DNA from: Cherax quadricarinatus
Taxonomy: Eukaryota; Arthropoda; Malacostraca; Decapoda; Parastacidae
Direction of reading: 5' to 3'
NCBI RefSeq assembly: GCF_038502225.1
Contig: NC_091325.1
Coordinates: 28,114,380-28,178,379 of the forward strand
DNA length: 64,000 nt
Shown here: positions 1 through 64,000 of the stretch, piece by piece
How positions within the stretch are numbered: position 1 is the first letter of the stretch
How the letters are laid out: each line of letters opens with the position of its first letter
Notes under the pieces: generated by a model
The model's input: only the letters and a program-made list of their open reading frames with translations
What the model was told of the DNA's origin: nothing
Databases searched by the model: none
Position numbers and translations under genes: made by a program

Positions 1-418
1 AACGTTTTACACTCGGGGTTTGCCTTTAATTACGGTCATAGGTGGGGATTGGAATTGCGTTATCCTACAAGGCGATGTTGAGCCGAGGGGGGGCGGGGTG
101 CGTTTTACCTGTCTTAAAGAATCTGCTGGGGGATGCAGGGGTTTATGATGTGGTGGGGCAGGGTGGGTGGGAGTGGAGCACACGTTCGTTCACAGGGGCT
201 ATGCGGCCCGTCTGGATAGACTTTATGTAACACAAGACATTAGAGTTGGGCACGTACAGATCTTTGATGTGGAGTTTTCAGACCACCGTACATTGCTAGC
301 GGCCTTGGACTGGGATGGAATGATCAGGGTTTATCCAACTTATTGGAAACTGAACATGCGGCTATTGGAGGGGGAGAGGGATGGATCCGCTTTTCAGGAT
401 TGGTGGAAGAATCTCTAG
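1..418 (+). pseudogene. LINE A ORF2: APE-type endonuclease, C-terminal half (frameshifted)
   Basis: From base 35 the frame reads VIGGDWNC, the conserved GDWN motif of apurinic-type LINE endonucleases. After a frameshift near base 100 it continues as a leucine-rich stretch, and after a second shift (about base 165) it reads HRGYAARLDRLYV and then FSDHRTLLAALDWD. The SDH motif carries the catalytic histidine of this nuclease family. The gene start lies left of the window. The enzyme would nick target DNA to prime reverse transcription, but with two frameshifts in 400 bases this copy cannot make it. Confidence 0.8.
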
Positions 419-442
419 GAAACATGATGGGTAGGTGAATGT

Positions 443-2980
443 TTGTTGGAATGGTGGGAAACGCATGCCAAACCCGGAATAGCGAGTTATTATAAGAAGT
501 GGAGGAAGGAGGAGGCGAGGTGGAGGTATGGGCTACAAAACTATCTGTGCAGGGCGGGAGTAGTAGGTATGACGACATTGAACATTTCCGTAGTCGACTT
601 GCAGAAATTCACAATGAACGTTTCAATGCGGTTAGAGTCAGAGCAGGTATGGAAGAAATGCTCTAGGGTGACAAGCCTTCGGGTTGTGTCTTGCGCAAAT
701 TTAGGGTCAGACAACAGGCGACATCCCTCTTGCAATTGGAAGTATGCACGTGTTTGGGTGGTTACCTGCCGGGTCAAGTACTCCTCACCACGGACAGCAT
801 GAGTTTTTATGCTGATCTATGGTTTGAGGAAAAACATCGGCGGGGAGTAGGGGGGGGTCCATGCGGGTGGCCTGGTGGGGAGGGATTTCAGAAAAGTTAT
901 AAGTGACAGGGATAGGACGGCACTAGAAGGTAGAATTCGAGTGGAGGAGGTAGAGGAGGCTATTTTTAATATGAGTAAAGGAAAGACACCAGGTATAGAT
1001 GGCATTTCGAATGATTTTTATAGGGCACATTGGGGAAGTATTAAGCATTGTTTGGTTGATGTATTGAATTGCATGCTCACGGAGGGGAGGTTAGGTATGT
1101 TGCAAAGTACGGAGGTAGTTGTGTTGGTGCCCAAAAAGGGAGGGGAAAGGAGTCTGAGTGCATGTAGAGCAATATCTCTTATGTGCTCGGAGTATAAAAT
1201 TTTTGCAAAAGTTTTAGGAAACAGGATGAGGAAGGTTATGGGGTCGGTTATTCACGAAGGACAGCTAGGTATACCAGGATGGAGCATGAGAGAAGGATAT
1301 GTACGTATTAGGGAGTTTTTGGGGGAATGTCAAGGGCGGGGTGTCCTCGGCTTGACTGGCAAAATGCTTACGGCTGTGTTGATAGGCTTATTTTATTGAA
1401 GCAGGGTTTTGGAGAGGGGATTGTAAGATGGGTTGATACTTTGTATGCCTCGGCTATGGTACGAGTGCAGGTAAACGGTAAATTGGGACAGCCGGTTCAT
1501 ATGGAAAGGGGTTTGAGGCAAGGGTGCCCCCTCTCCCAGCTGCTTTTTGCTTGAATGCAAAACCCCTTTTATGAAATGGTGGATGGTGTTTTGGGGCGTG
1601 GAGCACTGAGCAGTGACAGTGCAGCGCATGTGGTCGGGTATGTCGATGATACCACGATATTGTTAAAAGGGGAGGAGGATTTGCAGACCGTGGGATGGAT
1701 TGTTGAGTTTTTGGGGGCAGAGACTGGCATGTGCGTCAATAAGGCAAAATCGAAATTATTGGAGGTGGGTACATGGGTGGGGGCAGGTTTGGGCGAAAGG
1801 TATGGGTGGTCAGTTGTGGTGCAACTTAAAATATGTGGTATCGTGTATATGGCAGATGAGAGGGAGGGCCGAAGGGTAAATTCTGAATTGGTGGTTAACA
1901 AGGCTTTAGATCGACTTTGGGGGTTAAGAGCTGGGGATGTCTCATTGCAACAGAGGGCAGTAGTGGTTAATACACTTGTTTATAGTAAGGTATGGGGTGT
2001 GGCTGAGGTGTACCCTTTAAGAGACGTGGATATACAGGAACTGCAGAGAAGGGTCTTATGTTATGTTTGGGGTTTTGGGAGAGCTTTGTTATGTTGGGAG
2101 GTTGCCATGACTCATGTTCGTCGTGGGGGTTTAGGTCTCTTGGCTTTGGGGCCACGGGTGAAGGCCCTCTATGTAAAGCAGCGGTTCCTCAGGGTGGGCG
2201 GTGAGAAGGGCATCCGGGTGGGTCAGGTAATGATCGAAATGTGTAAATGGTGGAGCAGCAGGATATTTATCGAGTGTGAAGACATGTTGTATTTGTTGCT
2301 AAAGTTGAGAAATGCACAATTGATCCGGGTGGGGCAAATGGTCAGCATATGTTGTCATAGGGAAATTGTGCAGGGATTGTCTGTTTTTCCACTGTATAAT
2401 TGGGGGGAAATATGGGACGGGTTTTGTAAACTTAAGTTGGCATCGAGGGTTCGTGAATTGGTGTACAGATTTGTCATGGGGATTTTAGCATCAAAATCAG
2501 TCTTAAGTAGGATGGGTTTGGTAAGGGAGGCGGATTGCTTATATTGCGATCTAGAAGACACAGCTTTTCATGCGGTCTACTTTTGTGATACTTTGGACAA
2601 AGTTCGTTCGTGGTTGGGGCGGGTTTTCTGTTTTTAGTGGGGGAAGTATCTCAACCTTATGGGCCTTAACATTGGACGTTAGCTGAGTATCAAGTGAGGT
2701 ACAAAGAGCGATAATGTACATGGTGGCTGATTTCCTCTATATTTCGTGGGGTATGAGGGAAACCGGGGGATCAGTTAGGATCAGGGCAATTGCAGCAGGC
2801 ATCTACAGAACATCTTGTAGAAATAAACTCATATATGGTAGAAGTTGGGATAATAGTTTTCCTGCAAACTATCGGAGTCTTACTGTTCAAAGGTTGCTGC
2901 AACTGGGGGTGGGGTATGGCAACGAGGGGCTGGACTCCCCCCGTGGTAGCACCAAATGGTATGCTCGGGACTTCAGGGTA
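443..2980 (+). pseudogene. LINE A ORF2: linker, reverse transcriptase and C-terminal finger
   Basis: Linker with WWETHAKPGI at 450-490, then RT fingers and palm in three frames: GKTPGIDGISNDFY at about 975-1020, ISLMCSEYKIFAKVLGNRM at about 1170-1230, LDWQNAYGCVDR at about 1352-1390, MERGLRQGCPLSQLLFA up to a TGA stop at 1552, and the catalytic GYVDDTTIL at about 1636. Downstream are the thumb and a C-x2-C-x7-H-x4-C finger at about 2536-2590. The last recognisable homology, SWGMRETG and YRTSCRNK, ends near 2900. In copy B the same domains follow in the same order. It is non-functional through frameshifts and a stop. Confidence 0.8.
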
Positions 2981-2989
2981 GAAGGCGGG

Positions 2990-3478
2990 ATTTAGTGAGT
3001 GGCATGTATGTATTATGAATGGTTCCATGCATCTGTGTGTGTATGGTTGTGGCGTTGTGTGGAAATGAGATCTTGGATTAATCCTAAAATGGTCATGCAT
3101 CTCGATAATACAGATAAAAAACAATATTTCGGAATATGTTCCAGCCTCTAACAAGACTGAACCGGTTCCCGACTATGGTCGGGGTTTGGTGAAGTATGTT
3201 GGGTCTTTCCTGGGATTCCCGTTAGGTTGTGTTTAGTCATATTGTAAGCGGATGTCATGCTGTTATCACCGCTAAAAGTACGTTTTACTGGCCTTCAGGG
3301 GCATGTTCATAAGCATACCTTTTGGTGATGGTTGTAAACTTTTGATGAAGGGCAAAAAGCTTCGTTTGCCGAAGATCGTTTTGTATATGCTGTAGCAGTC
3401 ACCACTGTGAGTGGAGGGGGGGGGGGTTGGTTGAGATGTATAATGTCCTATATTCATTCATCTCTCAACCTTTGAGTA
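2990..3478. other. Non-coding: 3' remnant of LINE A and probable 5' UTR of LINE B
   Basis: No coding frame has recognisable content. It lies between the end of ORF2 of copy A and the ORF1 start of copy B on the same strand, so it should contain A's truncated 3' UTR and B's 5' UTR. I cannot place the boundary. A run of 11 G's lies near 3417-3427. Confidence 0.5.
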
Positions 3479-4746
3479 ATGAGGACGTGCGCTGCTGCTG
3501 CCCCTAGCGTTGATTGGTGGCAGTTATATTTTCACGGCATGGTGCAGGCCAGCCGGAGACGCATCAATACAGTCTGTGTTGAGCTTATCCATGGGCCTGT
3601 GACAGGAACTTCTATGGAGCTGCTACTACCTGCAATAATACGAGATACATATGGTATTGCTAACGAGGAGATATGTGGAGTAGCGCTGAATGGCACGACG
3701 AGGATCTTTGTCAAGTTTAATTTGGCAAGTGTGTATGAGGCGGTGGTGGACAAGTACCTGGAGGTCACTTTGACAGTTAACTACGCTGTGACCGTGCGAC
3801 TTCACGACGTATCTCGCTATTACACATGGGTTAAGATTAGAAATGTGCCTTTCGAGGTGGATGATTCTGACATCCGTCTTGCGATGGGTAAATATGGTAC
3901 AGTGCATATGGCCACTGTTGGGAGGTGGGCTACTGGGCCATACGCAGGGATACCCAAAGGAACGTATTCTGTGAAGATGACATTACGTTACCCTATTTGG
4001 TCGTACATAGTGCTGCCAGAATTTCGGACCCAGGTGTTTGTGACATACGCTGGGCAACGCCAGACCTGTCGGTTGTGTGGGTCATATGATCACGTAGCGG
4101 CTCTGTGGAAGGAGATGTGGCAACATGGAACGTCGGCAACAACATGAAGCGGAAGAGAAGGGTGAAGAGCAAGATTTGCCTTATGTGACTCTGCCTACAC
4201 AAGGTGGGTCCTGGAGTGAGGAGGTCGAGAGAGTGGAGGAGATGGAGTCAGCAGGTGTGACGAGGGGGGGACACCCCTTCATTGAACGTAGCTCAGGCGT
4301 TGGAAGAGAACACCCCGAATGCGAGTGATAGCGACGTGGAAGACTCATTAGCCAAGGCTTTAAATGTGTTATTGGATGACAAGAGTATTGGGCAGGTTGG
4401 GAATCCAGACCTAGTTCCTGGGCCTGCTGTGGATCAGGGCATGGAACAGGATAAGCTGTCGGCACAGTGTGATATGAATGTCTTGATGATGCAAGCGGTG
4501 GAGGTGGAGGTCTACCGGGACACTGTAGCAGACGACATGATGCAAGCAGAGGGAGCATCACTGAAGCGCACTGCTGCGCTATCTGACCCCGAGGACGTGC
4601 TCACGCCTGCTAAGCACACTGGGAAAAAGTCCTGGGCGGAAGTTATGCAGAGAGGACACAGCGGCCCTAAGGGGCAGGAGTTGGTTAAGAGCGTTCCGAA
4701 AGGCGGGGGAGAGGGATCGAGGTGTCACGAAACGATCTGGTGGTAA
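3479..4746 (+). pseudogene. LINE B ORF1: RRM-like and zinc-knuckle RNA-binding protein (frameshifted)
   Basis: The ATG at 3479 opens a 222-codon frame. An N-terminal segment (RRRINTVCVELI, YGIANEEICGVALN) shared with copies D, H and I is followed by an RRM-like block at about residues 115-150 (YYTWVKIRNVPFEVDDSDIR, GKYGTVHMA) and a zinc knuckle, CRLCGSYDHVAALW, near residue 200. The last Cys of the knuckle is lost: copy D has CRLCGEYDHIAATC. The frame then shifts at about 4120 and again at about 4290. The C-terminal acidic tail with LSDPEDVLTPAK matches copy D. Such proteins coat the LINE RNA; this copy is broken. Confidence 0.75.
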
Positions 4747-4792
4747 GACAGTACCAGGGTCAAGAAGAAAAACCACTGTAAGCTTCAAGTGC

Positions 4793-5925
4793 ATGACACT
4801 GAACATTAATGGATTGCGATCAGAGAGAAAGTGTGTATGGTTTAGTGAATATTTGGTGCGTAATAGTGTTGATGTGGTGTTTGTGCAGGAACACAACTAC
4901 AGACCAGGCTATGAGTTGAAGGTGAATGGGTATAATGTGTATGTGGAGCATGCGACAAGGTTGAAAGGAGGAGTTGCCATCCTGGTAAGGGACACTAGCC
5001 CGTTCGTAGTGAGGCATTGTGAGGGTGGGGAGAGGGGGGTGATTCGTCAGGATGGGTGGTGGGGTAGGGTACAGATGAGTTTGGTGTGTGTGTGTATGGT
5101 CCGGCAGAGGAAGATGTGCGTATTAAGAATAAATTTGTGAAGGATGTCCTAGTATATTATTTGCGTGCTTTGCCGGGTGTAGCTGTAATTGGTGGTGATT
5201 GGAATTGTGTGAAAAGGCATAAGGACATGGAACCTAGAGGGGCAGGGTATTGTTCGGGGATTTTGGGGGAATTATTAAATGGGGTGGGGTTAATGGACGT
5301 TGGGGGGGGGGGTTGTAGAACATACTTTTGTTAGACGTGGATATGCGGCTAGGCTCGATCGCTTGTACGTGCCCCGAACAGTAATAGTTTACCTGGAGTT
5401 TACCTGGAGAGAGTTCCGGGGGTCAACGCCCCCACGGCCCGGTCTGTGACCAGAGTGCATGTGGTGGACGCAGTTTTTTCGGATCACAGAGGAGTACTGG
5501 TGGACCTAGAATGGGAGGGATTGCCTATAAGGGGTCAAGGTTATTGGAAGTTAAATGTGAAGCTGTTGCAGGGTGAGGAATGTCGTCAGTCTTTTGTGCA
5601 ATTGTGGGAACGGTTGGTGGATGAGGCGCCGGGGGATGATGAACTGGTAAGTTGGTGGGATTCAGTGGCTAAAACTCGCATCAGAGAATATTATACTTGT
5701 CATGGGAGGGAATATAATCGGTTAAAGTATGGGTTTCAAAGATATCTTGAAGGGCAGCTGCATGACTGTTATGCGCGAGGAGGAGCAAGCTATCCAGTAC
5801 AGGACATTGAGGGTTTAACAGAGAGTGTTAAGGTATTGCAAAACGAGCGTTTTGATGGTGAGCGAATTATGGGAGAATTGGAAGAAGTGCTAAGGGGTGA
5901 TCGGCCGTCGGCTTGCGTGTTATAG
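4793..5925 (+). pseudogene. LINE B ORF2, 5' part: APE-type endonuclease and linker
   Basis: The ATG at 4793 gives MTLNINGLRSE, the usual start of an APE endonuclease, then DVVFVQEHNY (catalytic Glu), GGVAILVRD and, after a frameshift near 5085-5140, VIGGDWNC at about 5187. The gene is cut at 5391-5452 by a short LINE J tail; on the far side FSDHRGVLVDLEWE (SDH motif) and the linker with GDRPSACVL follow. The last codons join exactly to RGQRKRR at 8847 once the CR1 insertion is removed. Copy D has the uninterrupted version of this joint (PSACVLRHQKQR). Confidence 0.8.
5391..5452 (-). mobile_element. 62-bp 3'-end fragment of LINE J inside LINE B endonuclease
   Basis: The segment matches the 3' terminus of LINE J at 56994-57052 with one visible difference (CCCCCACGG here, CCCCCGCGG there), in the same orientation on this strand. 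It begins with the tandem TTTACCTGGAG repeat and ends at GTGACCAG. It sits between VPRTVI and RVHVVDAVFSDHRG of the LINE B endonuclease and was absent from the ancestral frame, as copies A and D show. It is an extremely 5'-truncated insertion. Confidence 0.75.
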
Positions 5926-8846
5926 ATAGATGAGCTAAGATTAATTGCAAGTGCAGGAAACATAGATATTATTGCTATAACAGAGACCTGGCTCAATCTG
6001 AAAGATAGAGAGATGCCCTCTGAATGTCACATACAAGGCTATAAATTATTCCACACTGACAGGGTCAACAGGAAAGGTGGTGGAGTAGCGATGTATGTCA
6101 GAGACAATTTAAATTGTTGTGTTAGACAAGATATTAAATTAGAAGCGTCAGCCACTGAATCTGTTTGGTTACAGCTTCTCGAGGGCCGAGAAAAACTAAT
6201 TTTGGGTGTGATTTACAGGGCCCCAAATCTTGACAGGGAGTGCAGTAAACTTCTATGGGACGAAATTCGTAAGGCATCTACATACGAAAATGTTGTGCTA
6301 ATGGGATATTTCAACTATAGACAGATTGACTGGAGCAATTTGACAGGAAATTTAGAGTCAGGTGACTTTCTTGATACGATCCAGGATTGTTTTTTAAAAC
6401 AGTTTGTGACAGAGCCAACTAGGGGAAATAACCTCCTTGACTTGGTTCTTGCCAGTAGGGAAACACTAATTAATAATCTTGAGGTTAATGATGAGCTTGG
6501 GGAAAGTGATCACAAATCACTCAGTTTTAATATATCATGGAATTCCCCTAATAATGGCAATCAAGTCTCCGTCCCTGACTTTCGCTTGGCTGATTTCATA
6601 GGACTGAAAAATTACTTAGGTGGGCTGAACTGGAATGACCTGACTAAGGGTCAGGTAGGTGGTGATGGTTGCCGATATGATGCTTTCCAGGGCATAGTTC
6701 TAGCTGCTCAGTCAAATTATGTACCAAATAGGGAAATCAGATCAAACAAAAATGATCCTAAATGGATGAACAATAGATTAAAATATCTGATTGGTCAAAA
6801 GAGAGGCATACATAGGCAAATCAAAAGAGGAGAGGGGCAATTAAGAAATCGATATATTCAGTTAAAGAGAGAAATAAAAAAGGGAATTAGAAAAGCAAAA
6901 AGAGATTATGAGGTTAAAGTTGCAAGAGAATCGAAGACTAACCCAAAAGGATTCTTTCAGGTATACAGAAGTAACATCAGGGACAAGATAGGCCCACTCA
7001 AAAGTTCCTCGGGTCAGCTCACTGACAGTGATAAGGAAATGTGTAGAATTTTTAACACATACTTCCTCTCAGTTTTTACACAGGAGGATACCAGCGATAT
7101 TCCAGTAATGATAAATTATGTAGAACAGGACGATAATAAACTGTGCACTATTAGGGTCACAAGTGACATGGTCCTTAGGCAAATAGATAAATTAAAACCT
7201 AACAAATCCCCAGGCCCTGATGAACTGTATGCAAGGGTTCTAAAGGAATGTAAAGAGGAGCTTAGCACACCTTTGGCTAATCTTTTCAACATATCACTAC
7301 AAACTGGCATGGTGCCAGATAAGTGGAAAATGGCAAATATGATACCTATTTTCAAAACAGGTGACAGGTCCTTAGCTTCGAACTATAGACCAATAAGCCT
7401 AACCTCCATAGTGGGAAAATTTATGGAATCAATAATTGCTGAGGCAGTTCGTAGCCACCTTGAAAAGCATAAATTAATCAACGAATCTCAGCATGGTTTT
7501 ACAAAGGGGCGTTCCTGCCTTACGAATTTATTAACTTTTTTCACTAAGGTATTTGAGGAGGTAGATCATGGTAATGAATATGATATTGTGTATATGGACT
7601 TCAGTAAGGCTTTTGACAGGGTCCCACATCAGAGACTATTGAGGAAAATTAAAGCACATGGAATAGGAGGAGAAATTTTTTCCTGGATAGAGGCATGGTT
7701 GACAAATAGGCAGCAGAGAGTTTGCATAAATGGGGAGAAATCAGAGTGGGGAAGCGTCACGAGCGGTGTTCCACAGGGGTCAGTGTTGGGCCCCCTGCTG
7801 TTCACAATCTACATAAACGACATAGATGAGGGCATAAAGAGCGACATCGGCAAGTTTGCCGATGACACCAAAATAGGCCGTCGAATTCATTCTGACGAGG
7901 ACATTCGAGCACTCCAGGAAGATTTGAATAGACTGATGCAATGGTCGGAGAAGTGGCAGATGCAGTTTAATATAGACAAATGCAAAGTTCTAAATGTTGG
8001 ACAGGACAATAACCATGCCACATATAAACTAAATAATGTAGATCTTAATATTACGGATTGCGAAAAAGATTTAGGAGTTCTGGTTAGCAGTAATCTGAAA
8101 CCAAGACAACAGTGCATAAGTGTTCGCAATAAAGCTAATAGAATCCTTGGCTTCATATCAAGAAGCATAAATAATAGGAGTCCTCAGGTTGTTCTTCAAC
8201 TCTATACATCCTTGGTTAGGCCTCATTTAGATTATGCTGCACAGTTTTGGTCACCGTATTACAGAATGGATATAAATTCTCTGGAAAATGTACAAAGGAG
8301 GATGACAAAGTTGATCCCATGTATCAGAAACCTTCCCTATGAGGATAGACTAAGGGCCCTGAAACTGCACTCTCTAGAAAGACGTAGAATTAGGGGGGAT
8401 ATGATTGAGGTGTATAAATGGAAGACAGGAATAAATAAAGGGGATGTAAATAGTGTGCTGAAAATATCTAGCCTAGACAGGACTCGCAGCAATGGTTTTA
8501 AGTTGGAAAAATTCAGATTCAGGAAGGATATAGGAAAGTACTGGTTTGGTAATAGAGTTGTGGATGAGTGGAACAAACTCCCAAGTACCGTTATAGAGGC
8601 CAGAACGTTGTGTAGCTTTAAAAATAGGTTGGATAAATACATGAGTAGATGTGGGTGGGTGTGAGTTAGACCTGATAGCTTGTGCTACCAGGTCGGTTGC
8701 CGTGTTCCTCCCTTAAGTCAATGTGACCTGACCTGACTAGGTTGGGTGCATTGGCTTAAGCCGGTAGGAGAGTTGGACCTGCCTCGCATGGGCCAGTAGG
8801 CCTTCTGCAGTGTTCCTTCGTTCTTATGTTCTTATGTTCTTATGTT
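5926..8846 (+). mobile_element. CR1-clade LINE, 5'-truncated, nested in LINE B ORF2
   Basis: Homology to the longer CR1 copy G begins at AGATAGATGAGCTAAG and runs to the tail of tandem TTCTTATG octamers at 8818-8846. LINE B reads across the insertion without loss: the left flank ends GCGTGTTA and the right flank resumes as TGTTAAGGGGCCAG, leaving a 5-bp TGTTA repeat (short duplication or microhomology). Protein identity to copy G is high, about 10 differences in 883 residues by eye, so it is a young insertion in an old decayed LINE. Confidence 0.9.
6013..8664 (+). pseudogene. CR1 ORF2 (endonuclease-RT), N-terminally truncated, 883 codons open
   Basis: The frame is open from the first in-frame ATG, which is an internal Met of the full protein, to the normal stop. 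It has the endonuclease with SDH at about residue 165, RT with YMDFSKAFD near residue 530 and catalytic FADDTK near 615, then the CR1 C-terminal region. The N-terminal endonuclease residues upstream of TETWLNLKDR are lost. The conserved GDFN motif of the endonuclease reads GYFN here (about 6305-6316), replacing the acidic residue kept in copy G. Either defect should abolish target nicking. RT motifs look intact. No promoter remains. Confidence 0.85.
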
Positions 8847-11059
8847 AAGGGGCCAGAGAAAGAGGAGAGTGGTGACGGAGATGATGGGGGCAAACGTACA
8901 TGTAGGGATGGAAGGGTATAGAGCGGGGCAAGCATTGGTAATGACAGAGGATATGAGTGGATATGTAGACGCTTGGTTTAAGTCATATACGCAAAGCATG
9001 GGCATCCGTGAAGTGGCATTGGGGGAAATGGGAGGGTATGTGCAGTGTGAACTTGATGGTCAAGATCAGGAGGCATTAGGTGGGCCGATTACAGAGTGTG
9101 AGATTTGGCAGGCGTTGTCAGGAGTGAGCTTGGTAAAGGCGCCGGGTATAGATGGGCTGCCAAATGATTTTTACGTAAAGAATTGGGGAGTTCTGAGGTT
9201 TTTTTTAGTAAGGTTGTTTAACATACTTAAGGTGGCTGTGGTAATGGGAGAGCAGCAATGGACGGCCGTTGTGGTGTTGGTACCGAAAGGGGAGCAGTCA
9301 ACGGTAATGGATTATCTGGCACTTTCGCTTATGTGTGGAGATTATAAGTTGTTCGCGAGAATATTAGGGAACAGAATCAAGAGGATGAAAGGCAAGGTAA
9401 TTGATAGGGGGCAATATGGGGTGCCAGGAAGGGCATGGCATGATTCGAGAATTTATAGAGAAACAGGGGGAGTTGGGTGATGGAGGTGTATTGGCGTTAG
9501 ATTGGAAGGCTGCTTATGATAGTGTGGAAAGGGAAGCGTTATGGAGGTTCATGCGTTGGCAAGGTTTTGGAGAAGAAATAATATCTTGGGCAAAATTATT
9601 GTATCAGGGGGTGTCGATGAGGGTGCAGGTTAACGGGAGGCTAGGAATTAAAATACAGATGCGACGGGGACTGCGCCAAGGTTGCCCACTATCGCAAATA
9701 TTGTTTGCGTGTATACAGGATCCATTTTATAGGACTATTCGGAGGTGTGTTGCGGGAGGTGGGGAGGGAAATGACCGGGGGTAGGGGGGGCTGGTATCGT
9801 AGATTATGTGGATGACACAACTGTTTTGGTGAGAGGTAATAGTGACTTGCTTAGGGTGGGTAAGGTGGTGGATGTGTTTGGGGAGGCTTCAGGGATGAAA
9901 ATTAATGTTGAGAAGACTAAGTTTCTAGAACTAAGGGATAGTACACATGGGGATGAGGTGGTACGGGGTGGGTGGAATGTGGTGGATCAACTATTGATAT
10001 GTGGGATAGTTTATGTGAGAGATACACGGGTGGCTCAAGAGGTGAATTCGGTGTGAATAGTGGATGGAGTATTGAAAAGACTTGGGTACAACTAACACTG
10101 CATCAAAGAGTAATAATGACGAACGTGCTATTGTACAGCAAGTTATGGCATGTGGTTGTCATGTACCCGCTGATGCGACTTGAGGTAAAACGTTTACACC
10201 ATGGGGTTTTTAGGTTTATATGGGGATCGGGTTGCAAATGGTTAAGTAGAGCAGTGTTAACACTTCCGGTCAGTCGGGGAGGGCAGGGGCTTATACCTCT
10301 GGAAAAAAGGATGATGAGCGTGTACCTAAAACGAAGTTTTATAAGGGAGGGGTACGGGAGGGGTGCGGGAGGGGAGGTGGACTTGTGAGAGTACGTAATG
10401 ATATGCAACGGTGGTGGGGGGGTAGGGGTTTAATAGTTGGTGAGGCCATGTTGAGGTTCTTAATGACAGTGAGGGACCCGTCGTGTGTTAAATTGCAGGT
10501 CCGCGAAGGAGTGGAAGGTAGGGGCATACCCTATGTATGCGTGGAGCAAAATATGGATGCGTCTAAAACAATTACGTGTAAAACCGGGTGTTCGGGAGGT
10601 AATGTTTAGATTTTTACATGGGATTTTGCCGTCTGGGGTTGTCCTATTCAACAGGAGGATAAGGGAGGGAGGGGAATGTAGAGCGTGTGGAAGCATGGAG
10701 ACAATTTTTCATGCGGTATATTTTTGTGACTGTATAGAAGTTGTGCGGGTCTGGTTAGGAAAGGTGTTTAGGTTAGTGGGTTGGGAGGGGTGCAGGCGTT
10801 GCGGGCTTCAAGTTTGGATATAGTTGGGATGAGTAAGATGGTGGAGAATGCAGTGGCGTATTTAGTCACAGATTTTATTGATACGTCATGGGCCATGAGG
10901 GAGGTGGGCGTGGATGAAAGGATAAAGGTGTTAGCTGCGACATTTTACAGAACTAAGTGTCGTAATAAGGAAATTTACGGAGGGAGTTGGGAGACTGCTT
11001 TTACTGAGGGCTATCGGAGTTTTAGGTTGAGGGATTTATGGGATTTACGTGTAATGTAA
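8847..11059 (+). pseudogene. LINE B ORF2, 3' part: reverse transcriptase and C-terminal finger
   Basis: Continues the frame broken at 5925. RT blocks: APGIDGLPNDFYVKNWG (about 9139-9190), LSLMCGDYKLFARILGNRIK (about 9325-9385), LDWKAAYDSVERE after a frameshift near 9440, RRGLRQGCPLSQILFA (about 9663-9710), and the catalytic DYVDDTTVLV at about 9802. Thumb follows, with a C-x2-C-x7-H-x4-C finger (CRACGSMETIFHAVYFC) at about 10678-10730, and the terminal WDLRVM stop at 11057. At least five frame breaks. It is the most complete RT of this family in the window. Confidence 0.85.
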
Positions 11060-13164
11060 GGGGTTGCGGCGGGCTGGCTTCCCGATAAGGATAGTGTGAA
11101 AGGGTTTAGTGTGGAAGAGAATGAATATAGTACTGAGACATAAGTGCCTTTGACTGTGTGATGAGCGGGTTGTGTGTGTGGTGGACGATACAAGTTCTTC
11201 AATTTAATTATTAATTATGCAATTGATAAAGGACGACAGATGTCGTAGCGTGATGGAATATTATATATATGAAACGAAATTATTGGTATGTGTGTAATGA
11301 AATAACAATGTGGGTGCACTGTGTGAATGCAAAATCTATATATAAACATGAGGTATTGAGTGTGGTAGGAAGGCATCAGTATTTATCGAAGTGTGAAGGT
11401 CATGCACTGTTATGTATTATATAACAAGACTTACATCTTAGTAGTGGTTTTAATGAATGGCTGAAATATTTTTGGAAAAGCTTGACTCATGTGTTTTTTA
11501 TTACATATTGTTTTTTCATGGGAGATCTATAGAGCCCATAGGTTTTGGTTACCTTTGAGATGACATATATTGTATGGTATTTGATGGAAGACATAGGATT
11601 AGGTTTTAGTTTGTTTCACTGGTTGTGTTGTAAAGTGTATGCAACATATGTATATATTTATACCTTCCTCGAGGTGATATGTTTGGGTGTCTAGTAAATA
11701 TACGTTGTACATGAATCATGTAGAATTGATTTTTATATTATCTCAATATATTGAGTTATACTGAACGTATCATGTTGTTCAGTATGGAATAATGCAAGCA
11801 TTTCATACAATATAAAGTTAAATATAAAGATTGTTACGTGTCAGGTGGCTTGACGCGCAAAAAGGGGGGGGGTAGTGTTTTCAGAATGTAAGGTGTACAT
11901 TCCGTGGCAGGATGTACAATGTAAGGTGTACATTCCGTGGCAGGATGTACAATGTAAGGTGTACATTCCGTGGCAGGATGTACAATCAGGAATTAGATGT
12001 ACCTGCCAAGGGGTCTTTACGTTAGATTTAGTGTTCCAGACATAATGTCATTACTCCAAGGATTGGAGTGGTCATTGTTTACTGTACAGATTTGTGTCTT
12101 TCAGATGTACCATATTAATTGGAAAGTACATGTACTATGCAGAATTTTACAATATATATTGTAAGACTTATTGTTGTAATTGAGGTGTGCATTGATTTTT
12201 TTTCACCACTGTTTTCGCTATGTAATTTGTCGTTTACTTTTATGTACTATGCATGTCTTTTAAATAAAATATATAAAAAAAAAGTGTCCTATATTGTAAT
12301 CTTTGGACATTCAAGTTCCTCGGGCAGCAGTTTTTGCGAGGTAATATGTTGTTCTGTCCCCCGGTGATATCACATGTATTTTTTTTATAATTTATGGTGC
12401 ATATAGTCAGTTGATGTTCAATTAAGCACCTTTACTATCACTGTATACAAGCAAGGTATATTTTTGTTGGTTTATAATATGTTTAAGACACTAAATAGGG
12501 GGTTGGTCGGGGTATAAGGTGTCTTAGAGTTTCTTTGTATGTAATCATACATGCTAGATCTGTAACAGTCTTAGGTTAATTATTAAAGGATTTTTGCATA
12601 TTTTGATTCCATTTTAAATATATACAAAAAAAATTTGTTTTTGCTAGATTTGACGTAAACACCGTCATTATTATGAAATGTTTAATGTATGCTGTTAGCG
12701 GTATTGATTGGGTTAGGGAAACTTGTGTATATTGCAGTTAAGGGAGGGGGGGGCCAGATTATAGACGTTTAAAGGTGAATTGTGTAAAATGAGCCGACGT
12801 GTTGTTGGATGGTTGGGTTAGAAAGGTCACCTTGTGTCTTATACTATAAGACATATAATACAAGGAATAAATATAGTCCAAGTATAAGGGCACATGTTTG
12901 ATGATATTTCATTTATTTATGTATTAATGTTTAAGGCTTTATTTTTGTCATAATGTTATACGTATTGTTGTTTGCTTTTATATGATGTTTCACCATGTAT
13001 GGTTTAGGGAAATACTAGTTAAGTCAAGGTGTAAACAGCGGATGTGTGATGTAGTGTACTTTACATGGTGTATTATGTTCATGTGTGATGTTTTGTATGT
13101 CTGTTTAATGAAGGATTTTTTTTTTATATATTGTTGTTAAATGACGTTTTAAATAAAAAAAAAG
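11060..13164 (+). other. 3' UTR of LINE B, AT-rich, no coding content
   Basis: About 2.1 kb after the ORF2 stop without a recognisable protein. It ends at the family's A-rich terminus GTTTTAAATAAAAAAAAA. The only internal structure I see is a 33-bp triplicated repeat at 11885-11983 and several A/T homopolymers (around 12283 and 12626). The same long 3' UTR is present, inverted, in copy D. Confidence 0.6.
11885..11983. repeat. 33-bp tandem repeat, three identical units
   Basis: Three back-to-back copies of a 33-bp unit starting AATGTAAGGTGTACATTCC and ending GGATGTAC, apparently without a mismatch. Each unit holds GTAC at two places and the near-palindrome GGTGTACATTCC. It lies inside the LINE B 3' UTR. 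Confidence 0.9.
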
Positions 13165-13165
13165 A

Positions 13166-13352
13166 TCTTGTCCCCCAGGATGCCACCCACACCAGTCGAC
13201 TAACACCCAGGTACCTATTTGCTTCTAGGTGAACACGACAACAGGTGTAAGGAACTGCGTTGAAATGTTTCCACCCGCCGGGAATCGAACCCGGTCCCTC
13301 CGTTTGTGAAAAGAGAGTTGTAACCACCAGGCCACTGTGTATCAGGGGACCC
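13166..13352 (-). mobile_element. tRNA-derived SINE
   Basis: Read on the minus strand, the head carries an A box (TGGCCTGGTGG, 13324-13334) and a B box (GGTTCGATTCC, 13281-13291) about 32 bases apart, as in tRNA genes transcribed by RNA polymerase III. The unrelated body ends in GGGTGGCATCCTGGGGGAC. There is no acceptor stem or anticodon arm that would make it a functional tRNA. It sits between the 3' ends of LINE B and LINE D. I recall this body as a common decapod SINE, unverified. Confidence 0.75.
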
Positions 13353-13370
13353 CCGGAGTCTACCTGGAGG

Positions 13371-13408
13371 AACAAATACAGTACTGTGAGTGGACAAATA
13401 CAGCACTT
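13371..13408. repeat. Stub of the 22-bp ACAAATACAGTACTGTGGGTGA satellite
   Basis: One and a half units (AACAAATACAGTACTGTGAG, then GGACAAATACAGCAC) of the satellite that resumes at 21179. LINE D lies exactly between the two, so this is the other end of the array LINE D entered. Confidence 0.75.
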
Positions 13409-13548
13409 TTTTATATTTTATTTAAAACCAATACAGCGTAACATAAAAATAAAAATAAACAGGAAACAGTAAGACTCTCAGTACGACAGGTTCGCTCACT
13501 GACAAAATAAACCCGACACAAAAAAACCTGACACAATAAAGAATGCAC

Positions 13549-14812
13549 CTATATACTCGCAAGATACTGCTGTATAACATACAACAATATACTCGCAAGA
13601 TACTGCTGTATAACATACAACAATATACTCGCAAGATACTGCTGTATAACATACAACAATATACTCGCAAGATACTGCTGTATAACATACAACAATATAC
13701 TCGCAAGATACTGCTGTATAACATACAACAATATACTCGCAAGATACTGCTGCATAACATACAACAATATACTCGCAAGATATTGCTGTATAACATACAA
13801 CAATATACTCGCAAGATACTGCTGTATAACATACAACAATATACTCGCAAGATACTGCTGTATAACATACAACAATATACTCGCAAGATATTGCTGTATA
13901 ACATACAACAATATACTCGCAAGATACTGCTGTATAACATACAACAATATACTCGCACTATATTGCTGTATAACATACAACAATATACTCGCAAGATACT
14001 GCTGTATAACATACAACAATATACTCGCAAGATACTGCTGTATAACATACAACAATATACTCGCACTATATTGCTGTATAACATACAACAATATACTCGC
14101 AAGATACTGCTGTATAACATACAACAATATACTCGCAAGATACTGCTGTATAACATAAACAATATACTCGCAAGATACTGCTGTATAACATACAACAATA
14201 TACTCGCAAGATACTGCTGTATAACATACAACAATATACTCGCACTATATTGCTGTATAACATACAACAATATACTCGCAAGATACTGCTGTATAACATA
14301 CAACAATATACTCGCAAGATACTGCTGTATAACATACAACAATATACTCGCAAGATATTGCTGTATAACATACAACAATATACTCGCAAGATACTGCTGT
14401 ATAACATACAACAATATACTCGCACTATATTGCTGTATAACATACAACAATATACTCGCAAGATACTGCTGTATAACATACAACAATATACTCGCAAGAT
14501 ACTGCTGTATAACATACAACAATATACTCGCACTATATTGCTGTATAACATACAACAATATACTCGCAAGATACTGCTGTATAACATACAACAATATACT
14601 CGCAAGATATTGCTGTATAACATACAACAATATACTCGCAAGATATTGCTGTATAACATACAACAATATACTCGCAAGATATAGCTGTATAACATACAAC
14701 AATATACTCGCAAGATATTGCTGTATAACATACAACAATATACTCGCAAGATATTGCTGTATAACATACAACAATATACTCGCAAGATACTGCTGTATAA
14801 CATACAACAACA
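13549..14812. repeat. 36-bp minisatellite, about 35 units, in LINE D 3' UTR
   Basis: Unit of 36 bp, beginning ATACTCGCAAGATACTGC and ending AACATACAACAAT. The hexamer after CTCGCA varies in three forms (A: agatact, B: agatatt, C: ctatatt). One unit near 14152 is 35 bp. Because 36 is a multiple of three and the unit lacks stops in several frames, both strands show reading frames of over 400 codons (for example 13422-14813 minus and 13543-14841 plus). These are repeat artefacts rather than genes: no start context and no composition of a real protein. Confidence 0.95.
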
Positions 14813-14824
14813 ACTCACGACAAG

Positions 14825-15375
14825 AACATAGCTACAAATAAAGACAGTAACAGGGTCATGAACTGACATATATAAACATTCATGATTCAAAACTTGACAT
14901 GTATATAAAATTTACATATAACATTACATATGACAAAGGCTCAATACAATAAAAAAGAATATATACAAGAAATTGTATCAATTAATCCCATCCTTCGCAT
15001 TAATCAATAAACCAAAACCTAACATCCTAACCTTACTAGAACATCTACATACTTATCCCTAACAATACAGCTTTACATATACTAAAATACGAATAAACAT
15101 AAATAGAAAACAACTTAGATTTATAAACGAAGGCTCATTACTGGTACAATAAACCAGTATACAAAATCTCAGACACACATGGACTGCGTCTATAAACTGG
15201 CTAGATATGTCTGTCTACCATCAAGAACATAGCAATGAAAACAAACCGGTATCAGAGTACTGACCTAAATTATAAACTTTAAAATGAATCGAAACATACA
15301 TATATAAAGTTTTACATAAAGCCTGGCCTATGACAAAGGCTCAATACAATAGAAAGGAATATATACACAAAATAT
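14825..15375. repeat. Diverged direct repeat in LINE D 3' UTR (two arms about 400 bp apart)
   Basis: Segments 14825-14975 and 15227-15375 share GAACATAGC near their start and ATGACAAAGGCTCAATACAA followed by GAATATATACA near their end, with other matches between. They look like an old tandem duplication of about 400 bp. Nothing coding is seen from 14813 to 15514. Confidence 0.55.
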
Positions 15376-15514
15376 TTCTCAAAATCACATTACTCAGATG
15401 CACTGTAAGCACAAAAAATAAAGTATATAAGTATATGTCTACATGCAAAAACCCAGCACAAACATAAATACAAACTAAAACACACTTCATATCACTCATC
15501 GACACCATGCCTAA

Positions 15515-15774
15515 CCCTTCTAGGGCAGGGCAGGTGCCTGAGCCCGAGCCTTTAGCTCATGAGACTGTCATTCCCATTTGCCCCCTTGGGGCGGGGATGG
15601 CAGACCAGAGAGGCCTAGCTTGTGGCTAGGCCTGGGGACAGTTGGTCCCAAAGATGAGGAGGTACTTATATCTCCTCCCATGAGAGACTTAGGTCTCAGA
15701 CACTGCCTAAAGAGGGAGCCAAGGCCGGGCCACCACTTGGAAAAGGCCCGGGCCGGGAGAATACCGGCGAATCT

Positions 15775-15810
<36 letters not shown>

Positions 15811-15811
15811 T
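15515..15811 (+). mobile_element. GC-rich SINE-like repeat ending in (TAA)n
   Basis: A GC-rich block in AT-rich surroundings, containing GGAGGTACTTATATCTCC and GGCCCGGGCCGGGAGAATAC, that ends directly in about 12 units of AAT/TAA (15776-15811). That arrangement is typical of short retroposons. I find no A/B boxes I trust. The 66-codon frame through it has no known content. I recall this block as a repeated decapod sequence, unverified. Confidence 0.5.
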
Positions 15812-16130
15812 CACAAAGAACAATATTACTCAAGAATCGTGTCATACAAGACTGATACACATCCAAATAATACATATAAAAAAACCTTCTCGATTACACC
15901 ATACATTCCTGAAATATGATACATAGATCATAATGAGTTCTCCAGCCCTACATCCACACTTGGCATGATAACCACAAGGTTGATGCAGATAATGCCTCAA
16001 TGAAAACCAGGAAACCATTCCATTCCCACATTCACAACACTCTCACGACACCCCCCCCCCAAGGAGGCGAGCCCGCTGTGACCCCCTGACTTCCTCTCAA
16101 CCTATGAAAACCCCTTCACTCACTCATCAT
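15812..16130. other. Proximal 3' UTR of LINE D
   Basis: No coding content. It includes a C-run near 16051-16060. The reverse complement (GGTTGAGAGGAAG, CAGCGGGCTCGCC) resembles the start of the LINE B 3' UTR (GCGGCGGGCTGGC), which supports its place just after the ORF2 stop. Confidence 0.5.
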
Positions 16131-19811
<3,681 letters not shown>

Positions 19812-19824
<13 letters not shown>

Positions 19825-21050
19825 CCCTGCCTCCTCTCCTCACTCTTTACTACTCCAGAGCCTGAATTCATGTTTGAGACCTTCAGAGTGCTCTCTTTCT
19901 CCCCCTTCTTCCGGTGCCTCCTATCATGGCTACCACCACCTACACCACTACCTTCACACTCCACCTCAGTCTGTTTCCCAGGCCTTTGCGCTGGCGTCAG
20001 GACGTCATCAGAATGTGACATAGCCGCCCTCTTTCTCGTGACAGTCATGTTACACATATCTTGATCAGATGTTACCTCACGATGAACCTCCACCTCCACC
20101 TGACAATGGTTTAGTGTTTCTAGGGGCGACTCCAAAACACCATCACTTCTCAAAATATCATGTGCCCGACTTACAGGAAGCGATGACTCTCCAATGACAC
20201 CTAGCTCAGATGTAATGTCCCCATCAGGAGGTGATAGTCTTCAAAATCTCCACCAATTCCTCAATCTCAATAACCTGCTCCTGTAGTTGCTGCTCCTCCT
20301 TATCCACAGGAGGAGACACCGGGTCAGGCAACTCCAACCCACCCCCAGTCCTGTGGGCCTGATCCACTATCTCACTCCACAAAACACCACGCCCTCCGTC
20401 CGATGGTTGTTCCACACCTGCCACCTTTGAAGCAGGGGCTGCGACGTCCACCACAAGTCCAGGCACACGCCTCCGCTTGTCACAAGTCGCCGCTATGTGA
20501 TCATACTCACCACATAGGCGGCACGTACGTCGTTGCCCTGGATACATAACCATGACCTGCGTCCTGAATTCTTGTAGATAAACATAGGACGGTATTGGGT
20601 GTCTGAAAGTCATTTTGAGGTTGAAAGTACCCTCTGGCAGACCAGCATAGGCGCCTGCCACCCATGTACTATGCTGGGCATAATGAACTGTTCCATACTT
20701 CCCAAAAACTTTCCTGATATCCGCCTCGTCCGCCTCAAAGGGAACGTTGCATATCTTGATCCACGTATAATGCTGTGAAACATCAATCATTCTCACACAG
20801 ACAGCTGGTGTGACGGTAAGACTCACGTCCTGAAACCGGGTGACCAACGATTCATAGACTGTCGCCGTTAGCAGTTTTACGAAAATTCTTTGGGCTCCAT
20901 TTAATGCAACCCCATATAAGTCACCATCTTGTATGCCGTACGTCTCTGGATGATCTTGGGTAATAAGACTTGCGCAGAACTAGGCGTAATCGTTCCTCGA
21001 AGTAGTTCTATGCCTACAGTATTAATCCGGCGTCTTAGACTAACTGCCAT
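19812..21050 (-). pseudogene. LINE D ORF1: RRM-like and zinc-knuckle protein (frameshifted)
   Basis: The start ATG at 21050-21048 gives MAVSLRRRINTVGIELLRG. A one-base frameshift near 20945 shifts into TYGIQDGDLYGVALNG, then VTRFQDVSLTV, the RRM-like HYTWIKICNVPFEADEADIR with GKYGTVHYA, and an intact zinc knuckle CRLCGEYDHIAATC near 20515. This frame ends at 20224; after another shift the C-terminal tail with MSHSDDVLTPAQR runs to 19812, overlapping the ORF2 start slightly. It is the best-preserved zinc knuckle of the family here. Confidence 0.8.
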
Positions 21051-21178
21051 TTTGACAACAGCAGTACTCCTATATTGTCAGCAGAGGCGCGACAGCACCA
21101 CCTCACACCACTGCAGCCAGGTAACTCAGGAGCATCTGCATAGTAGGTCCACAATGCCCGAGAGCGATGAGGGCAATG

Positions 21179-21437
21179 AAAATACAGTACTGTGGGTGAA
21201 CAAATACAGTACTGTGGGTGGACAAATACAATACTGTGGGTGAACAAATACAGTAATGTGGGTCAACAAATACAGTAATGTGGGTCAACAAATGCAGTAC
21301 TGTGGGTGAACTAAAACAGTACTGAGGGTAAGCAAACACAATACTCTGGATAAACAAATACAGTGTTGTGGGTGAACAAATACAGTGCTGTGGGTGAACA
21401 AATACAGTGCTCTGGGTGAACAAATACAGTACTGTAG
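21179..21437. repeat. 22-bp satellite block 1, about 12 units
   Basis: Unit ACAAATACAGTACTGTGGGTGA with an internal CAGTACTG palindrome; units vary at single bases. Directly follows the 5' end of LINE D. Confidence 0.95.
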
Positions 21438-21934
21438 GTGTGTGAGGGAAAAGTTCAACAGATAGGAGTAGCGAGCGAGTATATGGTGACGATAGTTTGA
21501 TTGCCCGTCTGCTTGTTAAGGTAGGGTCAGTGTCTAGCTCCCACTATCCCCCCCCCTTTTTCCACCCTTGACTATTCAAGGCTAGAGACTCTGTGAAGAA
21601 CTAGTCGTTGGGTTGTCACTCAACATTTGTTACCCCCCCCCCATCATCAGCAATGGCTACAATATGTACAACACGCGGTGTCAACATCAGACACTCCAGT
21701 CTAACTATATATTAGCGTTGAATTCAGATATTATTTTTATATTTAATTTTTCATTTCTCTTTCAAGTAGGATAAAAATTCATATTTAATTGTTTTATATT
21801 TTCATTTCTAAATAATGAAGTGTTTATATTTGACTGTTATTATTCTTTTTCTATTCATTAATTTTCCTGAGGAGGAGCCAGCCTTGGTAATACTTAGTGA
21901 AGTTGTTACAGGGCTGAGTAAGCCTTCACAGGGT
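21438..21934. other. Non-satellite interruption with a dispersed repeat
   Basis: Bases 21445-21560 match, inverted, 40500-40650: GTGAGGGAAAAGTTCAACAG and GTCTGCTTGTTAAGGTAGGG correspond to the minus strand of the 60-64-bp repeat region there. The rest is AT-rich with C-runs at 21549 and 21637 and no coding content. The short frame at 21815-22006 enters the satellite and is not a gene. Confidence 0.5.
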
Positions 21935-22173
21935 GAACAAATACGGTACTGTGGATTAACAAATACAGTACTCTGGATGAACAAATACAGTACTGTGGAT
22001 GAATAAGTACAGCAATGTGGATGAACAAACACAGTACTATGGGTGAACAAATACAGTACTGTGGATGAACAAATACAGTACTGTGTGTGAGCAAATACAG
22101 TACTGTGGATGAACAATACAATTCTGAGGGTGAACAAATACAGCACTATGGACGAACAAATACAGTACTGTGG
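21935..22173. repeat. 22-bp satellite block 2, about 10 units
   Basis: Same unit as 21179-21437, with ACAAATACAGTACTGTGGAT variants predominating. It ends at CAGTACTGTGG, exactly where CR1 copy E starts. Confidence 0.95.
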
Positions 22174-22214
22174 TTAGTGAGGTTGAAGGTACCACTGATT
22201 CCCCTGCTAATCAA

Positions 22215-22741
22215 GGTAAGAATATTTTAATAGTAGGCGATTTTCAGGTAAGATATATGGACCGTGCTTTTTGTAACTGAGACAGAAAGGTCAGACAGAG
22301 AATGTGCCTTCCTGGAGCTGGTGTTGGTGATATAGTCTGCAGGTTGGATAATATTATGGCAGGTAATGGGAACAAGCCCATTATTTGTCTTAGTGCAGGG
22401 GGTAATGACATTGGGAAGGGCAGGAGAAAGGAGCTGCTGGATAAGAACAGGTCACCCATAGAAGTAGTTAGGTCTAAGGGAGGGATCCCAGTCATATATA
22501 GCATCTTGCCTAGAAAGGGAGTGCACAATGAATGGATGTCTAGGGCAATTGGTATAAATTGCTGGCTAGACACAGATACTGCAAGGAACTTGCAGTCCCA
22601 TTCATTGATAACTGGGACCTATTCATTGGCAAACGTGATATATATGCAAGGGATGGGGTTCATCTCTCTGGGGATGGAGTGGTTGCATTAGCCAATTCGA
22701 TTGAGAGGGTAATTGATGACTTGTCTAGGAATTTAAACTGA
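22215..22741 (+). pseudogene. CR1 copy E ORF1: SGNH esterase-like (frameshifted)
   Basis: Matches ORF1 of copy G: ILIVGDFQVRYMDR in place of ILVVGDSQVRYVDR, so the nucleophile Ser is replaced by Phe (about 22234-22248). Then CLPGAGVGDIV, ICLSAGGNDIGKGR, and YARDGVHLSGDGVVAL with the Asp-x2-His catalytic pair. A stop near 22280 and a frameshift near 22575 split it. Non-functional. Confidence 0.8.
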
Positions 22742-22909
22742 TAGATTATAGAGGTGTGGGTGTTTGTGGAAAACAATCAGGCTGCAACATTAGGGTTAAA
22801 AACAATAGTTATTACCGGGATACCTCAGGGATACGTTTAAAAGACAATATTCAAAATAAAGTTGCTAGCAATGGCAAATCAAATGGTCAACAAAGAGAGA
22901 GTAGAGGGT

Positions 22910-25695
22910 AACGGGTGACTAGCTTCCTTAAGGTTTACTATGCAAATAGTAGGAGTCTAAGAAATAAGATAGATGAGCTAAGATTACTTGCAATTGTAGG
23001 TAATAGAGATTTTATTGGAATAACAGAGATCTGGTTCAACCTGAAAGATAGAGAAATGATTTCAGGGGTTATAAACTATTCCACACTGATAGTGTCAACT
23101 GGAAGGGCGTTGGAGTGGCGATGTATGTCAGAGAAAATTTAAATTGTTGTCTTAGACATGATATAAGATTAGAAACATCGAACACAGAATCTGTTTGGCT
23201 ACAGTTTCTCAAGGGACGTGACAAATTAATTTTGGGTGTGATTTATAAGCCCCCAAACCTTGATAGGGAGGGCAGTAAGCTGTTATGGGACGAAATTTAT
23301 ACGGCATCAAGATATGAAAATGTTGTGATAATGGGAGATTTTAACTTTAGACAAATTGATTGGTACAAAATAACAGGAAATCTTGAGTCTAGTGACTTTC
23401 TTGATTCGGTTCAGGATTGCTTTGTAGAACAGGTTGCGACAGAACCAACTAGAGGAAGCAATCTGCTTGACTTGGTTATTGCCAACAAAGATTCACTAAT
23501 TAATAATCTTTAGGTTAATGATGAACTTTGGGAAAGTGATCACAAATCACTTAGTTTCAATATATCATGGAATTACCCAGATAACTGCAATCAAATCTCT
23601 GTCCCAGATTTTCGTTGGCCGACTTCATGGGACTGAAAAATTACCAGGGTGGGCTAAATTGGGATGTCCTGACTATGGGTCAGGTAGGTGATCTTGGTTG
23701 CCAATATGACGTTTTTCAGAGCATAGTTCTAGCTGCTCAGACAACTTTTCTTCCGAGTAGGGAAATTAGATCTAACAAAAATAATCCCAAATGAATGAAC
23801 AATAGATTAAAACATCTCATTGGTCAAAAGAGAGGCATATACAGGCGTATCAAAAGAGGGTATGGGCAGTTTAGAAATCAATATATTCAATTAAAGAGAG
23901 AAATAAAGAAAGGAATAAGAAAAACAAAAAGGGATTATGAGGCTAAGGTCGCAAGGGATTCAAAGACTAACCTAAAAGGGTTCTTTCAGGTATACAGAAG
24001 TAAGATTAGGGACAAGATTAGCCCACTTAAGAGTAACTCTGGTCAGATCACTGAGAGTGATAAGGATATGTGTGAAATTCTCAATACCTAGTTCCTCTCA
24101 GTTTTCACCCAGGAAAATACTAGCGATATTCCTGAAATAATAGATTATGCAGAACAGGATGATAATAAACTATGCACGATTGCAGTAACTAGTGACATGG
24201 TCCTCAGACAAATAGAGAAACTAAAACTTAACAAATCCCCAGGTCATGATGAATTGTTTGCAAGGGTGTTAAAGGAATGTAAAGAGGAACTTAGCATACC
24301 TTTGGCTAATGTTTTTAACATATCACTACAAACTGGCATAATGCCTCACAAGTGGAAAATCTCAAATGTAATACCTATTTACAAGGCAGGTGACAGGTCC
24401 TTGGCTTCGAACTATAGACCAATAAGCCTTACCTCCATAGTGGGAAAATTTATGGAATCAATAATTGCCGAAGGAATTCGTAGCCATCTTGATAGGCACA
24501 GATTCATTAATGAATCTCAACATGGTTTTACAAAGGGGCATTCCTGTCTTACGAATTTACTAACTTTTTTCGCTAAGGTGTTTGAGGAGGTAGCTCATGG
24601 AAATGAATATGATATTGTGTATATGGACTTCAGTAAGGCTTTCGACAGAGTTCCACACCAGAGGCTATTGAGGAAACTTAAGGCACACGGAATAGGAGAA
24701 ATTTTTTCCTGGGTAGAGGCACAGTTGACAAATAGGCAGCAGAGAGTTTGCATAAATAGGGAGAAATCAGAATGGGGGCACGTCACAAGCGGTGTTCCTC
24801 AGGGGTCAATGCTGGGCCCGTTGTTGTTCACAATTTACATAAACGACATAGATGAGGGAATAAATAGCGACATAACCAAATTTGCTGATGACACCAAAAT
24901 AGGCCGTCCAATTTATTTTAGTGAGGACACTAGAGCACTCCAGTATGATTTGAATAGATTGATGCAATGGTCGGAGAAGTGGCAGATGCAGTTTAATATT
25001 GACAAATGCAAAGTTCTAAATGTTGGACAGGTAAATAACCATGCCACATATCAACTAAATAATGAAGATCTTAACACTACTGATTGCGAAAAAGATTAAG
25101 GAGTTCTGGTTAGCAGTAATCTAAAACCAAGACAACAGTGCACTAGTGTTCGCAATAAAGCTAACAGAATTCTTGGCTTCATATCTAGAAGTATAAATAA
25201 CAGAAGTCCTCAGGTTGTTCTTCAACTCTATATATCCTTGGTTAGGCCTCATTTAGACTATGCTGCTCAGTTCTGGTCACCGTATTACAGAATGGATATA
25301 AATGCTCTGGAAAACGTACAGAGGAGGATGACAAAGATGATCCCATGTATCAGAAATCTTCCCTATGAGGATGGACTGAGGGCCCTGAATCTGCACTCTC
25401 TCGACAGGCGTAGAATTAGGGGGGATTCTACGCCTTTCGAGAGAGAATTAAATAAAGTGGATGTAAATAGCGTGCTTAAAATTTCCAGCCAAGACAGGAC
25501 TCGCAGCAATGGTTTCAAGTTGGAAAAATTCAGATTCAGGAAGGATATAGGAAAGCACTGGTTTGGTAATTGAGTTGTGGATGAGTGGAACAAACTCCCG
25601 TGTACAGTTATTCAGGCTAAAACGTTGTGTAGTTTTAAGAATAGGTTAGATAAATACATTAGTGGGTGTGGGTGGGTGTGGGTGGGTGTGGGTGG
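22910..25695 (+). pseudogene. CR1 copy E ORF2: endonuclease-RT (multiple stops)
   Basis: KVYYANSRSLRNKIDELRLL starts the endonuclease at about 22930. GDFNFRQIDW is kept (about 23336). In-frame stops occur at about 23511, 23794, 24089 and 25097. RT blocks NKSPGHDELFARVLKECK, YMDFSKAFDRVPHQ and FADDTKIGR are recognisable, the last near 24880. At 25417-25446 a 29-base stretch is replaced by an inverted copy of the preceding sequence. It ends in the VDEWNKLP region and a 3' UTR like copy G. Confidence 0.85.
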
Positions 25696-25914
25696 GTGTG
25701 GGTGGGTGTGGGTTGGTGTGAGTTGGACCTGACTAGCTTGTGCTGCTGGGTCTGATGCCGTGCTCCTTTCTTGAGTGGATGTGACCAGACTGGGTGAGTC
25801 ATTGTGCTAATCCGAGGGGGGGGGGGGGGTCATTGGGTTATTTCGGAGGGGACATGGTCCTGCACCGCATGGGTTAGTAGGCCTGTTGCAGTGTTCCTTC
25901 TTTATTATGTTTTT

Positions 25915-26473
25915 ATGAACAAATACAGTACTGTGCGTGAACAAAAACAGTACTGTGGATGAACAAATACAGTGCTGTGCGTGAACAAAAACAGTACTGT
26001 GGATGAACAAATACAGTAATGTTGGTGAACAAATACAGTACTGTGGGTGAACAAATACAGTACTGTGGGTGAACAAATACAGTACTGTGGGTGAACAAAT
26101 ACAGTACTGTGGGTGAACAAATACAATACTGTGGATGAACAAATACAGTGCTGTGGGTGAACAAAACAGTACTGTGAATGAACAAATACAGTAATGTTGG
26201 TGAACAAATACAGTACTGTGGGTGAACAAATACAGTACTCTCGGTGAACAAATACAGTACTGTGGGTGAACAAATACAGTACTGTCGGTGAACAAATACA
26301 GTACTGTCGGTGAACAAATACAGTACTGTCGGTGAACAAATACAATACTCTGGGTGAACAAATACAATACTCTGGGTGAACAAATACAGTACTGTGGGTG
26401 AACAAATACAATACTCTGGGTGAACAAATACAATACTCTGGGTGAACAAATACAGTACTGTGGGTGAACAAAT
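25915..26473. repeat. 22-bp satellite block 3, about 25 units
   Basis: Same satellite as blocks 1 and 2, following the CR1 E tail. Long minus-strand frames of repeated VFVHPQYCICSPTVLYLF type (25807-26471) only reflect the repeat: 22-bp units rotate through all frames every 66 bp. Confidence 0.95.
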
Positions 26474-26584
26474 TGAACTACAAAAATGAGCTTTTAATTC
26501 AATACATGAAATGCAAATATAAACTGATAAATTAGAACAGTTCTTGGTAAAATAAATAGAATTGTGATCTTATTATGACTTTGT

Positions 26585-27085
26585 GGCGCCTCCTGAAATG
26601 CCATCTCTCACCCCTGAAATGCCATCTCTCACCCCTGAAATGCTATCTCTCACCCCTGAAATGCCATCTCTCGCCCTTGAAATGTCATCTCTCAACCCCT
26701 GAAATGCCATCTCTCACCCCTGAAATGCCATCTCTCACCCTTGAAATGCCATCTTTCTCCCCTTGAAATGCTATCTTTCACCCCTTGAAATGCCATCTTT
26801 CACCCCTTGAAATGTCATCTCTCACCCCCTGAAATTCCATCTCTCACCCCTTGAAATGCCATATCTCACCCCTGAAATGCCATCTTTCACCCCTTGAAAT
26901 GCCATCTCTCACCCCCTGAAATGCCATCTCTCACCCCCTGAAATGCCATCTCTCACTCCCTGAAATGCTATCTCTCACCCTTTGAAATACCATCTCAACC
27001 CCGCTGAAATGTCATCTCACCCCCTGAAATGCCATCTTGCACCCACTGAAATTCCATCTCACCCGCTAAAATGCCATTTGGCGCC
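26585..27085. repeat. 21-22-bp minisatellite, about 23 units
   Basis: Unit close to CCCCTGAAATGCCATCTCTCA with length variation from extra C or T. Units decay toward 27085, ending AAATGCCATTTGGCGCCC. No gene. Confidence 0.95.
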
Positions 27086-27254
27086 CATGTGGGTACGTTC
27101 ACCCCTGGTTGGAAACCCCTGCTGTAAATAATGCCATCAACATTCAACTCGTGACGGTGAGAATGATCATGTAGAATTACTTAAGAATTGAGATCAGTGG
27201 TGGACCTACATATTTGTAGTGTTAAAGCTTGAACCGTTACGGCGTCACCTTTAC

Positions 27255-27690
27255 AACCATCAACGGTATTACAACCCTGGAGTCCCAAAGGCCTCCTGTT
27301 ACCCTGGGTGTAAAGAGAGCAAAATAAAAACAGCAGAAAAACTTTTGACTTGTATTAACTTTCACCAATTTAGAACAGAAGTATGTACACTATATACACT
27401 ATGTACAGCAATAGGTATTAGTGCACTCCACGGTAAGCAAGGCAGAATAGAAGCTACTAGAGAGCAGACCGTGCTTCAACCAGCTCTAGAATGGGAACGA
27501 CAAGGGCAGACAGGTGAGTGGTACCCACATAACCTCTGCGATTGCCAAAACCATCTTATCATTGGCTGAAACCTGGGTACTGGTTGAACGATGGGGCCCC
27601 ATCGTCAACCCTTAGTCACCTGGTTCGCTGGTTGGGGGAGATAGCATGTCAATGAGGGTGTGTACATGGGCCGAATAAAGGTTGCCTTAT
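27255..27690 (+). repeat. Dispersed 430-bp repeat, copy 1
   Basis: About 90% similar by eye to 43955-44370 in the same orientation, from TTACAACCC(T/A)GGAGTCCCAAAG to GAATAAAGGTT. The two copies differ in flanks at both ends, so these are element termini. It contains AATAAA near the right end and could be a solo LTR or short retroposon. The 116-codon frame through it (27219-27569) is broken in the other copy, so I do not call it a gene. Confidence 0.7.
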
Positions 27691-27830
27691 ATAATTCTTT
27701 AATAGCCTTTATAATTTTATTTTAACTTTTATTTTGTGCTAAATTACACTATATTATTATTTTATAAAATCGTGCTCATACAGTAGATCCAGAACTTTTA
27801 AGCAATGTGGACTAAATTGGCTTGTGTAAG
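27691..27830. other. AT-rich spacer without recognisable content
   Basis: TTTATAATTTTATTTTAAC-type sequence; I see no gene, repeat or site. Confidence 0.5.
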
Positions 27831-28228
27831 AATGGTATATAATACCGACAAGATGAAATTAAGACACATGTGCAACATCTGGGTATCTTTATTGTAGACG
27901 TTTCGCCATCCAGTGGCTTTATCAATACAAATTCTAGGACATAACTTGAAGACAGTAGAACTATATACAGAAGATGAGGTAATCAGTCCCTCAACCTAGG
28001 AGTAGGTGCGAAGAGCACCATAGTCGTGGAGATTCTGAAGCAGAAGAAAGTAGCCTGGTGCTTATATAGTAACGTCAGGTGTAGCAGACGAGGGCATAGT
28101 CACTGGTAGGCGGGATTCCCCAGTGCAAGTAGGTCCTTCCGAAGAGATGGGTTAGTTGTAGTAGTAGTTGTCGTAGCCGTGAATGTTATGTACATGTCCT
28201 CAAGCGTTCTCTAAATTTAAATGTGGAT
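27831..28228 (-). mobile_element. Non-coding Penelope/retrozyme-like repeat, family 3, single unit
   Basis: The plus-strand left end AATGGTATATAATACCGACA nearly matches the terminus of the Penelope-like element at 35427-35446 (AATGGTATAAAATACCGACA). A hammerhead-like motif on the minus strand follows at 27886-27935. The body shares GAGGTAATCAGTCCCTCAACCT with the 371-bp units at 52.2-54.6 kb but is otherwise diverged. No coding content. Confidence 0.7.
27886..27935 (-). ncRNA. Hammerhead-ribozyme-like motif, family 3
   Basis: Minus strand, in order: stem I 5' side UUGUA; core UUGAUAA; an extra A; stem II GCCA-CUGGA-UGGC; GAAA; ACGU (A15.1, C15.2, G16.2, U16.1 with no loop); C at the cleavage position; stem I 3' side UACAA. 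Stem I forms five Watson-Crick pairs. Relative to the consensus CUGAUGA, positions C3 and G8 are U and A, which can still pair. Stem III has no loop, so cis folding is doubtful and dimeric cleavage, as described for Penelope hammerheads, would be required. Confidence 0.7.
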
Positions 28229-29410
28229 AAACTTGGAACATAAGAAAGAACACTGCAGCAGACCTACTGGTCCGTTGATTAAAACCACTGGTTGGCCAAA
28301 CATCTACAATAAAGTTGCCCAGATGTTGCACGTGTCTCTAATTTTCATCTAGTCGGTTTTGTATACCATCCATGTACTACTGGCCCATGTTATGTAGGTC
28401 CAACTCAAACCCACTCATGTACTTGTCTAACCTATTTATAAAGCTACACAAGGTTGTCGCTTCAATGACGGTACTCGGGAGTTTGTTCCACTCATCAACA
28501 ACTATTTCCACACCAGTGTTTTCTAACATCCTTTCCAACTCTAAGTTGTTCCATTTTGAACCCACTGATGCGAATCTTGTCTTGGTTTGATATTTTTAGC
28601 ACGTTATTTACATCCCCTTCGTTAATTCCTGTTTTGCATTTATAAAACGTCGATCGTTTCCCTAATTCTACGTCTTTCTAGAGAGTGCAGATTCAGGGCC
28701 CTCAGTCTATCCTCGTAGGGAAGATTTCTTATATATGGGATCAACTTAATCATCCTTCGCTGTACGTTTTTCAGCGCATTTATGTCCATTCTGTAATACG
28801 GTGACCAAAACTGAGCAGAATAATCCGAGGCCTAAGGAAAGATATATAGTTACAGTATAACCTGGGCTCTCCTGTTAGTTATACTTCTTGATACGAAGCC
28901 AAGAATTATATTCGCCTTATTGCGAGCACTTCCTCACTGTTGTCATGACTTTAGATTACTGTTAACCAGAACTAACTTTTTACATTCTGGGATATTACTA
29001 CCTACATTATTTAACTTATAAGTGAATTGATTATTTTCTTGCATAGAACATTCAAGTGCATCTGTCACTTCCCCAACCATTGCATCAGTCTGTTCAGATC
29101 TTCCTGCAGTGTTTTCACCAGAATTAATCCGACGGCCTATTTTGGTGTTCTCGGCAAGCTTGCTTATGTTGCTGCTTATCCCTCATCTATGTCGTTTAAG
29201 TATACTGTGAATAACAAAGGGGCCAACACAGATCCCTGTGGAACACCGCTTGTGACGCATCCCCACTCTGATTTCTCCCCATTTAAGCAAACTCAGTTGC
29301 TTGTCTCTCAACCACTCCTCTGTCCAGAAAAAAAAACTCTCCAGTGTTTTACTGCTTTCCTCAATCTCCAGTGTGGAACTGAAGGTTTAGTCAACCCTGT
29401 CAGTCCTTAA
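28229..29410 (-). mobile_element. CR1-clade LINE fragment, copy F (ORF2 3' part), decayed
   Basis: The reverse complement starts (3' end) with the CR1 tail GTTCTTTCTTATGTTC at 28229-28244 and reads backwards through the C-terminal region (VDEWNKLPSTVIEATTLCSF near 28480; the peptide YRMDINALKNVQRRM near 28770-28800) to the RT block GVPQGSVLA near 29230-29260. The frame is broken repeatedly. It is interrupted at 28274-28376 by a small hammerhead repeat. Homology fades between 29340 and 29410. Confidence 0.8.
28274..28376 (+). mobile_element. 103-bp hammerhead-repeat fragment inserted in CR1 F
   Basis: Flanked by CTACTGGTCC (28264-28273) and CTACTGGCCC (28377-28386), a 10-bp target duplication with one difference; the sequence is part of the CR1 3' UTR. 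The insert carries a decayed family-3 motif (UUGAUUA, ACCA/UGGC-like stem II, AUCUACAA) and ends in CGGTTTTGTATACC, the inverse of the left end of the repeat at 27831. The two lie in opposite orientation about 350 bp apart. Confidence 0.7.
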
Positions 29411-29618
29411 GTAAGCATTTGACAAGGCTGGCTCCTCTTTATGAAAAAAAAGTATTGAAAAAATAACATTGCATAAACAATTTTATAATATTAATTCAGG
29501 CAATAATATAAAACAGTTAGACATGAAATTAAGCCTAATTTAAGAAAAATGAAGAAGGAAATATATAAATAACAAGCTATCCAAAGCTAATTTATATATA
29601 GATGTTGAGTATAGAATA
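29411..29618. other. AT-rich segment upstream of CR1 copy G
   Basis: No coding content. It may include the 5' UTR of CR1 copy G. I cannot place the element's 5' end because the other copies are truncated further in. Confidence 0.4.
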
Positions 29619-30269
29619 ATGTGCCGATGTTCTGGACAGAGCTTTGAATGCTTCTTGGAACTCAAAGCCGTTGATAATGAGGGGGAGGATGAATGTACTT
29701 CAGTGGCCAGTGAAGGTAAGGGTACTACTGCCCCTGCTAATGAAGGTAAGCGCATTCTTGTGGTTGGTGACTCTCAGGTAAGATATGTTGATCGTGCTTT
29801 TTGTAATAGGAATAAGAAGATGAGAGATAGAGTGTGCTTCCCTGGAGCTGGTGTTGGGGACATTGTCAACAGACTGGATAATATCATGTCAGGTAATGGG
29901 AACAAGCCCATTATCTGTCTCAGTGCTGGTGGAAATGATATTGGGAAGGGTAGGAGAGAAGAGCTGCTAGATAAGTACAGGTCAGCTATAGATTTCATTA
30001 AGTCTAAGGGAGGGATCCCAATCATATGTAGCATCTTGCCTAGAAGGGGAGTAGGAAATGAATGGTTGTCTAGGGCAATTGGTGTAAATTGCTGGCTAGA
30101 CAGATACTGCAAGGAACTTGCAATCCCATTCATTGACAACTGGAACAACTTTTATGGCAAACATGATATGTATGCAAGGGATGGGGTTCATCTCTCTGGG
30201 GCAGGGGTGGTAGCACTTGCAGACTCGATTGAGAAGGCCATTGGTGAAATGCCTATGATTTTAAACTGA
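29619..30269 (+). CDS. CR1 ORF1: SGNH/GDSL esterase-like protein, 216 aa
   Basis: The ATG at 29619 is the first in this frame. After an acidic N-terminus (residues 17-42) comes ILVVGDSQVRYVDR with the SGNH nucleophile Ser52 in GDS, then GAGVGDIV (76-83), the block III GGND (104-107), and the C-terminal catalytic pair Asp188/His191 in ARDGVHLSG. This is the complete residue set of an SGNH hydrolase. Esterase-type ORF1 proteins are established for CR1 and L2 LINEs, where a role in membrane or RNP interaction is proposed but not settled. No zinc finger or RRM is present, and an N-terminal extension may be missing. Its stop overlaps the ORF2 start. Confidence 0.85.
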   Translation: MCRCSGQSFECFLELKAVDNEGEDECTSVASEGKGTTAPANEGKRILVVGDSQVRYVDRAFCNRNKKMRDRVCFPGAGVGDIVNRLDNIMSGNGNKPIICLSAGGNDIGKGRREELLDKYRSAIDFIKSKGGIPIICSILPRRGVGNEWLSRAIGVNCWLDRYCKELAIPFIDNWNNFYGKHDMYARDGVHLSGAGVVALADSIEKAIGEMPMILN

Positions 30270-33214
30270 TGGAAGATAGAGGTATGGGTGTGTGTGGGAA
30301 ACAAGCAGGTTGCAACACTAGGGTTGGAAACAGTAAATGTATAAAAGGCATTCAGCATGAAGTTATAAATAAAGACAATAGAACAGGTCAGCAAACAAAG
30401 GGGGACAGCAGAGGGCAGCAAGGGAGTAGCTCCCTTAAGGTTTACTATACTAATAGCAGGAGTGTTAGAAATAAGATAGATGAGCTAAGATTAATTGCAA
30501 GTGCAGGAAACATAGATATTATTGCTATAACAGAGACCTGGCTCAATCTGAAAGATAGAGAGATGCCCTCTGAATGTCACATACAAGGCTATAAATTATT
30601 CCACACTGACAGGGTCAACAGGAAAGGTGGTGGAGTAGCGATGTATGTCAGAGACAATTTAAATTGTTGTGTTAGACAAGATATTAAATTAGAAGCGTCA
30701 GCCACTGAATCTGTTTGGTTACAGCTTCTCGAGGGCCGAGAAAAACTAATTTTGGGTGTGATTTACAGGGCCCCAAATCTTGATAGGGAGTGCAGTAAAC
30801 TTCTATGGGACGAAATTCGTAAGGCATCTACATACGAAAATGTTGTGCTAATGGGAGATTTCAACTATAGACAGATTGACTGGAGCAATTTGACAGGAAA
30901 TTTAGAGTCGGGTGACTTTCTTGATACGATCCAGGATTGTTTTTTAAAACAGTTTGTGACAGAGCCAACTAGGGGAAATAACCTCCTTGACTTGGTTCTT
31001 GCCAGTAGGGAAACACTAATTAATAATCTTGAGGTTAATGATGAGCTTGGGGAGAGTGATCACAAATCACTCAGTTTTAACATAGCATGGAATTCCCCTA
31101 ATAATGGCAATCAAGTCTCCGTCCCTGACTTTCGCTTGGCTGATTTCATAGGACTGAAAAATTACTTAGGTGGGCTGAACTGGAATGACCTGACTAGGGG
31201 TCAGGTAGGTGGTGATGGTTGCCGATATGATGCTTTCCAGGGCATAGTTCTAGCTGCTCAGTCAAATTATGTTCCAAATAGGGAAATCAGATCAAACAAA
31301 AATGATCCTAAATGGATGAACAATAGATTAAAATATCTGATTGGTCAAAAGAGAGGCATATATAGGCAAATCAAAAGAGGAGAGGGGCAATTAAGAAATC
31401 GATATATTCAGTTAAAGAGAGAAATAAAAAAGGGAATTAGAAAAGCAAATAGAGATTATGAGGTTAAAGTTGCAAGAGAATCGAAGACTAACCCAAAAGG
31501 ATTCTTTCAGGTATACAGAAGTAAGATCAGGGACAAGATAGGCCCACTCAAAAGTTCCTCGGGTCAGCTCACTGACAGTGATAAGGAAATGTGTAGAATT
31601 TTTAACACATACTTCCTCTCAGTTTTTACACAGGAGGATACCAGCGATATTCCAGTAATGATAAATTATGTAGAACAGGACGATAATAAACTGTGCACTA
31701 TTAGGGTCACAAGTGACATGGTCCTTAGGCAAATAGATAAATTAAAACCTAACAAATCCCCAGGCCCTGATGAACTGTATGCAAGGGTTCTAAAGGAATG
31801 TAAAGAGGAGCTTAGCACACCTTTGGCTAATCTTTTCAACATATCACTACAAACTGGCATGGTGCCAGATAAGTGGAAAATGGCAAATGTGATACCTATT
31901 TTCAAAACAGGTGACAGGTCCTTAGCTTCGAACTATAGACCAATAAGCCTAACCTCCATAGTGGGAAAATTTATGGAATCAATAATTGCCGAGGCAGTTC
32001 GTAGCCACCTTGAAAAGCATAAATTAATCAACGAATCTCAGCATGGTTTTACAAAGGGGCGTTCCTGCCTTACGAATTTATTAACTTTTTTCACTAAGGT
32101 ATTTGAGGAGGTAGATCATGGTAATGAATATGATATTGTGTATATGGACTTCAGTAAGGCTTTTGACAGGGTCCCACATCAGAGACTATTGAGGAAAATT
32201 AAAGCACATGGAATAGGAGGAGAAATTTTTTCCTGGATAGAGGCATGGTTGACAAATAGGCAGCAGAGAGTTTGCATAAATGGGGAGAAATCAGAGTGGG
32301 GAAGCGTCACGAGCGGTGTTCCACAGGGGTCAGTGTTGGGCCCCCTGCTGTTCACAATCTACATAAACGACATAGATGAGGGCATAAAGAGCGACATCGG
32401 CAAGTTTGCCGATGACACCAAAATAGGCCGTCGAATTCATTCTGACGAGGACATTCGAGCACTCCAGGAGGATTTGAATAGACTGATGCAGTGGTCGGAG
32501 AAGTGGCAGATGCAGTTTAATATAGACAAATGCAAAGTTCTAAATGTTGGACAGGACAATAACCATGCCACATATAAACTAAATAATGTAGATCTTAATA
32601 TTACGGATTGCGAAAAAGATTTAGGAGTTCTGGTTAGCAGTAATCTGAAACCAAGACAACAGTGCATAAGTGTTCGCAATAAAGCTAATAGAATCCTTGG
32701 CTTCATATCAAGAAGCATAAATAATAGGAGTCCTCAGGTTGTTCTTCAACTCTATACATCCTTGGTTAGGCCTCATTTAGATTATGCTGCACAGTTTTGG
32801 TCACCGTATTACAGAATGGATATAAATTCTCTGGAAAATGTACAAAGGAGGATGACAAAGATGATCCCATGTATCAGAAACCTTCCCTATGAGGATAGAC
32901 TAAGGGCCCTGAAACTGCACTCTCTAGAAAGACGTAGAATGAGGGGGGATATGATTGAGGTTTATAAGTGGAAGACAGGAATAAATAAAGGGGATGTAAA
33001 TAGTGTGCTGAAAATATCTAGCCTAGACAGGACTCGCAGCAATGGTTTTAAGTTGGAAAAATTCAGATTCAGGAGGGATATAGGAAAGTACTGGTTTGGT
33101 AATAGAGTTGTGGATGAGTGGAACAAACTCCCAAGTACCGTTATAGAGGCCAGAACGTTGTGTAGCTTTAAAAATAGGTTGGATAAATACATGAGTAGAT
33201 GTGGGTGGGTGTGA
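30269..33214 (+). CDS. CR1 ORF2: APE endonuclease-reverse transcriptase, 981 aa
   Basis: Endonuclease at about residues 50-270: YYTNSRSVRNKIDEL, ITETWLNLKDR (catalytic Glu near 91), GDFNYRQIDW (about 196), and SDH (about 262). RT at about 480-800: NKSPGPDELYARVLKECK, NYRPISLTSIVGKFMESII, QHGFTKGRSCLTNLL, YMDFSKAFDRVPHQ (about 624), GVPQGSVLGPLLF and the catalytic FADDTK (about 712). A C-terminal region typical of CR1 (LDYAAQFWSPYYR, VDEWNKLPSTVIEA) follows. The length fits CR1 ORF2. The ATG overlaps the ORF1 stop as TGATG, so translation by termination-reinitiation is likely. The protein would perform target-primed reverse transcription in the nucleus. Confidence 0.92.
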   Translation: MEDRGMGVCGKQAGCNTRVGNSKCIKGIQHEVINKDNRTGQQTKGDSRGQQGSSSLKVYYTNSRSVRNKIDELRLIASAGNIDIIAITETWLNLKDREMPSECHIQGYKLFHTDRVNRKGGGVAMYVRDNLNCCVRQDIKLEASATESVWLQLLEGREKLILGVIYRAPNLDRECSKLLWDEIRKASTYENVVLMGDFNYRQIDWSNLTGNLESGDFLDTIQDCFLKQFVTEPTRGNNLLDLVLASRETLINNLEVNDELGESDHKSLSFNIAWNSPNNGNQVSVPDFRLADFIGLKNYLGGLNWNDLTRGQVGGDGCRYDAFQGIVLAAQSNYVPNREIRSNKNDPKWMNNRLKYLIGQKRGIYRQIKRGEGQLRNRYIQLKREIKKGIRKANRDYEVKVARESKTNPKGFFQVYRSKIRDKIGPLKSSSGQLTDSDKEMCRIFNTYFLSVFTQEDTSDIPVMINYVEQDDNKLCTIRVTSDMVLRQIDKLKPNKSPGPDELYARVLKECKEELSTPLANLFNISLQTGMVPDKWKMANVIPIFKTGDRSLASNYRPISLTSIVGKFMESIIAEAVRSHLEKHKLINESQHGFTKGRSCLTNLLTFFTKVFEEVDHGNEYDIVYMDFSKAFDRVPHQRLLRKIKAHGIGGEIFSWIEAWLTNRQQRVCINGEKSEWGSVTSGVPQGSVLGPLLFTIYINDIDEGIKSDIGKFADDTKIGRRIHSDEDIRALQEDLNRLMQWSEKWQMQFNIDKCKVLNVGQDNNHATYKLNNVDLNITDCEKDLGVLVSSNLKPRQQCISVRNKANRILGFISRSINNRSPQVVLQLYTSLVRPHLDYAAQFWSPYYRMDINSLENVQRRMTKMIPCIRNLPYEDRLRALKLHSLERRRMRGDMIEVYKWKTGINKGDVNSVLKISSLDRTRSNGFKLEKFRFRRDIGKYWFGNRVVDEWNKLPSTVIEARTLCSFKNRLDKYMSRCGWV

Positions 33215-33363
33215 GTTGGACCTGATAGCTTGTGCTAACAGGTCGGTTGCCGTGTTCCTCCCTTAAGTCAATGTGACCTGACCTGACTAGGTTGGGTGCA
33301 TTGGCTTAAGCCGGTAGGGACTTGGACCTGCCTCGCATGGGCCAGTAGGCCTTCTGCAGTGTT

Positions 33364-33393
33364 CCTTCGTTCTTATGTTCTTATGTTCTTAAG
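33364..33393 (+). repeat. CR1 3' terminal octamer repeat (TTCTTATG)n
   Basis: GTTCTTATGTTCTTATG and a truncated third unit end copy G. The nested copy ends the same way at 8818-8846, and degenerate versions end copies E and F. Short terminal octamers are characteristic of CR1 3' ends and serve as the RT start site. Confidence 0.85.
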
Positions 33394-33394
33394 T

Positions 33395-34890
33395 CACAGA
33401 AGCACTCTCCAGCGAGCTCAATATCTGGTTCCTGGACGACGGTACCCTGGCTGGCACAACAGAATCTCTCCTAGAGGACATCAGTAAAATTAAAGACATG
33501 GGAGAAAGCCTGGGCCTTTCTTTAAACCCCACCAAATGTGAAATAGTTTCTACCAATCAACAGATGATCCAGAATATTAGTACCGTTTTACCAGGAGCAC
33601 GAGCCATTGATCCAGCCAATAGCACTCTCCTCGGTGCTCCTCTTGGGTCCAGTGCCATCGATCTGATCCTAGAAAAAAAAGTCTCAGACCTCCGGACGAT
33701 GGAAAGCAGGATGAAAGACACTGACACACACGATGCCTTCTACCTACCCACCAGGTGCCTATCAATCCCAAAACTTACCTACTTTCTGAGATGCTCCCCA
33801 ACCTTCAGCAGTCCAAAACTCAAGGAATATGACTCTCTCCTTAAGACCATGCTAGAGAGTGTATTGAATCTTTCCCTTGAACACGGACAGTGGTTGCAAG
33901 CCTCACTTCCGGTCAGGCTTGGAGGGCTAGGAGTACGCAGATCCTCCCAGATTGCTCTACCAGTAAATTCTTCCTGATACCCTCAGTGACTCAGCAGGAA
34001 TAGAAGACCCTAGCTATGCCAGTGCCGTCACTGAATGGGAGACTCTTGCTGCTCCAGCACCAAACCCTAGTGCAGCACTGGCTCACAGTCAATCTGGGAT
34101 AGCCCGATTGCTGAAAAGGTGCTTACTAACATGCTCAGGGCTGCAATATCAGATAGGGAGATTGCCCGTCTCCAGGTTGTGAGTGCACCTCACTCCGGGG
34201 ACTTCCTCCAAACAGTTCCCATATCGGCAATAGGAATGCGACTCGAACCTAAGACCCTCCGTATTGCAGTGGCTCTGCACCTTGCTGCCCCAATTCACAC
34301 AGAATATACGTGTATTTGTGGCTAAGCGCAAGCAGACCAATACGGTCTACATGGTCTTAACTGTTCCAAAACCAAGGGCTGGCATGCAAGACACAATGAG
34401 GTCAACGACATCATTAAGAGAACCCTTGCTACAGCTGGATGCCCAGCCAAGAGGGAGCCCCGATCACTAGCAGCCAACAATACCCACAACCCAGCAAACC
34501 ACCCCGATGGGATCACCATCTATCCGTGGAAGAATGGCAAACCCTTAGCATGGGACTATATCTGTGTGTCCACACTGGCTGACACCTATATCCATCACAG
34601 TGTGGGGTGACAGGGAGGAGCTGCTGACCACAGGGAGGAGTACAAGATCAGCAAGTGCAGGGACATAAGCCAACAGTATCAATTTGTCCCAGTGGGATCA
34701 GAGATCTTGGGATCATGGGGAAAATGCCACACGTTTCCTTAAAAAATTGGGTTCCAGACTCATCGACACCACCAGGGACCCAAGGGCAGCCACTTTCATG
34801 TTCCAGCACCTCAGTGTAGGCATCCAGAGAGGAAATGCTTGATGCATACTTGGCTCGTGTCCAGCCTCGGAGGAGCTGGAGGAAATTCAT
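33395..34890 (+). pseudogene. Decayed RT gene of another LINE lineage (FLDD motif), C-terminal half
   Basis: Opens with NIWFLDDGTLAGTTESLL, an RT catalytic block of x-L-D-D type, then LGLSLNPTKCEIV, LGAPLGSSAID, LTYFLRCSPTF, and LPVRLGGLGVRRSS up to a stop at 33975. Later pieces in shifted frames, ISAIGMRLEPKTLRIAVALH, YTCICG, ARHNEVNDIIKRTLA and PWKNGKPLAWDYICVSTLAD, read like one long C-terminal domain that could be a nuclease. I do not recognise the clade with confidence. The 5' half is missing where CR1 G ends. It is not related in sequence to the CR1 or Tx1-like copies here. Confidence 0.6.
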
Positions 34891-35405
<515 letters not shown>

Positions 35406-35482
35406 CATAGCGAAGTCTTGGAAATAAATGGTATAAAATACCGACACAATGGCAATATAAACACAAATGCAGTATAATGTGA

Positions 35483-35534
35483 TCCTTTATTGACTACGTT
35501 TCGCCCACACAGTGGGCTTTTTCAAGTCACAAAC
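35483..35534 (-). ncRNA. Hammerhead-ribozyme-like motif, family 2 (left copy)
   Basis: Minus strand: stem I UGAC; core UUGAAAA; extra A; stem II GCCCAC-UGU-GUGGGC; GAAA; ACGU; A at the cleavage position; stem I partner GUCA. Identical to the right-end copy at 39541. Core positions 3 and 8 are U and A. Activity is uncertain. Confidence 0.6.
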
Positions 35535-35698
35535 AGAACTACCTGGGGTGGAAGGAACGCGAGTATTTATAGTCCGGCTGAGGTCAGGTGAAGAATGCTG
35601 CATCTGATGATGTACCGAGTTGGGTTGTAGAGTCTAAAAACTTGGGTAGCTTGGAAAGGAGACTGGACAAGTTTGTGAGCAGACCTTCTACAGTGTTC

Positions 35699-37146
35699 TT
35701 ATGTGGGATAGCGATGAAGAAGTTTCTTGGCAAGTGGTTCAGCTATGTTATAGAAGCCACTATTCTGGTTGAAGTTGTCGGATATAGAAATAAGTGATGA
35801 TTCCAGGATTCTTCGGTATTGGGTGTTGTCTTCTGTGGCGATAAGTCTTGAGTTTCTGTAGTTTATCAAGTGGTTGTGTGAATTACGGTGTTGTACGCAG
35901 GCATTCCTTGTGTCGTCAGACCTGCTTGCGTATTGGTGTTCTGAAATACGTGTTTGGAGGTCCCTTGATGTTTCGCCCACGTATAACTTGTTGCAGTCAT
36001 TACAAGGGATTATGTATACCCCTGCAGAGGATGGAGGCTTGTCCTGCCTACTACTGGTGATGTCCTTGATGGTCGTGGTTGTGGAGGTAGATACTTGGAA
36101 TGATGTTTTGGCAAAGATGTTGGAAACATGTTTGGCAATGGAGTTGGTGGGAAGGACTATGTATCTCTTCTCGGCAGTGTCTTCTCTGGGTGTGTTGAAG
36201 ATGTTTAGTGCTCGCCGTCTGCAGTCTCTGATGAAGTGACGAGGATAGTGGAGTTTGGAAAATACCTGTTCAATTATAGTGCATTCTTCCTCAAGGAACT
36301 CGTTGCTGCAGATTCTGAGTGCACGCAGGAAGAAGCCTATAATTACACCACGTTTGGTTTTGGTGTCGTGGTGAGAGTAGAAGTGGAGAAGATCGTTTTG
36401 GTTGGTGGGTTTTCGATAGACTTTAAAACGAAGTTCGTGGTCAGCTTTGCAGATTAGAACATCAAGGAAAGGAAGAGTGTTGTCGACCTCTTCTTCAAGT
36501 GTGAACTGGATTGAAGGTTCGACCTGGTTGAGCTTGTCTTGGAGAGCTTGAACGTTGAAGCGTTTAGGAGTTATGAGGAGAATGTCGTCAACATAACGGA
36601 GCCAGGTGACAGACGAAGGAATAATGGTGGAGAAACGTTCGGCTTCTAGATGTTCCATGTATAGGTTCGCTAGGACTGCACTGAGTGGCGAACCCATGGG
36701 TAGTCCAAAAGTCTGCTGAAAGAGGTGATTTTCAAAAGAGAAACACGTAAAGCCAACACATAGTTCAACCAGGTCGATGAAGTCGCTGGCTGGAATGGGA
36801 AGATCAAGTGAATCGTCAATTTTCTTGCGCAAGAGATCGATGGCTTGTTTAGTAGGTACTTTAGTGAATAGGGAAGTCACGTCAAGGCTGGAAAGTTTCT
36901 TGTTCCTGATGTTGATGTTGCGAATGCGATTGAGAAGATCACCTGAGTGTTTGAGATGTGCTGGACTGATAGTGCCCAAGAGTTTCGATAGGTGTTTGGC
37001 GAGAATTCCTGAGAGCTTGTGGGGAGCACTGCCTATTCCCGAGGATATGGGCCTCAGTGGGATACCAGACTTGTGAGTCTTTGGCAGGCCGTACATTCTG
37101 GCAGGTCTGGGGTTGCTGGGCATGGTGTGCAGAAGTTTCTTCCCTT
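35699..37146 (-). pseudogene. Penelope RT/GIY-YIG gene, inverted 5'-truncated copy
   Basis: The minus-strand frame ends at 35699 and matches the plus copy from EQGKKLLHTMPSNPRPA onward. It keeps YVDD and the GIY-YIG domain but lacks about the first 270 residues. Codons before SEGKKLLH derive from the antisense of the other copy across the junction near 37146. Differences from the plus copy include Ser for Pro in THKPGIP and Asp for Gly in KKIDGSLD. It cannot encode a full enzyme. Confidence 0.88.
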
Positions 37147-39374
37147 CACTTCGCAACAGACACAATTTTCTTCGTGACTGCATCCAAGAAATGGTCTTAC
37201 CAAGATCTACTCCTCCTCAAATTGCCAACATCAAACCACCTTTCTCCGCTACAGCTCGGACCTACCTTGAAGAGTGTGCAGATGACTTAAACAATGCTAC
37301 AAAGGAAGCTTTTCTCCAAGCCAGAACACTAGGCACAACACTCCGGGGCAACATGAACAGACGCACCGCCGAAATCATTCGCAGCAGAGTTACCACAGCG
37401 AATGTTCAACAGAAGATCAGACTTACTAAGAAACTACAAACACTCTGCGATAATAGTAATTGGAAAAGTTTAGGAAGACCTGAAATTATTCAAAATCTTT
37501 CATCTCGTCCACTGTCAACCACAGAAACTGAAGCCCTCAGCTTAGGCCTCAAATTCGCAACAGGAATTACGAAACCAAAACAAGACCTCAATTTCATCGC
37601 CAAAAACTACAGACACAATGACTCCGACTTCCAAAAAGGCTATCTTCAAGGCATCATCTCAGCAGCCATCTCAACACGCAGCTCCCCAGTCATACCCCGA
37701 CGTTACATCAATGCACTCAAAGGTTTAGCAGAAGACACGACCATCAGGGTCACCACCGCTGATAAAGGAGGTGGTGTTGTTATCATGAACACTGACGATT
37801 ACAGGAACAAAATGCTCAATCTACTTAATGACCCAGATACCTACAAACCTCTCACAACTAACCAAGTGGACAACCTTACTAAAACTTTTCTTCAAAGGAC
37901 TCGCCGCATTCTGAGGAGCTCAGAACAAGGGAAGAAACTTCTGCACACCATGCCCAGCAACCCCAGACCTGCCAGAATGTACGGCCTGCCAAAGACTCAC
38001 AAGCCTGGTATCCCACTGAGGCCCATATCCTCGGGAATAGGCAGTGCTCCCCACAAGCTCTCAGGAATTCTCGCCAAACACCTATCGAAACTCTTGGGCA
38101 CTATCAGTCCAGCACATCTCAAACACTCAGGTGATCTTCTCAATCGCATTCGCAACATCAACATCAGGAACAAGAAACTTTCCAGCCTTGACGTGACTTC
38201 CCTATTCACTAAAGTACCTACTAAACAAGCCATCGATCTCTTGCGCAAGAAAATTGACGGTTCACTTGATCTTCCCATTCCAGCCAGCGACTTCATCGAC
38301 CTGGTTGAACTATGTGTTGGCTTTACGTGTTTCTCTTTTGAAAATCACCTCTTTCAGCAGACTTTTGGACTACCCATGGGTTCGCCACTCAGTGCAGTCC
38401 TAGCGAACCTATACATGGAACATCTAGAAGCCGAACGTTTCTCCACCATTATTCCTTCGTCTGTCACCTGGCTCCGTTATGTTGACGACATTCTCCTCAT
38501 AACTCCTAAACGCTTCAACGTTCAAGCTCTCCAAGACAAGCTCAACCAGGTCGAACCTTCAATCCAGTTCACACTTGAAGAAGAGGTCGACAACACTCTT
38601 CCTTTCCTTGATGTTCTAATCTGCAAAGCTGACCACGAACTTCGTTTTAAAGTCTATCGAAAACCCACCAACCAAAACGATCTTCTCCACTTCTACTCTC
38701 ACCACGACACCAAAACCAAACGTGGTGTAATTATAGGCTTCTTCCTGCGTGCACTCAGAATCTGCAGCAACGAGTTCCTTGAGGAAGAATGCACTATAAC
38801 TGAACAGGTATTTTCCAAACTCCACTATCCTCGTCACTTCATCAGAGACTGCAGACGGCGAGCACTAAACATCTTCAACACACCCAGAGAAGACACTGCC
38901 GAGAAGAGATACATAGTCCTTCCCACCAACTCCATTGCCAAACATGTTTCCAACATCTTTGCCAAAACATCATTCCAAGTATCTACCTCCACAACCACGA
39001 CCATCAAGGACATCACCAGTAGTAGGCAGGACAAGCCTCCATCCTCTGCAGGGGTATACATAATCCCTTGTAATGACTGCAACAAGTTATACGTGGGCGA
39101 AACATCAAGGGACCTCCAAACACGTATTTCAGAACACCAATACGCAAGCAGGTCTGACGACACAAGGAATGCCTGCGTACAACACCGTAATTCACACAAC
39201 CACTTGATAAACTACAGAAACTCAAGACTTATCGCCACAGAAGACAACACCCAATACCGAAGAATCCTGGAATCATCACTTATTTCTATATCCGACAACT
39301 TCAACCAGAATAGTGGCTTCTATAACATAGCTGAACCACTTGCCAAGAAACTTCTTCATCGCTATCCCACATAA
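37122..39374 (+). CDS. Penelope-like Pol: reverse transcriptase with GIY-YIG endonuclease, about 750 aa
   Basis: The frame is open to the stop at 39372-39374. The first ATG in frame is at 37122. The first ten or so codons lie in the inverted copy, so the native start is probably lost and this start is chimeric. N-terminal helical region LRNRHNFLRDCIQEM, then ADKGGGVVIMNTDDY (about 220), RMYGLPKTHKPGIPLRPI, SLDVTSLFTKVPTKQAI, LPMGSPLSAVLANLYME, and catalytic RYVDDILLI (about 455). At the C-terminus is a GIY-YIG nuclease with GVYIIPCNDCNKLYVGET (about 643-660) and RISEHQ. Telomerase-related RT. If expressed it could mobilise itself and hammerhead repeats. Confidence 0.9.
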   Translation: MVCRSFFPSLRNRHNFLRDCIQEMVLPRSTPPQIANIKPPFSATARTYLEECADDLNNATKEAFLQARTLGTTLRGNMNRRTAEIIRSRVTTANVQQKIRLTKKLQTLCDNSNWKSLGRPEIIQNLSSRPLSTTETEALSLGLKFATGITKPKQDLNFIAKNYRHNDSDFQKGYLQGIISAAISTRSSPVIPRRYINALKGLAEDTTIRVTTADKGGGVVIMNTDDYRNKMLNLLNDPDTYKPLTTNQVDNLTKTFLQRTRRILRSSEQGKKLLHTMPSNPRPARMYGLPKTHKPGIPLRPISSGIGSAPHKLSGILAKHLSKLLGTISPAHLKHSGDLLNRIRNINIRNKKLSSLDVTSLFTKVPTKQAIDLLRKKIDGSLDLPIPASDFIDLVELCVGFTCFSFENHLFQQTFGLPMGSPLSAVLANLYMEHLEAERFSTIIPSSVTWLRYVDDILLITPKRFNVQALQDKLNQVEPSIQFTLEEEVDNTLPFLDVLICKADHELRFKVYRKPTNQNDLLHFYSHHDTKTKRGVIIGFFLRALRICSNEFLEEECTITEQVFSKLHYPRHFIRDCRRRALNIFNTPREDTAEKRYIVLPTNSIAKHVSNIFAKTSFQVSTSTTTTIKDITSSRQDKPPSSAGVYIIPCNDCNKLYVGETSRDLQTRISEHQYASRSDDTRNACVQHRNSHNHLINYRNSRLIATEDNTQYRRILESSLISISDNFNQNSGFYNIAEPLAKKLLHRYPT

Positions 39375-39540
39375 GAACACTGTAGAAGGTCTGCTCACAA
39401 ACTTGTCCAGTCTCCTTTCCAAGCTACCCAAGTTTTTAGACTCTACAACCCAACTCGGTACATCATCAGATGCAGCATTCTTCACCTGACCTCAGCCGGA
39501 CTATAAATACTCGCGTTCCTTCCACCCCAGGTAGTTCTGT

Positions 39541-39590
39541 TTGTGACTTGAAAAAGCCCACTGTGTGGGCGAAACGTAGTCAATAAAGGA
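39541..39590 (+). ncRNA. Hammerhead-ribozyme-like motif, family 2 (right copy)
   Basis: Same elements as 35483-35534 on the plus strand, 30-40 bases before the right terminus of the Penelope element. The position near the 3' end fits the terminal repeats in which Penelope hammerheads are known. AATAAAGG follows directly and could double as a polyadenylation signal. Confidence 0.6.
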
Positions 39591-39636
39591 TCACATTATA
39601 CTGCATTTGTGTTTATATTGCCATAGCGAAGTCTTG

Positions 39637-39929
39637 TTGATATCTTGATCAATACTTCATCAAACGTATTTCTGCATGTGCCGGATGACCCTAGCCGACA
39701 ATCAAGGCTACAGTGAAAAACACCACACAGTTAAACACCCCTCGATATATCACTCAATAGGCATACGGCCTTTAAGAGAAATGGTAAGGTTTAAATAAAT
39801 TATCTTACTAAAAATTCAACTCAAAGCAGGAATAACTAAGCCTAAAACCCAAAATAAGAGTGAAGCTCTTATGACAATCTCAATGTAAATTAGACAGGAG
39901 CATAACGAATTCTTACAGATGCGTTGGGA
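39637..39929. other. Flank right of the Penelope insertion, no recognisable content
   Basis: AT-rich; no gene or repeat that I can name. Confidence 0.4.
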
Positions 39930-40570
39930 GCTGCTAGTCAAGTGATTCCCCACAGGTCTGAGACGCTCACGTCAACTCCCACCAGGTGCAGAAGGGGGGA
40001 GATAATGGGAGCTAGTCACCCACCCTACCTAAACAAGCAGACTGCCCTACATACAGAAGGGGGGGGTAATAGTGGGAGCTGGTCACCTACCCTGCCTAAG
40101 CAAGCAGATTGCCCCACACACAGAAGGGGGGGTGATAGCGGGAGCTAGTCACCCACCCTACCTAAACAAGCAGACTGCCCCACACACAGAAGGGGGGTGA
40201 CAGCGGGAGCTGGTCACCTACCCTACCTAAACAAGCAGACTGGCCCACACACAGAAGGGGATGGGGGATAGTGGAAGCTAGTCACCCACCCTACCTAAAC
40301 AAGCACACTGCCCCTATACGCAGAAGGGGGGGATAGCGATAGCTAGTCACCCACCCATATCTAAACAAGCACACTGCCCCTATGCACAGAAGGGGGGATA
40401 GCGATAGCTAGTCACCCACCCTACCTAAACAAGCACACTGCCCCTATACACAGAAGGGGGGATAGCGATAGCTAGTCACCCACCCTACCTAAACAAGCAC
40501 ACTGCCCCTATACACAGAAGGGGGGATAGCGATAGCTAGTCACCCACCCTACCTAAACAAGCAGACTTCC
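39930..40570. repeat. 60-64-bp satellite, about 10 units
   Basis: Unit starts GCTAGTCACCCACCCTACC, then AAACAAGCA(C/G)ACTGCCCC and AGAAGGGGGG. Later units at 40407, 40471 and 40535 have a 64-bp period; the first units are slightly shorter. One diverged unit occurs inverted at 21510-21560. Confidence 0.92.
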
Positions 40571-40640
40571 CCACACACTACCACCAACATACATTCATAC
40601 TTTCATTATTCCTATCTACTGAACTTTTCCCTCACAGGAA
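40571..40640. other. Edge of the dispersed repeat shared with 21445-21560
   Basis: CTGAACTTTTCCCTCACAGG matches the inverse of 21445-21465. Confidence 0.5.
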
Positions 40641-40790
40641 CTCTATGAAAAGCCTTACTGAAGTATTTATATACAAAATATCATATTCATTACCATGATC
40701 TACCTCCTCAAATACCTTAATGAAAAGAGATAGTAGATTCTGAAGGCACGAGCGCCCCTTTGTAAAGCCGTGCTGAAATTCATTCATTCA
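40641..40790 (-). mobile_element. CR1 RT fragment, about 150 bp
   Basis: The minus strand reads QHGFTKGRSCLQNLL, then VFEEVDHGNEYDI, matching the RT block between QHGFTKGR and YMDFSKAFD of copy G. Both ends are abrupt. Confidence 0.8.
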
Positions 40791-40926
40791 GTTATTTACT
40801 GTAAGAGAGAGCGAGCTTGTATACTGAGACCAAGATTCATGTTCTTGAAGGTATTTATAAGAAAGTGTGTATTTTCTGAAAGTAAAATATAACAGACAAC
40901 AAGCTCACCTGGTGACTGTCCAACAT

Positions 40927-41048
40927 GATGGTTATATTGTCCAACATAATGGTTATATTGTCTAACGTAATGGTTATATTGTCCAACATAATGGTTATAT
41001 TGTCTAACATAATGATTATATTGTCTAACATAATGATTATATTGTCTA
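40927..41048. repeat. 21-bp minisatellite, six units
   Basis: Unit ATGGTTATATTGTCCAACATA with C/T and G/A variants. Confidence 0.92.
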
Positions 41049-41168
41049 TGAAGATAACTGGTTCAGAGAACCAACAGTTTGATGAATGAGACATTTGTGC
41101 AACACTTGTGCAACACTTGTGCAACACTTGTGCAACACTTGTGCAACACTTGTGCAACACTTGTGCAG
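41049..41168. repeat. Hammerhead-repeat fragment expanded into an 11-bp repeat
   Basis: Bases 41052-41104 resemble the start of the 371-bp unit (GGTTCAGAGAACC, then GATGAATGAGACA and TGTGCAAC). At the position matching its GCAACTCTT, an 11-bp unit TTGTGCAACAC is repeated about seven times (41094-41168). This looks like a local expansion starting inside the element's sequence. Confidence 0.6.
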
Positions 41169-41288
41169 CACTTAGGTAACTTTTTATTTTTTTTTATATT
41201 TTATTTAAAACTTCATGTACAGATATATACATAGGTACTTTAACAGTATTGCTTCCAGTTCTACCTCACAAGTGAAAACAGTCAACTT

Positions 41289-42865
41289 TCACATGGCTGC
41301 TGTTTCTGTAACACCACTCAAGTCCAAACTCAACGCCCTCGATACTGAAACATTCCTACTACCTGTCACCAAATTTAACACACGAGCGAACCATCGCCTC
41401 AGTCCCTCATAACACCCACACAAGTACACTACATGAAATGCTGCTCCATCAACCCTACAAACTCTACAGGCACCATCCTCCACCACCTTCCCGTACAATA
41501 ACGACACTCGAGCAGGTAGAATCCCCGTAAAAATTTATACATTACTTCTCGTGCCCTCGGAGGGATGCGTAATTTCGCGAACATTCTCCAAATGTTCCCC
41601 CAGTCATAAATAGGTTATAAGGAAACTACAAGAGCCCTATATCTCCCATCAACACGCTATACAAAACCCTAATCTTAATTTGTCCGGCTCCCTCACCGAC
41701 ATCATCACCCTCAACAGTCGCAAGCAATCTCGAAAATCTTTCCCTCTAAAAATCCTAAATAACACCGCAAAAACACGTTCGAGACACCCCTCTTTGAATG
41801 GCCCTGTATGCAGCACTGCCCTTTTGACGTAAATACACAATACCCCTTTTCAAAGATCGAATAACCCTAAACCTCTGTTCGTTGGCAATATGATGACTTT
41901 CCTCTGCAATCAGCCACGCTTAGAGGACCACAAGAACCTAAAAATCCGACCCTGAATCCTTTTTTTTCACCACGGTAGTTAAAGGAGTCATGGCCGCTGC
42001 ACAACATGTCTTACTATACAGAAGAGTATTTGCAGTAATGGCCCTCTGGACGAGTGTTAAATGATGAGGCCGGAGTCCTTGTAATCTATTAACAATCCTA
42101 TTCTCAGCTTTCTCCGAATTTGCTACCCTTAACTCCTCGGTATCACCTGCATACACAATTTCACAGATCTTTAATGATCACTCCACATTCATCGTTAATG
42201 AGCGACCCCAGTCCCTACGGTGTTCCCACTCACCAGGACCCAGTATCTTAGATTTATCCACGTTCCCTTCCATACCTGACGCCTTCCCAAACGTTATTAC
42301 TACCTCTTCCAATGCTAGAAAGTTCGTGTGTTCGTTCAATAATAGCGTTGTATCATCTACATATCCCACAATCACTGGATAAATTCTCCTACCCACACTC
42401 GTCTTACTACCAAACACTCTCACCATCCTATAGAAAGGGTCCTGCACACAAGCGAAGATCTGCCTTAGACCCCTACCCATAGTTACAACCCGACCTAATC
42501 GACCACTAGCATCAATTCTAGCCATTGCCCCGCTACATATTTTCGACCCAATCAAGGGAAAATAATGCCCCCTTCCTCCCCTTCTCTTTCAGTGCACTCA
42601 CAAAGTCTCCAATAATTGAATGTCCTGATATCATGGATCTACCCGGGATACCATGCTGTCCAGGAAAATATTTTATAATCGGCACACAAAAGGGAAATCA
42701 CACGATAATCGTAAATACCCACCTGTTTCTTACCCTTTGGTACTAGTTCCACAACTGCTGTCGACTGTACCTACTCCAATCTACCTTCATTTTCCATGGC
42801 ATTCATCAAACGCACCAAAAATCCTCTTAACAAGTCCCAATGTTCATTGACCTCTTCACTTTCGG
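41289..42865 (-). pseudogene. LINE H ORF2 fragment: RT and C-terminal finger
   Basis: Minus strand, N to C: EHWDLLRGFLVRLMNAMENEGRLE (RT fingers, 42850-42771), a degenerate stretch with DYRVISLLCADYKIFSWTAW-like content near 42700-42640, VTMGRGLRQIFACVQDPFYRM, GYVDDTTLLL (about 42360), GLRPHHLTLVQRAITANTLLYSK (about 42050), and an intact C-x2-C-x7-H-x4-C finger, CRVCRVDGAAFHVVYLC, near 41440. It ends near RALSLDLSG. Many frame breaks and an internal deletion in RT. Confidence 0.75.
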
Positions 42866-42977
42866 GCCGGGAGGTTGTACTGCACCTTAGCTCTGCATTC
42901 GTCATATACCCTTGGTAGACAGTGGACGTTGGCTGTTGTGCTTCTGTCTCTTGGTAACACTGCGAGATTTTCTCAAG

Positions 42978-43859
42978 ATGGCACAGGCTGTCAGGAGACG
43001 AGTCAACACTGTGTATAGAGGTGCTGAAGGGTGCTGTGTATAACACAAATGCATCTGTTCTACTGCTTGCTATCGTAAGAGATAAATATGGAATCAACAA
43101 CGAAGATCTGTATGGCATTGCTTTAAATGATTCAACGAGGATATTCGTAAAATTCGTGACGACTGTGACGTATGGCAAGACTGTGGACCAGTACCAGGAT
43201 GTGTGTATGACGGTTAACCCTGGTTTGGAAGTGCGAATGAGGGACATATCTAAGTATTATACTTGGGTAAAATTACGGAATGTCCACTTTGAGGCGGATG
43301 AAGATGACATCAAAGCGTCTTTTGAGGAATATGGAGTAATACATCGAGCAACGATTGGACGGTGGTCAGATGGTATGTATGCGGGACTACGTGAGGGATT
43401 TTCACCCTCAAAATGTCCTTGCTGCGATCCATACCGTCATTTGTGGCTTTGAGCGATTTTAAAACTCAGGTATAAGTCACATATGCCGGGCAAAGGAGAA
43501 CCTGTCGACTGTGATGTGCGTTTGAACATGTGGCTGCACAGTGTCCACGACGTTCGTTGACCTGGACACAGGGAGCAGGGACAGGAGTGGAAAAGGAGAG
43601 AGTGGTGATGTCTCAGTCTCCAGGAGAACATCTTCGGGCACATAGGACGTGGAGTGAGATTGTGGATGACAATCTGGTGGTGTGTGTTACATTACCGGAG
43701 GTGACACAGGAAGTTGAGAAAACATGCATGGAGGAAGAGGTGGGACAAGTGGACTTGGGTAGTGAAGTGTTGGATGCAATAAACAATGTTATACAGGAAT
43801 TTTTGGGTGATCAGCATGAGGAAGGATGGGCAACATATGGATCAGGGAGGAGTTTATGA
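42978..43859 (+). pseudogene. LINE H ORF1: RRM-like protein (truncated, frameshifted)
   Basis: The ATG at 42978 starts MAQAVRRRVNTVY. Then TNASVLLLAIVRDKYGINNE, LYGIALNDSTRIFVKF, and the RRM-like KYYTWVKLRNVHFEADEDDI. After frameshifts near 43010 and 43430-43460, CRL-C-like knuckle remnants appear near 43510 with TGA in place of a codon. The last open part (43530-43859) is an acidic tail. ORF2 does not follow on this strand. Confidence 0.75.
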
Positions 43860-43954
43860 GGGACGGAATGAAGGTAGAAGGGATGGGCAACCATAGGGGC
43901 TTTGTGAAACTGTGGTTGAAAATCACAAGGAAGGCAGTCTGAATGAGATGATCA

Positions 43955-44370
43955 CTTATTACAACCCAGGAGTCCCAAAGGCCTGTTATTCTGGGTGTAA
44001 AGGGAGCAAAATAAACACAGTAGAAAAACTTTTGACTTATATTATCCTTCACCAATTTAGAACAGAAGTATGTACACTATATACACTAACAACAACAATA
44101 GGTATTAGTGGGCTCCACGGTAAGCAAGGCAGATAGAAGCCACTAGAGAGCAGACCGTGCTTCAACCAGCTCTTGAATGGGAATGACAAGGGAAGACAGG
44201 TGAGTGGTACCCACATCACCTCTGCAATTGCCTAAACCATCTTCTCATTGGCTGGAACCTGGGTACTGGTTGAACGGCAAGGCCCCATCGTCAACCCTCA
44301 GTCCCTAGTTCGCTGGTTGGGGGAGATAGCCTGTAAATGAGGGTGTGTACATACGCCGAATAAAGGTTAT
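43955..44370 (+). repeat. Dispersed 430-bp repeat, copy 2
   Basis: Same element as 27255-27690, same orientation and same termini. Small indels separate the two. Confidence 0.7.
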
Positions 44371-44649
44371 GTACTCTTTGCATGCCACACCCCCACCCCG
44401 AGAGGGTGCAGGATTAGGCTCCCACCTCCCAGTGGTAACCGTGCCGCCATGGCCCAAAATAATGGGACCGCCTTTCCTTTCAACCATCTAACTCTTAGAT
44501 AGAGCTCAGCTTTTCTCGTGACAAAAAGCCAAACCCTAAACTCAGAGCGATACAGCAGACAGTCGGGCTACCAAAGGTTCAAGACACGGGCGGACGGAAG
44601 CCCGCATCCCCTCACTAAAAAAAACCCACACCAGGAGATAAAAAAAAAG
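44371..44649. other. Unassigned, possibly 3' LTR region of the gypsy element
   Basis: Contains CCACCTCCCAGTGGTAACCG, GGGCTACCAAAGGTTCAAG and an A-run before the RNase H end of the gypsy element. No matching LTR is seen on the other side, so I leave it unassigned. Confidence 0.35.
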
Positions 44650-44689
44650 AGCTTGAAAGGGGTCACTACAAGTAACCTAACATCCTAAC

Positions 44690-46077
44690 CTAATATATAA
44701 TTATAATATTGTTAGACTCTTGATAAAGAGTCTGCCAACATATTTTCTTTGCCAGCAATGTGTAAGATTTTGATAGAATAGGGTTGCAGTCATAGACTCC
44801 AACTCATGAGCCTCGTATTGTGGTTCTTCATGGCTTGGAGATATACTAGAGGGTTGTGGTCACTATAGACAGTGACCACCTGCGAAGTCTGGCCCACATA
44901 AACATCGAAGTGCTCCAAAGCCAGTTCCAATGAGAGGGCTTCTTTTTCAATGGTAGAGTAAGCCCTCTGATGCGGCTGGAACTTGGCAGAGAAGAAGGCT
45001 ACAGGCTGCAACTCCTCGTCCCCCTTTTGCAATAGTACTGCCCCAACTCCAGACTCACAAGCATCAACCTGTAATGAGAAAGGTTTGGAGAAGTCTGGAG
45101 ACAAAAGAATGGGTGCAGTACACAATCTTTTTGCTTTATCAAAAGCACCTTGACACTCTGAGGTCCAATTAAAGGGAATTTTGTGACTGGTAAGAGAGTT
45201 AAGAGGGGCTACAATATCTGAGAAATTCTTACAAAATCCTCTGTAAAATCCTATCATGCCTAGGAAACGTTGAAGAGATTTCTTATCATGTGGAACTGGA
45301 TAATCTATAAAGGCAAGAACTTTAGCAAGTTTAGGAGCAACTTTACCACTACCTACCTCATGGCTTAGAAAAGTAACAGTGGCCTGGCCAAAGGAAGACT
45401 TAGATAAATTAACAGTTAAATGGGAACTCTGAAAGGTCTCAAAAAGAGCCTTAAGTCTAAATAGATGTTGATTCCAAGTATCAGACACCACAACAATACC
45501 ATCAAGGTATGCTGCCATGCCTTTAAGTCCTTTAATATCTTGATGGATAAGTTTCTGGAATGAAGAGGTGGAGTTTTTCATTCCAAAGGGGGGTAACTGT
45601 ATATTGATAATGACCTCCTGGAATTACAAAGGCAGAGATTTCCTTCGCCTTATCCATCAAAGGTACTTATTAGTAACCTAACTTGGACACAAAAGTAGCC
45701 TTACCCACAAAGTCGATTACGTCATCCAGACGAGAAAGAGGGTAAACATCAGTGATTGTGACCTCATTCACCTTACGGTAGTCTGTACACATACGGAAAC
45801 CTCCATCAGCTTTTTTAACAAGGATGCACGGTGAAGCCCATGGACTGGATGACTCCTACACTAAACCATGCTTTAACAAAAATTCTACCACCTGCTGAAG
45901 TAGCGTCTGCTTTTCAGGATTAGCTCTGTAGGGGGAGAGTTTAATAGGTTTAGAGTTTCCCACATCTACATCATGATAACCTAACTTACATTTTTTTGGC
46001 ACATCAGAAAAAATATCAGGGTATGACTGTAGAAGTGCAGTTAAACTTGTTGCTTTAGTTTCAGATATCCCCACCAT
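44690..46077 (-). pseudogene. Gypsy RT and RNase H
   Basis: Starts with MVGISETKATSLTALLQSYP and the typical RT lead-in HDVDVGNSKPIKLSPYRANP. A stop near 45856 separates this from ADGGFRMCTDYRKVNEVT, a double stop near 45680 replaces the LKGYWQ region, then GGHYQYTVTPFGMKNSTSSF and AAYLDGIVVVSDTW, where YLDD has become YLDG. RNase H follows: FSLQVDACESGVGAVLLQ, YSTIEKEALSLELALEHFDV, TVYSDHNPLVYL and the closing GKENMLADSLSR near 44720. Dead through stops and the lost catalytic Asp. Confidence 0.88.
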
Positions 46078-46084
46078 TAAAGGG

Positions 46085-46773
46085 CTAGGGTCCTTGAAGA
46101 GGACAGAGTTTGAAGTTTGATATTAATTTTAGAAATAAAGTGCAAAGAGTCAGAGTCGTCCTCAGAGGTAGAGGACAGAGTCATTACTAGGACTTTATTT
46201 GGTGTATGAAAAGCTTTTAATTGATTAATGTGGTAAGTTTTAGTTTTTGAGGTCTTATCAAGGGGAGCTACCACATAATTTACAACAAATAATTTACTTA
46301 CAATTTGCATAGGTCTCGTAAATCTAGCTTTTAAGGTGTGGCCAGGTATAGGTTCCTGCACCAACACCTTGTCTCCTGGATGGAAGGAACGGAATTGTGC
46401 ATTTCTGTCATACCTCTGTTTCATCTTATTTTGAGCTGTCTTTAGGTTAGCCTTGGCTAACTGACGTGCCACCTGCAACCTTGAAGACGGGTTGTAGAGT
46501 GTTGAGCTAACGTCTTCTCCCATCCATCCTTCTTTGAGCACCCGAAGAGGACCTCGTACATTGTGCCCAAAGATCAGCTCAAACGGACTATACCCGGTAG
46601 ACTCTTGCACCGTTTCTCGCACTGAGAACAGCAACAAAGGTAGTGATTCATCCCTGTCTGTAGGAAAATGCATGCAAAAAGATCTCATCATGGATTTTAA
46701 CGTCTGATGGAATCTTCTCAAGGCGTCTTGGGACTGAGGATGACAGGCAGTGGATAAGTTGTGGATTATACCT
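46085..46773 (-). pseudogene. Gypsy integrase, C-terminal part
   Basis: Continues the integrase core after the RTE insertion: GIIHNLSTACHPQSQDALRRFHQTLK. The catalytic Glu expected just before RFHQ is Arg. Then LLLFSVRETVQESTGYSPFE, FGHNVRGPLRVLKEGWMGED, KMKQRYDRNAQFRSFHPGDK and KTYHINQLKAFH, the GPY/F-like C-terminal module. Its frame closes at 46077 next to the RT start. Confidence 0.85.
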
Positions 46774-49700
46774 TTATTTTTTATTTTATTAGCACACTGG
46801 CCGAATCCCACCAAGGCAGGGTGGCCCGAAAAAGAAAAACTTTCACCATCATTCACTCCATCACTGTCTTGCCAGAAGGGTGCTTTACACTACAGTTTTT
46901 AAACTGTAACATTAACACCCCTCCTTCACAGTGCAGGCACTGTACTTCCCATCTCCAGGACTCAAGTCCAGCCTTCCAATTTCCCTGAACCCCTTTATAA
47001 ATGTTACTTTGCTCACACTCCAACAGCACGTCAAGTATTAAAAACCATTTGTCTCCATTCACTCCTATCAAACACACTCACCCATGCCCGCTGGAAGTCC
47101 AAGCCCCTCTCACACAAAACCTCCTTTACCCCCTCCCTCCAAGTTTTCCTAGGCCGACCCCTACCCGGCCTTCCTTCCACTACAGACTGATACACTCTTG
47201 AAGTCATTCTGTTTCGCTCCATTCTCTCTACATGTCCGAACCACCTCAACAACCCTTCCTCAGCCCTCTGGACAACAGTTTTGGTAATCCTGCCCCATCC
47301 TCCTAACTTCCAAACTACGAATTCTCTGCATTATATTCGCGCCACACATTGCCCTCAGACATGACATCACTGCCTCCAGCCTTCTCCTCGCTGCAACATT
47401 CATCACCCATGCTTCACACCCATATAAGAGCATTTGTAAAACTATACTCTCATACATTCCCCTCTTTGCCTCCAAGGACAAAGTTCTTTGTCTCCACAGA
47501 CTCCTAAGTGCACCGCTCACCCTTTTCCCCTCCTCAATTCTATGATTCACCTCATCTTTCGTAGACCCATCCACTGACACGTCCATTCCCAAATATCTGA
47601 ATACATTCACCTCCTCCATACTCTCTCCCTCCAATCTGATATCCAATCTTTCATCACCTAATCTTTTTGTTATCCTCATTACCTTACTCTTTCCTGTATT
47701 CACTTTTAATTTTCTTCTTTTACATACCCTACCAAATTCATCCACCAACCTCTGCAACTTCTCTTCAGAATCTCCCAAGAGCACAGTGTCATTAGCAAAG
47801 AGCAACTGTGACAACTCCCACTTTATGTGTGATTCTTTATCTTTTAACTCCACGCCTCTTGCCAAAGACCCTCGTATTTACTTCTTTTACAACCCCATCT
47901 ATATATATATTAAACAACCATGGTGACATCACACATCTTTGTGTAAGGCCTACTTTTACTGGGAAATAATCTCCCTCTTTCCTACATACTCTAACTTGAG
48001 CCTCACTATCCTCGTTAAAAACTCTTCACTGCTTTCAGTAACCTACCTCCTATACCATACACCTGCAATATCTGCCACATTGCCCCCCTATCCACCCTGT
48101 CATACGCCTTTTCCAAATCCATAAATGCCACAAAAACCTCTTTAGCCTTATCTATATATACACTGTATACACCTGGTCCACACACCCCCTACCTTTCCTA
48201 AAGCCTCCTTGTTCATCTGCTATCCTATTCTCCATCTTACTCTTAATTCTTTCAATAATAACTCTACCATACACTTTACCAGGTATACTCAACAGACTTA
48301 TCCCCCTATAATTTTTGCACTCTCTTTTGTCCCCTTTGCCTTTATACAAAGGAACTATGCATGCTCTCTGCCAATCCCTAGGTACCTTACCCTCTTCCAT
48401 ACATTTATTAAATAATAGCACCAACCACTCCAAAACTATATCCCCACCTGCTTTTAACATTTCTATATTTATCCCATCAATCCCGGCTGCCTTACCCCCT
48501 TTCATTTTACCCACTGCCTCACGAACTTCCCCCACACTCACCACTGGCTCTTCCTCACTCCTACAAGATGTTATTCCTCCTTACCCTATACATTAAATCA
48601 CAGCTTCCCTATCTTCATCAACATTTAACAATTCATCAAAATATTCCCTCCATCTTCCCAATACCTCTAACTCTCCATTTAATAACTCTCCTCTCCTATT
48701 TTTAACTGACAAATCCATTTGTTCTCAAGGCTTCCTCAACTTGTTAATCTCACTCCAAAACTTTTTCTTATTTTCAACAAAATTTGTTGATAACATCTCA
48801 CCCACTCTCTCATTTGCTCTCCTTTTACCTTGCTTCACCACTCTCTTAACCTCTCTCTTTTTCTCCATATACTCTTCCCTCCTTGCATCACTTCTACTTT
48901 GTAAAAACTTCTCATATGTTAACTTTTTCTCCCTTACTACTCTCTTTACATCATCATTCCCCCAATCGCTCCTCTTCCCTCCCGCACCCAGTTTCCTGTA
49001 ACCACAAACTTCTGCTGAACACTAACACTACATTTTTAAACCTACGCCATACCTCTTCGACCCCATTGCCTATGCTCTCATTAGCCCATCTATCCTCCAA
49101 TAGCTGTTTATATCTTACCCTAACTGCCTCCTCTTTTAGTTTATAAACCTTCACCTCTCTCTTCCCTGATGCTTCTTTTCTCCTTGTATCCCATCTACCT
49201 TTTACTCTCAGTGTAGCTACAACTAAAAAGTGATCTGATATATCTGTGGCCCCTCTATAAACATGTACATCCTGAAGTCTACTCAACAGTCTTTTATCTA
49301 CTAATACATAATCGAACAAACTACTGTCATTTCGCCCTACATCATATCTTGTATACTTATTTATCCTCTTTTTCTTAAAATATGTATTACCTATAACTAA
49401 ACCCCTTTCTATACAAAGTTCAATCAAAGGGCTTCCATTATCATTTACACCTGGCACCCCAAACTTACCTACCACACCCTCTCTAAAAGTTTCTCATACT
49501 TCAGCATTCAGGTCCCCTACCACAATTACTCTCTCACTTGGTTCAAAGGTTCCTATACATTCACTTAACATCTCCCAAAATCTCTCTCTCTCCTCTACAT
49601 TCCTCTCTTCTCCAGGTGCACACACGCTTATTATGACCCACTTTTCGCATCCAACCTTTACTTTAATCCACATAATCCTTGAATTTACACATTCATATTC

Positions 49701-50341
49701 TCTTTCCTCCTTCCATAACTGATCCTTCAACATTACTGCTACCCCTTCCTTTGCTTTAACTCTCTCAGATACTCCAGATTTAATCCCATTTATTTCCCCC
49801 CCACTTAAACTCCCCTACCCCTTTCAGCTTTGTTTTGCTTAGGGCCAGGACATCCAACTTCTTTTCATTCATAACAACAGCAATCATCAGTTTCTTGTCA
49901 TCCGCACTACATCCACACACATTCAAGCATCCCAGTTTTATAAAGTTTTTCTTCCCATTTTTTAGTAAATGTTTACAGGAGAAGGGGTTACTAGCCCATT
50001 GCTCCCGGCATTTTAGTCGCCTCATACGACACGCATGGCTTAAGGAGGAAAGATTCTTTTCCACTTCCCCATGGACAATAGACGAAAATAAAGAAGAACA
50101 AGAGCTATTTAGAAAAAGGAGAAAAACCTAGATGTATGTATATATATATGCATGTGCGTGTCTGTGAAGTGTGACCAAAGTGTAAGTAGGAGTAGCAAGA
50201 TATCCCTGTTATCTAGCGTGTTTATGAGACAGAAAGAGACACCAGCAATCCTTCCAACAGTTACAGCTTTCTGTTTCACAGTCATCTGGCAGGACGGTAG
50301 TACTTCCCTGGGTGGTTGCTGTCTACCAACTTACTACCTAC
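46774..50341 (-). mobile_element. RTE-type LINE, apparently full length, inserted in gypsy integrase
   Basis: Bounded by ATTATACCT on both sides (46765-46773 and 50342-50350), a 9-bp target duplication. The minus-strand 5' end GTAGGTAGTAAGTTGGTAG lies directly at the boundary and the 3' end CTAATAAAATAAAAAATAAA at the other, so both termini are present. About 3.57 kb with an endonuclease and RT in order. Several frame breaks make it inactive. I recall both termini as those of an abundant decapod repeat, unverified. Confidence 0.85.
47031..50064 (-). pseudogene. RTE-type ORF: APE endonuclease and reverse transcriptase (broken)
   Basis: Endonuclease pieces: LGCLNVCGCSADDKKLM, LDVLALSKTKLKG (catalytic Glu of the ETK motif is lost, SKTK), VISVCAPGEERNVEE, VVGDLNAEV and DYVLVDKRLLSRLQDVHVY with ISDHFLV (SDH). 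RT pieces: AAGIDGINIEMLKAGG, NYRGISLLSIPGKVYGRVII, QGGFRKGRGCVDQVYT, and LLFANDTVLLGDSEEKL, where FADD has become FAND. C-terminal block WFGHVERMERNRM with GRPGRGRPRKTW is characteristic of RTE-like proteins. Non-functional. Confidence 0.85.
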
Positions 50342-50946
50342 ATTATACCTAACCTAGTTAATGCTTCCCTAAATGCTTTGGCAGTGAACTTAGTATCTTG
50401 ATCACTTTGAATAGATTTAGGAATGCCAAAACAAGAAATAAATCTGGTTAAAACTTTGAGAATAGCTTTAGTATTAATACTGCGCATGGGAATTGTTTCA
50501 GTGTATCTAGTTACTCTATCAATAATGGTAAATAAATCCTGATTTCCAGACTTTGACCTAGGTAGTGGACCTACACAGTCTATGATTAATTCTGCAAAAG
50601 GTTCTCCATCAGCAGGTATAGGGTGGAGAGGTGCTGGTTCAATAGAATGTCCAGGTTTCCCTACTTGCTGACATTCTCGGCAACATCGGTTATGATTCAT
50701 CACATCCTGCTTTATTTTTGGCCAATAAATTTTTTTTGTGATTCTATATAATGTTTAAGTAATTCCTAAGTGACCTCCTAATGAAGTATTATGAGCTATA
50801 TTCAATATTTGAGGCCTAAACTTTGTTGGAACTACTAACCTGTCTGACAGTTGCCGGCCCTCTATCTTCTTACCAGTCTCAGTGCAGAACAAATAGTCGT
50901 TTTTAAGTTTATACTTGACCGGATGATCCGAAAAGGATTTACCCAT
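50342..50946 (-). pseudogene. Gypsy integrase, zinc finger and catalytic core N-terminal part
   Basis: LVVPTKFRPQILNIAHNTSLGGHLGIT gives the His-His half of the HHCC finger, and NRCCRECQQVGKPGH the Cys-Cys half after a frameshift near 50750. The core has FAELIIDCVGPLPRSKSG (first Asp), SIQSDQDTKFT (second Asp) and stops at RLGIM where the RTE element entered. Joined to 46773 the frame reads on as GIIHNLST. Confidence 0.88.
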
Positions 50947-50981
50947 GGCTGCCTGAAAAGCGAAATTTAAAGAAGGGTCCC

Positions 50982-51640
50982 TTATTGTTCCTCCCGGAAG
51001 GACAGTCCCTCGGGCATGAAAACACAGATATCTGGCAACCCTGCAACCTTGGAATATGAAGGCTTGATCTGGGTCTGTTCATTTGATCTACGAGGCCCTG
51101 GCCAGTTTTCCTCGTAAAACAAATAGGCTATTCCTAGATCGGAGTCGTCCAAGGATAAGTCAACATTCTCGCCAGACAACCCTTGGGATGTTGCCCGAGT
51201 TATGGCCAACACCGGAGAAAAATTAATAATTATGGGTTCAGGACATACATTAACCGGGGTAATGTTATTACCCAGTAATAACATGGCATATTTCATGGGG
51301 AATCCCTCGGATACACCCAGTCAAGTATCCAGTGTAATATTTGTACTGTACATAAATTCTATGCAAGGGGACAGAATATACAGCCCCTCCAAATGCTTCA
51401 AGCAAAACAGAGGAGTTTAATGCTGTTTCAGTTTTACCAGTTCCTCTTCTAATCTCTGTATCTTAGCCTCTGCTGTTCTGACAGGCATCTCCCCCTTCTT
51501 GGTTTCTGCATCTGTCCTCTCCTCCATTCTCATGCTAAGCTTTTTTAGCATCTTTCCCCACTCATGTTCCCTTTTCATGAGCTTTGCTGCCTAATCTTCC
51601 TTCGCAGGCTCATCTTGCATTACCCTGATTTTCCTTCCTG
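50982..51640 (-). pseudogene. Gypsy Gag remnant and protease/linker region
   Basis: A coiled-coil-like stretch EWGKMLKKLSMRMEERTDA with AKIQRLEEELVKLKQ (51600-51425) ends at a stop. The next part reads MKYAMLLLGNNITPVNVCPE and SPVLAITRATSQG, which resembles the end of an aspartic protease (LLGND-type) followed by the linker to integrase. The active-site DTG may be present just upstream (DTGYLTG at about 51330) in another frame. Low certainty on limits. Confidence 0.55.
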
Positions 51641-51719
51641 CTCTCTGGCACCCCATTTTGTTGTTTTGGTTGCCACAGAAAGAAAAACGTATGTAATTCT
51701 GTATGTTTGTTTTGTGGTG

Positions 51720-51981
51720 TGTTTGTCCGAGTGTGGGGGGGGCGACGGGGGGGAGAGGAGGAAGCTATCGATGTGAGAGCGGGGGGGGAAGGGGGAATGA
51801 CGAGAGAGGAGGAGGGAGAACCATAGGAGGAGAGAGAATGGGAGAGGGAGAGGGGGAAAGAGGGAGAGAATGGTGAGAAGGAGGGTGAAAGAGAGAGAGG
51901 GGGCATCAGGGAGATAGGTGGGGGAGGGTGTGAGGGGGAGAGAGTGTGTGTGTCTGTATATGTATGAATGTGTGGGTATAA

Positions 51982-52064
<83 letters not shown>
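51720..52064. repeat. Purine-rich tract and (TG)n microsatellite
   Basis: G/A-rich repeats (GGGAGAGGGAGAGGGGG type) at 51720-51960 lead into about 41 TG units at 51983-52064. LINE K's 3' end abuts the TG tract. Minus-strand His-Thr frames are artefacts. Confidence 0.95.
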
Positions 52065-52067
<3 letters not shown>

Positions 52068-52290
52068 CTGTACTCACCTAGTTGTGGTTGCAGGGGTCTA
52101 TTCATAGCTCCTGTCCCCGCCTCTTCACTGGCCGCTACTGGATTACTCTCCCTGCACAATGAGCTTTATCATACCTCTGCTTAAAGATATGTATGGATCC
52201 TGCCTCCACTACATTGCTTTTGTAGATGAATGGTTCAGAGAACCGACATGTTGATAAATTAGACACATATGCAACTCTTGGGTATCTTTA

Positions 52291-52330
52291 TTGAGGAAAC
52301 GTTTCGCCACACAGTGGCTTCATCAGTCCA
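52291..52330 (-). ncRNA. Hammerhead-like motif, family 1, unit 1
   Basis: Stem I GGA, core CUGAUGA, extra A, stem II GCCAC-UGU-GUGGC, GAAA, ACGU, U at the cleavage position, stem I partner UCC. Outer pairing UUG/CAA after an internal loop. All core positions match the consensus. Confidence 0.75.
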
Positions 52331-52661
52331 TACAAAGGAGAATCTTGAAGAACAGGAGGAGAATGAGGTAATCAGTCCCTCAACCTTGAGTCGATGTGGT
52401 CAGTCCATCAATATTGAATAGAATACGGCATACGTGCTGAGAAGGAGCTTATAAACCGTTGGCAGGAGAGGTGCAGAAGTCATAGGTCGTGTAACATTTG
52501 TTCAATGTTGAAGTAGGTCGTGCCCAAGAATTAGGCAAGCGAAGAATTCCCAAGTATTAAGATCCCAAGAAGTTGCAGTGTCTGACAGGTTTGTAGATGA
52601 ATGGTTCAGAGAACCGACATGTTGATAAATTAGACACATATGCAACTCTTGGGTATCTTTA

Positions 52662-52701
52662 TTGAGGAAACGTTTCGCCACACAGTGGTTTCATCAGTCC
52701 A
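52662..52701 (-). ncRNA. Hammerhead-like motif, family 1, unit 2 (stem II mutation)
   Basis: As unit 1, but the first stem II base is A instead of G (AACCACUGUGUGGC), losing one pair next to the core. Confidence 0.7.
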
Positions 52702-53007
52702 TACAAAGGAGAATCTTGAAGAACAGGAGGAGAATGAGGTAATCAGTCCCTCAACCTTGAGTCGATGTGGTCAGTCCATCAATCTTGAATAGAATACGGC
52801 ATACGTGCTGAGAAGGAGCTTATAAACCGTTGGCAGGAGAGGTGCAGAAGTCATAGGTCGTGTAACATTTGTTCAATGTTGAAGTAGGTCGTGCCCAAGA
52901 ATTAGGCAAGCGAAGAATTCCCAAGTATTAAGATCCCAAGAAGTTGCAGAGTCTGACAGGTTTGTAGATTGATAAATTAGACACATGCAACTCTTGGGTA
53001 TCTTTAT

Positions 53008-53047
53008 TGAGGAAACGTTTTGCCACACAGTGGCTTCATCAGTCCAT
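53008..53047 (-). ncRNA. Hammerhead-like motif, family 1, unit 3 (core mutation)
   Basis: GAAA after stem II reads AAAA (GGCAAAAC). G12, the general base of the hammerhead, is lost, so this unit should not cleave. Confidence 0.7.
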
Positions 53048-53430
53048 ACAAAGGAGAATCTTGAAGAACAGGAGGAGAATGAGGTAATCAGTCCCTCAAC
53101 CTTGAGTCGATGTGGTCAGTCCATCAATCTTGAATAGAATACGGCATACGTGCTGAGAAGGAGCTTATAAACCGTTGGCAGGAGAGGTGCAGAAGTCATA
53201 GGTCGTGTAACATTTGTTCAATGTTGAAGTAGGTCGTGCCCAAGAATTAGGTAAGCGAAGAATTCCCAAGTATTAAGATCCCAAGAAGTTGCAGTGTCTG
53301 ACAGGTTTGTAGATTGATAAATTAGACACATATGCAACTCTTCTATTCAAGATTGATGGACTGACCACATCGACTCAAGGTTGAGGGACTGATTACCTCA
53401 TTCTCCTCCTGTTCTTCAAGATTCTCCTCT

Positions 53431-53470
53431 GTATGGACTGATGAAGCCACTGTGTGGCGAAACGTTTCCT
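53431..53470 (+). ncRNA. Hammerhead-like motif, family 1, unit 4
   Basis: Consensus core and stem II; upstream CTCTGTATGGA instead of CTTTGTATGGA changes only the outer part of stem I. Confidence 0.75.
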
Positions 53471-53801
53471 CAATAAAGATACCCAAGAGTTGCATATGTG
53501 TCTAATTTATCAACATGTCGGTTCTCTGAACCATTCATCTACAAACCTGTCAGACACTACAACTTCTTGGGATCTTAATACTTGGGAATTCTTCGCTTGC
53601 CTAATTCTTGGGCACGACCTACTTCAACATTGAACAAATGTTACACGACCTATGACTTCTGCACCTCTCCTGCCAACGGTTTATAAGCTCCTTCTCAGCA
53701 CGTATGCCGTATTCTATTCAAGACTGATGGACTGACCACATCGACTCAAGGTTGAGGGACTGATTACCTCATTCTCCTCCTGTTCTTCAAGATTCTCCTT
53801 T

Positions 53802-53841
53802 GTATGGACTGATGAAGCCACTGTGTGGCGAAACGTTTCCT
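53802..53841 (+). ncRNA. Hammerhead-like motif, family 1, unit 5
   Basis: Consensus copy, 371 bp from units 4 and 6. Two consecutive units with intact motifs would release a 371-nt monomer. Confidence 0.75.
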
Positions 53842-54172
53842 CAATAAAGATACCCAAGAGTTGCATATGTGTCTAATTTATCAACATGTCGGTTCTCTGA
53901 ACCATTCATCTACAAACCTGTCAGACACTGCAACTTCTTGGGATCTTAATACTTGGGAATTCTTCGCTTGCCTAATTCTTGGGCACGACCTACTTCAACA
54001 TTGAACAAATGTTACACGACCTATGACTTCTGCACCTCTCCTGCCAACGGTTTATAAGCTCCTTCTCAGCACGTATGCCGTATTCTATTCAAGATTGATG
54101 GACTGACCACATCGACTCAAGGTTGAGGGACTGATTACCTCATTCTCCTCCTGTTCTTCAAGATTCTCCTTT

Positions 54173-54212
54173 GTATGGACTGATGAAGCCACTGTGTGGC
54201 GAAACGTTTCCT
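54173..54212 (+). ncRNA. Hammerhead-like motif, family 1, unit 6
   Basis: Consensus copy. Confidence 0.75.
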
Positions 54213-54543
54213 CAATAAAGATACCCAAGAGTTGCATATGTGTCTAATTTATCAACATGTCGGTTCTCTGAACCATTCATCTACAAACCTGTCAGACACT
54301 GCAACTTCTTGGGATCTTAATACTTGGGAATTCTTCGCTTGCCTAATTCTTGGGCACGACCTACTTCAACATTGAACAAATGTTACACGACCTATGACTT
54401 CTGCACCTCTCCTGCCAACGGTTTATAAGCTCCTTCTCAGCACGTATGCCGTATTCTATTCAAGATTGATGGACTGACCACATCGACTCAAGGTTGAGGG
54501 ACTGATTACCTCATTCTCCTCCTGTTCTTCAAGATTCTCCTTT

Positions 54544-54583
54544 GTATGGACTGATGAAGCCACTGTGTGGCGAAACGTTTCCT
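54544..54583 (+). ncRNA. Hammerhead-like motif, family 1, unit 7
   Basis: Consensus copy in the last, 3'-truncated unit. Confidence 0.75.
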
Positions 54584-54639
54584 CAATAAAGATACCCAAG
54601 AGTTGCATATGTGTCTAATTTATCAACTACATTGCTTCC

Positions 54640-56993
54640 CAAACTATTCCACTTCCTGACTACTCTGTGACTGAAGAAATACTTCCTAGCATCCCTGTGA
54701 TTCATCTGTGTCCCATCTCTGGAACATCATGTCTTTGTCCACCTTGTCAATTCCTTTCAGTATTTAATGATCGTTATCATGTCCACCCTATCTCTCCTGT
54801 CCTCCAGTGTCGTCAGGTCGATTTCCTTTAACCTCTCCTCGTAGCTCTGGGACTAGTTTCGTTTCAAACCTTTGCACACTCTGTAGTTTCTTTACGTGCT
54901 TGGCTAGATGTGGGTTCCAAACTGGCGCTGCATAATCCAATATTGGCCTAACATACACAATGTACAGGGTCCTGAACGATTCCTTATTATGAAGGCGTAA
55001 TGCTGTTCTTAGGTTTGCTACGCGCCCATACGATGCAGCATTTATTTGGTTGATGTGCGCCTCAGGAGATGAGCTTGGTGTTATACTCACCCCAAGATCT
55101 TTTTCCTTGAGTGAGGTTTGTAGTCTCTGGCCCCATAGACTGTACTCCATCTGCAATCTTCTTTGCCCTTCCCCAGTCTTCATGACTTTGCACTTGGTGG
55201 GGTTGAACTTTAGGAGCCAATTGCTGGACCAGGTCTGCAGCCTGTCCAGATTCCTTTGTAGTTCTGCCTGGTCCTCGTCCGATTGAATTCTTCTCATCAA
55301 CTTCACATCATCTGCAAACAGGGACACTTCGGAGTCTATCCCTTCCGTCGTGTCGTTCACAAATACCAGAAACAGCACCGGTCCTGGGACTGAACTCCAT
55401 GGAACCCGCTCTTCACAGGCACCCACTCTGACACCTCACCACGTACCATGACTCGCTGCTGTCTTCCTGACAAGTATTCCCTGATCCATTGTAGTCCCTT
55501 CCCTGTTATCCCTGCTTGGTCCTCCAGTTTTTGCATTATTCCCTAGTGTGGAACTGTATCAAACGCATTCTTACAATCCAAGAAAATGCAATCTACCCAC
55601 CCCTCTCTCTCTTGTCTTACTGCTGTCACCCTGTCATGGAACTCCAGTAGAACTGTGACACAGGATTTCCGGTCCCTGAAATCATGTTGGCTGTTGATGA
55701 TAAGCTCATTTCTTTCTAAGTGTTCCACCACTCTTCTCCTGTTAATCTTCTCCATGACTTTGCAAATTATACATATCAGTGACTCTGGTCTATAATTTAG
55801 TTCTTCTTGTCTGTCTCCTTTTTTTAAAAACTGGGACTACATTTGCTGTCTTCCATACCTCAGGTAATCTCCCTGTTTCGTTAGATGTGTTGAATATTGT
55901 TATTAGGGGTACACATAGTGCCTCTACACCCTCTTTCAGGACCCATGGAGAGATTTTATCAGGCCCCTTTGCCTTTGAGGTATCTAGCTCTCTGAGCAAC
56001 CTCTTCGCTTCTACCTCGGTTGTATGTATTGTGTCCAACACTTCGTGGTGTACCCCACCTCTCCATCTTTCTGGAGTCCCTTCTGTCTCCTCTGTAAACA
56101 CTTCTTTGAATCTCTTGTTGAGTACCTCACATACTTCACAGTCCTTTCTTGTGATCTCTCCTCGTTCCTTCCATAGCCTGATTACCTGGGCCTTAAATGT
56201 TGTTTTCCTCCTGATGTGACTGTACAAAAGCTTTAGGTCAGATTAGGCTTCCGCTGCTATGTCATTTTCAAGTTGTCGTTACCTTTGCATACTCATTTCT
56301 GGCTCTACAACTGGTTTCCTTTGTTCTCCTGTGTCCTTTGCCTTCTATACTTCCAATCCCTAACACACTTGGTTTTGGCCTCCCAGTGTCTTTGGGTGAA
56401 CCACGGGCTCATACTGGATTTTTCATTATTTCTGTTACCCTTGGATACAAACCTCTCGTCAGCTTCCTTGCATATTGTTGTCACATATTCCTTGCCAGTT
56501 CTCTGTCCCACTGAACCCTGTTCAGGAAGTTCTTCATTCCTGATTAGACCCCTTCTTGTAGTTTGGCTTCATTCATCTGGCTCATCCTGCTCCCCTCTCC
56601 ACTTGTAACTCTACTGTGTATTCTAATCTTAAAACCACATAATCGCTGGCCCCAAGGGGTCTTTCGTATGTGATGTCCTTAATATCAGCACTACTCAAGG
56701 TGAATACTAAGTCCTGTCTCGCTGGTTCATCCTCTCCTCTCTCTCTGGTAGTGTTGGTACATGAAGTTTTCCAGTACCACCTCCATCATCTTAGCCCTCT
56801 ACGTTTCTTGGCCCGCATGTGGCTCCAAGTTCTCCCAATCGATTTCCTTGTGGATGAAGTCACCCATGATCAGCAGCTTTGCCCTGCTCACATGAGCCCT
56901 TCTTGCCACTTCAGCCAGTGTGTCAACCATCGCTCTATTACTCTCATCATACTCTTGCCTTGGCCTCCTGCAGTTCTGTGGCGGGTTGTACCT
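54640..56993 (-). pseudogene. LINE K ORF2: endonuclease (part) and reverse transcriptase
   Basis: Endonuclease: CRRPRQEYDESNRAMVD, LLIMGDFIHKEIDWENLEP (GDFN changed to GDFI) near 56860, and a degenerate SDY near 56660. Then ERGEITRKDCEVCEVLNKRF, AKGPDKISPWVLKEGVEALC, VWKTANVVPVFKK, the block INRRRVVEHLERNELIINSQ, IFLDCKNAFDTVPH, and FADDVKLMRRIQ near 55310. A C-terminal LDYAAPVWNPHLAKHVKKLQ follows. Stops and shifts throughout. Confidence 0.82.
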
Positions 56994-58455
56994 GGAGTTT
57001 ACCTGGAGAGAGTTCCGGGGGTCAACGCCCCCGCGGCCCGGTCTGTGACCAGGCCTCCTGGTGGATCAGAGCCTGATCAACCAGGCTGTTACTGCTGGCT
57101 GCATGCAATCCAATGTACGAGCCACAGCCCGGCTGGTCAGGTACCGACTTTAGGTGCTTGTCCAGTGCCAGCTTGAAGACTGCCAGAGGTCCATTGGTAA
57201 TCCCCCTTATGTATGCTGGGAGGCAGTTGAACAGTCTCGGGCCCCCGACACTTATTGTATAGTCTCTTAACGTGCTAGTGACACCCCTGCTTTTTATTGG
57301 GGGGATGTTGCATCGTCTGCCAAGTCTTTTGCTTTCGGTGTGAGTGATTTTCGTGTGCAAGTTCGATACTAGTCCCTCTAGGATTTTCCAGGCGTATATA
57401 ATCATGTATCTCTCCCGCCTGCGTTCCAGGGAATACAGGTTCAGGAACTTCAAACGCTCCCAGTAATTGAGGTGTTTTATCTCCGTTATGTGCACCGTGA
57501 AGGTTCTCTGTACATTTTCAAGGCCAGCAATTTCATGTGCCTTGAAAGGTGCTGTTAGTGTGCAGCAATATTCCAGCCTAGATAGAACAAGCGACCTGAA
57601 GAATGTCATCATGGGCTTGGCATCCCTAGTTTTGAAGGTTCTCATTATCCATCCTGTCATTTTTCTAGCAGATGCGATTGATACAATGTTATTGTCCTTG
57701 AAGGTGAGATCCTCCGACATGATCCCTCCCAGGTCTTTGACGTTGGTTTTTCGCTCTATTTTGTGGCCGGAATTTGTTTTTTACTCTGATGAAGTTTTAA
57801 TTTCCTCGTGTTTACCATATCGGAGTAATTGAAATTTCTCATCGTTGAACTTCATATTGTTTTCTGCAGCCCATTGAAAGATTTGGTTGATGTCTGCTTG
57901 GAGGCTTGCAGTGTCTGCAATGGAAGACACTGTCATGCAGATTCGGGTGTCATCTGCAAAAGAAGACACGATGTTGTTGCTGACATCCTTGTCTATGTCA
58001 GATATGAGGATAAGAAACAAGATGGGAGCGAGTACTGTGCCTTGTGGAACAGAGCTTTTCACCGTAGCCGCCTCGGACTTTACTCTGTTGACTACTACTC
58101 TTTGTGTTCTGTTTATGAGGGAATTATAGATCCAACTACCAACTTTTCCTGTTATTCCTTTAGCACGCATTTTGTGCACTATTACGCCATGGTCACACTT
58201 GTCGAAGGCTTTTGCAAAGTCTGTATATATTACATCCGCATTCTTTTTATCTTCTAGTGCATCTAGGGCCTTGTCGTAGTGATCCAATAGTTGAAACAGA
58301 CAGGAGAGACCTGCTCTAAACCCTTGTTTCCCTGGGTTGTGTAATTGATGGGTTTCTAGATGGGTGGCGATCTTGCTTCATAGGACCCTTTCAAAGATTT
58401 TTATGATACTGTAATTACCACTTTATGGCCCTCAGAACGGATTGTTCCTATTAAC
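56994..58455 (-). mobile_element. CR1/Jockey-superclade LINE, copy J, 5'-truncated
   Basis: The 3' end on the minus strand is AACTCTCTCCAGGTAAACTC followed by CAGGTAC, a short tandem. A copy of the same end lies at 5391-5452. The 5' end is truncated within the RT fingers near 58455, where a Tx1-like ORF1 begins. Its RT differs clearly from copies E, F, G and K. Confidence 0.78.
57022..58455 (-). pseudogene. LINE J ORF2, C-terminal half: RT palm to C-terminus
   Basis: Minus strand: GKQGFRAGLSCLFQLLDHYD, VIYTDFAKAFDKCDHGVIVH (first RT Asp), SSVPQGTVLAPILFLILISD, and SSFADDTRICMTVS (catalytic, about 57960). The same frame continues after one in-frame stop near 57780 into DLGGIMSEDLTFKDNN, LVLSRLEYCC, RLKFLNLYSLERRRERYMII, FNCLPAYIRG and LDKHLKSVPDQPGCGSYIG, and runs into the 3' terminal repeat. 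Single stop only, so it is younger than copy K, but 5'-truncated. Confidence 0.82.
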
Positions 58456-58736
58456 ACATCTACCAGGTGCATTGTGACATCTGCGTTTACCTCCGTCACG
58501 ACGTCCTGAAATTTGTCTACCACCTCGTCGTACACTTGGGCAGACAGCAGATTGAGAAACAGTCGTTTAGCCCCATTCGTCACTACACCATAAAGATTCT
58601 CTTCTGTTATTCTGTAAGTGTCTCTAACGATGGTGGGCAGCAGTATATTTGCCACATCAGAAGTCACAGCTCCCTTCAGCAGTTCAATTCCAGTTGTGTT
58701 TATGCGTTTCTTCATTCCCGCGGCCATCATGCACAT
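58456..58736 (-). pseudogene. Tx1/L1-like LINE copy I: ORF1 N-terminal fragment
   Basis: The ATG near 58724 begins MAAGMKKRINTTGIELLKGA. LLPTIVRDTYRITEENLYGV, AKRLFLNLLSAQVYDEVVDK and FQDVVTEVNADVTMHLVDV follow, matching copies B, D and H up to the point before the RRM-like block. It is cut there by LINE J. Upstream, 58740-58885 would be its 5' UTR. Confidence 0.78.
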
Positions 58737-58885
58737 GTCGTACTTAAGACATGAATGACAAAGGGAACTTCAGACGACATTTTGATCCCCCTTGGACAAT
58801 CAATTGACGACTAACGAAGGACTGGGACTGACCAAAACGTCGCCTAACGTTTCCTCTCTGAATTGTGGAACTCCTATGAGGCGAA

Positions 58886-59371
58886 GTGTGTTGGGTGTAG
58901 GTGTTGTTGTATGATGTGTTGGGTGTGGGTGTTGTTGTATGATGTGGTGGGTGTAGGTGTTGTTGTATGATGTGGTGGGTGTAGGTGTTGTATGATGTGG
59001 TGGGTGTAGGTGTTGTATGATGTGGGTGTGAGTGTTATTGTATGATGTGGTGGGCATAGGTGTTGTTGTATGATGTGGTGGGTGTAGGTGTTGTTGTATG
59101 ATGTGGTGGGTGTGGGTATTGTTGTATGATGGTTGGGTGTAGGTGTTGTTGTATGATGTGGTAGGTGTGAGTGTTGTTGTATGATGTGGTGGGTGTAGGT
59201 GTTGTTGTATGATGTCATGGGTGTGAGTGTTGTTGTATGATGTGGTGGGCGTAGGTGTTGTTGTATGATGGGGTGGGTGTAGGTGTTGTTGTATAATGTG
59301 GTAGGTGAAGGTGTTGTTGTATGATGTGGTGGGTGCAGGTGTTGTTGTATGATGTGGTGGGTGTGGGTGAT
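58886..59371. repeat. 28-bp minisatellite, about 17 units
   Basis: Unit GTGTTGTTGTATGATGTGGT followed by GGGTGTAG; some units are 25 bp, lacking GTT. Minus-strand His-Thr-Pro frames of nearly 200 codons (58800-59410) result from the repeat and are not genes. Confidence 0.93.
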
Positions 59372-59377
59372 GTATGT

Positions 59378-59474
59378 TATGAAAATTAGACACATATGCA
59401 ACATCTGCATATATTAATTGTAGACGTATCGCTATCCAGTGGCTTCATGAATACAAATTTAAGGAAATAATTGG
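59378..59474 (-). mobile_element. Family-3 hammerhead repeat fragment with decayed motif
   Basis: Matches the repeat at 27851-27940 (GACACATATGCAACATCTG, then TGTAGACGTATCGC). The minus-strand motif reads UUCAUGA, GCCA-CUGGA-UAGC, GAUA and ACGUC; core and stem are both damaged, so inactive. Its last 54 bases recur after the right LTR at 63946. Confidence 0.7.
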
Positions 59475-59758
59475 TGTGGGGTTCGGTAGGAGATTGATGG
59501 ATAAGGTAAACTCACTTGTTGGATGGTAATGCTATATTGTCAGACTGTGGTAATGGGAGATGGAGCCCAGCCTGCCGTGTTCTGCCTTCTTCTATGCCTA
59601 TGCGTCGAGTGAGAGGGAGGCAGCTTGTCTCACTGACTCATGCTGTATCCCGTGACGTCATACAGTCACTCGGCCTAGGGATCTTCTATATAAAGCACAT
59701 GGATGGTACTATGATACGCTATACAACACATATAAGGGGATCAGCAACTATGCTGACA
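59475..59758 (-). repeat. LTR-like direct repeat, left
   Basis: 284 bp, starting TGTGGGGTTCGGTAGG and ending AACTATGCTGACA on the plus strand. Differences from the right copy include GGTAATGG/GGTATTGG and GCACATGGATGG/GCAAATGGATAG. Confidence 0.85.
59653..59695 (+). promoter_or_regulatory. CRE palindrome and TATA-like motif in the left LTR
   Basis: TGACGTCA at 59653-59660 and TATATAAAG at 59687-59695, 26 bases apart, both conserved in the right LTR (63840-63847, 63874-63882). The TATA-like motif reads best on the plus strand, against the orientation suggested by the primer-binding site. Confidence 0.4.
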
Positions 59759-62700
59759 GCTCGGTCATGTTACGTATGTCGTCACGACATAGACTACTAT
59801 GCTATAGGCTGAACAGGCAGGTGGTTCTGGGCTGATTCTATACAATAACAAATTCATATATAACTTAGAACTAATGGATGGTATCATAATGGATGTTAAC
59901 AAAATGAGTTTTACGTAATTGGTGTTAACGTAATCACTTTTAACGTAATGCATTACAAACTGTAAGAACAAATCATGGTACAATATGGGATGGAATTGAT
60001 CGATCGACCTGTATTCATGCACTCTATGGATTCTGAGGAAGAATAAATATATATATACAAGGAGAAATTAACAGCAAAGGCATTTGGTGTGCACTCAGAT
60101 CATTACTGTCAAATTCTCAGAATACGGAGGGAACGTGAACACGAAAATTTCTGACAAACTAATCAGCTAATAACAAAACACACAGTTGACAGTTTCCTTC
60201 ATCTCGGACATCTAATTGTACAGGCTGTTTACATCTAAACCCAATTCTGCGAGGGTAAGGTTTACGTATGCAGAGTGGTTATCATCTCTGGGAGGATCGA
60301 ATTCCTCTGCAATGGCTAACACATGCCTTGACTGAAGGAGATCTGACGAGTATCTACAAAAGATACAGCTACATTCACTAATGACTGTGGAATTACTAAC
60401 TCTTCTGCTAGGAGTACTCAACTCGACTGTTCGATACAGTAATTCTTGGCTCATTACAAAGTCACTAATGGGTGCTGGTGGCTTCACAGTCAGAATAAGA
60501 TCTTCCTGGAGCAGGAATCAAATCATCAGAACACAAGGGATCGGTTCATTCTTGCTGGAGGAATGAACAAACTTGGTGGAGTGGATGACTCTCCCCGGTT
60601 GAAAAAATTAACGCTATAACATGCAATATGAGCAAGGGAGAACGAATCTACTATCTCTCACTACAAACACAGGGGAAAAGAAATGAACACGGTGAACAAT
60701 GCTGATATTCAATCTGAGTCGCTAACAACATGTGAAAGTTACTCGAGAAATAACTTCTTACATTGCACGAATTACTGTCAACTAGGATGGGATCACAATC
60801 TGGAACACAAGGGACAACAACAACAACACTCAAGTGAGCACACTAGCCACAGACACGTCTTTCTGCAACGGCTTGTGGCATCAGCAAGAAATGGCATAAC
60901 TCATTGCAAGTAAAGTTCTTCTCAAAGCGTCCCCTGGGAAGGAACGAGTACTTGAACAAGTCGCCATCGCAAGGATAGTAGTCTCAGCACTATCCTGCAT
61001 GCACGATATTGTGGCTGGAGTCCAGACAGGAGTGACAGTATAACTAGTGCCTGACCGCTCGGCTACGTTAATAAGTAATGAACGAATCTATAGGAGCTTA
61101 ATCTGAACTTCACATTTCGCAGCACTTCAACAAATCTCAGATACAAGCTGTGAGAATAAACACATTGCTCAAGGGCTAGGCATTTTCTTTCAATCAGTAA
61201 GGGAATATTGGTACTGTGGACTGATTCACATTGACTTTGACTGGCATGATACACTAAGTGAACATTCAAAAGTGACTGGAACATCTTCTCAGGGAACTTA
61301 CTGAAGGACATAAAGGCAAGAAAAATAGAGAGAATGACACAATAACCTTAAACTGGAAGAAATTGCTTGACTATTCTGCATAAGTAATTAAAAATTGACA
61401 GGACACACAGAAAGCAAGGAAACTCACACAAGAAAATACTCAACTGAATAAACAACACTTTGAAAATCAAGAGAAATTGTACTTTACTCAAATCTAATTT
61501 GCTCAAATTTACTTTAAAATTGAATGAATGGCACAGTGAGTTGTCTTTACTCTCAATGCAATAGAGAAATTCAACAATAAAATGGTGAAACAATAAAAAA
61601 AAATGTTAAATGGGACTCAAATAAAGCTTGTGCAAAATTAAGAAAAACAGGGAAGACAATTCACTAAAAGGAAATAAAATGGCACACAAAGAATAAAATA
61701 TTATGTACAGAACAGAGCATAAGAATCTGCACTGAAATAAACTGTAGCAATACTGCAAATAACAATTGCTAATCAAAATTATTGCACAACACTACTTAAA
61801 ATTTCTGAAAGAAAAAGTTTTAATGACAACACAATGTTTGCACAAGAATTATTGCAAAATGAGTCAATGTGCAATAATAAAAAAAATTACACACACAACA
61901 AAACACTGTTTACAAGAAAAGAAAATATTACCAAGGAATGAACTTAGTGAACACTTTAACTCTTAACTGCAGCTTAAACAACACTTATTGAAAAAGCAAA
62001 AGAACAATTTACTTTAAATGAACAACTTAAAAATTGCACTAACAGTGAATTTGTTCAATGAAACATGAAAAATATTAGGTGCAAAAACACAGAACAAAAA
62101 GTTTGAACACTTACAGTGATGCAGAACACAACACATCAACATAAACATAATTCTAGAATTTTCTTGCTATGAAACTTGAAGTGTGAAAACTTTGGAAAAA
62201 AAATACTTTTCTTGCTTGAACAAAACAATGGCACTATTGTCTGTGAAGATAAGACAAATTAGACACTGGCTAAATGAAAAGAATTAACACAAAAATGTTC
62301 AACACACAGAGAAAACAAAACAAGAATACACAAATACTGGGAGGAAAATATATATAACTGAGACAACACTGAGTTGTGATGCAGAATAGAAGGTAATAAA
62401 TTACTGAATTATTTCACTGCAATACTTTGAACACAAGGTGATTCTGAAGTGTAAACACAAGTTCTATACTGCTTATATGTTGCACACACAACAAAGGAAA
62501 AACACTAAGGTACTTACTTCAAGTATATAAAAAAAAGAAGCACAACACAACAAATATGAAATTATGCACGAAAATTAACACTGAATTAAGAAGAGGAAAA
62601 AATATTGCAAACAGTATATAATAAACACTGAGTCTAATTGAGAGTCACTGAATGTCACTAAGAAAAATCACTGGAAACAAAAAGAAATGTCTTAACACTC

Positions 62701-63661
62701 GCAAATGTCTCTATGAAAAATATTATTATCACTGTAGCGACTTGGTGAAGAACGAGGTGGAAGGGTGGAGGAAGGTGGTGGATGTTTATGTCGTCTTGCA
62801 GCTGGCTACTGTCCTCTTCACACGTGATCGTAGAATTTGCGCTTACATCGACGATGAACTCACACAGGAGGCTTTTAACGGTGGCGCCGATGACAAAAGA
62901 CACACTCTAGCTCTTGAACCCCTATGTGGTCCTTAAAATATGGTGCTAGTACCCGTAATAAGAGTACAATAACAAGTGGTAGTGGTTGGGTGAGTGGGCT
63001 GAAGCAGGGCTGAGGCCGGGTGGTGGTGAGACACACGTGAGTGAGCCTATGGGATGAACGGCGTAAGCCTCACTGAGGACAACCACACTGGCATGAAAAT
63101 ATTTCTAAGCCGGCTGGCTTAAAAACAAACCCACAAATTACCACAACACCACAGGGATGAAAAAGCACTCAGAATGGCTAGAACTTGAAGCACAAAGCGA
63201 TGAGAAAACTGTACCCACGTGGCTTGCTTGAGTACTGGATTAAGACACCTGGGTTAGTCACCTGGGTTAGTTGCTGGCTGGCTTATCTTAACCCTTCACA
63301 CAGAATGGCTCGACAACTTCTAACGATGAGCACAGCAATGGTGGAAAACTGGCTTGGCAGGCAAAAGCTGGATGGAGTAGGCTAGGCTGGACTGACTCCC
63401 TCACCAGAGACTGGTTGCTGGATTATTTTGCAAACTCGGGTCAACCCCTCGGGAGTGATGCAAATAAGCAGATAAACACTAATACAAAGAGACTGACCAG
63501 TGAATAATGTAGTGGCTGGTAGACGCTTGACTGAGGTAGCTGGCTGGCTTGCTGGCTGGGGTAGGTCGGCCTACTGGCGACAGTCGTGCTGGTCGAAAGA
63601 AATCTCTGTACATCAGCATAATTATCAATTTTACGCCCACACCGCTGTCACCAAATTGTCG
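59759..63661. other. Internal region of the LTR-flanked element, AT-rich
   Basis: No frame longer than about 95 codons, and none with recognisable motifs. Bases 61300-62640 are very A-rich on the plus strand (repeated ACACAACAC, AAGAAAAC types). A short better-than-random minus-strand stretch at 62903-62740 (ATVKSLLCEFIVDVSANS) could be a remnant of coding sequence, but I cannot assign it. Confidence 0.5.
63640..63655 (-). promoter_or_regulatory. Putative tRNA primer-binding site
   Basis: Minus strand TTTGGTGACAGCGGTG, containing TGG complementary to tRNA CCA ends, just inside the right LTR. The tRNA is not identified. Confidence 0.45.
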
Positions 63662-63945
63662 TGTGGGGTTCGGTAGGAGATTGATGGATAAGGTAAACTC
63701 ACTTGTTGGATGGTAATGCTATATTGTCAGACTGCGGTATTGGGAGATGGAGCCCAGCCTGCCGTGTTCTGCCTTCTTCTATGCCTATGCGTCGAGTGAG
63801 AGGGAGGCAGCTTGTCTCACTGACTCATGCTGTATCCCGTGACGTCATACAGTCACTCGGCCTAGGGATCTTCTATATAAAGCAAATGGATAGTATTATG
63901 ATACGCTATACAACACATATAAGGGGATCAGCAACTATGCTGACA
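63662..63945 (-). repeat. LTR-like direct repeat, right
   Basis: Same 284-bp repeat as 59475-59758. Confidence 0.85.
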
Positions 63946-64000
63946 TAGACGTATCGCTATCCAGTGGCTTTATGAATACAAATTCAAGGAAATAATTGGT
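63946..64000 (-). mobile_element. 54-bp hammerhead-repeat segment repeated after the right LTR
   Basis: Identical to 59421-59474 except for two bases, beginning TAGACGTATCGCTATCC and ending AAGGAAATAATTGG. On the left this segment precedes an LTR; here it follows one, and the window ends one base later on a T that could begin another LTR copy. Confidence 0.75.

Follow-up and report, generated by a model that had tools for sequence, protein, structure and literature searches.

We consider it probable, at roughly 0.83, that the hammerhead motifs in a 64-kb stretch of the Cherax quadricarinatus genome (the window) sit in the leader or pseudo-LTR (pLTR) of a Penelope-like element (PLE) and in derivatives that lack an ORF, and that the PLE protein moves these derivatives by dual priming. 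New here are the copy number of the motifs, the pairing of core positions 3 and 8 at scale, and the marks of PLE insertion on ORF-less repeats. PLEs are regarded as strong candidates for the movers of animal retrozymes (PMC7229834), and a 2024 review names LINEs or PLEs as possible movers and itself proposes that retrozymes are reduced PLEs, its passages on the subject giving no insertion evidence (PMC11722881). Insertion ends in the C. quadricarinatus genome offer a direct, countable test of the mover.

A descriptor (stem I of at least 3 bp, YUGAHRA, 0-1 extra base, stem II of at least 4 bp, GAAACGU, H, stem I) matched eight intact hammerhead-like motifs of three types in the window; sequences simulated from it with a first-order Markov model, 100 in number, yielded no match, and a looser scan of the window, which still required GAAACGT, added no motif to these eight:

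27892..27930, minus strand: family-3 hammerhead, UUGUA / UUGAUAA / A / GCCA-CUGGA-UGGC / GAAACGU / C / UACAA
35491..35529, minus strand: family-2 hammerhead of the left PLE copy, 3' to its ORF
39544..39582, plus strand: family-2 hammerhead of the right PLE copy, 3' to its ORF
52295..52329, minus strand: family-1 hammerhead, intact
53435..53469, plus strand: family-1 hammerhead
53806..53840, plus strand: family-1 hammerhead
54177..54211, plus strand: family-1 hammerhead
54548..54582, plus strand: family-1 hammerhead

The scan thus bears out the three families of common layout described in the initial annotation, together with its compensatory differences in the inner part of stem I (GGA/UCC, UGAC/GUCA, UUGUA/UACAA) and in stem II (GCCAC/GUGGC, GCCCAC/GUGGGC, GCCA/UGGC), and its assignment of the core 3-8 pair as C-G in family 1 and U-A in families 2 and 3, the single family-3 motif being intact with a U3/A8 core. 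As had been stated, the cleavage base H of the window motifs is always U, A or C; nor does G occur there in any of 51 distinct motifs listed. Position 7, the variable one of the core, is A in family 2 (UUGAAAA). The motifs have the conserved hammerhead core, (C/U)3 UGANR A9, G12 A13 A14, A15.1-U16.1 and H17, all letters but H17 being fixed by the search patterns. In family 1, stem I has just 3-5 bp and is open-ended, loop II is UGU, and no canonical loop was seen.

The notion of three separate lineages holds only in part. Families 1 and 3 can be aligned over 197 bp spanning and flanking the motif (about 73% identity), which indicates that they are branches of one lineage, so three is too many; it is also too few, as at least two further motif types occur in the genome. 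Judged by sequence, each of the three families belongs to the minimal type I hammerheads of the Penelope kind, a class associated with Cervera and de la Pena (2014) and Lunse et al. (2017). Its published descriptions give the same core, a very short or missing stem III, a pLTR location and likely action as dimers (PMC7761336, PMC6155905). Compared with secondary accounts of that class, the families here differ in the constant extra A after the core and in their approximately 150,000 copies, many in short ORF-less pairs. The Rfam hammerhead models that had been suggested as a check score none of the motifs: nothing reached the gathering score in the window, no hammerhead appeared at E values up to 10 within 27000-55000, and RF00008 had no match over the genome, nor any in the control genomes of that search. 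Since the published minimal variants are described as lacking helix III (PMC7761336, PMC6155905), this failure does not exclude membership. Folding of the bare motifs was mixed (z of -1.84, -3.69 and -1.16 for families 1, 2 and 3) and has no discriminating power here, since such models cover neither the 3-8 pair nor a stem III of 2 bp.

Over the 3.95-Gb genome, the pattern YTGAHRAAGCCN{3,14}GGCGAAACGT, which includes the constant extra A and fixes the stem II base, had 149,966 exact matches, and its reversed control had none. This strict-pattern count exceeds the 126,247 hammerhead motifs reported for the axolotl (PMC7229834), the definitions of the two counts being different. Core positions 3 and 8 were C3G8 in 109,641 motifs, U3A8 in 36,255, C3A8 in 2,623 and, by subtraction, U3G8 in 1,447; they pair in 97.3% of the 149,966, against 62.0% expected if independent. 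The families supply natural compensatory changes at this pair on a large scale, natural U3/A8 covariation having already been reported (PMC3088659). Both features that had been flagged as departing from the textbook consensus, the U3/A8 core and the extra A, are indeed present, but precedents make them less novel than implied. De la Pena and Flores are said to have described, in 2001, an extra nucleotide after A9 in the core of the hammerhead of the viroid CChMVd, which shares this trait with the present motifs but is full-size.

The proposed covariation test on genomic copies gave a positive result: stems I and II are kept by compensatory change, weak pairs excepted. Among 19 distinct sequences, 7 of 15 pairs were changed on both sides (shared ancestry not being corrected for), and the covariation score was 0.313, against 0.092 for shuffled and at most 0.055 for slid sequences. 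Shuffling reached the observed count of doubly changed pairs in 3 runs out of 500 and the count of further pair types in 100. Alignment A1 was excluded from this counting because its upstream part is too divergent. Support is weak for the fourth pair of stem I (18 of 24, without excess) and for the pair of stem II beside the loop (columns 22-26), which fails in 7 of 18. The tail hairpin found downstream of the motifs also co-varies in the 19-sequence alignment.

These results bear on the possibility, which we regard as unlikely, that the motif merely looks like a hammerhead and never cleaves, serving instead as a hairpin for protein binding or RT recognition. Stem III is indeed merely 2 bp long; hammerhead mutants of the Anolis Penelope PAc still insert, so that the data in that account do not show cleavage to be needed for insertion, and PAc hammerhead RNA stayed uncut without protein (PMC11167929). 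Against a mere hairpin speak the kept non-helical core positions, the co-varying 3-8 pair, and the lack of G at the cleavage position in the listed motifs. Moreover, small variants of this sort reportedly cleave as dimers (Lunse et al., 2017).

The link between hammerheads and Penelope suggested in the initial annotation proved direct, as family-2 motifs adjoin an RT/GIY-YIG ORF both in the window and in genomic copies. The presence of RT and GIY-YIG endonuclease domains in one ORF (RVT_1, 1.5e-10; GIY-YIG, 1.8e-07) marks the element as a PLE, as do pLTRs in direct or inverted orientation, an optional tail of about 30 bp, and duplications. Besides the two family-2 motifs listed above, the PLE insertion of the window comprises:

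35406..35420, plus strand: left target-site duplication CATAGCGAAGTCTTG
35430..35446, minus strand: tail hairpin TGTCGGTATTTTATACC, on the insertion's long end
35699..37183, minus strand: listed open frame (494 aa) over the 5'-truncated PLE copy on the left
37113..39374, plus strand: listed open frame (753 aa from TTG) over the PLE copy on the right, with the RVT_1 and GIY-YIG matches
39501..39509, plus strand: TATA box of the pLTR (CTATAAATA), 46 nt upstream of the core
39622..39636, plus strand: right target-site duplication CATAGCGAAGTCTTG, at the short end, without tail

This single insertion holds both head-to-head PLE copies of the window, which are 99.8% identical (37927-39624 against 37146-35449). 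The motifs near 35483 and 39541 are therefore not the two ends of one Penelope, as had been thought, but the 3' motifs of two inverted, 5'-truncated copies. In the left frame the homologous stretch stops at about 37146, and the right frame, compared visually with locus L083, is short of the intact ORF by about 16 residues at its start. In 8 of 12 near-identical genomic copies examined, family-2-type motifs stand on both sides of the ORF, 2,580 bp apart. The described PLE anatomy includes a 31-bp tail at one inverted pLTR and a 9-bp duplication (PMC3846280), and the Penelope of Adineta vaga and PAc share with the window element inverted head-to-head pLTRs, a tail of 30-40 bp on one side, short duplications and a pLTR hammerhead (PMC3846280, PMC11167929).

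The family-1 array has the same kind of ends, and contains, in addition to its five intact motifs:

52208..52219, plus strand: left target-site duplication ACTACATTGCTT
52220..53340, minus strand: left half of the array, three hammerhead units, one intact and two damaged
53341..54625, plus strand: right half of the array, about 3.5 units of 371 bp with four motifs
54626..54637, plus strand: right target-site duplication ACTACATTGCTT, at the short end, without tail

The damaged minus-strand motifs (2 of the 7 in the array) are at 52670 and 53015. Tail hairpins of the left half occupy 52232-52248 and 52603-52619 and are missing from the other two unit junctions. The right half has TATA boxes at 53680, 54051 and 54422 and begins 97 nt upstream of its first core, about 31 nt past the TATA position of the units that follow. 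With a longest listed ORF of 59 aa, the array has the form of a retrozyme, a tandem run of non-coding units that are each about 150-450 bp long and carry a single type I hammerhead. Metazoan non-LTR retrozymes, which are mentioned in crustaceans too (PMC7229834), likewise consist of tandem units without coding capacity, a few hundred bp in length, each with one type I hammerhead, at very high copy number. The units here appear to differ from them in having a minimal PLE-type hammerhead instead of a canonical one with loop contacts, and they combine PLE insertion marks with a PLE-like tail.

The family-3 repeat of the window has, around its hammerhead, these parts:

27834..27850, minus strand: tail hairpin TGTCGGTATTATATACC
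28061..28069, minus strand: TATA box (CTATATAAG)
28275..28369, plus strand: inverted, decayed second arm, 85% identical to 27832-27925

The core of the decayed arm is at 28275, and no target-site duplication is apparent around this repeat. In the relative L065, a distance of 143 nt separates the core from the TATA box upstream of it.

In 20 further head-to-head insertions, an exact target-site duplication of at least 11 bp was found in 15, compared with 1 of 380 mismatched left-right pairings; the remaining five (L061, L065, L067, L074 and L079) had no convincing duplication. Scored independently of the duplications, a tail was present on exactly one arm in 19 of the 20, the exception being L065, where neither arm is tailed. 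Agreement between the arms ends 44-53 nt past ACGT in 18 of 20, the tail-less end typically lying about 45 nt past the ribozyme; at L069 the element is left after 21 nt. An earlier set of 17, which included the array and the PLE of the window, both of them with a duplication and a tail at one end, had one short and one long end in 13; its weaker cases are L003 and L005 (ambiguous), L054 (weak) and L057 (9 bp with a mismatch). Genome-wide, the tail occurs 36-62 nt downstream of GGCGAAACGT at 90,050 places, against 15 for the reversed control. Of 43 cases of neighbouring motifs no more than 600 bp apart, 26 are arranged minus-then-plus. Given duplications and one-end tails on ORF-less repeats, PLE machinery is the most likely mover of these retrozyme-like repeats. 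Relative to A. vaga and PAc as described (PMC3846280, PMC11167929), what differs is that the one-arm tail recurs across insertions of several families, that the plan extends to ORF-less tandem arrays, and that the tail hairpin co-varies.

The same ends make it improbable that the arrays are ordinary satellite DNA, grown by unequal crossing-over or slippage, with the hammerhead a passenger and PLEs uninvolved. Units are tandem and nearly identical, runs with 429-bp spacing exist elsewhere (C1:4380429-4385347), and arrays may have grown after insertion; but the window array, with its 12-bp duplication, two head-to-head halves and single outer tail, resembles a PLE insertion, the arrays L045 and L009 (C1:584548-585893) show matching ends, and the stems co-vary. 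As the sole origin of the 371-bp unit, plain satellite DNA was rejected given the array ends.

On the PLE reading, the hammerheads, with a 2-bp stem III and palindromic ACGU, would belong to the 5' leader or pLTR of a PLE and to short non-coding derivatives within that superfamily. In each unit a TATA box would be followed by the hammerhead and, after some 45 nt, by RT start A, with a stretch of about 30 nt that holds the tail hairpin lying between A and RT start B. The autonomous family-2 element would carry a hammerhead both before and after its RT and GIY-YIG ORF, while families 1, 3 and others would have kept the unit without the ORF and be moved in trans. The PLE protein would nick both target strands and prime reverse transcription on each, from A on one side and from B on the other; the two cDNAs would extend toward the RNA 5' end and be joined head-to-head; the product would have inverted arms, a single tailed end and a duplicated target site, mostly of 11-17 bp. 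Tandem units would arise when reverse transcription runs over multimeric RNA. Self-cleavage would probably be dimeric, via ACGU, and perhaps protein-assisted. For PAc, cleavage and extension of both strands by the protein, and a tail between two RT start sites, have been described (PMC11167929).

Most family-1 3' segments (18,836 of 21,201 exact ones, 88.8%) continue through the cleavage site, indicating that linear RNA already cleaved by the ribozyme did not usually serve as template; in the other 11.2%, which lack an intact stretch upstream, mutation is mixed with possible truncation. Within the PLE reading, the templates might instead of linear multimers be RNA circles, formed by ribozyme cleavage and ligation and copied by rolling-circle reverse transcription, a tentative alternative to which we give somewhat less than even weight. 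Metazoan retrozymes accumulate as circles (PMC7229834), ligation would restore the cleavage site and so be compatible with the 88.8%, and family-1 arm lengths have no clear common 5' end. However, 4 of 10 family-3 pairs mirror about 107-110 nt and stop 33-36 nt past the L065 TATA position, as expected of an enzyme running off the 5' end of a transcript, and the start of the plus half of the window array is similarly placed, both being post hoc observations. Whether such animal retrozymes are reduced Penelopes, consisting of promoter, hammerhead and tail, with PLE protein copying uncleaved transcripts from sites A and B, is to us an evenly balanced proposition; if true, the rule of one tail on head-to-head arms, legible in DNA alone, would settle the mover of metazoan retrozymes.

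That a LINE or LTR retrotransposon, rather than a PLE, moves the non-autonomous families seems very doubtful to us. LINEs are named as the alternative in the literature (PMC7229834, PMC11722881), and the examined loci yielded no autonomous element whose ORF adjoins a family-1 motif; against this, inverted arms with a one-end tail fit both the window PLE and the described PLE anatomy (PMC3846280). A genome search with the PLE protein could not reveal other subfamilies, since the 61 that were scored among its 79,303 candidates were all near-identical family-2 copies. PLE ORF pieces do lie near a family-2-like motif at L034 and near another divergent motif in the L019 region, and at L042 a family-1-like motif with a C3/A8 core stands between PLE ORF pieces of both orientations.

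The initial annotation had proposed, from the window sequence, three hammerhead-like families, placed here as follows: the 371-bp units at 52220-54625 (family 1), two motifs of a Penelope-like element (PLE) at 35491-35529 and 39544-39582 (family 2), and a repeat at 27892-27930 (family 3). The motifs are indeed present: a descriptor scan recovered five, two and one intact copies, respectively, versus none in 100 simulated windows. Two family-1 units are damaged, and the family-3 partner arm is inverted and decayed. The Rfam hammerhead models, which the initial annotation had suggested for a scan, are blind to these motifs and detected none of family 1, 2 or 3. The hammerhead reading is well supported by sequence, ribozyme activity being a prediction. 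De la Pena and Flores reportedly described an extra nucleotide in the hammerhead core in 2001.

In the 3.95-Gb genome (G000; the window lies on its contig C34), the strict pattern (extra A, GCC/GGC at the stem II base, and ACGT) matched 149,966 times (74,807 + 75,159), or about once per 26 kb, and the reversed pattern gave no match. The published axolotl figure, based on another definition, is 126,247 type I hammerheads (PMC7229834). The exchange of C-G and U-A between core positions 3 and 8, first noticed among the three window families, holds genome-wide: 109,641 motifs carry C-G, 36,255 U-A, 2,623 C-A and 1,447 U-G (by subtraction), and the positions are paired in 97.3% versus 62.0% expected under independence, counts that are not a tally of independent events because the families have common ancestry. 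The U3/A8 core seen here is a natural covariation already in print (PMC3088659).

The compensatory stem changes claimed from the window were borne out by genomic copies. Of 119 motifs in fetched loci, 40 came from loci chosen for their C3/A8 core and were excluded; the remaining 79 comprise 24 distinct motifs. Among these 24, no shuffle out of 5,000 reached the value of the 3-8 pair, of pairs 2 and 3 in stem I or of pairs 4 and 5 in stem II, and 19 out of 5,000 reached that of pair 1 in stem I; pair 4 of stem I and pair 6 of stem II gave no covariation signal. The stem II base is uninformative, because the search pattern fixes it. We also aligned 19 distinct sequences of hammerhead plus tail, the ~30-nt hairpin stretch at the long end of an insertion (alignment A2; C3/A8 loci left out). 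Here 96.7% of cells were paired, and two-sided changes occurred in 7 of 15 pairs, two of them in the tail hairpin (GGUUC/GAACC, GGUAU/AUACC, GGUUU/AAACC). The covariation score was 0.313 versus 0.092 shuffled; the number of further pair types was equalled in 100 of 500 shuffles. The tail start GTCGG lies 36-62 nt downstream of a motif 3′ part at 90,050 places (reversed control, 15). In each family looked at in A2, AATAAA follows within a few nucleotides 3′ of the hammerhead (window example, 39544-39590), and may be a poly(A) signal or a piece of the RT site.

The most useful part of the findings is the insertion evidence. The first 100 places of the listing include 43 neighbouring motifs no more than 600 bp apart; 26 of these are minus-then-plus and thus head-to-head (the others: 7 plus-minus, 6 minus-minus, 4 plus-plus). 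In a first set of 17 (14 hand-chosen minus-plus pairs of one family from fetched loci and three from the window, whose counted lengths are offset by 1-4 nt), duplications were seen together with an asymmetry: in 13, one end lay ~35-49 nt and the other ~70-80 nt past ACGT. L057, among the 13, depends on a 9-bp match that includes a mismatch; two others (L003, L005) are ambiguous, L054 is weak, and no duplication was seen for window family 3. As a test, we then scored 20 new, closely spaced minus-plus pairs, of which the strict-pattern listing supplied 16 and the U3/A8 listing 4. An exact duplication of at least 11 bp was found in 15 of 20, versus 1 of 380 mismatched left-right pairings; in these 15 the scored ends lay 39-47 and 72-87 nt past ACGT, with the short end on the left in 8 cases and on the right in 7. 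Two of the 15, L069 and L070, sit in repetitive target DNA, and the right arm of L069 departs from the element after 21 nt; L061, L065, L067, L074 and L079 gave no convincing duplication. In a check independent of duplications, exactly one arm had the tail in 19 of 20 pairs (L065 had none), and for 18 of 20 the two arms ceased to agree at 44-53 nt. In the window, the array of family 1 (12-bp duplication) and the PLE (15-bp duplication) follow the same plan; shared repeats of at least 12 bp at these distances arose in 43 of 20,000 random placements.

Head-to-head arms, a duplication and a single tail would all result if reverse transcription were primed on both strands and the two cDNAs were then joined. 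The Anolis Penelope protein PAc cleaves and extends both DNA strands, and its tail is the stretch separating two RT start sites; hammerhead cleavage there requires protein, and insertion persists in cleavage mutants (PMC11167929). Mirror-image junctions occurred in 6 of 31 pairs, and for these self-priming on an antisense template, as proposed for Adineta Penelope palindromes (PMC3846280), is possible. PLE hammerheads (PMC7761336, PMC6155905) and PLE tails with inverted pseudo-LTRs (PMC3846280) were already known, retrozyme-like repeats are mentioned in crustaceans (PMC7229834), and the mover of retrozymes is regarded as unproven (PMC7229834, PMC11722881). Our literature search found no decapod hammerhead counts and no insertion-level evidence of PLE machinery moving hammerhead tandem arrays; the present findings may overlap the 2014/2017 PLE-hammerhead papers.

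If hammerhead-cut linear RNA were the usual template, copies would start at the cleavage site; exact family-1 3′ segments run through it in 18,836 of 21,201 cases (88.8%). Four of the 10 family-3 pairs have arms that are mirror images over ~107-110 nt, with a few mismatches, and that end 33-36 nt past where L065 has its TATA box. The plus half of the window array begins 97 nt upstream of its first core, ~31 nt past its own TATA position. These ends suggest, post hoc, run-off at a transcript 5′ end; other arms end elsewhere, and templates may instead be circular, for family 1 above all.

The motifs at 35483 and 39541 had been taken for both ends of one Penelope element. They belong instead to a single insertion of two head-to-head copies (99.8% identical across 1,698 bp; RVT_1 and GIY-YIG matches). 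Both copies are 5′-truncated, lacking the leader of L083, a PLE copy elsewhere in the genome (TATA box, hammerhead, tail, ATG; MDPSHREY...). Among the best 120 of 1,333 relatives of the protein, the top named one, at 54% across 61% of the query, is from the crayfish Cherax quadricarinatus; the remaining named ones come from Penaeus (two), Oratosquilla, Portunus and the tapeworm Spirometra. The host is probably a decapod. A genome search with the family-2 protein gave 79,303 candidates, and all 61 scored, window copy included, were 99-100% identical without internal stops, several being minus-plus neighbours. In 8 of 12 fetched loci the ORF is flanked by family-2-type motifs 2,580 bp apart, the upstream one with a C3/A8 core in two (L084, L089). 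Three further fetched loci hold PLE ORF pieces: one has a family-2-like motif nearby, one a different divergent motif, and L042 a family-1-like motif (31018744-31018771, minus; C3/A8 core) between pieces of both orientations. In L042 the motif may have inserted into a PLE, or the PLE may bear a family-1-like motif of its own. Therefore no family-1 helper was identified among the 61 candidates or the fetched loci with ORF pieces.

Further families were seen on contig C1. One, at L066 (G000:C1:1470020-1470820), is divergent: its stem II reads GCCAC-UC-GUGGC, it has a separate tail, GGTATCACCATACC, and the duplication spans 14 bp; another (G000:C1:4380429-4385347) has 429-bp spacing and 10 listed motif 3′ parts in runs of four and six. 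Hammerhead insertions near or within those of different families (L016, C1:589023-589439; L089) are a possible basis for relative dating. The window holds other tandem arrays.

Other tandem arrays in the window
13551-14810, 36-bp units
25916-26473, 22-bp units
26592-27077, 22-bp units
39989-40578, 64/133-bp units
58887-59382, 28-bp units

At the family-1 minus-unit junctions 52961 and 53306, ~24-26 bp with the entire tail hairpin are missing (period 345 bp versus 371 bp), which would fit an enzyme that jumped over this hairpin.
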